From Psychromonas ingrahamii 37 (GTDB taxonomy: Bacteria; Pseudomonadota; Gammaproteobacteria; Enterobacterales; Psychromonadaceae), in NCBI RefSeq assembly GCF_000015285.1, contig NC_008709.1, positions 1,860,001 through 1,924,000 of the forward strand: 64,000 nucleotides of DNA. Reading direction: 5' to 3'. The notes under the pieces are model-generated. The model did not search any database and was not told the DNA's origin. It saw only the letters and a program-made list of their open reading frames with translations. Numbering within the stretch: position 1 is the stretch's first letter; each line of letters starts with the position of its first letter. This document shows positions 1 to 64,000 of the stretch, piece by piece. Position numbers and translations under genes: made by a program.

Positions 1-332
1 TCTTTAGTAAACCCTTTTACAATTCGTGGAGCAAGCGCGGCATTTTCTAATACAGTTAAATGAGGAAAAGAATTCCACTGCTGAAATACCATTCCTAAAT
101 TCTGTCTTAACTTGTTTTTATCTGTTTTTTTATCATGAACATCTATGTCATCAACGATAATATTGCCACTGTTTATCTTCTCAATGGCATTAATACAATA
201 CAAAAGTGTGGATTTTCCACTACCGCTTGCACCAATGATACTAACAACTTCACCGCTGTTTACGTTTAAATCGATCCCTTTTAAAACTTCCAAATCTCCG
301 AAAGATTTATGCACGCCTTTGATTTCTATCAT
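1..332 (-). CDS. Polar amino-acid ABC transporter ATP-binding protein (partial, cut by window edge)
   Basis: This is the first ~110 residues of an ABC ATPase that powers amino-acid uptake at the inner membrane. The N-terminus MIEIKGVHKSFG is typical of the GlnQ/HisP group. Walker A GASGSGKS lies at residues 34-41 and the Q-loop in MVFQQWNSFPHL follows at about residue 85. The Walker B and signature motifs fall outside the window. The ATG overlaps the stop of the upstream permease in an ATGA arrangement, so the two are probably translationally coupled. It is the last gene of a binding protein-permease-permease-ATPase operon on the minus strand. The substrate is not determined by sequence; glutamate, glutamine, aspartate or a related polar amino acid is likely. 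Confidence 0.93.
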   Translation of the reverse strand, partial: MIEIKGVHKSFGDLEVLKGIDLNVNSGEVVSIIGASGSGKSTLLYCINAIEKINSGNIIVDDIDVHDKKTDKNKLRQNLGMVFQQWNSFPHLTVLENAALAPRIVKGFTK

Positions 333-979
333 ATTGCCATTTTCCTTTCTACATGTTTACCATAACGTGATAAGGGGTATGAGATCATAAAATAAAACAA
401 TCCTATTCCTATCAGTATCATAAGGGGTTCTTGTGTCCTTGAGATCAACTGCTCTCCGGTTCTAAGTAATTCCATATATCCAATCACTGAAACAAGTGCC
501 GAGTCTTTTATAACACTAAGTGCGACGCCAAGCCAAGATGGGAAAACAGCTCTCATTCCTATCGGTACCCTGATGTGTATTACTGTTTGCAGGTAAGTCA
601 TACCCAGCGATCTTGACGCTGTTCTCATGGAAGTTGGAACACTATCAAATCCACTTCTAAAAACTTCGCTCATAAATGCCATGGTATAAAGAGACAGTAT
701 AATTGAGCCTGCAATAAAAGGAGATAGCGGGTGTCCCATAGCACCAACATAAGTACTAAAAAGTATAAGTTGAATAATAAGTGGTACAGATCTTAGAATA
801 TCTAAAAATCCGCCTAAGACCAGATTGACAGATTTATTAGATTCTGCTCTTAAAAATCCGATTAATAGCCCTAAAATTGTTCCAATAACTATTGCAACGA
901 CAGAGATATAAATGGTATTTAAAATCCCGGTTAAGATAAAGCCTGAATCATTCCAAGATAAAGGAGTAAATAAGTTCAT
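329..979 (-). CDS. Amino-acid ABC transporter permease (second permease of operon)
   Basis: This 216-residue integral membrane protein is of the HisM/GlnP-type permease family (polar amino-acid ABC transporters, about 220 residues). Several hydrophobic segments are visible, together with the cytoplasmic EAA-like loop (ASRSLGMTYLQ...VPIGMRAVFP) that contacts the ATPase. Its ATG shares one base with the TAA of the preceding permease (TAATG), and its stop overlaps the ATPase start, so the three genes form a tight translational unit. It should form a heterodimeric channel with the neighbouring permease. The exact substrate is unknown. Confidence 0.93.
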   Translation of the reverse strand: MNLFTPLSWNDSGFILTGILNTIYISVVAIVIGTILGLLIGFLRAESNKSVNLVLGGFLDILRSVPLIIQLILFSTYVGAMGHPLSPFIAGSIILSLYTMAFMSEVFRSGFDSVPTSMRTASRSLGMTYLQTVIHIRVPIGMRAVFPSWLGVALSVIKDSALVSVIGYMELLRTGEQLISRTQEPLMILIGIGLFYFMISYPLSRYGKHVERKMAI

Positions 980-1650
980 TATGAAAGCTCCCCTTTAAAC
1001 ACTTTTTTTGCAATCAAGCCTGATGCTAACAGCACCAATTTTGTTATTACAAAGTACATCGCAGCTGCGACTATAAAAAACTCTAATGTTCTAAATGAAG
1101 TCGATTGAAGTCTCTGCGTCTCACCTGAGAGCTCATTCATACCCACAAGTATACCAAGAGAGCTCATTAATATTGACCAAACAAATTGATTTGTCATTGG
1201 ATGATAAATCCTTCTAAACATTTGTGGCAATATCACATGTCGATAAACTTTTAAGCTGTTCATTCCGAGCGATTTTGCCGCACTATATTGAGTCGTTGGG
1301 ATTGACTGAAAACCACCCCTAAATGTTTCTGCCAAGTATCCTGCATTTATAAATACTAATGCAGAAAAAACCGAAAAATAAGGACTAAGATGGATACCAT
1401 AAGCACCTAGGCCAAAGTACGCCATGTAGATAAGAAAAAGTGCTGGTAAATTTCTTGCTGTCTCTATCCAAATATTTGCCATATTATAAAAAACTTTTGA
1501 ATCTGACATTTTCCCTAAAGCTAATAATACCGCAATAACTATGCCGAGAAGCATAGATAAAACAGATACATGTATCGTTGTAAACGCCCCACTTAAAAGT
1601 TGCGGGAATGCATCAAATACAACATTCCAATGAAATTCATAATTGTCCAT
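979..1650 (-). CDS. Amino-acid ABC transporter permease (first permease of operon)
   Basis: This 223-residue permease is paralogous in type to the next gene. It has an N-terminal periplasmic/TM start (MDNYEFHWNVV), several TM segments and an EAA loop (YSAAKSLGMNSLKVYRHVILP). It is the expected partner subunit of a GltJ/GltK-like heterodimer. A 418-base gap separates it from the binding-protein gene, whereas the downstream genes overlap. That gap holds a strong stem-loop, consistent with higher expression of the binding protein than of the membrane parts. Confidence 0.93.
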   Translation of the reverse strand: MDNYEFHWNVVFDAFPQLLSGAFTTIHVSVLSMLLGIVIAVLLALGKMSDSKVFYNMANIWIETARNLPALFLIYMAYFGLGAYGIHLSPYFSVFSALVFINAGYLAETFRGGFQSIPTTQYSAAKSLGMNSLKVYRHVILPQMFRRIYHPMTNQFVWSILMSSLGILVGMNELSGETQRLQSTSFRTLEFFIVAAAMYFVITKLVLLASGLIAKKVFKGELS

Positions 1651-2068
1651 ATATCCTCTTTATAAGCTTCTTTGATGAGCCTTAAATAGTCAAATATCTC
1701 CGGCAAAGTCGGAGGATTGATTTTATAAACCGCTTAAAGCGGATTAATTCTGCGGTCTTCTTGATTTTGGTACCGAATATATGTTCATCTCATCGATCGT
1801 TGAGACTTGCTATTTCCTTGCCCAAAAGCCCTTCCCTGTAAAATTCTTTGTCTTTCCCAATTAATGATGGGTTACTGGTACGTCACTTTTACCCTTTATA
1901 TATTCAAACTTTATGATATTTACAATCCAAAACCCTAAGCTTTAAACTTTTTTGTTCTTTTTTTTGGTGTTTTCTCATTTTATGACTTTAGGCGGATCAG
2001 AAATATAGGGGCCTTTAAATGCTTACAACCTCCAGCAGTGCTGAAGGTTGTAAGCCTCAATAAAAAAC
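1651..2068. other. Long spacer inside the ABC operon
   Basis: I see no gene here. The spacer separates the binding-protein gene from the permeases. It contains two small stems near 1700-1750 (CTCCG/CGGAG and CCGCT/AGCGG) and the strong 16-bp stem at 2021-2055 listed separately. Confidence 0.6.
2021..2055 (-). promoter_or_regulatory. Stem-loop just after the binding-protein gene
   Basis: The arms GCTTACAACC...GGTTGTAAGC extend inward to a 16-bp stem with one mismatch and a 3-nt loop. It starts 14 bases after the binding-protein stop on the minus strand. No U-tract follows, so it is more like an mRNA-stabilising or partially terminating hairpin than a full intrinsic terminator. In other transport operons such hairpins raise binding-protein mRNA over permease mRNA; that role is inferred here. 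Confidence 0.6.
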
Positions 2069-2896
2069 TTATTTATTGTCTCTTAATGATTGAACCATAT
2101 CAGACGATACGGGAGTTCCAAAATGTTTTATGTGTAACTCATTTAATCTTCCATCTCTAATTTGGTGAACCAAAAATAGATTTAGATAACTTTTCCAAGC
2201 AAGTTCACTTCTTTTTACAATAAGACCAACTACATCATCATAGTTTGGAACGTACGGTCCCGCTACGAAGTTGTCAAACTGACCTGAAGTCAGTTTTGTT
2301 GCTATATTTGTATTTGTAGATATAAGCGCATCTATTTTGCCTTGATGTAATCCTAAAAAGGCATCGTTTTCTGATTTGAAAGAAGTGTAGTTATCTCTTC
2401 CCCAGCCTTTGTCATCTGCATATGCAAAGTACTCTTTTTCATATGTAGTACCCAGAGCTGCGCCAACCTTTACATTTTTAAGGTCGTCAAAAGATGTCAT
2501 TTTCACACCTTTCTTAGATAAAACCTGAAATTTGAAAACAAAATAGGGATAGGTAAACCCAACAGATTTTGCACGCGCTAATGTGTCTGAAGTAGATCCT
2601 ACAACAACATCTGTTTTAGCAGAAATCAATGAAGGGATTCGGTCGCCCCATGTAAGATTTATTACGTTTGATTTTACGCCTAGAACTTTTGCTAAATCAT
2701 TACAATAATCAACATCAAAACCAGCTGGTTGATTATTTTTATCTGTATATCCCATTGGTGGAAAATCGAGCACAACGCCACAATTTAAAGTACCACTGTT
2801 TATAACGTCATCAAGCTTATCTGCACTAGCGGTAGAAAAAGCACCGATTGCTGCCATTGATGCAACGACTAACGAAATTTTCTTTACTAACTTCAT
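2069..2896 (-). CDS. Periplasmic amino-acid-binding protein of ABC transporter
   Basis: This 275-residue solute-binding protein is of family 3 (SBP_bac_3). The signal peptide MKLVKKISLVVASMAAIGAFS ends at an ASA cleavage site near residue 25. The mature part has the family pattern: GVVLDFPPMGYTD near the start, GFDVDYCNDLAK, and the ligand-pocket stretch VVVGSTSDTLARAKSVGFTYPY. A good ribosome site (AAGGAG) precedes the ATG. It is the first gene of the operon with the two permeases and the ATPase. A set of three 20-bp direct repeats lies 140-200 bases upstream and may be regulatory. The ligand is probably a polar amino acid. Confidence 0.93.
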   Translation of the reverse strand: MKLVKKISLVVASMAAIGAFSTASADKLDDVINSGTLNCGVVLDFPPMGYTDKNNQPAGFDVDYCNDLAKVLGVKSNVINLTWGDRIPSLISAKTDVVVGSTSDTLARAKSVGFTYPYFVFKFQVLSKKGVKMTSFDDLKNVKVGAALGTTYEKEYFAYADDKGWGRDNYTSFKSENDAFLGLHQGKIDALISTNTNIATKLTSGQFDNFVAGPYVPNYDDVVGLIVKRSELAWKSYLNLFLVHQIRDGRLNELHIKHFGTPVSSDMVQSLRDNK

Positions 2897-3985
2897 AAAT
2901 TCTCCTTGAATTTTTTTATTTTAAATCTGCTTATCTTAGGGAGGTCTACTGCATACACCCGACACACCACGTTTCATTATCTTGGATCTTAATAACTTCT
3001 CCTTTTTTATTATAAGTTGATGTTATCTTTACAGATTAATGTTGATTTTATAAGTGAATGTTAATTTTTATAAGTCAATGTTAATTGTTTTAACATTATA
3101 GATACTGTATCAAAATTTAAAGTAACTACTCAGTATCTTGATCACATTTTTAACAGTTTATTGGATGCTAACTACTTTCTTTTTAACCCGCGTAGCTGCG
3201 GGGGCCGTTTTTAATACGACTAGCTTAACGCAGCATATTTTGTGCCAAGGTTATTGAAAAAATTTATTTTCAAGTAATGGCATTTAACTAATTGTTTTTA
3301 AATGATTTTTAAATAGAAGGAGGATATCTAGAGGGGGAGAAGGGAATAAAAATGAATCTCAGGCTGTATGCTGCACCACAATAAAGCATATTTAGGTTAA
3401 AAAAGGGCAATTATTGATGAATTCTTCTAACTATCTGCATGATAAGGCAGATGATATATGCTTTATCAGGCATTGAGGGCGCGAATAGACGTTGAACATT
3501 GCTTTTTTGTTAATTATACCAATTTTATGGATTAGGGGGTCTATTTAGGCGCGGTAAAAATGGACTAAAACAGGGTGCTGACTTCAGCAACGATAAGTTC
3601 TTCTAATGAGACTAAATCCTACGAAATGATTTTGGACAGCTGTGCTGGCGATGCAGATGCGGGGTCTTGTTTTTTTACATTTTTTTCTTGGGCTAAACAA
3701 GGGCAGGGCAACCTTACCTTATATGCTTTTAAATCGTTACATTAACTGAAAAATTATATTCTGATTAACTAAAATATTATACCGAACAAAGACTAATTAT
3801 CTGAGTTAATCGCGGTTGATAAAGTTTGTGCATTAGCCGATAGAACACTGACGAATAGCGAGCCTTTCTTTGCGGAGCTCGACCGTTGTGATGCTGAGGT
3901 GCAATACCCAATGCGTCTATCCTTCATACACTCTTAAGGTCAGCGGCAAATGGTCGGAAAAACCATTTTTGTTATACTCTTTACT
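2897..3985. other. Long intergenic region with short coding relics
   Basis: No intact gene is visible. Besides the direct repeats there is a GC-rich hairpin at 3187-3202 (CCCGC/GCGGG) followed by a T-run at 3208. Two short relic reading frames are present: a minus-strand tail near 3565-3665 (ends EELIVAEVSTLF, with an internal TAG) and a plus-strand tail near 3797-3936 (ends QYPMRLSFIHS). I recognise neither family. Confidence 0.45.
3036..3094 (-). repeat. Three imperfect 20-bp direct repeats upstream of the ABC operon
   Basis: Three successive units share the core AATGTTAATTTTTATAAG-like sequence with a 20-bp period (units begin near 3036, 3055 and 3075). They lie upstream of the binding-protein gene. 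Equal spacing of about two helical turns is what one expects of cooperative regulator sites, but the regulator is unknown. Confidence 0.5.
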
Positions 3986-4909
3986 CTAGGGTCTGGAGTG
4001 ACGTATTACCTCGTTTTTGATTATCATCCCTTCGAAACTGAAAATTTTAACTTTATTAGCGCTTGTATAGAATTTCTTATTCTTCAATGCGCCGCGATTA
4101 ACTAGAATTTGATCCAGCATTGCCCACTCACCTCCATAAGAGTGAGTCCCTTGAGTACCGTCCATCAGTGGCCACATCATATTGTACAAGTAAGGATTTT
4201 TATTGCGGTTCGACTTAACTTTGCTAATCTGATTTGATGAAAGTGTGTAGCTGGTCAACGATCTATTAAAAGGTTGATCATTGAAGTCCCCCATGACCAA
4301 AACGGGAATCTCTCCGCGTATCTTTTTAATGCGGTCGAGAAAATAGGAAAGTGTTTCCCCGGCCATCATTCGGTATGGTTCGGAATCTATCTCCCCTCCA
4401 AGACGGGAGGGCCAGTGGTTTCCAATCACAATAAAATTGTTTCCTTGTTTGGTCTTAAAATTAACCTGGACTAAATCTCGAGTAGCATTTTGCTTTTGGA
4501 TAACATGATGAAAAACTCTGTTTTTAACAATACCCGCATCATCAAGTGTTGTTTCAATTTCGAATAGGTTTCTATCGTAAATAAATGCAACATCAATGCC
4601 GCGCATATCACTGTTATCTGCATGAACAACTGCATAATTACGTTTAGGCTGATTTAAAGTTCTGACTAAATCCAGCAGGACGCGAGATGATTCAACCTCA
4701 CAAACGCCCAGAAGATCGGGACCTTTACCGTCGTTCATGGCATTTATCACAGTTGCTAATTGTTGCAGCTTAATTTGCAGTTCTGCTTTACCCCATCCCT
4801 TAAGCTCTGCATTAAGCTTTTTTTGCAGCCATTCTGGACGATTCGCTGAATTATTTTCTTCAAATAAATTTTCGACATTCCACCAGGCGAAATAGTATTC
4901 AGTATTCAT
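3986..4909 (-). CDS. Endonuclease/exonuclease/phosphatase (EEP) family protein
   Basis: This 307-residue protein has the EEP fold used by Mg2+-dependent DNases and phosphodiesterases. The motifs appear in order: WNVENLF at 10-16, the metal-ligand Glu in CEVE at 70-73, RGIDVAFIYD near 103-112, GNHWPS at 163-168, GDFND at 207-211 and the C-terminal LDQILV at 265-270. The usual catalytic His of the final SDH motif is replaced by Gln, as in many bacterial predicted nucleases of this group. No signal peptide is seen, so it may act in the cytoplasm. AAGGA precedes the ATG. It is monocistronic, and its substrate cannot be assigned. Confidence 0.85.
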   Translation of the reverse strand: MNTEYYFAWWNVENLFEENNSANRPEWLQKKLNAELKGWGKAELQIKLQQLATVINAMNDGKGPDLLGVCEVESSRVLLDLVRTLNQPKRNYAVVHADNSDMRGIDVAFIYDRNLFEIETTLDDAGIVKNRVFHHVIQKQNATRDLVQVNFKTKQGNNFIVIGNHWPSRLGGEIDSEPYRMMAGETLSYFLDRIKKIRGEIPVLVMGDFNDQPFNRSLTSYTLSSNQISKVKSNRNKNPYLYNMMWPLMDGTQGTHSYGGEWAMLDQILVNRGALKNKKFYTSANKVKIFSFEGMIIKNEVIRHSRP

Positions 4910-5126
4910 AAGGTCCTTCTGCCTATAAGATTATGAAAATATCAGGCTTGAATAATAGTATAGCGCTTTTAAGTGTCTATAAAATGCGCGTAATGAATCA
5001 ATATTAATTTACTGTGACCGGCGCTATTAAGTTTCTTTGGCTTAGTGATCGAGGTTATAAAGCCGTCACTGTGTCTCTTTATTTAACCTCGTGTCGAAAT
5101 GGCAATATATAATCTCTCTATCATTT

Positions 5127-5476
5127 TCAATGACTCTCTTTTTCAGTACTAATGAGGCGTTTATGGGCGTATTGGGTGACGTTAGCTCTTTCTTCATCGG
5201 TATAAACGCCATCACATTTATGTAATGGCGCTAAAGGTGTTTTAGTTTGATGATTGAATGTCTTATGGCAAGAAAATCATTTATAGCGTTGTACCGATCG
5301 CGCTTTCCCCACTTAGTGAAATATGCGCAATGGCAATGTAGGCATTGAGGTGATGAATTGAAAATAGGATGGATCAGTTCACTAATCGTAATTTCTAGTT
5401 GAGGTACTTGAATAACGTGCTGAACCGTTAACCTTTGAGCAGGCGTCATGCCTAAACTACGTTTACAACCTGTCAA
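5127..5476 (-). pseudogene. IS1595-type transposase N-terminal remnant
   Basis: The first frame (stop at 5231) carries a zinc-ribbon start (QCLHCHCAYFTKWGKRD...RYNAI) typical of the N-terminus of IS1595-family transposases. After a frameshift another frame continues with TKTPLAPLHK, matching the TPLARLR/HK motif that follows the zinc ribbon in this family. The second CxxC pair and the whole catalytic domain are missing. It is a relic and cannot be active. Confidence 0.6.
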
Positions 5477-6037
5477 CCGGCCAAAGAGATAAGTTGACTA
5501 TAGGAATGTAAAAATTACTCGCTAGTCAAGATGAAAAGAGGTGAACTTTGAAATTTGCTCTAAAGTATATTTTAAAGCTTATGAGGAATGATGTTTATTC
5601 TCTTCATACTTATTATCAGTCTTATCGGCTTTTTCTTTCGAGTACCACTATTAATAATCAGTTAAGGTAAAAAAGAAAAACCTGCCACTCGATTTTAAAA
5701 TCCCCGTTTACTGTTCAATCCTAATGCTTGGCGCTATGTCCGCAGATTATGCGCTCCCCAATATAAAATCCGACGAACAGCTACAGTAACTAAAGGTCAG
5801 TGGGCGAAGTGAATGGTGTTGTCTTATTTTTTGCCTTTAATTCATATTGTATGGGGAACAAAGTTAGTTTATGGTGATTGTTTTTTATTTTAACTCGTTG
5901 ATTTTATTTGTATCAAAAAATGGCTTTCCTAATTAGTAGGTTGTTATTTCTGATTTTTTCAAAAAACAGCTAAAATAACAAACTCGATTGGCTATATCAT
6001 TAAGTGCATTTTTGGATACAAAATAGTGAGGGATATT
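5477..6037. other. Intergenic region
   Basis: I see no coding or structured feature that I can support in this stretch between the IS1595 relic and the membrane methyltransferase gene. Confidence 0.5.
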
Positions 6038-6457
6038 ATGCTTTATGTGATTGCGCAATTTATACTGCTGGCTGTGATTGCTTGGCCCTTGGCAAGTTTA
6101 AAGATTTCAATTGTCGGTTTATTATTAATTTTGCTTTCTGTCTTTATTGCTTTTTCTGCATTAATGGCTAACCGTCCCAGTAATTTTAATGTTCGCCCAC
6201 ACCCAAAAGAAACGGGGACATTGGTTGTTCACGGTCCTTATAAATTTATCCGCCATCCTATGTACAGCTCCCTCTTCTTTGGTGGTTTAGGCATTCTTTT
6301 CTGTCAGTTTAGCTATTGGAAATTAATTGCATGGTTATTACTGGTTGTTGTGCTGGTTTTAAAATCTCGTTTTGAAGAAAAAGCTTTATGCGCGCATTAT
6401 GCGGGGTACCGTGTATATCAAAAAAGCAATAAAGCTTTTATACCTTGGATTTGGTAG
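6038..6457 (+). CDS. Small isoprenylcysteine-carboxyl-methyltransferase-like membrane protein
   Basis: This 139-residue membrane protein resembles the ICMT/PEMT family of membrane methyltransferases. The N-terminal half has two hydrophobic helices. The C-terminal half has the family hallmark GPYKFIRHPMYSS followed by another TM pair and a conserved RFEEKALCAHYAGYRVY stretch that contributes to S-adenosylmethionine binding. I chose the ATG at 6038, preceded by GAGGGA at good spacing, over the in-frame GTG 12 bases upstream. The methyl acceptor is unknown; bacterial members may modify lipids or small molecules. It stands alone. Confidence 0.8.
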   Translation: MLYVIAQFILLAVIAWPLASLKISIVGLLLILLSVFIAFSALMANRPSNFNVRPHPKETGTLVVHGPYKFIRHPMYSSLFFGGLGILFCQFSYWKLIAWLLLVVVLVLKSRFEEKALCAHYAGYRVYQKSNKAFIPWIW

Positions 6458-6605
6458 CCTGAATTAGAATAAAAAGGAGTCATTGTTTAAAATTATTTTA
6501 CTGACTTTTGTCATTAAACTATGTGAATAGGATGCCTCTAGCCTTTTTTTGACTACAAACCTCCTCAATAAGCCACTCTGTTTATTAAACAAGATTAATT
6601 AGAAG

Positions 6606-7160
6606 GCTTAATTCAGCTAACTTAGAATTTTCAACCATCATTTTTATGGCTTGATTCTCAGCATACACTCGACATTTCCAGGTTAATCACTATCAAATCA
6701 GCAATGACGAAGATTCTCAGCTGAGGAGAGCTTAACTTTGCTTTAAGAGTAGATAGCTCCACGATTACAGACTTGAAGCATCTGCCGATATGCTTAACGC
6801 ACACTTTCAGTGTTATTCAGATAGGAGTGATTTCCATTAATTTTATCGTCTGGCTATTATTTTGACTGGCTACGTACAGGAAAAAACGGGTATTTTATCT
6901 AAAGGTTACACTTATATATTAGCATTTTTTCTACACTAACTGACTGAAGATAATCAACAATTAAAAATTTAGAATGCCTTCTGTAAGTATCTGAATCTTC
7001 ATTATTAATCATATTAATGCTTGCTTTTTTTGCCGTTATTTTTAGGAAGAATCGCTTGAAAATATGAATACGGTAGAACGTATCAGTCTCCGAATAAGAA
7101 CCTGCAGAAATGAGCACTAAGGAGGTATTAATAAAAGTGTCCTCGGATGTACCTTATAAT
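6606..7160 (+). pseudogene. Decayed paralogue of the PEP-CTERM protein at 9393
   Basis: From about 6688 to 7160 the DNA aligns base by base with the 3' half and downstream flank of the intact gene at 9393-10085, with many substitutions, indels and stops. Matching landmarks include CACTATCAA.TC..CAATGAC, GATTACAGACTTGAA, GGAAAAA..ACGGG and TAATAAAAGTGT. A weaker match begins near 6606 and is interrupted by about 75 bases. Its degraded end still reads VSESSLLIILMLAFFAVIFRKN, a PEP-CTERM-like motif, TM helix and basic tail. It is not expressible as a protein. Confidence 0.75.
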
Positions 7161-7165
7161 TTTAG

Positions 7166-7443
7166 CTTTTTTAATCAATTAATAGTCAAATTTTGATGTT
7201 GTTTTGTACTATTTTCTGTTTAAATACGCTCGAATTTAATCAATCCTATTATTTCCATTCAGTTGTTTAAATATTGTAGCTGGAAAAAAGCAAATTAAGG
7301 GAAACCTTAATACGCAAAACCACCGGCCTGTTGATTGACTATTTAGTCTATGGCAGCGGAGTTACCAAGGCGATAGCACTTCTTATCATCCCTTCTAATT
7401 TGCAAATTATAAATAACTGCTTGATCACTTTTGTGGAGACAAA
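7166..7443. other. Upstream region of the secreted two-repeat protein
   Basis: The region is AT-rich and holds no gene. A GG(N10)GC pair near 7360-7374 loosely resembles a sigma-54 promoter but lacks the flanking consensus bases, so I do not call it. Confidence 0.4.
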
Positions 7444-8922
7444 ATGAATCAACGAGTTAATTTAATCTATAACCGCCTAATTTTAATTTTTTTATTAGTT
7501 ATTAGTCCTGCTGTACTATCTGCAAGTTTACAGATTACATGGAGCGATAACTCATCAAATGAAGATGGTTTTTTAGTCGAAAAACGGCTTTTAAACGAGG
7601 ATAAAATTCAAAATATTGCGATATTACCTGTTAATAGCCAAGAATATAATGATCTAGATCTTGTTAGTAATGAGACATATTGCTATCGCATTACAGCATT
7701 TAATAAAGCGGGAATGGGAAAGTCTGACGAATTCTGTTATCAAGTACCGACTGATTTTATTACAGATGAAGACACTGCTGCTAATCAGGTCACTGCTGTC
7801 GATCAGGTCATTGCTGCTGATCAGGACACGGCTGCTGAGCAGGGTATCAGTTCAGTCAAGTTTACTGGAAAGGTTGTCCTATCGCATGAGATTATTGCAC
7901 AAGTGGTGGATCTTGAGATTGGTGAAAAGACACTTTATTCCTTTAAAAGTGATCTTGCATATAATCAGGAATATACCAAAGATACGCTTAATAACAGTAG
8001 CTTTACGGCTAATGTTGGTGAAATAAGATATTCAAATGAAGATTATTTTAGCTTTCAAAATCAGGGTGTTGAAATTGATAATGGCTACGCGAGTATGGCA
8101 TTTAACAGCAATAATAGCCTCTCATTTGTTTTACAGGGTACGGGCAATAAACAAACTGCGCGTTTGTATATGCAAGCAGGTGTATGGTCTGACGAGCAAT
8201 CTAATATTATTGTAACAGCGGGTGATCAGGTTGAGGTTATTACGCTACCTAATGGTTATGCTTGGCATTCCTTTGCCATTGATATTGTTTTTGATGGCAC
8301 TGTACCTGTCCATATAGCAACAGAGTCCGATCGTTCAGGTTACAGCACTGTTATGTTTGCTGGCATTGTTTTTGATAAAGAAAATTTAGAAAAAAATACT
8401 TCTGTTGCCTCCCCTGTTTTTAACTATGCAGCTTTTGTTGATATAGATACAAATTTTGGTGCAGTAATTGATACCACAGACGTCACTTTTTACACTGCAA
8501 AAGCGATTAAGGATAATGGACAACTCTCTAATGCTTCTCTGCAAAACTTATCCTTTTATGGTGAACAAATATATCGTGATGATATTTATTCTGTCATTAA
8601 TGATGGAGCTGAAATAAATTCAGGTTATCAAAGCATGTCATGGAATGAGGCTAACGGTGCTGAAATTAAACTTGAAAGTGCTGATCAACAGATAAATACG
8701 GCTTCTGTCTATTTTATTGCGGCAGTTTGGAGCTATGATGCAGCATTTGTTGAGCTGGTTATCAACGGTGAAAGTGAATTAATTGAGGTACCTTCAGGTT
8801 ATGGATGGCATTCCATGAAAGTTGACATTGAATTTGAAGGTATCGTCGATATAAATATCCATCCAGTGGGTGAATTCGGAGGCTATAGTGGCTTCGGTGT
8901 TGCAGGGATAACCGTACAATAG
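7444..8922 (+). CDS. Secreted protein with fibronectin type III-like domain and two tandem beta-rich domains
   Basis: This 492-residue exported protein is of unknown function. The signal peptide is at residues 1-27 (MNQRVNLIYNRL...VLSA). Residues 28-105 look like a fibronectin type III domain (ITWSDNSSNEDGFLVEKR ... YCYRITAFNKAG). A low-complexity linker of repeated xDQVxAAD units follows (about 110-140). Two ~160-residue repeats then share the order ...NGYASM/SGYQSM..., AGVWS/AAVWS, YAWHSFAIDI/YGWHSMKVDI and a final GIVFD/GITVQ. No C-terminal sorting signal is seen, so it is probably released or bound through the repeats. GTGGAGAC precedes the ATG. It lies between a decayed and an intact PEP-CTERM gene, which suggests a surface or matrix locus. 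Confidence 0.75.
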   Translation: MNQRVNLIYNRLILIFLLVISPAVLSASLQITWSDNSSNEDGFLVEKRLLNEDKIQNIAILPVNSQEYNDLDLVSNETYCYRITAFNKAGMGKSDEFCYQVPTDFITDEDTAANQVTAVDQVIAADQDTAAEQGISSVKFTGKVVLSHEIIAQVVDLEIGEKTLYSFKSDLAYNQEYTKDTLNNSSFTANVGEIRYSNEDYFSFQNQGVEIDNGYASMAFNSNNSLSFVLQGTGNKQTARLYMQAGVWSDEQSNIIVTAGDQVEVITLPNGYAWHSFAIDIVFDGTVPVHIATESDRSGYSTVMFAGIVFDKENLEKNTSVASPVFNYAAFVDIDTNFGAVIDTTDVTFYTAKAIKDNGQLSNASLQNLSFYGEQIYRDDIYSVINDGAEINSGYQSMSWNEANGAEIKLESADQQINTASVYFIAAVWSYDAAFVELVINGESELIEVPSGYGWHSMKVDIEFEGIVDINIHPVGEFGGYSGFGVAGITVQ

Positions 8923-9246
8923 GGTAGATAAAGTGCTTTGGTTATAATAGGGAAGAAGCAAAGGCTTATTCCCTATTTTTTAATACAATTGCAACAAAGC
9001 TTTTTTATCATCAGCCGATGACGCAGATCTCTTCCTTCCAAAAAAACAACAAATTATTTTTTGAATGCTTTTACTGATGAAATAACAAACTATCAATAAA
9101 ATTAAAGATTATTTTCAAATCTATTTAAGACAGGTTCAATACTATTTTAAAAAGTTTAAAATAAAAACGTCGATTTTTTTACATTCGAAAATAACCACGA
9201 ATCCGGAAAAACCATAACCCCTTTAAAAGAAAAACTTTTTGTAGAT

Positions 9247-9262
9247 TGGTATGATTTTTGCT
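9247..9262 (+). promoter_or_regulatory. Candidate sigma-54 promoter
   Basis: TTGGTATGATTTTTGCT has the GG at 9248-9249 and GC at 9260-9261 separated by exactly 10 bases, as required for RpoN (-24/-12) promoters, with TTGC at the -12 element. The -24 box is TGGTAT rather than TGGCAC. Sigma-54 with the PrsK/PrsR pair is known to control PEP-CTERM genes in some bacteria, which makes the site plausible. Confidence 0.45.
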
Positions 9263-9285
9263 CTGTTATTAGTAGCTAGCTAGCA

Positions 9286-9311
9286 GAGCAATTAGCAGTA
9301 TTGCTCTTTTT
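9286..9311 (+). terminator. Terminator-like hairpin in the leader of the PEP-CTERM gene
   Basis: GAGCAAT (9286-9292) pairs with ATTGCTC (9300-9306) and is followed by five T. Its left arm overlaps CAGAGCAA, which can pair instead with TTGCTCTG at 9258-9265. The two structures are mutually exclusive, like an attenuator, if transcription starts upstream of 9258. Confidence 0.45.
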
Positions 9312-9392
9312 ACCCATTGGTAATTTAAGGCTGATATAAAAGGAATTTATAAATAGATAGCCTTTATTACCTCACTGATAAAGAGGCTACCC

Positions 9393-10085
9393 ATGAATAC
9401 AAAAAATATTTTTACAAAAACCTTATATATAATATTGATTTCAATTACTTTATTAACAAACTCTGCTTCTGCTTCGATCATTTTTGAAAGTAGTAGCATT
9501 GACGGGGGCATTAGTTATTTCGGAGGTTCCGATACCAGTAAGTATTTTGAGCGTAGCTTTTTTCCAAGTACAGCCGATAGCGGCTCAGAGCAACTACAGG
9601 CATTTAATGGTGATTTATTGAACCAACTAACATGGAATATTAAAGGCAATAGTGCCACTATCAAGTCCACAATGACCACAATCCCCGAAGCTTCTGAAGC
9701 TTGGGTATTGGCTTCATTTTCATTCAGAGTACAGGGTGCCCCGGTTAATTACAGTCTTGAAACATCTGTCGATATGATTAACACCCGCTTTATGCGTACT
9801 CCTGAGGGGAGTTATATCCATGAATGTTTATCGCCCGGTTGTGATTATGACCATCTATGGCCAGGAAAAACAACGGGCACTTTATACGAAGGTTATACTT
9901 ATGCATTAGAATTTAGTCCTCACTCATTTGCAGAAAAGACTCAACATTCAGAATTCCTTTTTCAAGTACCTGAACCGCCAGTCTTAATCATCTTAACACT
10001 TGCTTTTTTTACCCTTATATTTAAGAAAGCAGCCATTGAAAATATGAATAGGGTAAGAAAACTGAATAAACCCCTACAGAAATAA
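9393..10085 (+). CDS. PEP-CTERM sorting domain protein
   Basis: This 230-residue exported protein carries a C-terminal exosortase sorting signal. The signal peptide is at 1-27 (MNTKNIFTKTLYIILISITLLTNSASA). The body is of unknown function, with two Cys (ECLSPGCDYD) near residue 145. The C-terminus has VPEP followed by a hydrophobic helix (LIILTLAFFTLIF) and a basic tail that is longer than usual (about 24 residues, ending KLNKPLQK). PEP-CTERM proteins are processed by an exosortase encoded elsewhere and are linked to exopolysaccharide and biofilm. A decayed paralogue lies 2.7 kb upstream. A strong terminator follows at 10171. Confidence 0.8.
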   Translation: MNTKNIFTKTLYIILISITLLTNSASASIIFESSSIDGGISYFGGSDTSKYFERSFFPSTADSGSEQLQAFNGDLLNQLTWNIKGNSATIKSTMTTIPEASEAWVLASFSFRVQGAPVNYSLETSVDMINTRFMRTPEGSYIHECLSPGCDYDHLWPGKTTGTLYEGYTYALEFSPHSFAEKTQHSEFLFQVPEPPVLIILTLAFFTLIFKKAAIENMNRVRKLNKPLQK

Positions 10086-10170
10086 ATAGCAAGGAAGTGC
10101 TAATAAAAGTGTACTTGCATGTACTTTTTAAAAATCCGATTCAAATAATATGTGAATAACTTGAATCGGT

Positions 10171-10212
10171 AGAAAAAACGGTTAGCTGACTTATAGGCTA
10201 ATCGTTTTTTCT
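10171..10212 (+). terminator. Rho-independent terminator after the PEP-CTERM gene
   Basis: The arms AGAAAAAACGGTTAGC and GCTAATCGTTTTTTCT pair over 16 bp with a single mismatch and a ~10-nt loop. The A- and T-rich ends make it work in either direction, and it separates this gene from the convergent MFS gene. Confidence 0.8.
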
Positions 10213-10324
10213 CCGGCAAGAGAGCAGGTGGTGTTGAGCTAATTAAGATATTTGATAGATTACTTTCCTAGGCCGCAAATTCGTACAGACTAACAAGGTG
10301 GATGTCTATTTGCTGGCGGTATAA

Positions 10325-11560
10325 TCAAATCTTTAGTGTCTTCTTATTAGAGTATGAAAAGAAAGCGAAAAACATGGCCAGTAATACGTACATAAAGAGC
10401 CAGAAGAAAAGCTCAGGGCCGGTGATGCCGCTGTCAATAAGATAGCCAAATAAGATAGGAGAAATAGAGGTCGATATTACAGCAAGAGATGCCATAAGTG
10501 CTCGGATTCTCCCAAGATGCTTAGTGCCATACACTTCAGCCCAAAGCGCATTAATGATTGGACCGCCGGAGCCGATGGCAGTGCCGAGTGAAATAAGCAG
10601 CACGTAAGCAACCCAGTCGCCAGTCAGTTGTGATGCCAGCAGCAAAGCCATGAGCATAGGAATGGGGTAATATTTTAACAGTTGTCTTCCGCTGAATCGG
10701 TCCACCAATGCGCCTGCATACATTGATGAAAGCCAATGGGTAATCCCATAAAAGACAAAGCAATTGGCAAAAAGCATGGGTGTCCAGCCCATTTCGGGTA
10801 GAAAAAATCCCTGATGAATAAATATGCCTGTCATGATGAAAGGTGTAGAAAGGACGGTTGGTAGTGCCAGCCAAAAACGAAAATCAGAAAGTAGTGTTCT
10901 TCTGGAGCCATCCTCATTGAGTGGTTTAGCAGTTTCATTATCGACAGTGGGATTATGCTCAGCATATTTTTTATTTTTCCCGCGTTTAATAAGAAAAAGT
11001 GCCATAGGAAGATAAAGTAGGGGGACTGACAGTGCGATCACCATCCAGCTTTGTTGCCACCCGAATTGTGCAATAAGAAATACGGCAACAGAAGGCAGTA
11101 TGATTTCACCTAAGGGGACGCCAGTGGTTGCCACACTCAGACCTTTCCCTCGATTCAAAGAAAACGTTTTCATCATTGTGGTTATGGCGGTGTGTGGAAA
11201 CAGTCCCTGACCAAAAAAACGCAGAAGAAAAATCCCGATTACAAGCATAGTTAGATTATTGGCCTGCCAGAGAGTGAGCGCCGCCAGGAAAAGTCCAATG
11301 GTGCAGAATATGACAAACTTTTCTAACGAGACCTTGTCAATGCTCCCACCAATCCACATAAGAAGCAGGCCACTTGCAAGTGTGGCCGACGAGTAGGCAG
11401 TTCCATAGCTGGTGGCTGATAGACCAAGACTTTCTTGAAAGCTGCTGCCAAACCAGCTGATAAAAAACGACTGACCAAAATTCCCCATGAAAACTGTCAT
11501 CATTCCAAAAATGAGTATTGGCCAGCTGTGCCTTATAAAACGTAAATATTCTTGAATCAT
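10325..11560 (-). CDS. Major facilitator superfamily (MFS) transporter
   Basis: This 411-residue protein has about 12 hydrophobic segments and a central hydrophilic loop (residues ~195-220, KRGKNKKYAEHNPTVDNETAKP) dividing two six-helix halves, the normal MFS plan. The loop after TM2 has the form GGSIDKVSLEKF, a variant of MFS motif A. The N-terminus begins in the cytoplasm (MIQEYLRFIRHSWP). No neighbour hints at the substrate. A GGGAG sequence lies about 13 bases before the ATG. The family is diverse, so the transported molecule and direction are left open. Confidence 0.85.
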   Translation of the reverse strand: MIQEYLRFIRHSWPILIFGMMTVFMGNFGQSFFISWFGSSFQESLGLSATSYGTAYSSATLASGLLLMWIGGSIDKVSLEKFVIFCTIGLFLAALTLWQANNLTMLVIGIFLLRFFGQGLFPHTAITTMMKTFSLNRGKGLSVATTGVPLGEIILPSVAVFLIAQFGWQQSWMVIALSVPLLYLPMALFLIKRGKNKKYAEHNPTVDNETAKPLNEDGSRRTLLSDFRFWLALPTVLSTPFIMTGIFIHQGFFLPEMGWTPMLFANCFVFYGITHWLSSMYAGALVDRFSGRQLLKYYPIPMLMALLLASQLTGDWVAYVLLISLGTAIGSGGPIINALWAEVYGTKHLGRIRALMASLAVISTSISPILFGYLIDSGITGPELFFWLFMYVLLAMFFAFFSYSNKKTLKI

Positions 11561-11857
11561 TTCTTATCTAAGCTCCCTTGAAAACGCACAGAATTCACTT
11601 TTTTTGGTGGTTTGTCAACAATAGAAGGTAAATGCGAATAACTATGATGTGAAGCTTTTTTAGCAGAAAAATACTGTTCACCTTTAGGATCTTTCCAAGT
11701 CAAAATAGTTAAATAAACCTATTGTCTTGCTGGTGTACGTCGCCGCTTTATAAGTCGGAGGGGAGATTGTGCGTTAGGGTTCTAAGGTGGAAAGGGGCAG
11801 ATGCTGCTTTTCTTCATACCTAACCAGTCTTAATCTCACTACTTTTTCTATATCCGA

Positions 11858-12070
11858 TCAGGCTCCTAGAACCAGACTCACGATACCGATAATCGTCATA
11901 ATAAACATAATCGTTAATATGAGTCCCACGGCAATAAAGACGAGCAGGTTACCCGTGGTGAAATCCCGCTCACTGTTCTTACTACTCTGTACACCAAATG
12001 CTGCCGCGATAACACTGAATACAACCTTGAATATCGAGGGCGACTTTTGTTTCTCGGGTTTTTCCTGCAC
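11858..12070 (-). CDS. DUF2970 family small membrane protein
   Basis: This 70-residue protein matches the DUF2970 pattern: a short polar start, FKVVFSVIAAAFGVQSSKNSERDF, then one C-terminal TM helix (LLVFIAVGLILTIMFIMTIIGIV). The function of the family is unknown. The start is a GTG with AAAGGAT seven bases upstream; no in-frame ATG would keep the conserved region. It stands alone between the MFS and YqhA genes. Confidence 0.8.
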   Translation of the reverse strand: MQEKPEKQKSPSIFKVVFSVIAAAFGVQSSKNSERDFTTGNLLVFIAVGLILTIMFIMTIIGIVSLVLGA

Positions 12071-12438
12071 AATTTATCCTTTTAGGAATGACTAAAAAGA
12101 ACATATTCTAACATTGTCTGCCCTCGATAATTCACAAGATAATGAGGGTCAAACAACCTTTCTACGATGGCAATTGTATAAATAGAATAAACGTCTTTTT
12201 CATAAAATTTAAATATACTTTACCCCATGTTTTGAATCTTACCTCGTTCATATCAATGAAAGTGCCACACAGATCAACAAAACAAATGGGGCAGGTTAAA
12301 TTTAATCTTTCAGCTAAAGAGCCAACTATGCATCGAGATAGATCATCACTTAGCAATAATGCGTTGCGCTCAATAAAACTGGTTACCTGCTGGTGATGAT
12401 ATACGCCAATGTGCTGGCTTTAAACAGGTAAGTAATAG
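12071..12438. other. Intergenic region, small open frames not supported
   Basis: Open frames of 84 codons on plus (12142) and 64 codons on minus (12162) overlap each other. Neither has a convincing ribosome site or family pattern. The minus frame contains CPICFVDLCG, which is Cys-rich but unpaired with a known domain. Confidence 0.4.
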
Positions 12439-12963
12439 CTAATGGCGCTTAGTATCGCCGGCTACTTTATCCATGTAAGCAAAGATCAGCCCTGAAACAA
12501 CAAATGTTAAGTGAATAATAACTTTCCACATGACCAAATTTGCTTGCTCATTCGAAAGACTGGCTGGAAGATTCATAAAAACTTTTAACAGGTCAATTGC
12601 TGAGATCGCAACAATGGCACCGATGACTTTCAGTTTGAGACCTGAGAAGTTAACCTTTCCCATCCATTCAGGACGGTCTTCATGATCACCCAAATCAATT
12701 TTTGAGATGAAAATTTCATAGCCACTAAAAATAATCATCAGTAATAAACTGCCCACAAGTGATAAATCAACCAACGCCAAGATACCAATCACGACGTCAC
12801 TTTCCGGCATTGAAATAACATTACTGGCGATATGCCAAAATTCCTGAACAAATTTCACAAACAACAATATAATGCTAAGCATTAAACCCACGTAAAAGGG
12901 GGCTAACAACCAACGACTTTTAAAAATGGTTGTTTCTAATGCGATTTCAATTTTTTTCGACAT
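12439..12963 (-). CDS. yqhA: YqhA family (UPF0114/TIGR00645) membrane protein
   Basis: This 174-residue integral membrane protein of unknown function matches Escherichia coli YqhA along its length: an N-terminal SRWLLAPFYVGL, then MPESDVVIGILALVDLSLVGSLLLMIIFSGYE, the soluble loop with KVNFSGLKLKVIGAIVAISAIDLLKVFM, and a C-terminal TM ending in YMDKVAGD. About four TM helices are expected. AGAGGAA lies upstream of the ATG at proper distance. It is monocistronic. Confidence 0.9.
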   Translation of the reverse strand: MSKKIEIALETTIFKSRWLLAPFYVGLMLSIILLFVKFVQEFWHIASNVISMPESDVVIGILALVDLSLVGSLLLMIIFSGYEIFISKIDLGDHEDRPEWMGKVNFSGLKLKVIGAIVAISAIDLLKVFMNLPASLSNEQANLVMWKVIIHLTFVVSGLIFAYMDKVAGDTKRH

Positions 12964-13112
12964 GTATTCCTCTGTTATAAGTAATTGATACAGTGAGCTA
13001 AATCACGAAGAGCATTCTAAATGTTTCATTCTTTATTTTCAACAACTTGCCTTGCCCATGACCATTTCAGATCTCGTTGCTGCTGTTTTTTTAAACTATT
13101 ATGGCTATTTAG

Positions 13113-13190
13113 GGCGTGTTGACCTTTCGAGTATTATTTTTTCCAAAAAATTAGCATATAAGCACACCATGCCAAGATAAATTTTAACAG
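13113..13190 (+). mobile_element. Left-end relic of the IS5-family element
   Basis: GGGCGTGTTGACCTTTCGAG repeats the left inverted repeat of the intact IS at 41093. About 50 bases later ACACCATGCCAAGATAAATTTTAAC matches the start of its transposase gene (with a stop as the fourth codon). The rest of the element is missing. Confidence 0.65.
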
Positions 13191-13331
13191 AAAATTTGTG
13201 CTTAAAGCTATCTCAACATAGCGGGAAATTATACAGCCTGGATCACCAGATAACTTATATAACCTAAGCCATCAGTAGTAGGTCACTTTCACGGCGACCA
13301 CACTTTCACGGCGACCAATAGGTAAAGCACT

Positions 13332-13575
13332 CTAAGCAAAGAGTAATAGCATGAAAGCAAAGATCAGCATAGTGATAAAATGGATTTCGTTAAATCCGGC
13401 TGCGGATACCGGGTGGATTAATACTGCTGCGTCCAAAATACCAGCCGTTATAATAAGGTTACCGATTGAAATATCATTTTGACCGTTAAGTGCAGCCATC
13501 ACCGAGGCGACAAGTTAAGCCATGCTGGTGGCTATAGCCATATAGGTGAGCGGATAACAGATGATAGTATCCAGC
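13332..13575 (-). pseudogene. Na+/Ca2+ exchanger (CaxA/YrbG-type) C-terminal remnant
   Basis: The minus-strand frame reads YMAIATSMA*LVASVMAALNGQNDISIGN, followed by a hydrophobic tail ending MLIFAFMLLLFA. This resembles the second alpha-repeat of cation/Ca2+ exchangers (consensus ATSLPELVTSxxAAxxGxxDIAxGN). The conserved Glu of that motif is replaced by an in-frame TAA at 13515-13517. The 5' part of the gene is absent. Confidence 0.6.
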
Positions 13576-13689
13576 CTTATTTCTGGCGATAGTTTCTCAT
13601 TTTGGAGCCCAATTTATAAGCTGTCACATGCTTGTTTGACAAAGGCTGAAAAAATTATTTAGTCATTTAATGTCTCTTAACATATTTAG

Positions 13690-13719
13690 TTAATGTCTTA
13701 ATGTCTTAATGTCTTAATG
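13690..13719. repeat. Short tandem repeat, 8-bp unit
   Basis: The unit TTAATGTC occurs three times in tandem plus a partial fourth. It sits in non-coding DNA and is probably a replication-slippage product. Confidence 0.8.
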
Positions 13720-14192
13720 CACTGCCCAATCTCTTTCTAATGCACCAGTTCGAATCCTAGGTCTTCGTGCAAGGCCGAACTGAGTGAAAAGAAGTGACAC
13801 CCGCTCATCATCCTGAACGGGTATTCAATTCTCACCATGATTTTACTTGTTAAAGCGTTTGTTCATTAGATAAAAATGGAAGGGGATTACGTGGCCCAAT
13901 TTTTTGGGTGTTTTAAAAGATAAATAGCCAGATGCTGTGTCTTTCTTCCTTTAATGAAAAATCAATGTCCTTAATCCGTAAAGATAAGGCTGCTTGAATC
14001 CGCAATCCGCAAGTTTATAACAATGCAACCAACAGCTAATATCTTTAATCTAAAGAGAACATAATTTGCACTTTTTTCTTGAGAGGAAAGAGCGATTGGC
14101 AAGTTTTTTAGAACAGGTGTGTTTTGATATTTTAGTCCCGTGATCTCCTGTTTGAGAATAGGCGCATACTATAGTGCTGTGTTCTTACTTTT

Positions 14193-14464
14193 AGCGACGA
14201 TCATCAAGTCATGAAAGCGTTGAAATTCTGGCGCGGACCGCAGAAAGAGAAAAAAGTATCGAACTTATTTTAGCTCTAACAGCCACTGATATTTTTCAGA
14301 ATTACGAGGCTTTCTCCAATCTTTCTGCACGAACAGCGAAGGTTCAGGTGGATGATATTTCTTTTGGTTATTACGCTCTACCGCCTCGGGAAATGCAGGC
14401 ATGTTTGATTCCTGTTTATCGATTTAAGTGCTCGGTGCCTACAAAATATTTGGAAAACCATTAG
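14193..14464 (+). pseudogene. Unrecognised gene fragment
   Basis: An open frame of about 90 codons without a usable start reads ...ESVEILARTAEREKSIELILALTATDIFQNYEAFSNL... and ends CLIPVYRFKCSVPTKYLENH. The composition is protein-like, but I do not recognise the family. It is likely the 3' end of a truncated gene. The surrounding 13.6-14.9 kb otherwise shows no gene I can support. Confidence 0.35.
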
Positions 14465-14948
14465 TTTACAAAATATGTAATAGCCGTCAACATAGTAGCA
14501 GATAAGCTTAAGAAAATGGGAGGAACGGCAACAGAAGCCCGGCTGTGATATAAAGATAGTTCTTGTGCCCAACAATCGTGTCAACTCGAACTGCCGAAAT
14601 TTGCGCCGTTATTGGTAGTTAGTTACGCGCAAGGTTAGGCTTTATGATGCATTTTTCGCAGGCAAGAGAAAGTGAATGGGCAATCGCATATGTATTGCTT
14701 AGTGGATAATACAGAGAAGTTAAGAAATAAGGACGCAGCCCTGATCTTAAATACCTGACGTTATACGCCCTCAATAAACCAATTTATCACTCAATTTTAT
14801 CAATCTATTATTAAAAATCAAAGTAACTAATTGAATATTCATAAAATGTAAATTAATGTGGTTTGTATTTTATATCGACGGGCTGAAAATGAGAAATTCT
14901 GCAGCTTGGTTAACTTTCTTATTAATGATAAATTAAAGGTGTTGTTCT

Positions 14949-15326
14949 ATGGATATGGATAAATCTGTCAATGTGTTTGGTGAAACATTAGAAATCTGTT
15001 GTGAAAAACCAATCACTGGTTTTTACCGTGATGGTAAATGTAATACCAATAAAGATGATGTTGGTTCGCATACGGTCTGTATTAAAGTAACCAAAGAGTT
15101 CTTGGAATATTCAAGATTTAGAGGTAATGATTTATCTACACCTATACCTGAGTTTGATTTTAAAGGTTTAAAGCCTGGAGATAGCTGGTGTCTCTGTGCT
15201 TCGAGATGGTTAGAGGCCGAGGAAAACAACATGGCGCCCAGAATTCATCTCCAAAGGACTCATATTAAAGCGATAGATATTGTGCCGATGGCGTTACTAA
15301 AAAAATACGCAGTTGATCTGAATTAG
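14949..15326 (+). CDS. DUF2237 family protein, copy 1
   Basis: This 125-residue protein contains the complete DUF2237 pattern: VFGETLEICC, PITGFYRDGKCNT, GSHTVCIKVTKEFLEYS, RGNDLSTPxPEF, FKGLKPGDSWCLCASRW and RTHIKAIDIVP. Several conserved Cys (CC, KCN, VCI, WCLC) suggest metal or redox chemistry, but the family function is unknown. A second copy at 17172 differs at 12 of 125 residues. AAAGGTG precedes the ATG in both. A beta-carbonic anhydrase lies between the copies. Confidence 0.88.
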   Translation: MDMDKSVNVFGETLEICCEKPITGFYRDGKCNTNKDDVGSHTVCIKVTKEFLEYSRFRGNDLSTPIPEFDFKGLKPGDSWCLCASRWLEAEENNMAPRIHLQRTHIKAIDIVPMALLKKYAVDLN

Positions 15327-16473
15327 GCGTTAAAAAAAGCTGACAACAAACAAGGCACTAAAAAGTGCGGGCTGTTAGGTTTCGTCTCACATTCCAGCCT
15401 TCAATTTTTAGCCAGTTATTTGGGCATTTTTTTGAATAATGAGAAGATCATTCTGAGCAATCTTGTGCAGCACCCGTTTCCTTGGTTGATGCGGCTTATT
15501 ATATGAATAACATCCCTGTTATTCACTTCTTCGAAGCCAGCTGAAGCTGTTCAAATTTATTCTCTAAAAATTTGTCATTGTATTTCCCATTGTGTACATC
15601 GTGCTTTTTTGTGTGGTGAAAACTATATAGCGGGAAAGTTTTGTGCATGGCCATGATGGCAGTTGTTGTGATCAATAAAAAGCATGCTCACACATTGTTG
15701 GTAAATCCTTTTTTGGTCTTGTAGCAGTATAATGTAACCAGCAGACACAAGTTATGCTCTGTACTTTTATCAACTATTTAGAGGCTTGTTGATTGGATTA
15801 GATGAGTATTAAAGGATGATAAGCATAGCACTGTTAGGTTGTTAGAATAATTTGCCTCCTACACTGAACATACGGGACAATATTAGATTGCCAAGAAAAA
15901 TGTACTGCATCAATGTTTACATTAATCGTCTGATTTAAAATACTTTAATGAGGTCTTGTGCAACTCTACCCGTTGAGGTGCTTAAACATGCGTTAAATTA
16001 TTATCATTGTAATTAATGGATGTCTGCAATTTTTTTCTTTAAGTTGACGAATTTCTAATTGTTCAGGCGCTAATTTACTATTGCCCCTGAATGCAATCTC
16101 ATCATTTTTTCAGCATTTCTAATCCATTTACCCAGTCATCCTAGGCTAATAGCAAGGTTTCTAGGCGCTTCAGTTTTACTGTCGCCTTGCTTATTAACGA
16201 GCAATATTGCATCTAATTTTAATTCTTTTGAATATTTTTGCGGGTTGCCATTCTATTTCTCTAATTAAGTTCATTATGTCTTAACTGGGAGAGGGGGAAT
16301 CCATTAAACCACGTCACTGCTTTGTAAGTCTGTTACTATATAACCTCGATCAATAAACAAAATTTTAACCGTGTATTAGTGATAATGTAGACTAATACAC
16401 GGTTAGGTTTCCAAAGTCGCCGCATAGGGAATCGCTAAAAAAATCATAGCGGCTATAAAAGTGAGAGTAAAAG
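15327..16473. other. Long intergenic region before the carbonic anhydrase
   Basis: No intact gene is seen. The first ~110 bases resemble the DNA downstream of DUF2237 copy 2, so the duplication includes the 3' flank. A minus-strand open tail near 15530-15690 (ends ENKFEQLQLASKK) is unrecognised. The perfect inverted repeat at 16367-16404 is listed separately. Confidence 0.5.
16367..16404. promoter_or_regulatory. Perfect 14-bp inverted repeat upstream of the carbonic anhydrase gene
   Basis: AACCGTGTATTAGT (16367-16380) and ACTAATACACGGTT (16391-16404) are perfect complements with a 10-base loop, ending about 70 bases before the ATG. No T-tract follows on plus. It may be a regulator site or a leader hairpin. 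Confidence 0.55.
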
Positions 16474-17055
16474 ATGAGTAAAGTAATTAATGAAATAACC
16501 TCAGCAAATGCAGATTATGTCGCAAACTTTGGTGATAAAGGTGATTTGCCAATGCCTCCTGGCCGACAGTTTGCCATTCTTACCTGTATGGATGCCCGCT
16601 TAGACCCTGCTAAATATGCAGGCCTTGCAGAAGGTGATGCTCATGTGATTCGTAATGCTGGTGGTAGAGCCAGTGATGATGCAATACGTTCCTTGGTAAT
16701 TTCATATAAGTTACTTGGAACAAAAGAATGGTTTGTTATTCATCATACGGATTGTGGGATGGAAACATTCAACAATGAAATTATGGGTGACCTGTTATCG
16801 GGTAGCCTAAAAACAGCCAGTGTAGATCAATCAGGCTGGCATGATAGTAATGCCGGTGGCGGTACAACCGATGGAAAATTCATCGAATGGCTTACCATTA
16901 GTGATCAATCGAAAAGCGTTTTGGCCGATGTTCAACGAATTAAAAGTAATTCAATGGTGCCAAAGGATATTCCTGTTTACGGTTATATTTATGACTGTAA
17001 ATCTGGAAAACTTGTAGAAGTCCCTGAGGCAACAGAAGCCGGCAAGGCAAGTTAA
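16474..17055 (+). CDS. Beta-class carbonic anhydrase
   Basis: This 193-residue enzyme interconverts CO2 and bicarbonate. It has the beta-class zinc ligands Cys38, His91 and Cys94 in TCMDAR and HHTDCG, and the Asp40/Arg42 dyad. The length matches the short clade similar to mycobacterial Rv1284-type enzymes. No signal peptide is present, so it is cytoplasmic. It lies between two copies of DUF2237, 117 bases upstream of the second. The ribosome site is weak (GAGAGTAAAAG). The inverted repeat about 70 bases upstream may regulate it. Confidence 0.93.
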
Positions 17056-17171
17056 AAAAACTAACAGTTAATCAACAAGGACAAAATATGGCGGGCTATT
17101 TAGTCCGTCATGTTTTTCCTGTTATTAAGGCGTTGGCTTTCTTATTAGTTATAAATTAAAGGTGTTGTTTT

Positions 17172-17549
17172 ATGGATATGGATAAATCAGTCAATGTGTT
17201 TGGTGAAACATTAGAAATCTGTTGTGAAAACCCAATCACCGGCTTTTACCGCGATGGTAAATGTAATACCAATAAAAATGATGCGGGTTCGCATACGGTT
17301 TGTATTAAAGTAACCAAAGAGTTCTTGGAATATTCAAAGTCTAGAGGTAATGATTTATCTACACCTGCACCTGAGTTTAATTTTAAAGGTTTAAAGCCTG
17401 GAGATAGCTGGTGTGTCTGTGCCTCTCGATGGTTAGAGGCTGAGAAAAATAATATGGCGCCCAGAATTCATCTTCAAAGGACTCACATTAGAGCGATAGA
17501 GATTGTGCCAATGGCGTTACTAAAAAAATACGCTGCTGATCTGAATTAG
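17172..17549 (+). CDS. DUF2237 family protein, copy 2
   Basis: This 125-residue protein is about 90 % identical to the copy at 14949 (12 differences, mostly conservative, e.g. Lys/Arg and Asp/Glu; all Cys retained). The 30 bases upstream, including TAAATTAAAGGTGTTGTT, are also shared, so the duplication includes the ribosome site. The conserved differences suggest both copies have been under selection. It could be co-transcribed with the carbonic anhydrase 117 bases upstream. Family function is unknown. Confidence 0.88.
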   Translation: MDMDKSVNVFGETLEICCENPITGFYRDGKCNTNKNDAGSHTVCIKVTKEFLEYSKSRGNDLSTPAPEFNFKGLKPGDSWCVCASRWLEAEKNNMAPRIHLQRTHIRAIEIVPMALLKKYAADLN

Positions 17550-17755
17550 GGATTAAAAAACAAGCTTGTAACAAATAAACAAGTGCCGGCTGTTGAGTTT
17601 CGCTTTACATTCTGGCACTTAATTTTCAGCCAGTTGTGTAGGCATTACTGTCAAAATGAGTATTGTTGATTAAAGCAAAATTTGGCTGAATTTTTATAAA
17701 AGTAAGACATTAAGCTTACTGTAAAAACAAAAATGTTTGTCCGCCGTTGGCTGTT

Positions 17756-18667
17756 TTATGTCATTGCAGCGATATCTGATTGCAGCAATAAGTTACTGTC
17801 AGAACGAAAGCACCTTGGCTTCTCAGTCACCGGATCAATAAACTGCAGCTCCTTTGCCAGTAACTGCAAGGGAGCTGCATAGTTATCCGCTGATAGTGGC
17901 TCTAATTGCGGGTAGTATTTGTCATTCAGTATGGGCAAGCCCAGTGCCTGCATATGAACGCGTAATTGATGGGTTTTACCCGTAACGGGGGTTAATTCAA
18001 ATAACGCCGTCTGCGCAGATTGTCGCAAGCATCGAATCACCGAGTGGCTATTGGCTTCGCCCTCGGTTACCCGCATGCGAAAGCGTGGTTCGCCCTGCAC
18101 GATACGATTTTTAATTTCCCACTCCTGACCGGTAAGGTTTTCAGCGTCACTAATTGAGGCAATGGCCTGATAGCTTTTGTGTATCTGTCGTGTTTTAAAT
18201 AACTGATGGTAACGATGGCGGGTATCCGGGTTAACAGAGAACATAACTAAGCCGGCTGTCACTCTATCCAAGCGGTGTAAGGTTTGTAAAGCCTCAATGC
18301 CGGTGCTGCGTCGTAGCCGATTTTGCAGGCATTCATTTACATATTTACCACCGGGGGTGACCGCTAGAAAGTGGGGTTTATGGGCCACTAAAATATGCTC
18401 ATCCTGAAATAAAATCGTTTCCTTAAAGGGGATGCTGGGCTCGCTTTCGACTTCCCTGTAATAGTAGATTCTTTGCTGCGGTTGAAAGGGCGATCGTGCC
18501 GTTACCAGTGAGCCGTCGTGGTAGTGTACCTTGCCATCAGTGATTCGCTGTCGCCAAATCCGAGCATCAATATAAGGAAATTTAATGATCAGGTATTCCA
18601 GCACCGTGGCGACGCCGGGATTAGTCTGGGGTAAACTCAGCTTGGAGGGGCGCTCGGAAATTATCAT
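17756..18667 (-). CDS. RluA-family pseudouridine synthase
   Basis: This 303-residue enzyme converts specific uridines of rRNA or tRNA to pseudouridine. The signature HRLDRVTAG starts at residue 131, with catalytic Asp134. GKTHQLRVHMQALGLPILND is the C-terminal RluA motif. The N-terminus (IDARIWRQRITDGKVHYHDG) resembles a short S4-like RNA-binding region. Target uridine cannot be assigned from sequence; it is most like the RluA/TruC-type 'pseudouridylate synthase, 23S RNA-specific' group. It is alone on the minus strand and divergent from the helicase gene. Confidence 0.88.
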   Translation of the reverse strand: MIISERPSKLSLPQTNPGVATVLEYLIIKFPYIDARIWRQRITDGKVHYHDGSLVTARSPFQPQQRIYYYREVESEPSIPFKETILFQDEHILVAHKPHFLAVTPGGKYVNECLQNRLRRSTGIEALQTLHRLDRVTAGLVMFSVNPDTRHRYHQLFKTRQIHKSYQAIASISDAENLTGQEWEIKNRIVQGEPRFRMRVTEGEANSHSVIRCLRQSAQTALFELTPVTGKTHQLRVHMQALGLPILNDKYYPQLEPLSADNYAAPLQLLAKELQFIDPVTEKPRCFRSDSNLLLQSDIAAMT

Positions 18668-19039
18668 TTAGAGGTCCAATTTTTTGATTATAACATGAGC
18701 TTAATAGCGCTATGTTGTGGGATTATTTATTAGCCACCGGCCCATTTTCTGCGTATCTGAACCAGATGCCGCGTATTTTAAGGATATTATCAATGTTTCG
18801 ACAAAATGAAAAATATAACAGTCACATTAAAAGCGCCGCTCGACCCTGGCGAATTTTAAGTGGGTGTTATGTGTTTTTATATTCTATCTTTCATTGCGTT
18901 ACTTAAGGTTTGAATTGGCAGCGAATCAAACTCGATTTATTTAGGGATTGAATGATATTACGGTCGGGGGTGATCGATTTTGGGGCATAAATAAGCTAAA
19001 ATAGTGGGCTATTATCTTATCTTTGAGCCCTTTATATCA
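18668..19039. other. Divergent intergenic region
   Basis: This is the promoter region for the pseudouridine synthase (minus) and the helicase (plus). A 64-codon open frame at 18712-18906 has no ribosome site or family match and I do not call it. Confidence 0.45.
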
Positions 19040-20365
19040 ATGAGCATTGACACAACCCAAATCACAACCCAGATTACAACATCAGCCAACTTTACAGAAC
19101 TTGGCCTTATTTCACCCTTGTTATCGCGATTAACTGAGCTGGAATATCAGCAGCCAACGCCTATCCAAGCGAAAGCTATCCCAAGTGTATTAGCGGGACG
19201 AGACTTAATTGCTGGGGCAAATACCGGTTCGGGTAAAACCGCCGCTTTTGCGTTGCCCTTATTGCAGCAATTCGGGCAGCACTTGCCTATTAACAAAACA
19301 CTGAGTAGCAAAAACCGTGAAGGTAACTATGTTGCTGGACTGATTTTGGTGCCTACCCGAGAACTTGCTAAGCAAGTTGCTGACAGCATAAAATCATATG
19401 CAGCGCATTTTAACGGCGCGATTAAAACCGTTGCTGTTTTTGGTGGCGTATCTGCGAATACTCAAATGCTGGCATTACGTGGCGGCACTGATATTTTGGT
19501 TGCAACGCCTGGCCGACTGCTCGATTTGATTTCAAGTAATGCCATTAAGCTCGATAGAGTTAAAACCTTAGTGCTGGATGAAGCCGATCGAATGTTAAGC
19601 CTAGGTTTTACCGACGAGCTATCTGCGCTGCTCGCTTTATTGCCATCGAGTAAACAAATTTTATTGTTTTCAGCGACCTTTCCTGAGCAAGTACAAGCTT
19701 TAACCCAGGAACTGCTTAACGATCCGGTTGAAATTCAATTGCAAAGTAGCGATGCTAGCACCTTAGTACAGCGTGTTTTTACCGTTAATAAGGGGCAAAA
19801 AACAGCCTTATTAGCGCATTTAATCAAGCAGCATCAATGGCAACAAGCGCTGATTTTCGTCAATGCGAAAAACAGCTGTAATCACTTGGCTGAAAAGCTT
19901 TCTAAACGTGGTATTAGCGCAGAAGTGTTTCATGGCGATAAAGGCCAGGGCGCTCGTAGTCGTGTGCTTGACGCATTTAAAGCAGGCGAGATTGATGTGT
20001 TAATTGCAACTGATATTGCTGCCCGTGGTCTGGACATCGAAAAACTGCCCGTGGTGATTAATTTTGATTTACCAAGAAGCCCATCAGACTACATGCACCG
20101 TATTGGTCGAAGCGGCCGTGCTGGGGAGGTGGGCCTCGCCTTATCACTTATCGATCATGACGATTTGCATCATTTCAATGTTATCGAAAAGAAGAACAAG
20201 CTTCGCCTTGAACGAGAGCAAGTTGCGGGTTTTGAAACCGCTGAAGTGATGAATGATGGATCTTCAGCCGTAGATAAGCCAGTGGCAAAGCCCGAAGGCA
20301 GTGGCAAGAAAAAAAGCAAAAATAAAGAGCAAGTGAATGCTGATATCTGGTTGAGAAATGATTAA
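19040..20365 (+). CDS. DEAD-box ATP-dependent RNA helicase (RhlE-like)
   Basis: This 441-residue helicase unwinds RNA, probably in ribosome assembly or RNA decay, functions important in the cold. The motifs appear in order: Q motif (YQQPTPIQ, 37-44), NTGSGKT (61-67), PTRELAKQ, TPGRLLD, DEAD (180-183), SAT, and HRIGRSGRAG. A short Lys-rich tail (GSGKKKSKNK) ends in WLRND. I start at the ATG at 19040; the in-frame GTG at 19004 would add 12 residues and lacks a ribosome site. RhlE versus other DEAD subfamilies is not certain. Confidence 0.9.
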   Translation: MSIDTTQITTQITTSANFTELGLISPLLSRLTELEYQQPTPIQAKAIPSVLAGRDLIAGANTGSGKTAAFALPLLQQFGQHLPINKTLSSKNREGNYVAGLILVPTRELAKQVADSIKSYAAHFNGAIKTVAVFGGVSANTQMLALRGGTDILVATPGRLLDLISSNAIKLDRVKTLVLDEADRMLSLGFTDELSALLALLPSSKQILLFSATFPEQVQALTQELLNDPVEIQLQSSDASTLVQRVFTVNKGQKTALLAHLIKQHQWQQALIFVNAKNSCNHLAEKLSKRGISAEVFHGDKGQGARSRVLDAFKAGEIDVLIATDIAARGLDIEKLPVVINFDLPRSPSDYMHRIGRSGRAGEVGLALSLIDHDDLHHFNVIEKKNKLRLEREQVAGFETAEVMNDGSSAVDKPVAKPEGSGKKKSKNKEQVNADIWLRND

Positions 20366-20891
20366 CCGTTAAAAGTTAAAGCTGTTTGATAACACTGATA
20401 GCAGAAACATTAAACGTGCATGCATAATGGCTGTCGTGGTTTTGCTAAAAACAAAAAGCCCACAAAAATAGCGTCAGCCTATGAGCCAGTTAATGAAGGG
20501 TTAATGCAGTCTATTAAAAAAGCTATTTATAAGGATAGACAGGGTTTTATGCTCGCTGATGGAAATGAGCGGGCGTAAATTTTTTCTACTTAATACCAAA
20601 TTCATTTATTTTCTGTTCATTTATGCGATGCTAGCGAGCCAACCTATTAACATCTGCCAGATGCGCTCATTTCCCTCTGTTTTCTCTTTAATGCTCCCTT
20701 GATATAATTGCGATTTTAACTAATTTCAGACCTGCAATAGCGCTATTTATTTGGTTAAAAATACAATTTATACTTAACCAAATAAATACCATGCTTCTTT
20801 AGGCTATGCGCTGTACTTCCAACATCTGTTCTATACTTTAACCGAGAAAATAATTTCTCGGTGTATTAGAAATATTTTGTAGGAGGAAATA
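20366..20891. other. Intergenic region and 5' leader of the heat-shock gene
   Basis: No gene is seen. The last 60 bases hold an 8-bp perfect hairpin in the leader of the small heat-shock gene. No clear sigma-32 promoter was recognised. Confidence 0.45.
20842..20861 (+). promoter_or_regulatory. Leader hairpin upstream of the small heat-shock gene
   Basis: CCGAGAAA pairs with TTTCTCGG across a four-base ATAA loop, 20 bases before the AGGAGG ribosome site. It could stabilise the mRNA. It does not cover the ribosome site, so it is not by itself a thermometer. Confidence 0.45.
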
Positions 20892-21314
20892 ATGAACAAC
20901 ATAATACCAAGAAAGCAATGGTTAAGCCCTGAACATATTTTGGACGATTTTTTTGCCTTAAACAAACTAAAAGGTGGAGAGGGTTATTTTGAACCACGCG
21001 TAGATATTATTGAAAAAGATGATAAATTTATCTTCGTCGCTGAGTTGCCCGGAGTCGAAAAAAAGGATATCAATGTCCAACTCCAAAATGGTTTGCTGAC
21101 CATTGAAGCTAAGATGTATGAAGACAAAGAATCTGAAGTAGATAATGTTATCAGAAAAGAGATAAGGAGTGGTTTCTTTAGCCGCAGCATTAATGTAGGA
21201 CAAAATGTTAAAGAAGAAGACATAAAAGCCGAATTGGTAAACGGTTTATTGAAGCTCACCGCGCCAAAAATAAAACCAACGGGCAGTGAGGTTCATAAGA
21301 TTGCAATCTCATAA
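20892..21314 (+). CDS. Small heat-shock protein (Hsp20/alpha-crystallin)
   Basis: This 140-residue chaperone holds unfolding proteins in the cytoplasm. The alpha-crystallin domain covers about residues 36-140: PRVDIIEKDDKFIFVAELPGVEKKDINV, the LTIEAK strand and the ELVNGLLKLTAPK near the C-terminus (A-x-L-x-NGxLxLxxPK hallmark). The final VHKIAIS has the I-x-I type tail used for oligomer contacts. The ribosome site is strong (TAGGAGGAAATAATG), and a terminator follows at 21332. It is monocistronic. Confidence 0.92.
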   Translation: MNNIIPRKQWLSPEHILDDFFALNKLKGGEGYFEPRVDIIEKDDKFIFVAELPGVEKKDINVQLQNGLLTIEAKMYEDKESEVDNVIRKEIRSGFFSRSINVGQNVKEEDIKAELVNGLLKLTAPKIKPTGSEVHKIAIS

Positions 21315-21331
21315 CAGCTGTTGATACGAAT

Positions 21332-21371
21332 AAAAAAGGGGTTAGGGATTTGTAGGCTTAACCTCTTTTTT
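21332..21371 (+). terminator. Rho-independent terminator after the heat-shock gene
   Basis: AAAAAAGGGGTTA pairs with TAACCTCTTTTTT across a ~14-base loop. It ends in T6. Confidence 0.75.
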
Positions 21372-21512
21372 AACGCAATCACATTCCAATCTATTCACTA
21401 GATACATTTTATCCCACACATTCATTAGTGCCGCTGTTGTCTACTCATATTGTATCTACCGTATGTTTCGAGCATATCTAAATATGCACTGCAAGTAGTA
21501 GCGGAAATCGGT

Positions 21513-21710
21513 GCGCGGAGCACACCCTACGAGCTAGGTGCCATTGAACAGGCATGGGCATAGTTAAGAGGCGATGATTTGGTCAATTTTGTATTTGAAG
21601 ATTATAAACACATCGTTGAGTAGGTCAGCCTAAGATGGAATAACGTTAGGCATCAGGTAGAACAGGCAAAAAAACTCTGCCAAAGTGAGGGAAGTCAGAT
21701 CACTTTATTA
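21513..21710 (+). pseudogene. IS630-type transposase C-terminal remnant
   Basis: The frame reads TPYELGAIEQAWA*LRGDDLVNFVFEDYKHIVE*VSLRWN, followed by VEQAKKLC. It resembles the catalytic end of IS630 transposases (PPYSPELNPIEQVW ... DYDDIVDACCxAWN). Two in-frame TAG codons interrupt it and the N-terminal part is absent. Confidence 0.6.
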
Positions 21711-21744
21711 ATGCGTTTGATATTATCACTATATCACTATAATA

Positions 21745-22296
21745 CTAACGGATATGAGCAAGAAGGCGGCTCCGTAACTCGCCTAAATGACAACCGGCCA
21801 AGCGTGTCGCTAGTCTGGCAAGGGGCCTGGAGACTTTGGCCAATCTGCGGTTTTGCAGGCTGGCCAGATTAATCCAGGCAGGAGGCATTCGGTCGATTCT
21901 CTCGGCCATACCTCCTACATCGTCATTCACCAGATATACTATTTCACCAATCCCGGCTAGCAGCAACCGGGTGAGACACATCGGGCATGGTTCAAGAGAG
22001 ACCATTATAGTTAACCCGCTGCGATCACCATATTCGGGATACTGTAATTCAAAACGGTCAATAACCAACATCTCGGCATGTCTTGCCGAGTGAAATCCCT
22101 CAAGGAACATTTCGTTACCCGCTTCAATGAGAATATTATCATTTTTATCGAACAGAATAGCTCCTACACCATAACAACCATTTTCCAGAGACCCACAGGC
22201 GATTTCGCAACATCTTTTTCCTAGAGATTCTTCGGGGAAATTCTTGTCTATCTGATGAGTTACCAGCGCTTTTCTTAATTCTATCAGATCGTCCAT
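21745..22296 (-). CDS. Nucleoside/cytidine deaminase-family protein (CDA fold)
   Basis: This 183-residue zinc deaminase is of the TadA/guanine deaminase-like group. Zinc-site motifs are HAE at 73-75 (His ligand and catalytic Glu) and PCPMC at 103-107 (two Cys ligands). The N-terminal ~25 residues and the C-terminal Arg-rich extension (LARLATRLAGCHLGELRSRLL) go beyond a minimal TadA. Substrate could be a free base, nucleoside or tRNA adenosine; a stand-alone gene with this length argues against the essential TadA. GAGG lies 12 bases before the ATG. Confidence 0.8.
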   Translation of the reverse strand: MDDLIELRKALVTHQIDKNFPEESLGKRCCEIACGSLENGCYGVGAILFDKNDNILIEAGNEMFLEGFHSARHAEMLVIDRFELQYPEYGDRSGLTIMVSLEPCPMCLTRLLLAGIGEIVYLVNDDVGGMAERIDRMPPAWINLASLQNRRLAKVSRPLARLATRLAGCHLGELRSRLLAHIR

Positions 22297-22442
22297 AAAG
22301 TTACTAAACCTCTAAATTGCTGGAAATGTAAATGTACAAAGGTCTTTGGCGGATAATTATGCAGATTGGGTAGGTTCTGCTGAACTCGAGTATTATCTAA
22401 ATGTAAAATGGGACAACCGTTTATATAATTGAATATTAATAC

Positions 22443-22556
22443 TTATCGCGTTGAAATTTTAGAATGAACGTTTCCAGCTAACGAGATTTCTTTATTGATC
22501 ACTACTTCACTGGATTTAGATAAATCAATAGCAACTAATATCTGCTTATATCTCAT
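22443..22556 (-). pseudogene. Universal stress protein (UspA) 5' fragment A
   Basis: The ATG at 22556 is preceded by GGAAGGAAAAC. The frame reads MRYKQILVAIDLSKSSEVV and continues about 18 codons to a TAA. This is the first beta strand and helix of a UspA protein; the remaining ~110 residues are missing. The same segment appears as fragment B at 26516-26573. Confidence 0.6.
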
Positions 22557-22916
22557 GTTTTCCTTCCGATTGGCTCTACCATTCTTAATGCGTTTAAAAT
22601 AAGTTTAGCACTAATATCAACTCTTTCAGTTTTAATGGTCAAGTAAATCTGACCATTTTTATGTTTTTGTAAAGCACTCTGGGGGTGAAAGCGAGTCAGA
22701 AATCTATGGCGCATTGGGTGCGCTTTCGAGTTGATTTTCTAAGGAAGAAGGGGCATAAAAAACCTTTTTTTGTTCTCTGCGCTTGATGTACTCAACCGGT
22801 ATTGTCTATTTAACCCCTGATTTTTGTACGGTGTAATATTTTTGATTGCTTAATTCGAGTATGATTTTTCCTTTAATATGATGATTTAAAAAAGTATGAA
22901 TGGTCCTGTCTTTTTT
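22504..22916 (+). repeat. Intergenic repeat element, copy A (with uspA upstream DNA)
   Basis: About 400 bases align with 26523-26927 (copy B), from ACTTCACTGGA/TTTAGATAAATC through GGTGTAATATTTTT to the end GATTTAAAA.A.TAT. The middle (GAAAGCGAGTCAGAAAT) and end (TATGATTTAAAA...GTCCTGTCTTTTTT) match the other copies of the repeat family in this window. Confidence 0.75.
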
Positions 22917-22942
22917 GCGGAATCAAGAACCCTATCAGTATT

Positions 22943-23338
22943 TTATTGTGCTGATTGATGAACGCCGGACGGCACACTTCGCTGTAAAGCGACGGGAGAA
23001 CAATTTTTAATGGTCACTTTTCCCTGTAACAAGTTACCCTTAGAATACTCGTTAAAATGGCAGGTATTGGTTTCTGGATTATAGTTTTCAATCCACAAAT
23101 TATCGTCTTTCCAAGTTGCGGTAATATGTTGCTGACCATCGGGTACAGTAATTGACATCACACCCCCATAATGTTTTACAAAAACTTGCTGAAAATGAAA
23201 ATAGTAAGCCAGCAAACCAATAAAAAATACAATGGAACACGCAATCATGGCAGGTTTCCATTTCTTGTTCCTACCCAATAGGAAGCCCAATACAGCCATT
23301 ATCCCGATAACAACAGCCCAGTAAATATAAGTAATCAT
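22943..23338 (-). CDS. Small membrane-anchored protein of unknown function
   Basis: This 131-residue protein has two N-terminal TM helices (ITYIYWAVVIGIMAVLGFLLG and a second at ~30-50), then a ~75-residue periplasmic or cytoplasmic domain with two Cys (TCHF, KNCS). It ends PSGVHQSAQ. I chose the ATG at 23338 with GAGGAATTGAGG upstream; a TTG two codons earlier is in frame. I do not recognise the family. Confidence 0.6.
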   Translation of the reverse strand: MITYIYWAVVIGIMAVLGFLLGRNKKWKPAMIACSIVFFIGLLAYYFHFQQVFVKHYGGVMSITVPDGQQHITATWKDDNLWIENYNPETNTCHFNEYSKGNLLQGKVTIKNCSPVALQRSVPSGVHQSAQ

Positions 23339-23595
23339 CCTCAATTCCTCGTGATGGGTTTAAATTTTTCAGCTGGTTTAAGGCAGGTTAACACGTTTAA
23401 AAATCCTAGGGGTTTTATAAAATTTTGTTTTCTTTAGGCGTAGCGAAAAATATATCACGAGATTGGTTATTTGTGGATTTAGGAGTCGTGATTATTTAGG
23501 GGAAGCTGGGTAAAGCGTGGCTGTCATTCTGTAAAAGTGTTGAGAAATAGGGATTAATGTCAGTATTTCAATTCCTAATAGCGATGAAAAAGAGG

Positions 23596-23690
23596 AAAAT
23601 ATGGAAAATATGAGGTAAGCATATTGTAGATATTACGAAAAAGAACGTTTATTCTACCTATACTCTGCTCACATTTGTATAGCCGGAAAA
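23596..23690 (+). repeat. Short dispersed repeat, copy 1
   Basis: AATATGGAAAATATGAGGT followed about 30 bases later by CGTTTATTCTACCTATACTCT recurs at 27810-27900 with ~75 % identity. It is non-coding and its function is unknown. Confidence 0.5.
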
Positions 23691-23719
23691 ATGGCATAGT
23701 CAAAAGAGTGCATGATTAC

Positions 23720-24290
23720 TCATCCTAGTAGGAACGTCATGTCGACGCTACCCCCTTCAAAGTTAGTCGCGATGAGTTTGGTTTTACTATCGATCACTTG
23801 CTTGCTGACGTATTCTGGCTGTACAGGCATTTTACCTAGACCACCAATACCATCAACAATAAAGGTTGGAATGGCAGGTCCTGATCTCTTTGGGATGATT
23901 GACCTGGATATTAAGCAGAGTTACACGATTTTTTACCAATACCTGGCACAGCTCTGGCGTAATACGAGTAGGTAACTGAGCGGACAAGCGGCTGCCGATA
24001 CGCAGTATTTTCAGAACTGGCCTAGCCTGATCGTCCTTATCTATCAACTGAGTAATATAATGCGTAATACGAGGCAATGACCTTATAGACCTCACCATCG
24101 ACCAGGTTAATATTGTTAAAAACCTTGGCGAGCTGCTTATCCGTTTTAAAAGAGCGGGCTAATGTTTCGCGCCAAGGGCGATTGGCAACATCAAAGTCCA
24201 TCAATGACTGGTAGTCAGCAAATTTATCCTCTTCTTTATTCTTGGCCAGTTTAAGCGAGATATCAGGAGTATACTACTTAACTTTTATAG
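23720..24290 (-). pseudogene. Lysine 2,3-aminomutase (KamA family) remnant
   Basis: Three minus-strand pieces in two or more frames match KamA-type radical SAM aminomutases: an N-terminal part (SLMDFDVANRPWRETLAR), a middle part (VLKILRIGSRLSAQLPTRITPELCQVL and NHPKEI) and the C-terminal part (GPAIPTFIVDGIGGLGKMPVQPEYV). The Cys cluster for the 4Fe-4S centre and the region between NHPKEI and GPAIP are deleted. It is inactive. Confidence 0.65.
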
Positions 24291-24404
24291 ATATATGCGT
24301 CATGAAGGTTTACCTATAGCTGAATAAAATTTAATTATAGCAGCTAACAAGTCAGCCCTTATTTTCAACTAATCTACCCTCCGATCCGCCAATGACAATG
24401 TTGG

Positions 24405-24500
24405 ATTCGTCTTCGCTCATACTCGTCCCAAAGTGAATTTGGCTGCTGTTTTTTATTTTGTAAGGCACTATGTGGCGTTAGCGAGTTATCTTTCTGAGGC
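24405..24500 (+). repeat. Intergenic repeat element, partial copy
   Basis: CAAAGTGAATTTGG, TTTTGTAAGGCACTATG and GCGTTAGCGAGTTATCTTTCTGAGGCG align with the left part of the repeat family (compare 22640-22730 and 56495-56575). The right part is missing. Confidence 0.5.
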
Positions 24501-24566
24501 GATGTATGGACTCCACAACTCGAGCAACTAGCCTAGAGTTAGGGGAACTATTAAGGGGACCATACT

Positions 24567-24644
24567 ATGTTGAAATCTAATGTTATCGGAATCAATTTAG
24601 CTAAAAATATTCTTCAAATTTGCCATATCAATAAACAGAATTAG
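24567..24644 (+). pseudogene. IS110-family transposase N-terminal fragment
   Basis: After AAGGGGACC the frame reads MLKSNVIGINLAKNILQIC, the RuvC-like first strand of IS110 transposases (usual VIGIDLAKxxFQVC; the catalytic Asp is Asn here). It stops after 25 codons, where the IS982-like element begins. Confidence 0.6.
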
Positions 24645-25435
24645 TTAACCTGAATTAGTGATAAGAATTAAAATAAATTGAACTTAATGCCTATTTGACG
24701 ATCTGATCTTTTAACTAAAAAATCAGATATAAAAAGGGACTGACATGATTAATTTAACGGATATATTTTGTGATGTAGATGATTTTTGCAACGTTTTTAT
24801 CCCCGAGTGGGAAGCGTGTTTAATAAGCAATGGTGGGATAAAAAGACGAAGAGTCAAGTGTATGAATAATGCAGAAATAATGACAATTATCATTAGCTTT
24901 CATCAATCTCATTACAGAGATTTCAAAAATTATTACTTAGGCTATGTCGCAAGGCATTTAAAAGAATATTTCCCCTCATTACTGAGCTATACAAGGTTTA
25001 TAGAGGTTATGCCATCTGTCATCATTCCTTTGAATACCTATCTAACGACATTATTTGGCAAGCCAACGGGGATTGCTTTTGTTGACTCCACAAAATTTGC
25101 GGTATGCCATAGTATTAGAGCAAAACGTAACAAGGTTTTTAACGGAACGGCCAAGCATGCGAAAGGTAAGGATAAGTAAGTGGGATAAAGCGATGCTCAG
25201 CACACGTTATCTTATCGAAATAATTAATAATTAATAATTAATAATCAAGTGAAAAATATTTCATATGTAGAGCAAACTCGACATCTTAGTATTACTGGCT
25301 TTGCTGCAAATATGCAGAGTGGTTTAATTGCCTATTGCTTGCAAAAAGATAAGCCATCAATCAATTTAACCCCAATGAAAAAAATGTGCTGATTGGTGAA
25401 AATATTATAATGGCTTAACTCGATCTCAGGTTGAG
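24643..25435 (+). mobile_element. IS982-family element with internal deletion
   Basis: The left end AACCTGAATTAG and the right end CTCAGGTT are inverted and bracket a transposase gene lacking its middle. The true element should be about 1 kb; this copy is about 0.8 kb. It abuts the IS110 fragment, so one element probably inserted into the other. Confidence 0.5.
24745..25380 (+). pseudogene. IS982-family transposase, deleted
   Basis: The first 144 residues match IS982 transposases well (EIMTIIISFHQSHYRDFKNYY, FVDSTKFAVCHSIRAKRNKVF). The frame then ends, and after an AT-rich patch with tandem AATTAAT units the C-terminal end resumes (VKNISYVEQTRHLSITGFAANMQSGLIAYCLQ). The central part with the GDKGY region and about 110 residues is deleted. 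It cannot transpose. Confidence 0.8.
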
Positions 25436-25590
25436 TAAGCTTATCTAACGCTGTATTGATTTCCACGGCAGTAAATAAGTCCACTATCGGAATAAACGAA
25501 TGCTTCTGACGGATCAACTTTTTCTATACTTCGTTGCTCGAACGATCTCATCTTTAAACTACTTCGGTCTTTGGGCTTTAGGTATTAACT

Positions 25591-25965
25591 TCAACCAGCA
25601 CCATCTGTTTGTAACCAGCTTAGTGCCAGTTCGCGCTCCTTGTAACTAAAGTGTCGAACTTCAGCGCTAACAAAATGTTTAACTATTTTTGGCAGTATAG
25701 AGAGAATACCAATATCAGTAACCGCCGCGATCCTTTTTACTTTTTTCTCATATTGATTGATAAAACGTAAGTGTGAAACTAGCCCTGCAAAATTTTCCCA
25801 GCCAGGAAAAGATTCGGCATCAATCAATATGCCATTCAGTACAGCGTGTTTTTCAAGGTAAGGGTTAACTAATAAAGCGACCTGTTTAAAATCTTTTTTT
25901 TCCAATTTATCGACCGGTTCAACAATTAGGATCCCGTCGTTGCGCATTAACTTCGCGTTAATCAT
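25591..25965 (-). CDS. STAS/SEC14-type (SpoIIAA-like) domain protein
   Basis: This 124-residue cytoplasmic protein is of the SpoIIAA-like family (PF11964). The order is typical: an N-terminal GILIVEPVDKLEKKDFKQVA, the central GILIDAESFPGWENFAGLVSHLRFI and KVKRIAAVTD, and a C-terminal EVRHFSYKERELALSWL. Family members are small single-domain proteins, some possibly linked to membrane or stress functions, without a defined role. AGAGCATTT precedes the ATG. It is monocistronic. Confidence 0.85.
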   Translation of the reverse strand: MINAKLMRNDGILIVEPVDKLEKKDFKQVALLVNPYLEKHAVLNGILIDAESFPGWENFAGLVSHLRFINQYEKKVKRIAAVTDIGILSILPKIVKHFVSAEVRHFSYKERELALSWLQTDGAG

Positions 25966-26279
25966 AAATGCTCTTTTTTTGTTCTATTGATGAGGTGAGT
26001 CGATGACCGATAAAAGTTCAATTTACACTTGTTTAAAACTCGCATTGATATTTCGTAGAGTAATCAAACTCAATAAATTTAAAATAAAAACATCAAGTTG
26101 TGGCTAGTTTTATTCTTAATTACTAAATAGCAGAATTTGATAAGGCAATATTTCAGCTTCAATCCTGCTGCAAATTATGTAACTCTTTATTTATTATTTA
26201 TGCATTTTGGTTTTTCACAAATGCTCGGCTAAACGTTTTGCAGCAAGTCGGTTGTATTATCACGCAAGTAGCGCTCCAC
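25966..26279. other. AT-rich intergenic region
   Basis: No gene or structure that I can support; very AT-rich. Confidence 0.5.
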
Positions 26280-26480
26280 CTATCCGTCTGCCAGACCCCA
26301 AATCAGAGCAATTAGACTGCCCAAAGGCGCGATAGTATAGTCTCTGTAAATTTTTACGATTAATGTTGGGTCGATGGAAGCGCCGTCAAATGCAATGACC
26401 CACCATGATCCGAAGAACAGACCAAAACCCCATAGCAAACAACAGCTGAGTGCGAAAGCACGAATATCCAGTTTCATCAT
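26280..26480 (-). pseudogene. Holin-like small membrane protein, C-terminally truncated
   Basis: The product reads MMKLDIRAFALSCCLLWGFGL, then FGSWWVIAFDGAS and IAPLGSLIALIWGLADG and stops. Related bacteriophage-holin-annotated membrane proteins continue about 20-40 residues past this point with a final helix, so the gene appears cut short by a nonsense codon. AGGAGAAATCA lies before the first ATG. Function is unknown; despite the name such proteins are common outside phages. Confidence 0.55.
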
Positions 26481-26515
26481 TGATTTCTCCTGATGTCTAA
26501 AATATTTTATTAATA

Positions 26516-26573
26516 TCAAAGTACTTCACTGGAGTTAGATAAATCAATATCAACTAATATATGCTTATAGCTT
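26516..26573 (-). pseudogene. Universal stress protein (UspA) 5' fragment B
   Basis: SYKHILVDIDLSNSSEVL followed by TGA matches fragment A at 22443-22556. The position of the start codon reads ATA. Only 18 codons remain. It shows that the repeat copies A and B were duplicated together with the uspA upstream DNA. Confidence 0.55.
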
Positions 26574-26927
26574 ATTGTCTTCCTCCCGATTGGCTCTACC
26601 GTTATTAATGCGTTTAAAATAAGTTTAGCACTAATATCAACTCTTTCAGTTTTAATGGTCAAGTAAATCTGACGACTTTTTATGTTTTGTAAAGCACTAT
26701 TTGGGCGAAAGCGAGTCAGAAATTTATGGTGCATTGGGTACGCTTTCGAGTTGGTTTGCTAAGGTAGAAGGGGCACAAAACACCTTGGTTTTTACTCTCT
26801 GCGCTCGATTTACTCAACCAATATTGTCTATTTAACCTCTGATTTTTGCACGGTGTAATATTTTTAATTGCTTAATTCGAGTATGATATTTCCTTTAATA
26901 TAATGATTTAAAAGAATATAAAGTATG
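26523..26927 (+). repeat. Intergenic repeat element, copy B
   Basis: It aligns with copy A over ~400 bases, for example AATGCGTTTAAAATAAGTTTAGC and AGCGAGTCAGAAATTTATGG. It ends TAATGATTTAAAAGAATATAA, as do copies C, D and E. Confidence 0.75.
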
Positions 26928-26934
26928 TGCGTTT

Positions 26935-27375
26935 ACACCATCGGGATTAGATCTTGTGCAAAGACTTAATTTAAAGTTAATTGATAGTGGTGCAACCATA
27001 GAACTTCCTGAGTTGCCTATCGTTAATTTTGAGTGAGGCGGTGCACTTAACAATAGCAAGCAATCAGACACTTTAGTGTTGTCGAGGTTTTTGCAAAAAA
27101 AACCTGCAACAACAGCACCAATCCTAAGTGCCATTGTTGCAGGCGTTAACTGGCAAAGAAGGTTCATGGATATAATTGTAGCTTCAGATGTTTTTGGAAA
27201 AACTTCAGAATTAATAACTTTATGTGAAGATCTTGATACGATCAAAATTATTGATCCTTACAATGGTATTGATATGGGCTTTAAAAGTGAAAGTGAAGCG
27301 TATTCTTATTTCATGGCGCATATGAGGATTGATGCTTATTTAGCAATAATCCTAAAACAAGTTGAACAAATTTTT
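26935..27375 (+). pseudogene. Gene fragments, including a dienelactone hydrolase-like N-terminus
   Basis: An open tail at ~26935-27035 (FTPSGLDLVQRLNLKLIDSG, ends PELPIVNFE) is unrecognised. From the ATG at 27166 (preceded by GAAGG) the frame reads MDIIVASDVFGKTSELITL, then IIDPYNGIDM and EAYSYFMAH. This resembles the start of alpha/beta hydrolases of the dienelactone hydrolase family. The nucleophile region is missing and homology ends near 27375. Confidence 0.4.
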
Positions 27376-28115
27376 ACTACCGTACACTTATACTATTGCC
27401 TTGCGGCCAGGTCAGTCGCGTTACCCCGACACTCTTCATTTAGTGCTTCATTATGCAGATAATTTTTCGTTCCCTTATGCCATTGCAGCCTTGCTTTAGG
27501 ATAATGCCTCGCTGGTATCACAACATGAATATGCGAATGTATGTCTCGTTTTCTGCTGTGTGTGTGCAACACCAGCTGGTGTTGCTGTTCGGTTTGTTGA
27601 TGCTGCTGCAGGTGTTTAACACTTTTTTCATTGCTTTTTGTACACCGCTCTTATCCATTGGCGAATCAGTTCCTGCACCTTGCCCGGGAAAGAGTCATTG
27701 CGGATAGTGATGTATTTTCTAATAGCAGCACAGTGCAGCGAGGGTGCGTTGCGGTATTGGGATTAGCAGGTCTTTGCCAAATTTCATTCCCTAAGGGATT
27801 TCAAATATATGTCAATATGGAAAATATGAGGTGAGATGTATTTTCATTTTATGAAAAATGACGTTTTATTCCACCTATACACTCTTCTACCTACACACAA
27901 GAGTGGCTTAAAGTAAATGTTGTCTAGGATTGTCAGCCTCGAACGTCGTTGTCAAGCTATAGTAAGATCCTTTGCCCTACGATTACCACATGTTCTAAAA
28001 GTAGGGCAGAGGCGCGTTGCTGATTTTTTTTGTCAATAAGACATTAAGATGATGGATCCTCCGTCAAGGGTTTCGCTTCGAATGTTAGTATCCAAAACGA
28101 ACCGCTCCTTGATCG
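27376..28115. other. Intergenic decay region
   Basis: I see no intact gene. Overlapping open frames at 27453 and 27631 look like chance frames or relics. The short dispersed repeat (AATATGGAAAATATGAGGT) recurs at 27810-27900. Confidence 0.4.
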
Positions 28116-31100
28116 TTAATCTTCTTCATCTAAGGTCATGAGTGACGTATTACCACCGGTCGCGGTGGTATTAATACTGACAGCTTTTTCTGTTAATAAT
28201 CGCTGCATTAAATTATCAACATATTTTGAACTGATCACCGGTAAAATTGCACCTTGACGTTCTGCTAATTTCTCACTGATATAATGTTCACGGTCGCAAT
28301 GACTATCAACAACAACACCTGATAATCCAGGCTGTGCCAGCAACGTTGTTAAATGGCATAACCGGGCAATTTGAAAAATATTCTCATCTTCCCCTGTTGC
28401 AATAAGTTCATCTCTAAAAGCGATTGCTTGATCATAAAACAAGTCAGAGACAACGGAGATCACGGTATTACCCGTTGCCAAAGCCGTTACGACAGAAAGC
28501 AACCAAAAGTGAAAACTAACATTCTCGTCAGCAAAACAGATTATGTTGCCACGATTTTCTAAATATAGAATATTAGACTCACCTGTTGGACCTGGTAAAA
28601 CGGTTGGTTCTTTCAAGTGTTTTTCAATATCAATTAATTGTGAGCGCGCCGCTTTTAAAGTATTAGTTAAATCGTCTGCTAAATTAGTAATGATATCGAT
28701 ATGAGCTATTTTTGCTAACACTTCGCTAACACAAGATATACGGGTATTTAACTCGGTCAAGCGCCAGATTTTTTCTGCTGTCCTCGCTTTGTCCATAAAT
28801 AATACTGCTTGCGCATCCGTATCGCTGTTTGATGCTTCTGCTTGCTGTGGTATTAAATTAAGTTTCTTGGCAGCGGGCGTTGTTATTTCTTTAACTAAAC
28901 GCGTTAAATAATATGGGCCACCTGCTTTTGGCCCTGTACCTGAAAGACCACGACCACCAAAAGGTTGCACACCCACAATAGCGCCAATTATATTGCGATT
29001 TATATACACATTACCTGCTCGTGATAGCTTCGCCAACTTTAAGGCTCGCTGTTCAATACGGGTATGGATACCCATCGTTAAGCCAAAACCTGTGTCGTTA
29101 ATATCATCAACGACTTTTTCTATTTCATCGCCTTTAAAGCGAACAATATGAACACAAGGGCCAAATACTTCCTCCTTCAGCGCGCTAATATTCTCTATTT
29201 CATAAAGTCGTGGCGCAAAAAAGAAATGTTCGTTATCTGCTATTTCATTTGTTATCTCATCAGAAATATCGCATTGATATAATAGTTGACCATGGGTTTT
29301 CATATAGTCACTGTGAGCATTGAGTGAATCTAGCGCTTTTTGATCAATAACAGGACCTACGTCAGTACTCAGTTTTTCTGGGTTACCCACATGCAATTCT
29401 GCTAATGCGCCTTTAAGCATTGTAATAACATTATCAGCAATATCTTCTTGTAAAAATAACACTCGAAGTGCAGAACAACGTTGACCTGCAGATTGAAATC
29501 CTGAAGAAATAACATCATCAACGACTTGTTCAGGTAGGGCGGTAGAGTCAACTAACATACAGTTTTGACCACCCGTCTCAGCAATAAACGGCACTTGATC
29601 GCCACCTCTATCAGCCAATGTTTGCGAAATTATAGTCGCTGTTTTAATAGAACCAGTAAAAATAACCGCTTGAATACGTGCATTAGGAATAATAACTTTA
29701 CCCACATCACTACCCTTTGCAATAACGGCTTGTACAACGCCATGGGGTAATCCAACCGATGTCATTAGTTCAATAGCGCGCAATGCAATTAAACTTGTTT
29801 GCTGGGCTGGTTTAGCTAACACTGTATTACCAGTAGCAATGGCAGCAGTCACTTGCCCTACAAATATAGCTAACGGGAAGTTCCAGGGGCTGATACATAA
29901 CACCACACCACGGGCTTCTATACGATCATCTTCTGCAAGTTCAATCGCTTGTTGTGCATAATAGCGACAAAAATCAACTGCCTCTTTGACTTCATCAATA
30001 CCATCTTGTGTCGTTTTCCCTGCTTCCTTAATGCATAAGGCAATAAACTCATCCATATGATGTTCAAGAACATCGGCAACACGGCATAATAAGTCCGCAC
30101 GTTCAGATACAGACGTTTGTGACCATGAAGCAAATGCATTGTGAGCTGTTTCGACCATCGCGAGCATTTCATCCTTGCTGTGATGTCGTTGAAAACCAAT
30201 AATTTCACTCTGCTTTGCTGGGTTTCTAATAGCGATAGAACCTTCTGGCACATCATCTTCAGAGAACAAGTTATTCACAAGCCAGTTATCCAGTGATGTT
30301 TTTAAAGGGGTTACTGTATTGATATCTGTTAAATCTAGGCCCTTGGAATTATCTCGACCGACACCTTTTTGATCATGGTATAACGCGATGGGTTTGATTA
30401 TCTGGCCGTTATATTTGTCTTTTAAGCTATGCATTTTTTCAACGGGATTGCGAAGCAAAGATTCGATCGGTTGTGAGTCATCAATAATGGCGTTAACAAA
30501 AGAAGAGTTAGCGCCATTTTCTAACAAACGACGAACTAAATAGGCGAGTAGATCTTCATGAGGACCAACCGGTGCGTAGATGCGACATTGAACATTTTCA
30601 TTTGTAACAACTTGATCATATAACGAGCCACCCATGCCATATAGACATTGGAATTCAAAACTTGTTTTGTCATTGCCCGCCAGCTCAAGAATAGTCGCGA
30701 CAGTGTAAGCATTATGCGTAGCAAACTGTGGAAAGATGGTATCTCTATATTCTAATAATTTTTTCGCACAGGCGATGTAAGATACATCAGTCGAAGCCTT
30801 GCGAGTGAATAGCGGAAAATGCTGATAACCCCCTTTTTGGCTGTTTTTAATCTGAGTATCCCAATAAGCACCTTTTACCAAGCGCACCATCATTTTTCGG
30901 TCAACACGGATGGTTAGTTCACGTAACCAGTCAACTATAAAAATAGCGCGTTTTTGATAAGCTTGCAGGGCCATCGAAAAGCCATTCCAACCTGCTAACT
31001 CATCATCACTAAATACCGCCTCAATAACATCAAGGGAGATATCTAATCGCTCAGACTCTTCCGCATCAACAGTTAAACCAATATTGTAGCTTTTGGCTTG

Positions 31101-31946
31101 CAAACAAAGTGCTTTAAGTTTGGGAGCAACTTCAGCCATTACCCGTTCTTTTTGTGCAAATTCGTAACGAGGATGAATCGCAGTAAGCTTAACTGAAATA
31201 CCAGGCACTTTGCGAGGGTCGTTCTTACCCGACGCACGAGCAACTGCGCCAATAGCATCTATAGCAACTTGATAAGCTTTAAAATACTTTTCAGCGTCAC
31301 TCATGGTTCGCGCACCTTCACCTAGCATGTCGTAAGAATAGACGAAGCCTTGCCGCGCTTTCTTGGCAGCATGATCAGTAGCATCTTGAATAGTTTCGCC
31401 CATAACAAACTGCTCACCCATAATTTGCATGGCGTAGTTCATTGACTTGCGAATGACAGGCTCACCTAATCGACCAATAACCTTCTTCAATAAATCAAAG
31501 CTATCTTTTTCGCGTTCATCAGCATAGTCAACCATCTTTCCGGTCACTAATAACCCCCAAGATGAGGCATTAACGAACAGTGAATCACTGCTGCCTAGAT
31601 GACTGTCCCACTGCCCTTTAGATATTTTGTCACTAATGAGGGCATCTTGGGTATGCTTATCTGGCACACGTAATAAGGCTTCGGCTAAACACATCAACAC
31701 CACACCTTCTTCACTTGATAATGTGTATTCTGCCAGTAAGGCATCTACCGCACCGTTTCCCGATTCATCTTTACGTATTTTCATAGACATTTTACGGGCT
31801 TTTTCCCACGCTCTGCTTGCTGCATTATCGTTAACTTCTGCCAAGGGTAAAATATGCTCTACCGCAATACTTTCATCAATACGATAGAACTCGCGAATTT
31901 TTTGACGAATAGGGGACGCTGTGATGTTTGAATTATTAAAAAGCAT
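28116..31946 (-). CDS. putA: Bifunctional proline dehydrogenase / L-glutamate-gamma-semialdehyde dehydrogenase PutA
   Basis: This 1276-residue enzyme oxidises proline to glutamate in two steps. The proline dehydrogenase barrel covers roughly residues 165-490 (PGISVKLTAIHPRYE, VDAEESERLD, VRLVKGAYWDTQIK) and binds FAD. The aldehyde dehydrogenase covers roughly 560-1030 with AETGGQN and the catalytic Cys824 in SAGQRCSALR. A C-terminal domain follows. The N-terminus lacks the ribbon-helix-helix repressor domain seen in E. coli PutA, so it is probably a non-repressor form. I use the ATG at 31946 with GAGGTGA upstream rather than the GTG three codons earlier. No proline transporter gene is adjacent. 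Confidence 0.95.
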   Translation of the reverse strand: MLFNNSNITASPIRQKIREFYRIDESIAVEHILPLAEVNDNAASRAWEKARKMSMKIRKDESGNGAVDALLAEYTLSSEEGVVLMCLAEALLRVPDKHTQDALISDKISKGQWDSHLGSSDSLFVNASSWGLLVTGKMVDYADEREKDSFDLLKKVIGRLGEPVIRKSMNYAMQIMGEQFVMGETIQDATDHAAKKARQGFVYSYDMLGEGARTMSDAEKYFKAYQVAIDAIGAVARASGKNDPRKVPGISVKLTAIHPRYEFAQKERVMAEVAPKLKALCLQAKSYNIGLTVDAEESERLDISLDVIEAVFSDDELAGWNGFSMALQAYQKRAIFIVDWLRELTIRVDRKMMVRLVKGAYWDTQIKNSQKGGYQHFPLFTRKASTDVSYIACAKKLLEYRDTIFPQFATHNAYTVATILELAGNDKTSFEFQCLYGMGGSLYDQVVTNENVQCRIYAPVGPHEDLLAYLVRRLLENGANSSFVNAIIDDSQPIESLLRNPVEKMHSLKDKYNGQIIKPIALYHDQKGVGRDNSKGLDLTDINTVTPLKTSLDNWLVNNLFSEDDVPEGSIAIRNPAKQSEIIGFQRHHSKDEMLAMVETAHNAFASWSQTSVSERADLLCRVADVLEHHMDEFIALCIKEAGKTTQDGIDEVKEAVDFCRYYAQQAIELAEDDRIEARGVVLCISPWNFPLAIFVGQVTAAIATGNTVLAKPAQQTSLIALRAIELMTSVGLPHGVVQAVIAKGSDVGKVIIPNARIQAVIFTGSIKTATIISQTLADRGGDQVPFIAETGGQNCMLVDSTALPEQVVDDVISSGFQSAGQRCSALRVLFLQEDIADNVITMLKGALAELHVGNPEKLSTDVGPVIDQKALDSLNAHSDYMKTHGQLLYQCDISDEITNEIADNEHFFFAPRLYEIENISALKEEVFGPCVHIVRFKGDEIEKVVDDINDTGFGLTMGIHTRIEQRALKLAKLSRAGNVYINRNIIGAIVGVQPFGGRGLSGTGPKAGGPYYLTRLVKEITTPAAKKLNLIPQQAEASNSDTDAQAVLFMDKARTAEKIWRLTELNTRISCVSEVLAKIAHIDIITNLADDLTNTLKAARSQLIDIEKHLKEPTVLPGPTGESNILYLENRGNIICFADENVSFHFWLLSVVTALATGNTVISVVSDLFYDQAIAFRDELIATGEDENIFQIARLCHLTTLLAQPGLSGVVVDSHCDREHYISEKLAERQGAILPVISSKYVDNLMQRLLTEKAVSINTTATGGNTSLMTLDEED

Positions 31947-33077
31947 GTGCTTCACCTCAAAATTTTTTTAAATAATGTATTACAATAACATAAGTTAATT
32001 ACAATTTAATTGACTGCTTCGATTGAATGTAAAATTCAGTTGGTGTGAATCCACAGAAGCTCATATTATAATTAGGGTACTCCCCATCATTTTTATGCAG
32101 ATTAAGTTAATATTTTTCGCTAATCAAAATAGTGGTAAGACTCACCACTGAAGACCAGTTCACTAAAATATCTGAATGCACTTTGGCCCATAGAAAAGCA
32201 CCTAACCTAAAGACTTACGTTGTCCATACGACCTAATAATGGCGGCTTGAAGTCGGGCAATGAATTTACAGGCAACTCAGATTCTAGTGGGGAAATTTAT
32301 GTGTTACTTTTTTATGGCGAGGGGGACATAACACCTTAGCATGTTCACTCAATTTGATGCCGATTTTAATCTATTTAGCTCGCTTTGTGAAAGGGTAGGT
32401 GAGGAGGCATTATAACTATTTAGAAAATTATAATGTAGAACAATAGTTCGACTCCCCAAATCAACTGTAGGACGAGGGTCCGACCTCCCAAATTTAGAGA
32501 TACGTTAAGTCCTTCAACCCTGTCGCTTGAGCGACATTATCCTGTACGTAGATGTGTTAATAACTTGCCTATTTGAAATTTCCATTAACCACAAAGCAAC
32601 ATGGATTTTTGACTCCATTTCGTGGAGTGAATTAATTTATCTGGCTCGCTTTGGGAAAAATAGAGCGTGGTGATAGCTTGACTTTTCACTATTTAAGGCT
32701 CGAAGAGGTGGCTTAGCTTTTTGTTCTTTCATATCAATTTGAACAACCGATATTAGCTTATATGCCAGTTTTTTTGGTTGTGTATATACGTGAAAGTATT
32801 AAGGTTTAATTGATTATAGTATGATATTTATTTTAACTTTATGATTTAAAAGAATATAACTTATGGGTGCCCAGCCTTTTTGTTATGTGTAAATATTGTC
32901 TTGCAAGTGACTCTACAGGGAAGAAAATTCAATGATCATCTCGTGATTATTAGAAATTGAAATGCAAAAATACTTTATATTACTTTAAAAGCAGTTATTA
33001 TTGTCAGCATCTGATCAAAATATAAGAGATTTTAGCACAATGATGGAAATATTCTCAAACGGCAATTATCTACTCTC
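31947..33077. other. Long divergent intergenic region
   Basis: It separates putA (minus) from the M23 gene (plus). It contains repeat copy C at 32711-32881. A 6-bp stem (AGTGGT/ACCACT) near 32130 and a GTCGCT/AGCGAC stem near 32522 are present. I see no gene. Confidence 0.5.
32711..32881 (+). repeat. Intergenic repeat element, copy C
   Basis: It runs from CTTAGCTTTTTGTTCTTTC through ATATCAATTTGAACAACCGA and TATATGCCAGTTTTTTTGGTT to GATTTAAAAGAATATAA and GTGCCCAGCCTTTTT. It matches copies D, E and F closely. A weaker left part may begin near 32640. Confidence 0.75.
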
Positions 33078-34088
33078 ATGAAAGATAAATCAATTATTAC
33101 CATCTCTACCATTAATGGTACAAGAGGGTTTCATCTAGCCCCATGGCACTTTAAAACATTTAAAATAGTCTCTGCATTAATTGTATTTTTTTTCCTAGCT
33201 CTCACCATAAATTTATTTGAGCTCTCTGATAAAATGGACCAAGTGACTCTTTCTGAGAACCAATTAATAAGCCAAGCAAATAAATTACAACACCAATTAA
33301 TAAGCCAAGAAAATACATTGCAAGGTACCATTACTGATTTAAGTGATGAAAAGCTAGAACTTAAACAAGACATAAATCAACGTGATTCTATGTTAGATAA
33401 GTTTTACACACGATTAAATAATCTAGAAAATTACTTAGAAGGTGATTCTTCGCTTAATGATACAAAACAAAACTTAGGTGCCAGCGAAAGTATTGATAGT
33501 CGTTTAAATGCAGCAACCATAAACTCAGCACTCAGAATCAACTTTCTACGCAATGTACCTAATGGATCACCAGTAAAAAAAGCTCGATTATCATCACAAT
33601 TTGGATACCGCACTCACCCTGTGACCAAGAAACGGAAAAAGCACAGAGGTTTGGATTTTGCAGTTAATACTGGAACGCCTATCTATGCCACTGCAGATGG
33701 TGTTGTTGAAATGGCAAGGAAAAGTAATTTAGGCTCTGGAAATTTTTTACGTATTCAGCATAGCCATGGTTTCAGTAGTTCTTTTTCTCACATGAAATCT
33801 TTCAAAGCACACAGTGGTCAGTTTGTTGAAAAAGGGCAATTAATTGGATATTCTGGCAATACTGGTATGTCTTCAGGTCCGCACTTGCATTATGAAATTC
33901 GTTTTGTAGGACGAGCCTTAGATCCACTCAATTTCGTGAGATGGAATAATGATAACTTCGATACAATATATGAAAAAGAAAAGGGAATAAAATGGGATTA
34001 TTTAGTTCAAAAACAGGAACAACAGATCAACATTCAACTGCAACTGTTATCGCAACTGGATGCAGCATTACTGGTACAGTCCAATTAG
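33078..34088 (+). CDS. Membrane-anchored M23 metallopeptidase
   Basis: This 336-residue protein is predicted to cut peptidoglycan cross-links in the periplasm. One TM helix (about 26-47) is followed by a coiled coil (about 52-120) and the M23 (LytM) domain at about 170-285. All zinc/catalytic residues are present: His189 and Asp193 in HRGLD, His238 in FSHMK, and the HLH at 269-271. The last 97 bases overlap the bactofilin gene in another frame. Neighbouring M23/bactofilin pairs shape cells in Helicobacter (Csd1/CcmA) and other bacteria, so a role in cell form is likely. The ribosome site is weak. Confidence 0.9.
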   Translation: MKDKSIITISTINGTRGFHLAPWHFKTFKIVSALIVFFFLALTINLFELSDKMDQVTLSENQLISQANKLQHQLISQENTLQGTITDLSDEKLELKQDINQRDSMLDKFYTRLNNLENYLEGDSSLNDTKQNLGASESIDSRLNAATINSALRINFLRNVPNGSPVKKARLSSQFGYRTHPVTKKRKKHRGLDFAVNTGTPIYATADGVVEMARKSNLGSGNFLRIQHSHGFSSSFSHMKSFKAHSGQFVEKGQLIGYSGNTGMSSGPHLHYEIRFVGRALDPLNFVRWNNDNFDTIYEKEKGIKWDYLVQKQEQQINIQLQLLSQLDAALLVQSN

Positions 34089-34465
34089 CATGCGACATTC
34101 AAATTGACGGTGAAGTTGAAGGGAAAATAATCTCTGAAAAATCAATTGTCATTAGCCATTCAGGTAAGGTCAAAGGCGAAGTTTATGCTAATAATGTCAT
34201 CATTAATGGCACTCTAGAGGGAACTGTTCACGCAGATAGCATAGAAATTTTAGAGAAAGGTCAAATTAATGGATCGATATACACTGATAAGTTAAGTATC
34301 GATAAAGGGGGATTATTCCTAGGCAATACTAATCCTAGAAAAAATGATCAAGTAACTAGCATCAGTAGTAACGAAAAAGAAATGTTGATAAAGCCTGAGA
34401 ACAAAAGTAGTCACGAAAAAGAAATGTTGATAAAGCCTGAGAGCAAAAAAAACATCAATAAATAA
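33992..34465 (+). CDS. Bactofilin family cytoskeletal protein
   Basis: This 157-residue protein forms polymers that scaffold cell-wall enzymes. Residues ~17-115 are a right-handed beta-helix with the repeating pattern xGxVxGxI (VQLACDIQIDGEVEGKI ... SGKVKGEVYANNVIINGTLEGTV ... GQINGSIYTDKL). The short N-terminal tail MGLFSSKTGT may touch the membrane. The C-terminus has a tandem EKEMLIKPE repeat. AAGGGAATAAA precedes the ATG. The start lies inside the M23 gene, so the two genes are probably translationally linked. Confidence 0.92.
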   Translation: MGLFSSKTGTTDQHSTATVIATGCSITGTVQLACDIQIDGEVEGKIISEKSIVISHSGKVKGEVYANNVIINGTLEGTVHADSIEILEKGQINGSIYTDKLSIDKGGLFLGNTNPRKNDQVTSISSNEKEMLIKPENKSSHEKEMLIKPESKKNINK

Positions 34466-34522
34466 CAAAGATTAATATGTCTTAGACAGTCATCGTCACT
34501 AAAATCAATGGGGTTAGGCATT

Positions 34523-35941
34523 TAATGCCGATCAGTTAAGAAAAATCTATTGATTTTTAGCTGAATGAGATCAAAATCCGATTTTCACTTAACATCGGAT
34601 TTTTTTATACCTTTAGATTATGATTTCCACTCTCTTTCTACTTTCTGCCCTAAAAATTTTCATTCATTATCAGAAGTACTGTCCCCTGATTTAATTGATA
34701 CTTGCCTTAAAGAATCAGGCGTCGTTACCCTAAAAAAGCGTCGATTATCCGTATAAATGATGGTCTGGAGCGTTATTGGCATGTCTATTTTTAGACACTT
34801 ACCGATAAGCGATATCGTTAATCAGCTTGACATTATGCTACCGGGAAAACGACCATTTTGCCTCGTGCCGTTGTTCAAGCAAGGCAACGGCTAGAGGCAG
34901 ATGTTGTAAAACGTATTTTTAATTAAACTCAACAGCTATCGCATGAAAAAACACCTTCTCCTACTTTTTGTGGTTTGAAACTGCTTGGAGTCGATGGTGT
35001 TGTTTGGCGCACACCTGATACCAAAGAAAATGAAACTGCTTTTGGGAAGTTACATAACAACAAGCGCGGGTTTGCTCATCCACAAATTCGAATGGTATGT
35101 CAAATGGAGTTTTATTAGCTGACTCTTCATTTGATAAAGTAGCTACTAATGAGATGAATTTGGCTGCCGATTTAATCCCTTCCACACCCAAAAATTCATT
35201 AACTTTATTTGACAAAGGCTTTTATTCTCTCGGGCTATTAAATAAATGGATGAATACAGGTATAGAACCCCATTGGCTGATTCCTTTGAAAAAAGGAACA
35301 CAATTTGAAACGGTTAGAAAATTCAGTGGGCGAAACCAAATAATACGTTTAAAAACAACACCACAAGTAAAACGAAAATGGGTTGATTTACCCGATACTA
35401 TCGAAGCTCGTTCAGTGAAACGCATCATTAAAGGAAAGTCGTACTCAATTCTCACCTTGATGACAAACCTACTACGATATCCTGTTGAAAATATTGCTGA
35501 TTTATATCCTCATTGTTGAAAAATCGAGTTAGGGTTTAGAGAAATGAGTTAGGGTTTAGAGAAATGAAACAGTATATGCTTAAAAACCAACTAACATTAA
35601 AAAGCAAAAAACCAGAAATGGTGGAGCAAGAATGATGGGGTGTTTTACTCTCGTATAATTTAATTCGTTTTCAAATGGCCAGAATGGCACATAGTTTAAA
35701 AAGAAGTAATACCCTATCAGCTAAGTTTTAACCGCGCCCGGGCTTATGAGTTAGCGATGTTACCGTTTGTATCTCTGGGAAAAATACCTAAGGTAATTAA
35801 TGGATTGATTGATATGCCGGAAGCCTTTGTATTACCAGAGCGGCGGGAAAGAGCTTACCCAAGAACAGTTAAAGCAAGACCCAAAAGATACTCAGAGAAA
35901 AAAGGTAAAAATGCCTATCAGCTCTTAACTGACAGGCATTA
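34523..35941 (+). mobile_element. Decayed IS4-family element
   Basis: The ends TAATGCCGATCAGTTAAG (34523-34540) and CTTAACTGACAGGCATTA (35924-35941) are inverted repeats matching at 16 of 18 bases. Between them an IS4 transposase lies in several frames: MVWSVIGMSIFRHLPISDIV, LLGVDGVVWRTPDTKENETAFG, ADSSFDKVATNEMNL, TLFDKGFYSLGLL, KQYMLKNQLTLKSKKPEMVEQE, ending ERRERAYPRTVKARPKR. There are several frameshifts and at least two stops, and a piece near the YxxRWxIE motif is deleted. It is inactive, and the left end is shared with the fragment at 48760. Confidence 0.8.
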
Positions 35942-35975
35942 ATATTCAGAGCTGGTTTGCATATCCTCTACATTT

Positions 35976-36098
35976 AACAACAGCAATATACGCTTAATAA
36001 AAATGCTGTTGTTGAAGGCTTGAGTTTGCTTTTGATCAGCTTGTTTAATATTTAACTTACCGCCATTGAAGCGCTTAATTCAATGGCGGTAAGTTAAA
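35976..36098. promoter_or_regulatory. Two consecutive inverted repeats before the photolyase cluster
   Basis: The first is AACAACAGCA/TGCTGTTGTT (35976-35985/36004-36013). The second is a perfect 20-bp stem, 36051-36070 with 36079-36098, with an 8-base loop. They end 78 bases before the CRY-DASH start. They could be a transcription barrier, an operator or a foldback mobile end. Confidence 0.55.
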
Positions 36099-36176
36099 GC
36101 AGGTGATAACTGAATTATTTTGATCTAAGTGCTAGCTTTATGCGTATAACTTTTTTTAACTAATTGAATTATATCC

Positions 36177-37523
36177 ATGAAACGTACCTTATACTGGGTG
36201 AATAAAGATCTTCGTATCAATGACAACGCCGCGCTTAACTTAGCCAGTAAAAGTGATCGTCTGCTTTGTGTATATGTTGTTGATAAACAGTCCTTTGAAG
36301 CAAATAATTTTCAGTCAAAACCTTTAGGCGATATCAGGTGGCAATTTTTACAAGGCTGTTTAGAGGATTTTAATGAGAGCTTATCAAAGCTTGGGCAAGC
36401 GATGCATATTGTTTATGGCGATACCTTATCCACCTTAATGCGGCTCTGTGAAAGCTACCAGATTACTGATGTAATCACTACGAAATTACCAGGCACTTAT
36501 GAAAATAGGCTTATTACTCAGCTTAACGAGCGCCTGCCTGAATTGACCATTGATCAAGTAGACCAATTTACTTTATTTACCAAAAAATCATTGCCTTTTG
36601 AGCTTGATGAATTACCAATTAGTTATTCTAAATTTCGAAAAAAAATGGCTGAAGTCATTATTCCCGAGCCAGTGTCAACTGTGCAATCTCTGCCTAGCAT
36701 GTTTGACACCCTACCGGCGCCAACTCGCTTTAAGCCTGAATGGCTACCCACCGTAAGTGCTATCAAGGCCAAGCAGGGTTTTGAGTTTGAAGGGGGTGAA
36801 CAACAGGGCTTAAAGCATCTTAGGCAATATTTTTCATCAAATTCCCCCGCAGAGTATAAGCAAGTCAGAAATAATTTAGACGGTTGGAAAAATAGCAGCA
36901 AGCTATCGCCGTGGTTAAATTCCGGCTGTATTTCTGTGCGCCAAGTGATGAATAACCTTGCTGAATTTGAACAGCAGCATGGCAAAAATAGTTCAACCGA
37001 ATGCCTGTATTTAGAATTACTGTGGCGAGAATACTATCAATGGGTACATTATAAAGTTGGCGCTAAAACCTACCAATTTAAAGGTCTTGCTAAACATCGC
37101 CCCCTAACAACATTCTATCCTGAACGCTTTAATAAATGGTGTTTAGGCAATACCCCTTATTCCTTGGTTAATGCCTTTATGCATGAGTTAAGACAAACCG
37201 GGTATTTAAGTAACCGAGGTCGCCAAATTGTTGCAAGTTGCCTAGTTAATGAACTCAGTGTTGATTGGCGCTATGGTGCTGCCTGGTTTGAAGAGCAGTT
37301 AATTGATTATGACGCTGCAGTTAATTGGGGTAATTGGCAATACATCGCTGGCGTAGGTGTTGACCCTAGAGGTGGCAGACATTTCAATATTGAGAAACAA
37401 ACTACACTTTATGACCCTAATGGTGATTACCAAGCACAATGGATAGATCTAAGTCAGCAAAGCACTCAAGCCAATCAAGCACTAGACTCTGTCGATGCTG
37501 CAGATTGGCCGGTGCTGCAGTAA
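36177..37523 (+). CDS. Cryptochrome DASH (CRY-DASH)
   Basis: This 448-residue flavoprotein of the photolyase/cryptochrome family repairs cyclobutane dimers in single-stranded DNA or acts as a light sensor. The N-terminal antenna domain begins YWVNKDLRINDNAAL. The FAD domain has LYLELLWREYYQWV, YLSNRGRQIVASCLVNELSVDWRYGA and the CRY-DASH hallmark GVGVDPRGGRHFNIEKQ near the C-terminus. The length fits the family (430-500). It is the first of four plus-strand genes spaced by 6, 6 and 89 bases. No strong ribosome site is seen. Confidence 0.93.
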   Translation: MKRTLYWVNKDLRINDNAALNLASKSDRLLCVYVVDKQSFEANNFQSKPLGDIRWQFLQGCLEDFNESLSKLGQAMHIVYGDTLSTLMRLCESYQITDVITTKLPGTYENRLITQLNERLPELTIDQVDQFTLFTKKSLPFELDELPISYSKFRKKMAEVIIPEPVSTVQSLPSMFDTLPAPTRFKPEWLPTVSAIKAKQGFEFEGGEQQGLKHLRQYFSSNSPAEYKQVRNNLDGWKNSSKLSPWLNSGCISVRQVMNNLAEFEQQHGKNSSTECLYLELLWREYYQWVHYKVGAKTYQFKGLAKHRPLTTFYPERFNKWCLGNTPYSLVNAFMHELRQTGYLSNRGRQIVASCLVNELSVDWRYGAAWFEEQLIDYDAAVNWGNWQYIAGVGVDPRGGRHFNIEKQTTLYDPNGDYQAQWIDLSQQSTQANQALDSVDAADWPVLQ

Positions 37524-37529
37524 GCTAGA

Positions 37530-39083
37530 ATGGCAGCTAATATCGCGGCAACTAATATCCGGGCAGATAGTGTTGTCAATATTGTTTGGTTAAAGCGTGA
37601 CCTGCGGCTTAGCGATCATCAGCCGCTGAGCGAATCAATTCAGTCGGGTTTAACTCTATTGTATTACGTTTTTGAGCCTTTATTAATAGCAGATCCTCAT
37701 TACGACAAACGACATTGGCGTTTTATTTGGCAATCAATTGAAGATATTAACACTCAGCTCAGCGCTTTTAATGCCCAGATTTATGTTTATTTTGGTGATG
37801 CGGTTGCCGGCCTTAATGAAATTCAGCAGCGCTTTAACATTACCGGTTTATTTAGCCATGAAGAAGTCGGCTTATTGTCTACTTTTGAGCGCGATAAAGC
37901 GGTTAACAAATGGTGTAAAGCACAAAACATTGTTTGGCATGAAAGTGCATCAGGAGCGGTAACTCGCGGTAAAAAAAATAGAAATAATTGGGACAAAGAT
38001 TGGCGTAAGATAATGAAAGCTGAGTTATGTCAGCCAGCGTTGTCTTGTAACACACTGCTAAGTAAGCAATGTTTAGAGCGGTTACCTCAGTTTATTTTAC
38101 CTGTGTCGTGGTCAACACCTGACGATTTTATGTTAAAAGGTGGTGAGCTTTGGGCGCAAAAAATGCTGCAGTCATTTTTGAATGGCCGAGGTAAAAACTA
38201 TCATTTTGACATATCCAAACCGCAGGCAAGTCGTAAAAGTTGTTCACGGTTATCGCCTTATTTAGCTTGGGGCAATATAAGCTTAAGGCAGTTCTATCAA
38301 ATCATTTTAATGAAAAGACCACAAAACGGTTGGAAACGACCGATAGATGCACTGGCATCTCGGCTGCATTGGCATTGCCATTTTATACAAAAATTTGAAA
38401 GCGAACATCAAATGCAGTGGCGTCCGGTAAATCGAGCTTACAGTAATTTTAGCTATCCTGACCTTCACTGTGGTTTGAGTGTTGAAACGCGATTAAATAA
38501 ATGGAAAACGGCGCAAACAGGCTATCCGCTAGTTGATGCTTGCATGCTTTGTTTAATAAAAACAGGGTATATAAATTTTCGCATGCGCGCGATGTTAGTC
38601 AGTTTTTTGTGCCATCATTTACTGCTAGATTGGCGTTTAGGCGTTAGTTATTTAGCGAAATTATTTCTCGATTTTGAGCCAGGAATTCACTATCCACAAT
38701 TTCAAATGCAGTCAGGGGTAACTGGCACTAATATCATTCGGGTTTATAATCCAGTGAAACAGTCATTGGAAAAAGATAAAGATGGTCTATTTATTAGAAC
38801 ATGGTTGCCACAATTATCAGAGTTGCCAAATGAAATTATTCATACCCCTTGGCAATTATCGCCAATGGAGCAACAGCTTTATCAATGTCAATTAGGTGAG
38901 ACTTATCCTTTACCTATCGTGGATATCAACGAAACAGGTAAGATTGCCCGCGATTTACTCTGGGGTTTTAGAAAGCGATTTGACAGTAAAAAAGAAGGTC
39001 AGCGCATTGTAGCAAAACATGTTCGAGCGACTAAAAAACCGACGAAAGCAAGAAAGCCTAAACCATTAGAAAAGTTAATATGA
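37530..39083 (+). CDS. Photolyase/cryptochrome-like FAD-binding protein
   Basis: This 517-residue protein has a photolyase antenna domain (VNIVWLKRDLRLSDHQPL at ~16-33) and an FAD domain with SRLSPYLAWGNISLRQF, the region ASRLHWHCHFIQKFE, and GYPLVDACMLCLIKTGYINFRMRAMLVSFLCHHLLLDWR. The tail is basic (KPTKARKPKPLEKLI). The arrangement is like class of bacterial 'FAD-binding/deoxyribodipyrimidine photolyase' proteins that accompany CRY-DASH. It begins 6 bases after the CRY-DASH stop. Substrate is not known; the stretch following the antenna differs from classical CPD photolyase. Confidence 0.85.
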   Translation: MAANIAATNIRADSVVNIVWLKRDLRLSDHQPLSESIQSGLTLLYYVFEPLLIADPHYDKRHWRFIWQSIEDINTQLSAFNAQIYVYFGDAVAGLNEIQQRFNITGLFSHEEVGLLSTFERDKAVNKWCKAQNIVWHESASGAVTRGKKNRNNWDKDWRKIMKAELCQPALSCNTLLSKQCLERLPQFILPVSWSTPDDFMLKGGELWAQKMLQSFLNGRGKNYHFDISKPQASRKSCSRLSPYLAWGNISLRQFYQIILMKRPQNGWKRPIDALASRLHWHCHFIQKFESEHQMQWRPVNRAYSNFSYPDLHCGLSVETRLNKWKTAQTGYPLVDACMLCLIKTGYINFRMRAMLVSFLCHHLLLDWRLGVSYLAKLFLDFEPGIHYPQFQMQSGVTGTNIIRVYNPVKQSLEKDKDGLFIRTWLPQLSELPNEIIHTPWQLSPMEQQLYQCQLGETYPLPIVDINETGKIARDLLWGFRKRFDSKKEGQRIVAKHVRATKKPTKARKPKPLEKLI

Positions 39084-39089
39084 TAAGCG

Positions 39090-39272
39090 ATGCATAAAAA
39101 ATTATTGTTACCCCATAAAAATTGTCTCACCTGTAAAAAAGATTTTCTATGGCGCAAAAAATGGCAAGCCAATTGGGAGCATGTGTTGTATTGTTCAGAG
39201 CGATGCCGGCGCAATAAAAACACGATTAATAGTTCACTTAATAGCTCAATCGATAGTCCAAAAAAGAGCTAA
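39090..39272 (+). CDS. DUF2256 family zinc-ribbon protein
   Basis: This 60-residue protein has Cys12, Cys15, Cys35 and Cys39 in CLTC...YCSERC and the DUF2256 core FLWRKKWQANWEHVLYCSERCR, a likely zinc-binding knuckle. Genes of this family are often next to photolyase or cryptochrome genes, and here it sits between two of them, 6 bases after one. The function is unknown; a DNA-binding or partner role is only inferred. Confidence 0.88.
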   Translation: MHKKLLLPHKNCLTCKKDFLWRKKWQANWEHVLYCSERCRRNKNTINSSLNSSIDSPKKS

Positions 39273-39361
39273 ACTCAAACTCAAACTCAAATTTGAACTT
39301 AAACTAAACAAAGCGCTAAATCTGGCGCTAGCCAGCGTTCAAATCAAAGTAAGGTAAATTC

Positions 39362-40912
39362 ATGACGGCAAAACACCTCAGGCTTATATTGGGTGATCAG
39401 CTCAACCCTATGCACACTTGGTTTGAACATATCGACGCTGATGTTGTTTATGTCATCGCGGAGCTTCACCAAGAGGCAAACTATACCAAGCACCATGTGC
39501 AAAAAATAAGTGCATTTTTTGCTGCCATGGCTAATTTTGCCCAAGACCTTGAAAGTAAAGGCCATCGGGTTTGTTACTTAACCTTAGATGACAGTGCAGC
39601 ATATCAAGATCTTCCACAGCTGATAAAAGCATTAGTTGCACGTTATGCTTGTCAAAGCTTTACCTTTCAACGGCCTGACGAATATCGCTTACGAGCTCAA
39701 TTAGCAGGCATGTCAGCGCAGTTAGCTTTACCTGTGGTTGAAGTCGACAGTGAACATTTTTTACTGCCTTTTGATGAGTTACCTAGTCATTTTAAAGCGG
39801 CAACGCACGTAAGAATGGAGAATTTTTATCGCTTGATGCGTAAGCGTTTTTCTATTTTGATGACGGGCTTAAAACCGGCAGGTGGTGCATGGAACTTTGA
39901 CGCGAATAATCGTCAATCATTTAAGCAAGCTGATCTCAAACTTATCCCCAAACCTTTGGTATTTGACAACTCAGCAGACGAGTATTTACAGCGTATAAAA
40001 CAGCATAATATTAATACTATCGGGCATGAGTCGGCCAATGTTGCTTATCCCATTAATCGGCAACAATCCTTAGTATTACTGGATTATTTTTGTCAACATC
40101 AGCTGGCTAATTTTGGCAATTTTCAGGATGCAATGACTGTCGCGTCGCCCTACGCTTGGAGTTTATATCACTCGCGTTTAAGCTTTTCACTTAACTGTAA
40201 AATGCTCAGCCCAATGGAGGTAATTGAAACTGCGCTTATCGCTTATCAAGATTCTGCGGGTAAGATCACATTGGCGCAAATTGAAGGTTTTGTTCGGCAA
40301 ATTCTAGGCTGGCGAGAATATGTCAGAGGTATGTATTGGGTTAATATGCCGAATTACGCAGAGCAAAATTTTTTAGGTGCTAAGCGCAACTTGCCTGCTT
40401 TTTTCTGGAATGCTGACACTAAAATGCAGTGTTTAAAAAGTGCGATATCACAATCACTGGAGCATGCTTATGCCCACCATATTCAACGGTTAATGATCAC
40501 AGGAAATTTTTCTTTATTAGCCGGTATTGCGCCTAGCCAAGTTGATGACTGGTATTTAGGCATCTACATAGACGCGATTGAATGGGTAGAACTACCCAAT
40601 ACTCGCAGCATGGCGCTTTTTGCTGACGGTGGTTGGATTGCAACAAAACCTTATGCAGCAAGTGGTAATTATGTGAATAAAATGAGTGATTATTGTAAAA
40701 ACTGTCATTATAAAGTGAAAGAAAAAGTCAGCTCAAATGCTTGCCCGTTAAATAGTTTATATTGGAACTTTATCGACCAAAACTATGACAAGTTTGCCTC
40801 AAACCATCGCATGAGCTTCCCTATCCGTAACTGGGATAAAGTTGACCCGGCGCAAAAAATTGCCATCAGAGAAAAAGCGGCCGAGTTATTAAATGATTTA
40901 GACAAGTTATAG
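39362..40912 (+). CDS. phrB: Fe-S cluster-containing (6-4) photolyase (FeS-BCP family)
   Basis: This 516-residue photolyase is of the Fe-S bacterial cryptochrome/photolyase class, which repairs (6-4) photoproducts. It begins with the DPRP antenna domain (HLRLILGDQLN). The 4Fe-4S ligands are Cys357, Cys445, Cys448 and Cys461; the spacings 88, 3 and 13 equal those of Agrobacterium PhrB. FAD-site sequences such as IEGFVRQILGWREYVRGMYW and ITGNFSLLAGIAP are intact. The ribosome site AAGGTAAATTC is good. It completes a four-gene light-repair cluster. Confidence 0.95.
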   Translation: MTAKHLRLILGDQLNPMHTWFEHIDADVVYVIAELHQEANYTKHHVQKISAFFAAMANFAQDLESKGHRVCYLTLDDSAAYQDLPQLIKALVARYACQSFTFQRPDEYRLRAQLAGMSAQLALPVVEVDSEHFLLPFDELPSHFKAATHVRMENFYRLMRKRFSILMTGLKPAGGAWNFDANNRQSFKQADLKLIPKPLVFDNSADEYLQRIKQHNINTIGHESANVAYPINRQQSLVLLDYFCQHQLANFGNFQDAMTVASPYAWSLYHSRLSFSLNCKMLSPMEVIETALIAYQDSAGKITLAQIEGFVRQILGWREYVRGMYWVNMPNYAEQNFLGAKRNLPAFFWNADTKMQCLKSAISQSLEHAYAHHIQRLMITGNFSLLAGIAPSQVDDWYLGIYIDAIEWVELPNTRSMALFADGGWIATKPYAASGNYVNKMSDYCKNCHYKVKEKVSSNACPLNSLYWNFIDQNYDKFASNHRMSFPIRNWDKVDPAQKIAIREKAAELLNDLDKL

Positions 40913-40960
40913 ATTTACTCCGTAGTTTTGTAGCGTAAATTAAAAGCCTTTTTCCACAAC

Positions 40961-40979
40961 ACCGTTTGGCGGTTTTTTT
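40961..40979 (+). terminator. Weak terminator after the photolyase cluster
   Basis: ACCG and CGGT form a short stem with a five-base loop, followed by six T. The stem is short, so efficiency is uncertain. Confidence 0.5.
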
Positions 40980-41092
40980 GTAGGTTGGACTTTAGTCTGT
41001 CAACCGTTAAACGGGTGATTAATATTTATTTTTACTCTGTGCTTTTATTATTTATCGCATTGATTTATTTTAATATTGAAAGCAATAACTAG

Positions 41093-41970
41093 GGCGTGTT
41101 GATCTTTCGAGTATGATTTTTAAACAGCATGGTAAAGCGTTATAATTTATTTCGCCAAAAACTAACTACAACACTAAACCATGCCTAGATTAATGTTAAC
41201 TGATAAACGATGGGAAATGCTACTTCATTTAATGAAAAGCACAGGTCGTATTTATAATAAGCCAGAGCACAGGAATACTTTTGAGGGAATTCTCTATCGA
41301 CTTAGAACGGGTATTCCCTGGCGAGATTTACCCAAAGAGTTTGGTGGCTGGAGTAGTATCTTCAGGCGTTTTAACCTTTGGTCTAAGAAAGGTATTTTAT
41401 CCTACCTATTCAAAGAGTTAGCAAAGGATTCCGATTTTGATTGGGTGTTTATAGATGGTTCAATCATTCGTGCTCATCAACATAGTACAGGTGCAGCTAC
41501 AACAGATAGCGAATGTATAGGTAAAAGTCGTGGCGGTAACGCTACAAAAATTTATCTCGCGGTAGATAGCAATGGTTTCCCTATTTATTTTGAACTATCG
41601 GAAGGTCAAAGAAACGATATAACACATGCTCAAAGTTTAGTAGAGCATACCTGTCAGGCTAAAATAGTGATTGCAGATAAAGGGTACGATAGTGATATAT
41701 TTAGGGCGTTTATTGAATCGGAAGGGATGGAATCAGTTATCCCTAAACGGAAATATAACGGTGAAAAGCAAAAAGATGTTGATTGGTGCCTATATAAATA
41801 TCGCCATTTAGTAGAGAATGCATTTGGCCGCATAAAGCATTTTCGTTCTATATCAACCAGATATGACAAGTTGGCTAGAAATTATGCCAGCATGGTATCA
41901 CTGGCATTTATGATGATGTGGTTACCGATGTATTGTTGAGTGTATTTTATACAGCAAAGATCAACACGTC
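41093..41970 (+). mobile_element. Intact IS5-family insertion sequence (IS427-like)
   Basis: This 878-base element has ends GGCGTGTTGATCTTT and AAAGATCAACACGTC, inverted with one mismatch in 15. CTAG flanks it on both sides (41089-41092, 41971-41974), a plausible 4-bp target duplication. It contains one full transposase gene. A relic of its left end occurs at 13113. Confidence 0.85.
41181..41939 (+). CDS. IS5-family transposase
   Basis: This 252-residue DDE transposase is complete. The N-terminal DUF4096-like region is FEGILYRLRTGIPWRDLPKEFGGWSS. The catalytic triad is Asp92 (FIDGS), Asp166 (ADKGYDS) and Glu212 (VENAFGRIKHFR). It is in a single frame, without the programmed frameshift used by some IS427 relatives. 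It fills its element, starting 88 bases from the left end. It is likely still active. Confidence 0.93.
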   Translation: MPRLMLTDKRWEMLLHLMKSTGRIYNKPEHRNTFEGILYRLRTGIPWRDLPKEFGGWSSIFRRFNLWSKKGILSYLFKELAKDSDFDWVFIDGSIIRAHQHSTGAATTDSECIGKSRGGNATKIYLAVDSNGFPIYFELSEGQRNDITHAQSLVEHTCQAKIVIADKGYDSDIFRAFIESEGMESVIPKRKYNGEKQKDVDWCLYKYRHLVENAFGRIKHFRSISTRYDKLARNYASMVSLAFMMMWLPMYC

Positions 41971-42249
41971 CTAGTGATATTCATTGTAAAATCTTTTTTG
42001 TCTTTCGCATTTGTAGTAATGCACTCTTAATTATAGTCAATACTACAAGTGTTGTGGTTGAGTGATTTTGGCCACAAGTTTGTAAGTCGTGGGGGCAAAT
42101 GACTTTGCTCAAAGTGTGACATTATCGAGATAGCTTTTTGGGGCAATGTTTGATGCGTTCAATGATTGCAATAGATACAGCGTTTTCAAATGTTTATCAT
42201 AGGTGAACATATATAGCGGTAAAATGGGATAAATATTGTATAGAGAGCG

Positions 42250-42457
42250 TTTGCGAGTTAGCTTTCTAAGTCGCTTCGGGGCACGTTGCACCTTAGCTTT
42301 TTGTTCTTTAATATCAATTTGAACAACTGATATTAGGTTATACAACAGTTTTTGGGGTGTGGGTGTACGTGGTAGCATCAAGGTTTAATTGATTAGGGTA
42401 TAATATTTGTTTTAACATAATGATCTAAAAGAATATAAGATATGTCCAGCCTTTTTT
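42250..42457 (+). repeat. Intergenic repeat element, copy D
   Basis: It contains TTGCGAGTTAGCTTTCTAAG, ACCTTAGCTTTTTGTTCTTT, ATATCAATTTGAACAACTGA, AAGGTTTAATTGATTAG and ends ATCTAAAAGAATATAAGATA and GTCCAGCCTTTTTT. It ends ~40 bases before the marC stop codon. Confidence 0.8.
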
Positions 42458-42496
42458 CAGTAGTGCAGCTTTGCCGTATCCGGTTGAATAAGTTTG

Positions 42497-43129
42497 TTAG
42501 AGGGCAACCAGACCACTTTGCTTAATGCCATCAAAAATGAATTGAACTGCCAAGGCAGTCAACAATACGCCCATAACACGGGTGATGACATGCATTCCCG
42601 TAATGCCAAGCAAATTTTGGAGCTTGCTTGCAAGCAGCAACGATATGAATGTCAGAAACAAGATTGCCAATAGCGAGAAAATGATTATCACCTGACCCGT
42701 TAAATCTCCATGCTGATTAGCCATAAGTAAAATAGCTGATCCCATTGCACCTGGTCCCGCAATTAGAGGTGTCGCTAATGGAAAAACTGAAATATCCGTT
42801 TTGGAGATCGCTTCTTTCTCCTCATCGTCGGTGGTAGATGTACCTCCTGAAGACCGCGCAAACACCATATCAATACCGATAAGCAATAAAAGAATACCAC
42901 CGGCAGCTCTCAGTGCTGCAAGAGATATACCGAGACTAGATAACAGCAATTCTCCGACCAACGCAAATGCTACCAGAATAGCGGTACCAATTAGCGTGCC
43001 ACGAATAGCCACCGTCCGTTTTTGTTGATCAGTTTGATTTGCTGTTAACGCAGCAAATACCGCGGCAACATCTAATGGCCCTATCGTTGCAAAGAATGTT
43101 GCTAGTGCTAATCCTGCAGTTTCAATCAT
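42497..43129 (-). CDS. MarC family integral membrane protein
   Basis: This 210-residue protein has six TM helices in the MarC (UPF0056) pattern. Family features are FFATIGPLDVAAVFAAL near the start, LRAAGGILLLLIGIDMVF, FPLATPLIAGPGAMGSAILLM, and the C-terminal GITGMHVITRVMGVLLTALAVQFIFDGI. The central loop is rich in Ser, Thr and acidic residues. The function of MarC proteins is unclear; early links to multidrug resistance were not confirmed. GTTAGAGGGCAA occurs in opposite orientation just at the gene's 3' and 5' ends (42496-42507 and 43147-43158). Confidence 0.9.
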   Translation of the reverse strand: MIETAGLALATFFATIGPLDVAAVFAALTANQTDQQKRTVAIRGTLIGTAILVAFALVGELLLSSLGISLAALRAAGGILLLLIGIDMVFARSSGGTSTTDDEEKEAISKTDISVFPLATPLIAGPGAMGSAILLMANQHGDLTGQVIIIFSLLAILFLTFISLLLASKLQNLLGITGMHVITRVMGVLLTALAVQFIFDGIKQSGLVAL

Positions 43130-44319
43130 TGGATTTTTGTCCGGTTATTGCCCTCTAACGAGGCTGTATAAATTCTCCATTTGTAGGGGAAATATACTTT
43201 TAATAAATGTTATCGTCTTTTTTAAAACAACGTGTTAAAAAGTTAATTTTTTCGGAAATTTATAAAAAGTGAGTTATTATACCGCCTATCGTGGTAGAGC
43301 GATCTTTTACCAGACATACCTCACTCAGATTTTGAGGTGCGGAATTAACGCATCCGCCTCTTCAGTTACTATTCACTCATGTAAAACATGGCTAGTACCA
43401 GTAAACTTCCATATTTCGCTTTCTGAGTATCAGTACCTTAATTTCAAAATACGTTTGTATCTTATTGAAATAAAAATAATTATAACTTCGCCGACCACTT
43501 CGCTTATTCAACTACTTGTACAGTGTATGCAAAAAAAATTGTATAATGCGATCAGCTTAGACTGTTATCGGGTAATCCAAAGTTATTTTTAAATCCTAGC
43601 AGTTTTTGTTTTTATTGTGGTAACCACTCTCTCAATTTCAGTGATCGTTGCGCTTTTATCCATTGGTAATATTCGAACAGCGTAGCTTTCTGTTTCTTAA
43701 CAGTATTTTTTCTTCTGAGTCTCGCTTTACCATTGGCATATGTTCTCCCCTGTGCCTTAAATAGTGAAAATTTAAGCTATCGCCGCGCTCGCTTTCTTTC
43801 AAGACCTAGCGTCGTAGGGCCCACGTGAATTTGGCCATGGTTTTCTTGTCTTATAAGTCACGATCGTGGAGGTGGGGGTAGCGAGTTAGATTTTTGAGGT
43901 GCAAAGGGCACATAGCTCCTTAGCTTTTTGTTCTTTTATACCAATTTGAACAATCGATATTAGCTTATATGCCAGTTTTTTGGTTGTGGGTATACGCGGT
44001 AGTATTAAAGTTTTATTGATTAGAATATAATATTTATTTTAACGTGATGATTTAAAAAAATATAAGGTATGGGTATCCAGCCTTTTTTTTGAAGCTAATG
44101 CGTTTTAGTCATATTGACTCTAGTTAACTGTTAATATTGAATAGATCATTTCTATGTGTTATTTGAATAAAATAACTTTAAAAAATTGGCCGTTCCAAAA
44201 CCTTAAAAATTAAATGATAATTTTAACCTCTCACACTTTTTCCAGAACCCTTATGTATGTGGCGCACTCATTAATTGCGCGTTTACAATAAAATCATAAT
44301 TAAAAAGGAAGGGTAAAGT
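43130..44319. other. Long intergenic region
   Basis: It contains repeat copy E (43785-44090). A minus-strand open tail at 43600-43750 (ANGKARLRRKNTVKKQKATL) is unrecognised. A 107-codon plus frame at 43269 has no ribosome site and unusual composition, and is not called. Confidence 0.45.
43785..44090 (+). repeat. Intergenic repeat element, copy E
   Basis: The longest copy with both halves: the left CGCGCTCGCTTTCTTTCAAG, GTGAATTTGGCC and TTATAAGTCACGATCG, then TAGCGAGTTAG, CCTTAGCTTTTTGTTCTTTT, TATGCCAGTTTTTTGGTTGT, and the right end GATTTAAAAAAATATAAGG and GTATCCAGCCTTTTTTTT. Confidence 0.75.
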
Positions 44320-44592
44320 ATGAATAATAAAAAAGCATATATTTGGAAACTCGCTGTATTTTTGCATGCTCAAAAAATGGTAATGTCTGGTGAGGAGTTA
44401 GCTGAGCACCTGAATAGAAACAATTTCCTTACTAGTTATGGCACTGAATATCAGGGTGGGCGCGGTACTTATAAACTGATTAAACAGACATGGGAGTGGC
44501 TAGAAAACGACCTTGTGTTAAATTCAGAAGCACAAGCTGTTGCGTTGGCATTTGTTAAGCAAAATGAAGATACGCATACGAATAAACCATAG
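44320..44592 (+). CDS. Hypothetical protein, 90 residues
   Basis: A small soluble protein with Trp-rich C-terminal half (KLIKQTWEWLENDLVLNSEAQAVALAFVKQ). The middle MSGEELAEHLNRNNFLTSYGTEYQGGRGTYKLIKQ looks like a small helical DNA-binding or adaptor fold, though I cannot assign a family. The ribosome site AAGGAAGGG is strong. It lies 86 bases before the lipoprotein start and may share its transcript. Confidence 0.6.
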   Translation: MNNKKAYIWKLAVFLHAQKMVMSGEELAEHLNRNNFLTSYGTEYQGGRGTYKLIKQTWEWLENDLVLNSEAQAVALAFVKQNEDTHTNKP

Positions 44593-44634
44593 CGTCTTGG
44601 TACTCTCCCTAACTCGCATTGCAGGAGAATAATA

Positions 44635-44688
44635 ATGCACATATTAATTTTAAGAACAGATGCAAGAGATATCTATTTATGCGATTAA
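44635..44688 (+). CDS. Possible 17-codon leader peptide
   Basis: GCAGGAGAATAAT stands at ideal distance from ATG 44635, which opens MHILILRTDARDIYLCD. The stop overlaps the start of the lipoprotein by 10 bases, in a different frame. Such an arrangement suggests translational coupling. The lipoprotein itself has no good ribosome site. Confidence 0.4.
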   Translation: MHILILRTDARDIYLCD

Positions 44689-45368
44689 TTGTTGCTATTT
44701 TTTTTCTTGTTATGCTTACTGCGTGTATTGGAAAAAATATTCGCCAATTTAAAATTGAAAATGTTGCTAAAGCAGATATTGACTTAGTAACTGATATTCA
44801 TATTGAACAACTTCAAAGATTAACTAAATATCTTACCGTGAAACTTTATAAGAGAAACCCGAAAGAGCTGAAAAAAAATCCAGAGATGACTATTGATAAA
44901 CGTATTTATCAATTAATGAAAATAAGAAAAAATCCTAAAGAGGCATTAGCTGAATTAGGTCATTTAGATAATGTTGCAGCTTTAAATTTAGCCTTTTCTG
45001 AGGATTTTTCTGGAGATCGGGTCTTTGCATTAATGGCTGGTGTAACTGTAATGCTCAGTAATTCTTACAATAATCAATTGGAGTTCTATATGCTTGATGA
45101 TATCGATCAACAAAAACTCTATAACAGTGCTCGTAATCTAGAAATCATCTCTTGGAAGTTAAATAATTTAAAAGATGAGAATGGTAATGTATTACTGCTT
45201 AGCAATGGTTATAGTGCGAATGGAGTTGCTAACTATAGTTATGAAAGAGTGTTAAGCCAGATGATTATTATTCAAGATATGATGGCTATACTTATTTCAG
45301 ATAGCACTAACCGTACAATAAATAAAGTTGTGCACGGGCTTGCTTCCTTCTTCTTTATTCCGGTTTGA
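44679..45368 (+). CDS. Predicted lipoprotein of unknown function
   Basis: This 229-residue product begins MRLIVAIFFLVMLTAC, a clear lipobox (LTAC), so it should be lipid-anchored. The mature part is largely helical (DIHIEQLQRLTKYLTVKLYKRNPKELKKNP; LEIISWKLNNLKDENG) and ends with a hydrophobic stretch LASFFFIPV. I chose ATG 44679 because it gives a proper signal; an in-frame TTG at 44619 would place charged residues before it. Related proteins of unknown function occur in gammaproteobacteria. It follows the 90-residue gene. Confidence 0.7.
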   Translation: MRLIVAIFFLVMLTACIGKNIRQFKIENVAKADIDLVTDIHIEQLQRLTKYLTVKLYKRNPKELKKNPEMTIDKRIYQLMKIRKNPKEALAELGHLDNVAALNLAFSEDFSGDRVFALMAGVTVMLSNSYNNQLEFYMLDDIDQQKLYNSARNLEIISWKLNNLKDENGNVLLLSNGYSANGVANYSYERVLSQMIIIQDMMAILISDSTNRTINKVVHGLASFFFIPV

Positions 45369-45371
45369 TAT

Positions 45372-45572
45372 CTATTGATAGTTGTCACTGGTTCGGTTGA
45401 AGTCGGCAAGCATGTCAAGCATGTCAAGCAGGGAGCTATAAGTGACAATCTGAGCAGCTTCCCTAGACTCGCCCTCGATATTGAAAACGTTCCAATACAT
45501 CAGGCCAGCACTTGCCGATATGGGCGACAACAGGACAGTCAGTAGGGTCAGATATTTTTTTATTTTTGTCAT
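45372..45572 (-). CDS. Small exported protein
   Basis: This 66-residue product has a signal peptide (MTKIKKYLTLLTVLLSPISASA) and a short mature part (GLMYWNVFNIEGESREAAQIVTY...). The start resembles the N-termini of longer exported proteins, so it may be a truncated form. It converges with the lipoprotein gene, 3 bases apart. There is no strong ribosome site. Confidence 0.45.
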   Translation of the reverse strand: MTKIKKYLTLLTVLLSPISASAGLMYWNVFNIEGESREAAQIVTYSSLLDMLDMLADFNRTSDNYQ

Positions 45573-45651
45573 GGGATTAACCCCAAAACGCTACGCCATA
45601 AGTTTCCTATATTTGCAATGTCCGCACCATGATCATAAGTAACTGAATTGC

Positions 45652-45873
45652 TTAACAATAACTACTCGGACCAATTGTAAATAATGCCGATGTGTAAAGA
45701 GAGCCGACAGAGTTGTGCTGCATTGATAGATCTTTTGCCATTTGAATGTTTGAGTCTGTGATCGTTTTCTCTTTTTTAGCTGGCAGATAATTGATGATCG
45801 CGATCTCTGATTGGCTCAAATCAGCTTTCACAAGTGATTTAAATAGCGACTTTATCGTTTCATTATTAGTCAT
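45652..45873 (-). CDS. Hypothetical protein, 73 residues
   Basis: The frame begins MTNNETIKSLFKSLVKADLSQ and ends FTIGPSSYC. AAAGGACATCAGTAA lies before the ATG. The family is not recognised and it may be a chance frame, though composition and ribosome site are reasonable. Confidence 0.4.
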   Translation of the reverse strand: MTNNETIKSLFKSLVKADLSQSEIAIINYLPAKKEKTITDSNIQMAKDLSMQHNSVGSLYTSALFTIGPSSYC

Positions 45874-46013
45874 TTACTGATGTCCTTTTGTGTTAGCCGC
45901 TAGTCAACGGTTACTAACCTACACTCATCTTAAAACACACTTATTTGTTCAAAAATTGAACTATACTTAAGTTTGTATCGTAATACCCCCATAAACGACT
46001 CTAGGAGATTATT

Positions 46014-46304
46014 ATGCAACTATCTGAAATCAAATTAGCCATATCCCAACACGGTACACATCCGACGATTATTAGCTATGCCGACTCCAATCATTACTTA
46101 CTGGGTATTAAAGACGAAAAGGGCAGTTTTCAAGGCGCCCGCAATAAAACAGGGGTGTTACTCATTCTTAACTCAATCGAACAAGCTAAAGACTTATTGA
46201 AACAACAAGGTATTCATTACGCCATCATAGAAATTCAAACTGCATATGATGAAATGGTCGGTGATGGTAAGGATGATCATTGTCGTTACCGAGCTGAATT
46301 TTAA
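46014..46304 (+). CDS. DUF6482-like small protein
   Basis: This 96-residue cytoplasmic protein has the pattern of a family found beside stress genes in gammaproteobacteria: TIISYADSNHYLLGIKDEKG, a central LLILNSIEQAKDLLKQQGI, and the C-terminal IIEIQTAYDEMVG. TAGGAGATTATT gives a strong ribosome site. No function is known, and it is monocistronic. Confidence 0.65.
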   Translation: MQLSEIKLAISQHGTHPTIISYADSNHYLLGIKDEKGSFQGARNKTGVLLILNSIEQAKDLLKQQGIHYAIIEIQTAYDEMVGDGKDDHCRYRAEF

Positions 46305-46456
46305 TATCGGACCTCAATTTGGGATGAAGAGATGGGATAAATTGATAAAAATTAGTTTCTTTTTTAGTCAGTTTACTTGCAAGTCACTAATATGAGACGG
46401 GACATTTATAGTGCAAACAAGGTGAATTTAACCGTCAACAACCTATATTAGGTATA

Positions 46457-46822
46457 TCATGCCAGTTCGTTGTGCACTGCGTTTAAAAATTGTCGTCGCA
46501 TTGCCCACTTTTCATTTGTCCCTTGGCTGGCGATGAATGCGGCATTTGTACCGTATCTTTGGTTAATATTACCCAATAATTTCATTAATACACCATCATC
46601 TTTATGCGCATTAAACAGTTCAAATTGTTGATGCTGTTCACTGCTTAAACCCAATAAACCCATACCAATTCTGTAATATTGGATACCCGTTTGAAAAAGT
46701 GAATCAAGATTTTTATTGATCGCTTTGATTAATTCAGGTGTGCTATTGGTTGCAGGGGTAAAGTGTTTAAAGATTTTAAAACTACGCGGCTGTTTATCAA
46801 AAGGGCTGTTTGATGTGGTCAA
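46457..46822 (-). pseudogene. umuC: UmuC (DNA polymerase V subunit) C-terminal remnant
   Basis: The frame matches the end of UmuC: FTPATNSTPELIKAINKNLDSL, QYYRIGMGLLGLSSEQHQQFELFNAHKDD, and NINQRYGTNAAFIASQG...KWAMRRQFL. Polymerase motifs (about 300 N-terminal residues) are absent and the tail is altered. An ATG exists, but the fragment would lack catalysis. Confidence 0.8.
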
Positions 46823-46847
46823 CTAATGCAAATAAACGCTCATCAGA

Positions 46848-46905
46848 AAGGTTATAACCACCGAACATTGGTGCGGAAAATGTTTCAATGGTCGTTCAGG
46901 GGGTT
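46848..46905 (-). pseudogene. Fragment of a PEP-CTERM gene
   Basis: GGAAAATGTTTCAATGGT and the preceding GTTATAACCACC match the minus-strand gene at 47327-48088 (around 47860-47925). Only about 50 bases remain. It abuts the umuC remnant. Confidence 0.5.
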
Positions 46906-46925
46906 GTTATACCTCAGCCAAGACT

Positions 46926-47326
46926 ATATATAACTTCTACTTTGAGGAAATTTACTTTGTGGGTGTAAAGCTGGAAGGATTCAAAATAGGTACTGATATC
47001 GTTTTATTGCGCTGATAATCGCTAAATAAATTACTTAGTTATCGCTTTTACTCTAACAAGGTAGATAAATAACACAGTCTGAGTCAACACATAAGCATAA
47101 TATGATTAATACAGATTTTTTTTAGAACAGTTGCGTCATTGAAGTTGTACATTCTGGATTAAAATTTAAATATTGACATCAATGATGTTTTTGTCGATTC
47201 ATTTTTTTCGGTGTAAATTAATCCGGTTTATATTAAATAATTGTCTGTAGTGAATATTTTTTTGTTAAAACGGACAATTAAAAATTGTGACTAAATATAT
47301 TTGGCTATTCAAAAGCACTTTACTTT
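46926..47326. other. AT-rich intergenic region
   Basis: No gene or conserved structure that I can support. Confidence 0.45.
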
Positions 47327-48088
47327 TTATGCATTTTCCCTAACGCGCTGAAAACCTAATCCCATTAAACCAAGCATTATTATTGTTACCGTTGAGGGTG
47401 CAGGCACGCTTGCCAGAGTTAGCTTGTCTTCAAATTCAAATGCAAACCTAGCTTCAGGATCCCCACTAAACGGGGTATAGATATCTAAACTGCCTGTTAG
47501 ATCATAAATATGATTACTATAAAGAGGTATCTCAGCGCTATCTGCACTACCCCTATAAAAGAAATCCCAGACTAGAATTCCCGATGTTTCATCATAGAGA
47601 CTCAGCATTGCGGATCCGCCCATCGCTTCCGCAAATAGATATATTGATGAGTCACCTTCTGTCACTAGAAACTTCAGATTCATAGTGGTCTCAGCCAAGG
47701 CCATACCAGATCCATATCCAAGGCCACCCATCCATCCAGCATTTACTGTAAATTCGTAACCAGGTAAGATACCCCGACCGGCATAGTTGATAGATGAATA
47801 TGAAGTGGAATCAATCATATTTCCGTCGGAAATATAGGCAGTTCTATCTCCCGTAAGGTGATAACCACTAAATACTCCTCCAGGAAAAATAGGACCGGAA
47901 AATGTTTCAATGGTTGTGCCGGGATTGGTGACAAGGCAGCTATCACAGTCCTTGCTGCCGCCGGGATAATACGTCACTTGCGCATATGCGTTAGTCTGGT
48001 CTTCCAGTATATTTATTAATGCCGCATTAGCTGCATGGGCAGATAGGATGCTAGCAGTTATAATGGCTGCTTGTAATAATTTTGACAT
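47327..48088 (-). CDS. PEP-CTERM sorting domain protein
   Basis: This 253-residue exported protein has a signal peptide (MSKLLQAAIITASILSAHAANA). The body is beta-rich with one CxxC (DCDSCL near residue 48). The C-terminal sorting region is VPAPSTVTIIMLGLMGLGFQRVRENA: a VPAPS variant of the PEP motif, a TM helix and a basic tail. Exosortase cleavage elsewhere is expected. It is not closely related to the PEP-CTERM gene at 9393. A fragment of a paralogue is found 400 bases downstream. Confidence 0.8.
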   Translation of the reverse strand: MSKLLQAAIITASILSAHAANAALINILEDQTNAYAQVTYYPGGSKDCDSCLVTNPGTTIETFSGPIFPGGVFSGYHLTGDRTAYISDGNMIDSTSYSSINYAGRGILPGYEFTVNAGWMGGLGYGSGMALAETTMNLKFLVTEGDSSIYLFAEAMGGSAMLSLYDETSGILVWDFFYRGSADSAEIPLYSNHIYDLTGSLDIYTPFSGDPEARFAFEFEDKLTLASVPAPSTVTIIMLGLMGLGFQRVRENA

Positions 48089-48257
48089 GATTTATTACTC
48101 CACTTGAATTAACGTAGCGCGCACCCAATTTGACGTTATTGTCTACGGAACCTACTATCAAAAAACGATGAGTAATGGTTCACTTAGCTTTCGCTGTATG
48201 GCTGATGGATAAAATCATCATATGTATTTCAAATCAGTTGACTCTAGAAGTATAGTA

Positions 48258-48306
48258 AAGATAAAACAACACCACAAAAAATCTTTTTGTGGTGTTGTTT
48301 TATCTT
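48258..48306. terminator. Perfect 23-bp hairpin, likely bidirectional terminator
   Basis: Arms 48258-48280 and 48284-48306 pair perfectly (AAGATAAAACAACACCACAAAAA and complement) with loop ATC. The stem contains ACACCAC/GTGGTGT and T- and A-runs on both sides, so it may end transcription from either direction. It lies about 170 bases upstream of the PEP-CTERM start, isolating that gene from upstream transcription. Confidence 0.5.
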
Positions 48307-48759
48307 ATAATGCCACGACTAAGACGACGGCAAGATATCGTTGTAACTTGTTGTTTTACTTGCTAAATGTTTTCATCCTATATTGGCTTCTACCCGATTA
48401 GCAGGGGCAGCGAAGCCTTGTCTCTACCTCTCGTTTGATACAAAAGCATCTATTGTGAAATTGAAAAGGTAGCCAGGGAATTGGTTTTTCATTAAGATAA
48501 AAAGAGATATTATCGATAACAACATAACAACAGGGTCTTCAATACTGGAAATTATTTTGACCCGGTCACCGCGATGCTTGCAAGCCATAAAATCAGCCGA
48601 AAAACATTACGTTGAAAAAGTGATTATTCCAGATTTGATTGAATCGTTGGAAGCATTAATAAACGATACAATAAAATATAAGAAAGCCGCTAAAAATTTG
48701 TAAATGAATAAAAACTGGATTGAGGATGTTGTTCTTGTCTATCCGCAAAACTACTTTTA
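48307..48759. other. Intergenic region with an unrecognised gene tail
   Basis: A plus-strand open tail at about 48590-48702 (SAEKHYVEKVIIPDLIESLEAL, ends KAAKNL) may be the 3' end of a lost gene. Nothing else is supported. Confidence 0.4.
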
Positions 48760-49245
48760 GAGTTAAGAAAAATCTATTGATTTTTAGCTGAATGAGATCA
48801 AAATCCGATGTTCACAAGATATCGGATTTTTATGCAACTTTCTTCAGCCCTATCTCAATTATCAGCTAATAATTTCACTGAATTTACTGCGCTCAATGAA
48901 CTAGTAGACCAAGATTTAGCCTCGAACTAGACCAAGATTTAGTCTCGAACGCACTCTCCCAAGCTGGTGTCACCACCATTAGAAAGCGTAAGTTACCGAT
49001 GGAGAAAATGGTCTGGGCTGTTGTTGGAATGGCACTTTTTCGTAAATACTCGATGCGTCAGTTAGTCAATCAACTTGATATTATTCTTCCTAATGGCGAG
49101 CCTTATGTTGCATCAAGTGCAGTAACACAAGCACGGAAGAAACTGGGCTATCAAGCAATTGAATCTATCTCCAATCAAACACAATCATTGTGGCATGAAA
49201 AGTCAGAGCACCCAATGTGGTGTGGCCTTTCACTCTTAGGGGGTG
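48760..49245 (+). pseudogene. IS4-family transposase, N-terminal fragment
   Basis: The left end TTAAGAAAAATCTATTGATTTT and what follows equals that of the element at 34523. From ATG 48832 the product reads MQLSSALSQLSANNFTEFTA; a 23-bp tandem duplication (48905-48950) shifts the frame, and after it the sequence continues LRKRKLPMEKMVWAVVGMALF... to MWCGLSLLGGD. The catalytic domain is missing. Confidence 0.75.
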
Positions 49246-49263
49246 ATTGCAAAAAAACTGAAG

Positions 49264-50313
49264 ATGAATGTTTATTGTTTTCTTAAAGATTCAACGGGTT
49301 GTGTAATTACTCACCCGACATATATTAAACTTAAAAATGATAAAATAGTGAAACGATATCATTGTTTTGAATCAGTTAGAGATGCATCAATTGCATTTCA
49401 ATTATTAGGTACAAGTGCAATTTATAGTCCCGATGCTCTATATGAAGATGCAATTAGCAATTGGATAACTATTGGTACTATCAATACTAATTATAGACAG
49501 AGTGCTATTGCAGACCTGCAGACCTGAAGGGATGCAGCAAGTTATGGTGTAGCTAAAGCGATATCGTTACTGGGGAAAATATACTTGCATGGTCTTTATG
49601 ATGCCACTGTTGATATTGATGTCGCTTTAAAGTTATTAGAAGAGGCTGCTGAGAAAAATGAACCAGGAGCTATATTTGAATTGGCTCAGTATTATTTAAA
49701 GTCTAATAAATTCGAAGATGCATTTGAATATTTGAATATGTCAGCAAGTTTAGGCTCTCCTATGGCTAAGTTTTTACTTGCTAAAAATATAATTGATGGT
49801 GTTTTTAAAGATGAAAATAACAATGATGTTGAACAGTAATTAGATGAAGCATGGGATGCAGAGATTCTAGAGGTAGGCTTATACCAAGCAGAACGGCTAA
49901 CGTTGCTATCAGGAGATCATTTTTGCGAAAAAGTGTTTGTAGCCTATAAGAAACTTCTCAATAAAATAGATTCTGCAAATGAACTCGATGTAGGGTATTT
50001 ATATGTGATTACGATAAAGAAAACTATAGATTATCTGATAGAACGTAAAGGAGGTGTTGATAAAGCCTATCAATACATTATTAGCACTGAAATGTGTTCA
50101 GAGGATAAAAATGTTCAGTATCTAATTAGAATACTTAATGGGAGAGTTGGAATTAAACAAGAGTCTAGAAGAGAATGGTTAGAAAAATCATCTATAAAAC
50201 CACATGATTTTCCAGTAGTCTCTAATGAATCCAGACTGTTAGTGAAGTTAGGCCGGAATGAACCTTGCCATTGTAGGTCTAGATTAAAGTTTAAAAAGTG
50301 TTGTTTAAAGTAG
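49264..50313 (+). pseudogene. Sel1-repeat/SEC-C protein interrupted by two in-frame stops
   Basis: One continuous frame of 350 codons is broken only by TGA at 49525 and TAA at 49837. The middle has Sel1-like repeats (AKAISLLGKIYLHGLYDATVDIDVALKLLEEAAEKNEPGA and further), and the end has a SEC-C zinc motif (GRNEPCHCRSRLKFKKCC). It begins at the end of the IS4 fragment, so the true start may be lost. The SEC-C motif suggests binding of zinc and nucleic acid or protein partners. Confidence 0.65.
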
Positions 50314-50941
50314 TTATGCAACGAGTAATATTTCTCTGAATGTTGAGAGCTGATAATAGCTAAAATTGAATAGTGTAATTAAGAAGCGCTAGATCTTTAA
50401 TTTTGAGTTTTAGGAAACCAGATCTAATCATCAGGTCCAAGGTTAAATATTTAACGAATAGCACACAAATTTTTTAGGTTGTTGAGTTGGTTTAGGCTCA
50501 TTTACAAATTGATTTTTAAGGCGCTATGGGAGCGTTTACACCTTAGAAATTTTACTTTATTAACCTGTTGAATTACCTCATTTACGCGCGCTTTCTCCCA
50601 ATATCGAACGTAAATGCATCGGAGCTCTGAATATAGTCTCCGATAAAAAACAATATTTGCTCTGCTGCTTTAAGATCAACATCCATTGACGGGTTACTTT
50701 TTTGATTTGATGATGAAACAGTTATTTACATAAGAAAAATCACTATTTGCCATAACTGGTATTTTGTGAATGTTGTGAAAATTTTCTATTTAAGGTGTTT
50801 TGTTGACCTTTCGTGCGATTGTTGCATTATTTTTTTGATTATTTGTTGTCTTTTTATGGCTCGGTACCAAAATAATGGTTATGCTTAATGGTTATGCTAG
50901 TTGCTTAATAGCTAAACGAGATAACGACACAAGGGACTAAA
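50314..50941. other. Intergenic region with a repeat relic
   Basis: At 50515-50620 there is a copy of the left part of the repeat family (TTTAAGGCGCTATGGGAGCG and ATTTACGCGCGCTTTCTCCC). At 50802-50835 GTTTTGTTGACCTTTCGTG loosely resembles the IS5 left end. No gene is visible. Confidence 0.45.
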
Positions 50942-52774
50942 ATGAACCGTAATAATCTGAAAAGCAGTCTAGCAGAACTAGTCAACACTGAATTTTCCCT
51001 TCAAAATGAAGAAAATAATAAATGGGCAGTAGAGCTGGCCATTGCTAACAGGAAGCTTGCTTTTCAAAATGAAGAGAAGGATAAACGAGCAGCAGAGCTG
51101 GATATAGCCAACAAGGAGCTTGCTTTTCAAAACGAAGAGAAGGATAAACGGGCAGCAGAGCTGGTCATTGCTAACAGGAAGCTTGCTTTTCAAAATGAAG
51201 AGAAGGATAAACGAGCAGCAGAGCTGGATATTGCCAACAAGGAGAAGGATAAACGGGCAGCAGAGCTTGCCATTGCGAACAAGGAGCTTGCCTTTCAAAA
51301 CGAAGAGAAGGATAAACGGGCAGCGGAGCTTGCCATTGCCAACAAGGAGCTTGCCTTTCAAAACGAAGAAAAAAGTAAACGTGCAGCAGAGCTTGCCATT
51401 GCCAACAAGGAGCTTGCCTTTCAAAACGAAGAAAAAAGTAAACGGGCAGAAGAGCTCAATGACCTCGCCTTCTATGATGCGCTTACCGGCTTGCCCAATA
51501 GACGTATTTTGATAGACCGGCTGCATCACGCATTATCGTCCAACGTGCGTCAAGGCTTTGAGAGTGCGGTGATGTTTATTGATTTGGATCATTTCAAGGA
51601 TATCAACGACACCCTCGGCCATGAAGTGGGTGATTTACTGCTGATACAGATAGCGCAACGCCTGGAGTCCTGTCTACGCAAATGCGATACCGTGGCGCGT
51701 CTGGGTGGGGACGAGTTTGTGTTGATTCTGGAAAACCTGGACCAAAAAACCATTGAAGCCGCAGCCAAGGCGAATTTCATTGCTGATAAAATTTTTGCTG
51801 CGCTCAACAAACCTTACCAGCTCGATATGCACGAATGCTACAGCACTGTGAGTATCGGTTTGGCCTTTTTCGGCCACGAGGGTAAGACAGCAGAAGGTCT
51901 GCTGAAACAAGCCGACATCGCCATGTATCAGGCCAAAAAAGCCGGCGGCAATACAATGAGGTTCTTTAACCAGAAAATGCAGGACATCATTAACGTACGG
52001 ACAAGCCTCGAACATGAATTGCGTATTGCAGTTGCAAAGTCGCAATTTAATTTGTATTACCAAATTCAAATGGATAGTTCCAACCGAGTATGGGGGGCCG
52101 AAGCATTGATCCGTTGGGTGCACCCTGAACGCGGGCTGGTGTCACCTGCCACCTTTATCCCTCTGGCGGAAGAAACCGGATTAATTCTGCCTATTGGGCA
52201 ATGGGTTATAGAGACGGCTTGTGCGCAGATCAAAATATGGCAGAAAGAGTCGCTGACCCGCGACTTGACACTGTCAGTAAACGTGAGTGCAAAACAATTC
52301 CGGCAGACGGATTTCGTGGATCAAGTGCAGTCAGCTGTGCGCCGACATGCTATTTCCGCAAATTTACTCAAGCTGGAATTGACCGAAAGTTTGTTCCAAG
52401 AGGACATCAAAGTCACCATTGCCACCATGAACGCATTAAATAATATTGGCATTCAGTTCTCTCTAGACGACTTCGGCACTGGCTATTCGTCCTTACAGTA
52501 CCTCAAGCAGCTACCGCTCGACCAGATCAAGATAGACCAGTCGTTCGTGCGCGATATTGCGATAGATAGTAATGACAGAGCGATAGTAAAGGCAATCATT
52601 GCTATGGCACACATTCTGAAGATAGACGTCATTGCCGAGGGAGTGGAAACGGAAGAGCAACGACAATTACTCTTAGGCAAAGGATGCTCATTCTTCCAAG
52701 GGTATTTATTTAGCAAACCGATACCTATTGAGCAGTTTGAAGCGTTAATCCGTAGTGGTTCAGAGTTTAATTGA
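50942..52774 (+). CDS. Diguanylate cyclase/phosphodiesterase (GGDEF-EAL) with N-terminal 21-residue repeats
   Basis: This 610-residue cytoplasmic protein makes and/or breaks cyclic di-GMP. The N-terminus (about 20-175) is a coiled coil of seven near-identical 21-residue units (NEEKDKRAAELAIANKELAFQ), three heptads each; the fourth is shortened by 7 residues. The GGDEF motif at 255-259 is intact (RLGGDEFVLIL). The EAL motif at 387-389 is intact (GAEALIRWVHP), with DDFGTGYSSL and KIDQSFV following. There is no sensor or TM domain; the coiled coil may set dimer form. AAGGGACTAAA precedes the ATG. Both active sites appear functional by sequence. Confidence 0.93.
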   Translation: MNRNNLKSSLAELVNTEFSLQNEENNKWAVELAIANRKLAFQNEEKDKRAAELDIANKELAFQNEEKDKRAAELVIANRKLAFQNEEKDKRAAELDIANKEKDKRAAELAIANKELAFQNEEKDKRAAELAIANKELAFQNEEKSKRAAELAIANKELAFQNEEKSKRAEELNDLAFYDALTGLPNRRILIDRLHHALSSNVRQGFESAVMFIDLDHFKDINDTLGHEVGDLLLIQIAQRLESCLRKCDTVARLGGDEFVLILENLDQKTIEAAAKANFIADKIFAALNKPYQLDMHECYSTVSIGLAFFGHEGKTAEGLLKQADIAMYQAKKAGGNTMRFFNQKMQDIINVRTSLEHELRIAVAKSQFNLYYQIQMDSSNRVWGAEALIRWVHPERGLVSPATFIPLAEETGLILPIGQWVIETACAQIKIWQKESLTRDLTLSVNVSAKQFRQTDFVDQVQSAVRRHAISANLLKLELTESLFQEDIKVTIATMNALNNIGIQFSLDDFGTGYSSLQYLKQLPLDQIKIDQSFVRDIAIDSNDRAIVKAIIAMAHILKIDVIAEGVETEEQRQLLLGKGCSFFQGYLFSKPIPIEQFEALIRSGSEFN

Positions 52775-52839
52775 CACCGGATTTTATACAGTGAGGGTAC
52801 CGGTGTTGGTGGGGCCAAACTAACCATTAAATAGCGATC

Positions 52840-53000
52840 GCCATGCGAAAGCGAATTAGTTTTCTAAGGCGGTTTGGGGGCGTTAGCGACTCTGCTTTTA
52901 GGGCGAAAAGGAGCAGAAACCGCCATAGAGCTTTTGCTCTATTAATTTTTTATACACTCCATTTACGCTCGCTTTCTCCCAATACCGAGTGTAAAAGTCT
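52840..53000 (+). repeat. Intergenic repeat element, copy H
   Basis: GCGAAAGCGAATTAGTTTTCTAAGGCGG and ATTTACGCTCGCTTTCTCCC match the left half of the family; there is also a GGGCGTTAGCG stretch. It follows the GGDEF-EAL gene. The right half is missing. Confidence 0.55.
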
Positions 53001-53136
53001 TTCTACCCTTATATTTCTATTTTGTAAGAGGGTGCATTAACGCCTCACTAAGAGGCTAATAATAGTTGGTTAAAATAAGCGACGAAAGGGAAAAAACCAA
53101 CTGTTATTTTTTTGACTGATTTTTTAGACGACACCA

Positions 53137-53613
53137 TTACCTTTTCCAAGCATCTGTACCCCAAGATTTGGCTAATTCGTCTCTACAAGCGTGCGCCAGT
53201 TTTAGCGCGAGATTTGCTAGGTCTTTTTGCTCATTACTATCATCGAGGGCATTTCGGAATGCGATCATTGCTTTCGCAACTTTGTCTCGTTCGACCATTG
53301 CTAGCTCACCCCAATACAGTTCGTTAAATCGTTTTATAGCAATCCTAATTTTTTCCTAGTCTTTAGACGTGGCGATAATAGCGGTTACTTGTGTGGCCTC
53401 TGTGTATAAATCTAGTTGCTTTTCTAAATATGGTAATGTGGCTTCGATTCGTCTTGTCGCTGCATTCCGCTCTGCCTCAGCGATTTGCGCCGCTAGTTGT
53501 TTTTCCGAAGTATCGAGGTAGGTATATATACCCCAGACAAACACGCCTATTGCCAATATAGGACTAAGTATCTTTAGAGTTACCTCTAACTTACTTCTTT
53601 CGTAATCTGACAT
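53137..53613 (-). pseudogene. Membrane protein interrupted by one in-frame TAG
   Basis: A single frame of 159 codons, with TAG at 53356-53358 (codon 86). The product starts MSDYERSKLEVTLKILSPILAIGVFVWGIYTYL (one TM helix at ~13-32), then a helical stretch EKQLAAQIAEAERNAATRRIEATLPYLEKQL, and after the stop AIKRFNELYWGELAMVERDKVAKAM...ALKLAHACRDELAKSW. I do not recognise the family. It could be a truncated or read-through gene; the frame is intact. Confidence 0.6.
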
Positions 53614-53749
53614 GGTTTCTCCAGAAGGGAAAAAATTTGGTGTCCTCTAACGTCTGCAACAACGGCACTTAGGATCGATGCTGTTTTTGCTAGCTTTTTG
53701 TTTTTGCAAAGACCGCGACAAGACCAAAGCGTCCGATTGCTTGGACTTG

Positions 53750-54169
53750 TTAAATGTCGGTGCGACACTCGATAGAGTTTTCTTTACACCACTCAGTGAT
53801 CGCATTTTTTACTGCTGCATTTTCGTAAGAATACCATTTCTCCACGTACTCTAAACTCTGCAACAAAGACTTAAATTTAGAATAAGCTCCATGAGAACGA
53901 AACATAGAATATACATTATCAATTTCATCCGGCATCTCTTTAGAAACAAAGCTCAAAACAAGAGGTTTGCCTAACTCTAAATCTCGCTTTGAGGGAATTG
54001 ATATATATTTACTAACTTTATCTATGTCATCAGGTAATTCTTCATCTACGGCATCTCCAGAATAATAAATCACACCAGTTTCTGAATTCAAATAAGCTGC
54101 GTTATCAAATGAATAAGCTGAGGATACAAATTCTATTGCTAATTCAATATCATTTAAATCGACTTGCAT
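53750..54169 (-). CDS. UPF0158 family protein
   Basis: This 139-residue cytoplasmic protein is of the UPF0158 (PF03682) type. It starts MQVDLNDIELAIEFVSSAYSFDNAAYLNSETGVIYY and continues with an acidic middle (DAVDEELPDDIDKV) and a C-terminal helical part (EYVEKWYSYENAAVKNAITEWCKENSIE). I prefer the second ATG (54169), preceded by AGAGGTAGCAGT, over the one 18 bases upstream. Function is unknown. It is next to the interrupted membrane gene on the same strand. Confidence 0.75.
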   Translation of the reverse strand: MQVDLNDIELAIEFVSSAYSFDNAAYLNSETGVIYYSGDAVDEELPDDIDKVSKYISIPSKRDLELGKPLVLSFVSKEMPDEIDNVYSMFRSHGAYSKFKSLLQSLEYVEKWYSYENAAVKNAITEWCKENSIECRTDI

Positions 54170-54478
54170 ACTGCTACCTCTTGACATTTGACAGTGTATT
54201 ATTTTTCATTGTTACTAACACACATTTTAAAAAATTTTTATTGTTAAAGATTAGACCAGAACAAGCATAAACACAGTTAGATGGCATATAGAATGATTTG
54301 TAAGTTAAATCTTTATCTTGAGGAAATGAGGCATTTTCATTTATAGAGATCACTATAAATGCAAGCTACAATAAAATAATTATTTATTTTCAATATGTTA
54401 AAGTATTAAGAATGTGGAGTTTGTGCATAAAGTGTTCATGTGATGTGCAAAAAAGTGGCAAGTTATTAGTATTTTCCA

Positions 54479-54697
54479 GACGAGCATGAGCGTGTCGTGT
54501 CAGTTTCATTCAAAAATATTGAAGATAACTTTCGTCTAAAAAGTGTGATGTTAGGGGAGGATATTGTTGAAATTTCTGATAAATAAAATAAATATGTTCT
54601 GGATATGAGGCGTGTAGACAAAGAAGATATAAATAAATTAGAAGTAATATTGAAGAAAATGAAGTTTGATAATAGGTTCACCATAGGCCGTGTCTAG
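54479..54697 (+). pseudogene. Unrecognised C-terminal fragment with an in-frame TAA
   Basis: The frame DEHERVVSVSFKNIEDNF ... EDIVEISDK[TAA]NKYVLDMRRVDKEDINKLEVILKKMKF lacks a start; a TAG precedes it. The last codons overlap the start of repeat copy F. It appears to be the tail of a lost gene. Confidence 0.4.
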
Positions 54698-54817
54698 CAA
54701 GTTAGCTTCCTAGGGCGGAAAGGGGCACATAGCGGCTTATTTTTTTGTTATTTAATCTCAATTTGAACAACCAATATTAGCTTATATGCCAGTTTTTTGG
54801 TTGTGGGTATACGTGGT
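54695..54817 (+). repeat. Intergenic repeat element, copy F (truncated)
   Basis: AGCAAGTTAGCTTCCTAGGGCGG, GGGGCACATAG, AATTTGAACAACCAATATTAG, TATATGCCAGTTTTTTGGTTG and GGTATACGTGG match copies D and E. The right third (ending GAATATAAGG) is missing. Confidence 0.7.
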
Positions 54818-54854
54818 GTGGTTAACAAAAAGACAAAACGCGATCCTATTGGTA

Positions 54855-55637
54855 CTATTGGTATTTAAGCCCTATTTCATGTACATAACAGGGATATTGT
54901 TTTTGCTGATTATCAACAAAACCAAAATCTAAATGAAATGAAACTACAGGATTATCAGATGGAGTTTCAGATATAAGTGAACCATCTGGCGAAAAAGCAA
55001 ACCCTTTGCCACCAAAGATTAATTTATTGCCACACTTTCCTACGCGATTTGCGCTAACAACATAGCAGCCAGAAACAATTGCGGCCATTGCCACTGCTGT
55101 TTTCCAACGCTCAAAGCCTTGCTCAGAAGCCCTTGGTATAACAATAAGATGAGCATCTTGGCTTCGATAAGATCTTGCCCATTCATTGAACATCAACTCT
55201 GTACACAAAAGAAAACCAACATTTAATTTATCGGTTTTGATTACATCAAAGCCTGTTCGTCCAGTACGGAACCAAGCCGTCTCATAAAACCCAGATTCTT
55301 CGGGAAAGTAATGTTTTTGGTGTGCGAATCTATATTCGCCATTTACTAGAGCAAATGCTTCATTAGCCAATTTATTGTCAACTGGAACCGGCCGAGATGA
55401 AAGAACAATAGGAATATTAAGCTTTTTCAATGCATCTACACTATAATTGTGCGCTGAAATAGATGCTTCTGCATCTGCTGTATTAAATTCGTTTTCTACA
55501 GCAAGCCAACTTCCAAAAGGCATCTCGTTGGTAACTAAAACCTCTGGTTTTTCTGAAATTATTTGTTGTTTCAATTCTTCCCATTTCGTTCCTTCATGCA
55601 ACAATCCTTCAGGTGACTCAATGTAAGTGATTTTCAT
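54855..55637 (-). CDS. Carbon-nitrogen hydrolase (nitrilase superfamily)
   Basis: This 260-residue enzyme hydrolyses a non-peptide C-N bond. The catalytic Glu-Lys-Cys triad is Glu38 (TNEMPFG), Lys108 (HQKHYFPEES) and Cys145 (LLCTELMF). I use the ATG at 55637 with TTTGGAGAG upstream; a TTG five codons earlier is less likely. The substrate is unknown. The gene is divergent from an Lrp-type regulator gene 234 bases away, which probably controlled it; that regulator is broken. Confidence 0.85.
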   Translation of the reverse strand: MKITYIESPEGLLHEGTKWEELKQQIISEKPEVLVTNEMPFGSWLAVENEFNTADAEASISAHNYSVDALKKLNIPIVLSSRPVPVDNKLANEAFALVNGEYRFAHQKHYFPEESGFYETAWFRTGRTGFDVIKTDKLNVGFLLCTELMFNEWARSYRSQDAHLIVIPRASEQGFERWKTAVAMAAIVSGCYVVSANRVGKCGNKLIFGGKGFAFSPDGSLISETPSDNPVVSFHLDFGFVDNQQKQYPCYVHEIGLKYQ

Positions 55638-55870
55638 CTTATTACTCTCCAAATTTAGATGCTTTGATCAGGCTATGGATAAGCTTCTTGTAATAAAGAA
55701 GCAATGCACAAGTGATATTGTAATGTATTGAGCCAGTAATACAGATAGGCAAGTCGCCAGCATTAACCAGGGATTCGTCGTTTATGCTGTTGAATCGACA
55801 CAGAACCCGACAGATATGTCATACTATCTATTTCCCGTAGTGAGATACATGTTTAGCGCTAAGTGATTCT

Positions 55871-56290
55871 ATGGATAATTTAAATCAAAAAATTCTAGCC
55901 TGTCTCAGTGATGACGCTCGGCAATCTAATGCGGAGATAGCAAGAAAGGTAGGACTGTCACGAAGTGCCGTCTCAGAGCGTATTCACAAGATGGAAGATC
56001 AGCAGATGATCTTAGGGTATCGCGTTGAGCTTAAATCACCAGAAAGCAAGGTTGCAGCTTATTTTTAATTGTCCTTTGATCAGAGTTGCTGCGATGAGAT
56101 CTAAGCTCTTATACGGTCTTATTGGGAGATTCGAAGCTTTCATAGTACCTCTGGTGAGGTGGATATGATGATATTTGCAGAAGCAGAGGGAATAGCTGAA
56201 TTGAACAATCTACGAAACCACCTTGAACAATTACCTAAACTGACTCGAATTATCACTCACTCCGTATTAGAAGAGCGTATTCGGAGATAG
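55871..56290 (+). pseudogene. Lrp/AsnC-family regulator interrupted by two in-frame TAA
   Basis: An uninterrupted frame of 140 codons carries TAA at 56066 and 56102 and no shift. The N-terminal helix-turn-helix is intact (MDNLNQKILACLSDDARQSNAEIARKVGLSRSAVSERIHKMEDQQMI), and the C-terminal ligand domain follows the stops (FHSTSGEVDMMIFAEAEGIAEL ... THSVLEERIRR). It is divergent from the nitrilase gene. The intact HTH fragment of 65 residues might still bind DNA. Confidence 0.75.
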
Positions 56291-56386
56291 TCGTTCTTTT
56301 GACAAGAACTAACTTGCAGCCAGCTTGTATCGCAATATATGACTCGTTACAATCTGTATCATAACACTTGTTTTACGTAACGTCTG

Positions 56387-56416
56387 AAGGCTACCTGCTA
56401 AAATGGTAGCCTTTTT
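56387..56416 (+). terminator. Rho-independent terminator after the regulator gene
   Basis: AAGGCTACC pairs with GGTAGCCTT across a nine-base loop and ends in six T. It is a strong, typical terminator. Confidence 0.85.
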
Positions 56417-56459
56417 TGTATCTATCATTTTTTATGAGTTTTTTAACGGAGAAGGTTGA

Positions 56460-56725
56460 TCGTATTATGCACGCTTTTTCCCGATTCCGAGCGTGGTAGT
56501 GTCGAAGTGAAATTGGTCACTGTTTTTTTGTGAGTCGTTAAGGGGGCGAAAGCGAGTTAGGTTTCTAAGTCGCAAAACGTCTCTGCCTTTTATTCTTGAA
56601 TCTAAATTTACTCAAAACAGACAAAGTGAAAGCGAGTTAGGTTTCTAAGTCGCAAAACGTCTCAGCCTTTTATTCCTGAATCTAAATTTACTCAAGACAG
56701 ACAAGGTGAAAGCTCTATTTAAAAA
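56460..56725 (+). repeat. Intergenic repeat element, copy I, with an 80-bp tandem repeat
   Basis: The left part (GCACGCTTTTTCCCGATTCC, GAAGTGAAATTGGTCACTG, AAAGCGAGTTAGGTTTCTAAG) belongs to the family. From ~56551 an 80-base unit occurs twice (AGCGAGTTAGGTTTCTAAGT at 56551 and 56631), with a third start near 56706. Confidence 0.7.
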
Positions 56726-56736
56726 ATTATTTTTCA

Positions 56737-58191
56737 TTACGTACCACAAAAAGTATGATAACCCTTATCGCCGTCTACAGGAAAATCCTGATAATTTACG
56801 GTGGTAGGTATCTCAAAATAAGGCGAACGTAAAACGCTGAGAAAGTCATCTGCTGCAACGGCAGTACCACTGTCTTCACAGGCTTTTAGAACGGCCTCGA
56901 CGTGATGATTCCTGGGGATAACAAGCGGATTTTTTTCTTTCATCAATAAGCGTGAACACTCAATCGTATCTGCTGATTGCTCCAGGCGCCCCCTCCAGGC
57001 AATGTACCAATCCCCGAGGTTTTTCTGTGATTTTTCAGCAGCCACGTCATCATCAAGGGACTGTGTCAACATGCTAAAAGTTTGCGTATAGTCTAATTTC
57101 TTTGCCTGCATTACTTCCATTAGCTCTAGAATAAAATCCTGATCGCTCAGCGCAAAATCCGTCATTCCGAGCTTACTACCCAGCATCTTGAAATAACTAT
57201 TTTGAAAGCGATCAGTAAACGTTTTGAGTAACGGTTCTAAGCTGGCAATAGCCGCGTCTTGCTCACTGTTAATGAGTGGCAACAGGCATTCTGCGAGCCG
57301 AGTAATATTCCATAGAGCAATATTGGGCTGATTACCAAAAGCGTATCGACCCTGAGTATCAATTGAGCTATACACGGTCCCTGGGTCATAGGCGCCCATC
57401 ATTGCGCAGGGCCCAAAGTCAATGGTTTCACCGGAGATAGCGCTGTTGTCCGTGTTCATCACACCATGGATAAAACCAACTCGCATCCACTCGACAATCA
57501 AAGTAATTTGCTTTTCCATCACCGCATCAAGAAAATCAAGCTCGAGGTCCTCACCATCGGAACTAATCTCTGGAAAATGACGCTCGACGGTGTAAGCCAA
57601 TAAAGCTCTCAACGACTCTGTATCTTTTCTGATAGCAAAGTACTGAAACGTTCCTACGCGGATATGGCTTGCAGCAACCCGGGTGACAACAGCTCCCGGT
57701 CTGCCTCTTTCTCGATAAACGGTCTCCCCTGTCGCTACCACCGACAAGCAGCGTGATGTGGGCACACCTAAATAGTACATCGCCTCACTCATGATAAATT
57801 CACGCAAGGCAGGGCCTAATGCACAACGACCATCACCCTGCCTCGAAAAGGGTGTGGGACCTGAGCCCTTTAACTGGATATCAACGCGATGGTTGCTGCT
57901 ATCCATTAACTCACCGAGTAGATGTGCACGACCATCACCCAATTGCGGATTGAGCTGGCCAAATTGATGCCCACTGTAAGCTAAAGCAATACTCTCCGCG
58001 CCCTCGGGCAACTGATTTCCAGAAAAAATATGGGCTTTTAAATCAGAATCGCTGAGTAAAGCTGCACCCAAGCCCAGGCTTTCAGCGAGCTTATCATTCC
58101 AGATCAGTAATTTGGGCTGGGCAACAGGCAGCGGTAAAACACGCTTAAAAAACGCATCACCGAGCTGGGCATAAGTATTAGTAAATTTCAT
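56737..58191 (-). CDS. selO: SelO family protein adenylyltransferase (YdiU)
   Basis: This 484-residue pseudokinase transfers AMP from ATP to Ser/Thr/Tyr of target proteins. Motifs are typical: SIALAYSGHQFGQLNPQLGDGRAHLLGE, DIQLKGSGPTPFSRQGDGRCALGPALREFIMSEAMYYLGVPTSR, and the metal-site region HGVMNTDNSAISGETIDFGPCAMMG. The C-terminus ends FCGT, where Cys replaces the Sec of animal SelO. It is monocistronic, and the IS66 remnant begins 9 bases from its start on the other strand. The ribosome site is weak. Confidence 0.93.
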   Translation of the reverse strand: MKFTNTYAQLGDAFFKRVLPLPVAQPKLLIWNDKLAESLGLGAALLSDSDLKAHIFSGNQLPEGAESIALAYSGHQFGQLNPQLGDGRAHLLGELMDSSNHRVDIQLKGSGPTPFSRQGDGRCALGPALREFIMSEAMYYLGVPTSRCLSVVATGETVYRERGRPGAVVTRVAASHIRVGTFQYFAIRKDTESLRALLAYTVERHFPEISSDGEDLELDFLDAVMEKQITLIVEWMRVGFIHGVMNTDNSAISGETIDFGPCAMMGAYDPGTVYSSIDTQGRYAFGNQPNIALWNITRLAECLLPLINSEQDAAIASLEPLLKTFTDRFQNSYFKMLGSKLGMTDFALSDQDFILELMEVMQAKKLDYTQTFSMLTQSLDDDVAAEKSQKNLGDWYIAWRGRLEQSADTIECSRLLMKEKNPLVIPRNHHVEAVLKACEDSGTAVAADDFLSVLRSPYFEIPTTVNYQDFPVDGDKGYHTFCGT

Positions 58192-58199
58192 AATTCATC

Positions 58200-58770
58200 A
58201 TGTGTCATTGCTGGAAAAAAGAAAAGCCAATCGTTAGGCTGCCAAGGATACACCCTTCTATGCGCACAAGGTTAGATTTATTACTGCTTATCGTTAATTT
58301 GCTTTGCCATCGCCTTGGGCTCAACAGTCGCAATAGTAGTAAGCCACCATCAAGTGATCCGAACAGAGAAAAATCACCAAAAAATAACAGTTCAAATAAA
58401 ACGAGCGGACAAAAAGGTCATAATGGATCAACACTGGAACGTGAGATAGATCCAGATATCACCCATAAATCACCTGTCGATACAACTCTCTCGCCCAAAG
58501 GGCATTATAAAAAAGTGGGTTATGAAACACGTCAAGTTGTTGATATTGAATTTCAACGCATTGTCACTCAATATCAGGCTCAAATATTTGAAAATTAATT
58601 TGGAAAACGCTTTACCACCCCTTCCCTGATGGTGTTAATAGTCAAATTCAATACGGTAATGGCGTTAAGGCGCATACGGTGTACCTCTCGTAATATCAGT
58701 TACTGCCTTATGAACGTATTCGTGAATACTTCACCGACCAATTAGATATCCCCCTGAGCAGTGTCACAAA
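58200..58770 (+). pseudogene. IS66-family transposase remnant
   Basis: From 58300 the frame reads GLNSRNSSKPPSSDPNREKSP and GQKGHNGSTLEREIDPDI, then TLSPKGHYKKVGYETRQVVDIE, all N-terminal IS66 transposase features. After a stop at 58598 other frames continue QFGKRFTTPFPDGVNSQIQYGNGVKAHTVYLS and QLLPYERIREYFTDQLDIPLSS. The DDE domain and both accessory genes are absent. Confidence 0.75.
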
Positions 58771-58934
58771 GGCAGCATGAGCCGTGATGACGTACTGAAA
58801 TATAAGGACAGCTACAAGGTAGCTGCTTCTTCTTTCTCAAACCAGAGTGCAGGTGGAGCCTGTCTTCTCGACTAACCTTTTAATCACTATGGCCCAAGCT
58901 GATAAACTGTTGTGGCTAAGTTAAATTGGCTAGA

Positions 58935-59140
58935 ACCTTAGCTTTCTCGGGCGCAAAGGGGTACAAACCGCCTTATTTTTTATTCTCTAATCTGAATTTC
59001 TTAATTAATATTGACATATCCTTGCCATTTACTGACCGTAATGTGTTTTTATATTAATTTTTATTTAAGTAGGGGATGATGTTTCTTTAATATTTTGATT
59101 TGAAAGGATAAAAGGTATGGATGTCCTGCCTTTTCTTTTC
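58935..59140 (+). repeat. Intergenic repeat element, copy G
   Basis: ACCTTAGCTTTCTCGGGCGC, GGGGTACAAACCGCCTTATTTTTTATTCT and the right end GATTTGAAAGGATAAAAGG and ATGTCCTGCCTTTTCTTTT follow the family plan. The middle differs from the other copies. Confidence 0.6.
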
Positions 59141-59546
59141 AGTCCGAGTGCAATGCCTTGTATATGCGATCTTTCTTTTGCGTAATAAGCTCTTTAATTT
59201 ATTTTAATTCAAGCTCTATTTTCTTGTTACTTTTACTGTTTTTGTAAGACATGATAATCAGTTTGACTGAGAGTAAAAAAACAACGGCCTCTAACAAAAT
59301 GTCATGTGTGAAATCAGTAAAAAAAAGCAGTAACGAAAAGAATAAAGGTAATGATTAAAATGGAACTTACATCAAATTTTTTATCGTTAGTCATCATCAA
59401 TTTGAATCAACCAAAGCATACCAATAACTTAATAACAGGAAACACTCGGCTGGCTAAAATAGAATGAACCAAAATAGATATTCATATTTTTCCTTGTTTA
59501 TTAACTTGTTAACTGCATTGCCAAAAAAGAGCCGTTTGTAAAAGTA
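59141..59546. other. Intergenic region
   Basis: AT-rich; I see nothing to support here. Confidence 0.45.
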
Positions 59547-60236
59547 TTAAACTCTCACTCCAAATATAGTACCGACTGCTGCGGTCAATCCCATTGCAAG
59601 TGCGCCCCAAAAAATCACCCTAAAAGCCCCTACTCTAATTGACGCACCACCTGTTTGTGCCGCAAGCCCACCTAGAACAGCAAGAAATGTAAGAGAGAAC
59701 ACTGCAACTGCAAATATTAAGAAGTTTTCAGGAGTTGTCCAGGCAACAAATAAAGGCAGTGCTGCACCGATTGTAAATGCACCCGCTGAACAAATGGCTG
59801 CTTGAATCGGTTTTGCACTAGCAGTATCTGAGATACCTATCTCATCTCTAGCATGTGCACCTAGTGCGTCGTGAGCCATTAGCTGCTCAGCTACCTGTTC
59901 AGCAAGGAGGGGGTCAAGCCCTCTGTCTTGGTATATTTGAGCTAACTCTACTTTTTCAGAAGAAAAATTGTCTTGTAGTGATTTTTTTTCAAGCGCCAAA
60001 TCGGCGTTCTCTGTATCAGCTTGAGAACTAACAGACACGTATTCACCAGCAGCCATAGACATCGCACCTGCGACGAGACCAGCCGCACCAGCAATAAGAA
60101 TGTTTTCTTGGCCAGTGCCAGCTGCAGCTATACCGATGATAAGGCTCGCCGTTGACACAACACCGTCATTTGCCCCTAAAACAGCAGCTCGCAACCAACC
60201 AACGCGATGTGACTTATGCTCTTCATCATTACTCAT
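59547..60236 (-). CDS. VIT1/CCC1-family transporter
   Basis: This 229-residue membrane protein belongs to the vacuolar iron transporter family, which moves Fe2+ or Mn2+. TM1 holds WLRAAVLGANDGVVSTASLIIGIAAAG and TM2 GLVAGAMSMAAGEYVSVSSQAD. The cytoplasmic loop is Glu-rich (about 75-120; VELAQIYQDRGLDPLLAEQVAEQLM) and would bind metal. Three further TM helices end in GTIFGVRV. AGAGGG precedes the ATG. It is monocistronic, near two decayed genes on the same strand. Confidence 0.92.
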   Translation of the reverse strand: MSNDEEHKSHRVGWLRAAVLGANDGVVSTASLIIGIAAAGTGQENILIAGAAGLVAGAMSMAAGEYVSVSSQADTENADLALEKKSLQDNFSSEKVELAQIYQDRGLDPLLAEQVAEQLMAHDALGAHARDEIGISDTASAKPIQAAICSAGAFTIGAALPLFVAWTTPENFLIFAVAVFSLTFLAVLGGLAAQTGGASIRVGAFRVIFWGALAMGLTAAVGTIFGVRV

Positions 60237-60367
60237 ATACTAACCCTCTTTGTTTGCAGCTAATGCCGCGTTCCCCGACTTGTCCAGTGCAACACTTTGT
60301 TAGATTAAACATAGGTAAAACTAAGGCTTGTAATGCATGGAACCTAAGTCGTCTTTTTTACCAATTT

Positions 60368-60595
60368 CTACGCCGTTGTGACGTAAAATTGAGTAAGCGC
60401 TAGTAACGTGGAAGTATACATTGGGAAAATAGCATGCTCAATGGCAAACTCTAGGCCAGTAAGATACTTCCCTTCCCAGTGTGGCTGAGTTATTTTTTGT
60501 GTCTCTGCTGTCGCAAAGTTTTCGCGGGTAAAGCCAGACAAATAATCCAATACAGCGTGGGTACGCTCTTGTAGCTCAGCAATTATTTTTACAAT
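60368..60595 (-). pseudogene. DUF1993-like protein, C-terminal fragment
   Basis: The frame reads VKIIAELQERTHAVLDYLSGF...FATAETQKITQPHWEGKYLTG and FAIEHAIFPMYTSTLLALTQFYV. It matches the later half of DUF1993 proteins. The N-terminal half is missing; at its 5' end it joins the amidotransferase-like fragment. Confidence 0.5.
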
Positions 60596-60741
60596 AGCAT
60601 GAGAGCACTAGTCGGGTTTTGTTTTGTGATGATGTTGTCGTCTTCGATCACAAACTCACTCCAAGGTTTAACTTTGCTAAAACGCGCGGCGCAAACGATT
60701 TCTTCTTCACCGGTAAAACCGGTAAAAAGAGCCGCTTCCTA
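60589..60741 (-). pseudogene. DJ-1/PfpI-type glutamine amidotransferase-like C-terminal fragment
   Basis: GEEEIVCAARFSKVKPWSEFVIEDDNIITKQNPTSA resembles the end of DJ-1/PfpI family proteins, which finish with a 'LITGQNPASA' motif. The catalytic part is missing. It overlaps the start of the DUF1993 fragment by a few bases, so a deletion joined the two. Confidence 0.45.
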
Positions 60742-60975
60742 CTTACAATTGATTCCAGTTATAACTAATATATTCAATATTTTTTTATCCTAACTTATAA
60801 ATAGACTGTTAGGGAATTGTTGAAATTGCTTATGATTGTAGGAACTCTCTCGTTAACTACGTCATGCATAGCCTCGAACGCCTACTTTTGATACTGTACC
60901 TTATCTGGTCGTCGACCGCGGTCGAGATGACAGTCTCATTTTTATTAGAATATCGATAATTATCTGGAGTTATGC

Positions 60976-62421
60976 ATGAGTACTAATGTTGAATCAAATA
61001 TTAAACCGGACTATGACCAACCCATCAAAGATATAACCAATTATGTGACCGATTATGCGATAAAAAATGACCATTTGTATGATACCGCCCGTTTTTGTTT
61101 AATGGATACTCTGGGCTGTGGTCTTTTAGCACTTAGATACCCGGAATGCAGCAAACATTTAGGACCCATAGTTCGTGGAACCATAGTGCCCAACGGTGCG
61201 CGAGTCCCGGGTACTCAATTTGAAATGGACCCCATTAAAGCTGCGTTTGATATTGGTTGTATTATCCGGTGGCTAGATTTTAATGATACCTGGTTAGCCG
61301 CTGAGTGGGGCCACCCCTCGGATAACATGGGCGGAATTTTAGCGGTTGCTGATTATGTTTCACGTCAAAGCCTGGCCAGCGGTTATGAACCACTGACTAT
61401 GAAAGATGTGCTCACGGCCATGGTCAAAGCACATGAGATCCAGGGAGTGCTAGCGTTAGAGAATAGTTTTAACCGGGTAGGGCTGGACCATGTGATTTTA
61501 GTCAAGATAGCGACCACAGCGGTGGTGACTCAAATGTTGGGCGGGGGATCTGAAGAAATAATGGATGCACTTTCCCAGGCACTGGTCGATGGGCAAAGTT
61601 TGCGAACTTATCGGCACTCGCCAAATGCCGGTTCACGTAAATCCTGGGCAGCTGGTGATGCGACCAGTCGGGCAGTGCGTTTAGCGATGATCACTTTGTC
61701 GGGCGAAATGGGTTATCCGGGCGTATTAAGCGCCAAAAACTGGGGGTTTTATGACGTGTTGTTTGGCGGTAAAGAATTTAAATTGCAGCAACCTTATGGT
61801 GAATATGTCATGGATAATGTGTTATTTAAAATTTCTTATCCCGCAGAATTCCATGCTCAGACTGCGGTTGAATGTGCGGCTAACTTGCACCACAAGGTGG
61901 TCAATTGTTTAACTGAAATAGATCGCGTTGAATTAACAACACACCAATCAGCCATTCGAATTATCAGCAAACAAGGTGCGCTGCATAATCCGGCCGATCG
62001 CGATCACTGTTTGCAATACATGGTCGCCATAGGATTAATTTTTGGTGATTTAAATGCGGACCACTATGAAGATGAAGTAGCAGCTGATGGTCGTATTGAT
62101 ACGTTAAGATCAAAAATGCATGTCATTGAAGATAAGTCTTACAGTGAGGATTATCTCGACCCTGAAAAACGCAGCATAGCTAACGCAATTCAAATTTTCT
62201 TTAAAGATGGCAGCAGCACAGAAAAAGTGGTAATGGAATATCCGATTGGTCATAAACTTCGCAGAGAAGAAGGGATCCCGTTGCTACAAGCCAAATTTGA
62301 ACGTAATGTTAAAACACGATTCCCTGATAAACATGCAAGGACAATAGTGGAAATCTGCAGTGACAAGCAAGAGTTCGAAGCAATGCCGGTAAATGAATTT
62401 ATGGATTTGCTGGTTATTTGA
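60976..62421 (+). CDS. MmgE/PrpD family dehydratase (2-methylcitrate dehydratase-like)
   Basis: This 481-residue enzyme resembles PrpD, which dehydrates 2-methylcitrate in propionate breakdown. Features: [71 protein letters not shown] and [15 protein letters not shown]. It has the full PrpD length (about 480-490). GGAGTTATGC precedes the ATG. No prpB or prpC genes are adjacent, so a methylcitrate role is only likely. A terminator follows at 62491. Confidence 0.9.
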
Positions 62422-62490
62422 GATGAAGAGTTTTTACCGATAGTCTGTTTAGGTTGTTTGTAAAATATTTTGTTTTATTTCTATTAAATC

Positions 62491-62535
62491 AAGGTCAAAA
62501 GCGTTAGCGCTGTGAAACGTCTTTGACCTTTTCTT
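62491..62535 (+). terminator. Rho-independent terminator after the PrpD gene
   Basis: AAGGTCAAA pairs with TTTGACCTT; the loop contains a smaller AGCGTTAGCGCT stem. TTCTTTT follows. Confidence 0.7.
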
Positions 62536-62648
62536 TTAATGAAAATTTTTCAGCTTCAACGGGTTCTCAAATATAGTATTCCTGCACCATATCACAAGAT
62601 CACATCTTTAATACATTTGGTATAAATAGATATTAATAAGGATATATT

Positions 62649-63065
62649 ATGAAAATTAACGGACGCTGCCATTGTGGTGAAGTTGTATACAGTGCAGAAA
62701 TAGATGAAAATAAAGTAGTAAATTGTCATTGCACAGATTGCCAAGTGATGTCGAGTGGGCCTTTTCGTAGTGTGGTAATGTCATTACCTAATGCGGTTAC
62801 TTTTAGCGCGACGCAGCCCAAAGAATACATAAAAACGGCTGAAAGTGGTAATAAACGAGCCCAAGGTTTTTGTGCTAACTGCGGTACGTCACTCTATGCA
62901 ACCTCGGTAGGTGAAGGCAATAAAGTTTATGGCTTACGGCTAGGCGCGATAGAGCAACGAGAGCAGCTTATCCCTAAAGCACAAATATGGTGTCGCTCTG
63001 CTGCACCATGGCTTAAAGAATTAAATAGTATTACAGCATTTGATACTGTACCACCGGCAAAATAA
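62649..63065 (+). CDS. GFA family (glutathione-dependent formaldehyde-activating-like) zinc protein
   Basis: This 138-residue protein has the Mss4-like fold with two zinc sites: Cys7 and Cys9 (CHC), Cys26, Cys28 and Cys31 (CHCTDC), and Cys75 and Cys78 (CANC). It starts KINGRCHCGEVVYSAEI, as in the family. Formaldehyde activation was shown only for Gfa of Paracoccus; most relatives have no known substrate. AAGGATATATT precedes the ATG. It converges on the MFS gene. Confidence 0.88.
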   Translation: MKINGRCHCGEVVYSAEIDENKVVNCHCTDCQVMSSGPFRSVVMSLPNAVTFSATQPKEYIKTAESGNKRAQGFCANCGTSLYATSVGEGNKVYGLRLGAIEQREQLIPKAQIWCRSAAPWLKELNSITAFDTVPPAK

Positions 63066-63081
63066 TGTGTATGTAAGCCTG

Positions 63082-63119
63082 AGCTGACTGCAATTGTCGT
63101 CAGTTAATTGCAGCCAGCT
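63082..63119. terminator. Hairpin between convergent genes
   Basis: AGCTG and CTGCAATT on the left pair with AATTGCAG and CAGCT on the right, with one opposed unpaired base and a 10-base loop. It lies between the GFA and MFS genes and may end both transcripts. The T-tract is short. Confidence 0.55.
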
Positions 63120-63181
63120 TTATATTAAACAGCTTCATCAATTTCAATTTATTTTATTAAGTGGTTTTAAAGCATTTGTAC

Positions 63182-64000
63182 TTAAAGTGACTCGCTCAAA
63201 GTAATGTTACGCCCGCCTAAATAACCAAACACACCACAGAGCAGACTTGCTAAAGCACATAACCACAGTACAGGTGCCCAGCTTTCAAAGTGAGTATGCA
63301 AAGATCCTGCAAACATGGGGCCGATAGCAGCAAGTAAGTAACCTACGCACTGCGCCATACCCGACAGCGATGAGGCTTGGCCTGAGTGATGTGTGCGTAA
63401 ACTAATATATGACAGTCCTAAAATAAAAATTGCCCCGGCACAAAAGCCTAAAGTGGTTGACCATATAAAAGCATAATTTGGTAAATACAGTAACCCTAAT
63501 GAACAAAAGCACCCAATTAACGCCAATCCCAGGGCAAGTAAACGTTGATCTTTTAATTTTCCTAATAGCGGAATAAGTACAATTCCGGGCACAGCAGAGG
63601 CGAGTTGAAATGCACCATGCAGCACGCCAGCTTGCTGTGCATCGAGGCCGCCCTCCATTAATATATTAGGTAACCAAGCAATCATCACATAAGTAAAAAA
63701 TGAATTAAGACCCAAACACAAAGTAATATGCCACGCCAAAGCATGATGCCAAATTTTACCCTGGGTATCCGGTTGAGTAATATCTCTAGTTGGTTTGGTA
63801 TGTAACTTTAATTGCGGTAACCAAACAAGGAGACTTATTAGCGTCACTAATCCGTAACTGGCTAAAGCAATTTGCCAACCTATTTCTTTATAGGCGGCTA
63901 AAGGAATAAGTAAGGCAGAATAACTACCAGCAAAAATCCCCATAGCGAGTACATAGGCAGAGGTCATTACCGCGACTTTATGCGGAAAATCACGCTTAAT
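63182..64000 (-). CDS. MFS transporter, CynX/NimT-type (partial, cut by window edge)
   Basis: The C-terminal 272 residues of a transporter are seen, with about eight TM helices; the first ~120 residues lie outside the window. It reads KVAVMTSAYVLAMGIFAGSYSALLIPLA, then a central hydrophilic loop (KLHTKPTRDITQPDTQGKIWHHAL), and ends ALASLLCGVFGYLGGRNITL. The arrangement fits the CynX/NimT branch of the MFS (cyanate, nitroimidazole). The substrate is not known. Confidence 0.8.
   Translation of the reverse strand: MKRDFPHKVAVMTSAYVLAMGIFAGSYSALLIPLAAYKEIGWQIALASYGLVTLISLLVWLPQLKLHTKPTRDITQPDTQGKIWHHALAWHITLCLGLNSFFTYVMIAWLPNILMEGGLDAQQAGVLHGAFQLASAVPGIVLIPLLGKLKDQRLLALGLALIGCFCSLGLLYLPNYAFIWSTTLGFCAGAIFILGLSYISLRTHHSGQASSLSGMAQCVGYLLAAIGPMFAGSLHTHFESWAPVLWLCALASLLCGVFGYLGGRNITLSESL

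Follow-up and report, generated by a model that had tools for sequence, protein, structure and literature searches.

Intergenic repeats of Psychromonas ingrahamii 37 as candidate decayed, replication-polar elements with a putative Y1 transposase end

A stretch of 64,000 nucleotides from the genome of Psychromonas ingrahamii 37 (hereafter the window) carries related repeats between its genes, which raises the question of what they are and what sets their direction. The intergenic repeat family is genuine: similar intergenic copies were found at all eight sites that an initial annotation had named when it counted at least eight, and the same family profiles gave 0 matches in the reversed, uncomplemented window. 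Within the window, GTGTCCAGCCTTTTTT occurs 4 times at ≤2 mismatches (0.05 expected) and AAAGCGAGTTAGGTTTCTAAGG occurs 3 times at ≤3 mismatches (0.00 expected). The features are as follows.

3695-3830, minus strand: partial copy with part of M, and R; outside the interval 22504-59140
13831-13917, plus strand: copy of a second repeat family (B), without tail
15658-15783 (1875658-1875783 of the genome), plus strand: RAYT-like transposase gene fragment, 42 residues, 52% identity, E 5e-7
22503-22922, plus strand: copy with uspA-like 5' fragment, left block and R
22503-22556, minus strand: uspA-like 5' fragment within that copy; by eye
24438-24510, plus strand: left-block fragment; by eye only
26522-26931, plus strand: copy with R cut off inside the tail
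32301-32434, plus strand: diverged partial copy, missed by the initial annotation
About 32673-32884, plus strand: copy with L, M and R
42244-42458, plus strand: copy with L, M and R and a shortened tail
43786-44090, plus strand: most complete copy, with part of X (43786-43812), L (43886-43928), M (43929-43996) and R (44012-44084)
50511-50613, plus strand: part of the left block, then X (50560-50613)
52850-52996, plus strand: two L matches and X (52949-52994)
54695-54825, plus strand: copy with L and M, ending before R
56526-56707, plus strand: left-block hairpin units, including an 80-bp tandem pair (56548-56627 and 56628-56707)
58928-59138, plus strand: copy with L and R

Three further partial copies had been proposed; those at 50511-50613 and 52850-52996 were recovered, but the one near 24405 was visible only by eye and gave no profile match at E≤0.01. 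The family is modular, with a hairpin block (L), a palindrome (X), a middle block (M) and a right block (R) that also occur separately, as seen in a module census of 1,227,809 of the genome's 4,559,598 bases, a sample selected in part for containing copies. In the window, too, the blocks do not always stand together: M was recovered in 4 copies, R in 7, including the minus-strand copy, and X in 3 on the plus strand, with one weak minus-strand match at 20547-20580, outside the interval. The leftmost 54 bases of the copies at 22503 and 26522 resemble, by eye, the 5' end of a minus-strand uspA-like gene.

The most informative part of the repeat is its right end, AAGGTATGGRTGTCC. The R consensus ends with TGGRTGTCC and carries no tag of GTAG or GGAG type at the hairpin foot. 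Among family copies in the window, the exact tip is present only at 59118-59126, in the copy at 58928-59138, the others being mutated or cut there. Copies of family B that have an intact right end terminate in the same kind of tail. The arms of the hairpin match one another more closely than re-dealt arms do (1 of 500, in a set that includes chance occurrences of the motif).

The same motif flanks transposase genes. Among Psychromonas loci it stands in inverted form upstream of the gene at 10/10 and in direct form downstream at 7/10, against a background of 0.007 per 150 bp; counts were made per locus, leaving out L278, which is frameshifted, and L120, L152 and L248, whose transposases are partial, and one locus, L290, offered just 72 bases of downstream sequence. 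A sister type of transposase has TGGGTGG upstream in 7/7 loci and downstream in 6/7, and in 8 records of other genera the motif stood on both sides in 3/8 and on one side in 2 more, being absent, by the pattern used, in 3/8. The last 15 bases of R, in the form GGATGTCC, are identical to the transposon end of Psychromonas locus L283. TGGRTGTC(C) is read as the end motif of a RAYT/TIRYT-like transposase of the Y1 (HUH) class. No autonomous element carrying the entire 75-bp R block was seen among the transposase loci compared. On whether the copies are parts of a known IS or MITE with terminal repeats, the evidence is divided: the right end matches the transposase terminal motif, but the left ends of the copies showed no inverted motif, and the minus-strand TGGNTGTCC is absent throughout the window.

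Profile matches and structural modelling predict a RAYT-type Y1 (HUH) enzyme as the associated transposase. All six transposases searched match REP_Tyr_transpos and 5/6 match Y1_Tnp, with scores below the curated cut-offs as far as these were printed, and the modelled fold matches IS608, ISDra2, IS200 and the RAYT structure 4er8, although the model is poor (pLDDT 55.9). A PDB sequence search with the transposase profile gave no true match. The proteins are 314-331 aa long and have at least 8000 homologues at E≤1e-10; in viral contigs, neither an exact match of one 21-mer nor a transposase relative was found. Among the matches listed, transposase genes are co-oriented with replication in 8/9 cases in P. 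ingrahamii and 7/8 in the relative G022. The transposase of the matching type seen in the genome itself contains two stops, and an intact one sharing the end motif was not seen in the part of the P. ingrahamii genome examined. The window itself had been described as free of any visible transposase, but it does contain the relic at 15658-15783.

Direction provides a second line of evidence. The claim that every copy reads on the plus strand holds within 22504-59140 but not in the window, where 14 full-profile matches comprise 13 plus and 1 minus, the latter at 3699-3851. Across the genome, the copies show neither a fixed nor a random orientation: their direction switches between the replichores, and agreement with the replichore is seen at 38/43 places at E≤0.01 (cluster-flip p=0.0024) and 43/51 at E≤0.1 (p=0.008). 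The tail pattern TWTGGRTGTCC gave a similar picture (20/25 places, p=0.011; 4 control matches), and disagreement amounted to 5/43 places, 5/25 tails and 9/35 L matches. The family shares with IS200/IS605 derivatives a direction that is biased relative to replication. Neighbouring genes, in contrast, do not predict repeat orientation. For 30 of the 51 places, no copy lay inside an ORF (0/30), and the neighbouring ORF ran in the same versus the opposite direction in 17 versus 12 cases upstream and 18 versus 12 downstream. The initial annotation's argument against ordinary random insertion survives in changed form, since the direction tracks the replichore and not the genes.

We consider it somewhat probable (roughly 60%) that the repeats are decayed, non-autonomous REP/TIR-like elements with a terminal hairpin of the Y1 RAYT/TIRYT kind and a polarity relative to replication. 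Of the options offered initially, the non-autonomous element has the strongest support, since the right end of the repeat bears the end motif of a Y1/HUH transposase family. Under this reading, the conserved tip TGGRTGTCC of the small hairpin that closes the right block is the terminal mark of a Y1 (HUH) single-strand transposase family present in the P. ingrahamii genome and common in Psychromonas; non-autonomous elements may have been mobilised in trans by such a transposase on the lagging-strand template, and decay together with recombination among L, X, M and R may then have produced the present mosaic. With most window tails damaged and an intact transposase of matching end motif not seen in the part of the genome examined, the repeats are probably immobile today.

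An unlikely alternative is that the repeats spread only by local duplication and homologous recombination, the tail being an old insertion target or remnant and the polarity deriving from a few oriented clusters. The copies at 22503-22922 and 26522-26931 are 85-90% alike across ~400 bases and, judging by this likeness, are one segmental duplication; 40 evenly spaced stretches of the genome hold almost no copies; and breakpoints between species are located in the left block. No clean empty site was found among 149 relative loci, the search returning changes within family B and a single 262-bp difference (L141 versus L031), which was not counted because the flanking sequence is 75-81% identical and itself consists of L and X repeats. 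Clustering also shrinks the independent evidence from 43 places to 17 groups, of which 13 agree with the replichore and 1 is tied. However, polarity persists at the cluster level (the p=0.0024 given above), and the R block and tail are kept together at distant places, on both replichores and in other species.

It is distinctly unlikely that the L and R-tail hairpins are intrinsic terminators or regulatory repeats that were duplicated with their surroundings, their orientation tracking leading-strand genes. Each hairpin is followed by a T run, two similar tails, at 2.813 and 2.815 Mb, directly follow stop codons of co-directional genes, and 458/736 ORFs are on the leading strand. Yet 12/29 upstream ORFs run in the opposite direction, and at the 22503 and 54695 copies both neighbouring genes do so; moreover, the tail brackets transposase genes in inverted order, as a terminator need not. 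The whole repeat also lacks a covarying fold. RNAalifold predicted 0 pairs for 16 long copies taken as a set, one copy folded as DNA did no better than shuffles (z=-1.0), and Rfam gave no match at E 0.5 in 22000-60000, leaving the proposal of an RNA module without support. The ACAACC/GGTTGT loop reported earlier does pair as a small hairpin in six M sequences of the sample, with almost no covariation, but it yielded no pair in the RNAalifold set. The only Rfam match, a c-di-GMP-I riboswitch, lies outside the interval.

Doubtful to a like degree is one-ended, fork-coupled transposition, in which a Y1 RAYT-like enzyme would need the 3' TGGRTGTCC hairpin alone and would carry along variable 5' DNA, taken from the lagging-strand template. 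If so, unrelated bodies (families A and B, others and the uspA piece) would share only the tail and a replichore-fixed direction, and the process would be the bacterial equivalent of one-ended capture by Helitron or IS91.

We regard as very improbable a further reading, drawn from sequence features, in which small RNAs were reverse-transcribed and their 5'-truncated copies inserted at forks. With a promoter-like stretch inside R and a terminator-like T run at its end, the copies could have arisen from RNA by reverse transcription; in several of them the right end is preserved while the left is missing to different lengths, and tandem short tails exist (for example L042). Left-only copies are nevertheless as common as right-only ones, and DNA transposons have the tail at each of their two ends. 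Finally, it is scarcely credible that the repeats are attC sites of a large chromosomal integron, the recombination site proposed initially: an integrase is encoded at 1711251-1712198 (447.6 bits, cut-off 265), but it lies ~150 kb away, the cassette ends beside it look unlike the repeats by eye, the family profile has no match in 1.70-1.86 Mb with all 17 matches at 1.863-1.937 Mb, and the family also occurs far away on both replichores.

The literature searched held nothing on Psychromonas intergenic repeats and nothing relevant by title on GGGTGTCC with a transposase; the TGGRTGTC(C) end motif and one-ended anatomy were not found in it either, including the relevant part of PMC2405808. A short, searchable end motif ties orphan intergenic repeats to a widespread, little-studied transposase family. 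If our preferred reading of decayed, non-autonomous elements is correct, repeat polarity is a readable record of replication-fork-coupled mobility, and the one-ended anatomy raises the question of how Y1 transposases move non-autonomous DNA.

Among known systems, IS200/IS605 elements (IS608, ISDra2) and their non-autonomous relatives share HUH/Y1 chemistry and end hairpins with the family, and the relevant part of PMC6006769 describes Y1 enzymes as acting on the lagging-strand template, which gives an element a direction relative to replication. They differ in that the Psychromonas transposase has 314-331 aa and matches Pfam Y1_Tnp only below the cut-off, and that the genome's own IS200-like genes (PF01797) lack the repeat tail. 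The tail is likewise missing from such genes in four relatives, and 11 own PF01797 places with their flanks gave no family match beyond one chance match. RAYT/REP, BIME and REPIN systems, as far as the sections of PMC2817692 and PMC3116915 describe them, resemble the family in their Y1 transposases, small palindromes, intergenic position and clusters, and tandem REP arrays in one genome are forward around 2 Mb and reverse around 4 Mb (PMC3116915, in part). The P. ingrahamii repeats differ in that they have no GTAG tag at the hairpin foot and carry their conserved letters at the tip, and in that the units are 120-420 bp long and are not inverted pairs. TIRYTs and TIRtrons (PMC3733652) have RAYT-like Y1 transposase genes that lie between inverted repeats other than GTAG REPs. 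The main text of that paper does not mention Psychromonas, the published motif, common to many TIRs, is GGGGWSAS in place of TGGRTGTC(C), and the dispersed repeats of P. ingrahamii are long and mosaic with the motif at one end only; the flanking repeats of TIRYTs are, however, also dispersed in the genome, single or grouped, and the P. ingrahamii repeats are probably of this known kind, as TIRYT/RAYT relics.

Window searches recovered the similar intergenic copies described in the initial annotation, here measuring 120–420 bp, in a complete genome of 4,559,598 bp of which the window occupies positions 1860001–1924000 on the + strand. The family is built from the following modules, with profile matches counted in 1.23 Mb of the same genome.

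Modules of the repeat family
Module L, 35 matches: hairpin CTAAGGCGC..GCGCCTTAG with a T run, and related hairpin units on its left side
Module X, 15 matches: palindrome TTTACGCTCG..CGAGCGTAAA
Module M, 6 matches: sequence around ACAACC..GGTTGT
Module R, 14 matches: about 75 bp, with a 3' end reading AAGGTATGGRTGTCCAGCCTTTT

From these counts, the modules are found separately as well as joined, and L-M-R is one recurrent arrangement. A second family, B, gave 15 profile matches in the same 1.23 Mb. An exact 23-base piece of R was found in the named genome collection, which may omit the genome studied here, only in five stretches of Psychromonas sp. MB-3u-54. In two copies, at 22503 and 26522, the leftmost 54 bases resemble the beginning of a minus-strand uspA-like gene. 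An IS4/IS5-type DDE transposase (41181–41939, +) adjoins the copy at 42250, and a stretch that includes this transposase matches part of a relative (genome G021) at 97% identity. The stretch directly left of the copy at 43785 (43288–43748) is also present in several relatives, some of which have it at multiple places; it has no Rfam match at E 1 and resembles what is left of a different mobile element. The window also holds an 81-nt repeat pair (34534–34614 and 48761–48841; 89% identity, 14 kb apart) and, inside a 610-aa ORF, a 215-nt repeat whose nine copies overlap at 21/42/63-nt spacing (50885–51519).

The initial annotation read every copy in the + direction, which holds for 13 of the 14 full-profile matches in the window; the remaining match (3699–3851) lies on the minus strand. 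Genome-wide, a sequence-only model located 51 family places on both strands (E<=0.1). GC skew was above zero in 31 of the 34 stretches that precede 2.34 Mb and below zero in 19 of the 27 that follow, and this change of sign places the origin near 0 and the terminus near 2.3–2.4 Mb. Taking + in the first part and minus in the second as agreement with the replichore, 38 of 43 places at E<=0.01 agreed (p=0.0024 when whole clusters were flipped at random), as did 13 of their 17 clusters, with one tie. Agreement was similarly seen for all 51 places (43, p=0.008), for the 19 strongest (17, p=0.013), for each module (L 26/35, X 12/15, M 6/6, R 13/14) and for family B (12/15). Among 30 copies with fetched flanks, none lay inside an ORF of at least 100 aa; the nearest upstream ORF ran with the copy in 17 cases and against it in 12 (one copy had no such ORF), and the downstream ORF in 18 and 12. 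Repeat direction tracks replication rather than genes, and fork geometry suggests that the TGGRTGTCC-bearing strand is the lagging-strand template.

The tail TGGNTGTCC, with a T-rich stretch after it, closes several otherwise unrelated repeats in this genome and its relatives. TWTGGRTGTCC occurred at 25 places genome-wide versus 4 control matches, and 20 of the 25 agreed with the replichore (cluster-flip p=0.011). The strict tail was present in 7 of 394 genomes of the order, six of them among the 24 of the genus. In its GGATGTCC form, R shares its final 15 bases exactly with a transposon end (locus L283). The sequence bordering the TGTCC end on its outer side is duplicated in short tandem at ends of autonomous transposons (L270, L277, L278, L284, L285) and at R tails (L042, L050, L247), which may record repeated cutting there.

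One tail, at 2.804 Mb, lies near a gene for a 326-aa protein (2804614–2805594, minus strand) that scored 40.3 bits against NCBIfam REP_Tyr_transpos (cut-off 80) and 19.9 bits against Pfam Y1_Tnp (cut-off 23), and whose relatives are annotated as transposases in many Psychromonas. The inverted motif stood upstream of the transposase start at 10 of 10 Psychromonas loci encoding relatives of this protein (70–73 bp away in nine, 124 bp in the tenth) and the direct motif past the stop at 7 of 10, against a background of 0.007 per 150 bp. The gene at 2.804 Mb is of a sister type with the tip TGGGTGG, found upstream at 7/7 and downstream at 6/7 sister-type loci. In the named plasmid collection, from which 8 of 15 records, all of other genera, were compared, the motif flanked the homologous gene on both sides in Aeromonas caviae and two Pseudoalteromonas, upstream only in Shewanella decolorationis and downstream only in Saccharobesus litoralis; the pattern used did not find it in the Catenovulum, Vibrio and Photobacterium records. 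Transposase genes and fragments were co-oriented with replication in 8 of 9 cases in sampled DNA of the P. ingrahamii genome. The same held for 7 of 8 places among the matches listed for a relative's complete genome (G022; contig C1, 3,590,786 bp), whose GC skew, with turning points estimated from 20 stretches, puts the origin near 2.9–3.0 Mb and the terminus near 1.2 Mb. On their own these counts carry modest weight (p=0.019), because 62% of ORFs (458/736) are leading-strand anyway.

Single-stranded DNA is the substrate of Y1/HUH transposases, which prefer the lagging-strand template at forks (PMC6006769). Repeats recognised by such an enzyme would be expected to be oriented by replication and indifferent to genes, and this is the pattern seen. 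The arms flanking TGGNTGTCC are unlike between families yet pair with each other (for example AAAAGAT..ATCTTTT and AAGG..CCTT): over 128 non-redundant occurrences, chance ones included, matched arms had a mean duplex energy of -3.27 versus -2.79 for re-dealt arms, a value reached in 1 of 500 re-dealings. M formed a small hairpin in six sequences, while neither the repeat as a whole nor L, X or R singly yielded a consensus fold. A c-di-GMP-I riboswitch aptamer lies at 7279–7369 (+; 68.3 bits).

The family looks old and decayed: only one copy in the window keeps the exact tip (59118–59126), and a copy ahead of an Hsp70-like gene is common to this genome and two relatives. The transposase of the matching type found in the examined part of the genome (2070434) has two stops. 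The left ends of the window copies showed no inverted motif. We found no autonomous element with the whole R block among the transposon loci compared, and no clean empty/filled site pair between genomes in the compared loci. Between two shared units (L137:10770–15596 versus G021:C117:39072–41342), the P. ingrahamii genome is about 3.3 kb longer, the extra DNA holding a glutamate-synthase-like gene and a MarR gene with borders near B repeats and tails: gene-sized segments are gained or lost between tails.

The genome encodes an integron integrase (1711251–1712198, minus strand; 447.6 bits) with a few cassettes beside it and a family-B tail at its 3' end. The literature searched yielded no description of these repeats, and we did not class them as GTAG REPs, integron sites or IS200 derivatives. 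The nearest published kind is the TIRYT/TIRtron of PMC3733652: RAYT-like genes with flanking inverted repeats other than GTAG REPs, which also form dispersed families. As described there, the end motif is GGGGWSAS, whereas that in Psychromonas is TGGRTGTC(C), and the dispersed repeats of this genome are longer and one-ended.
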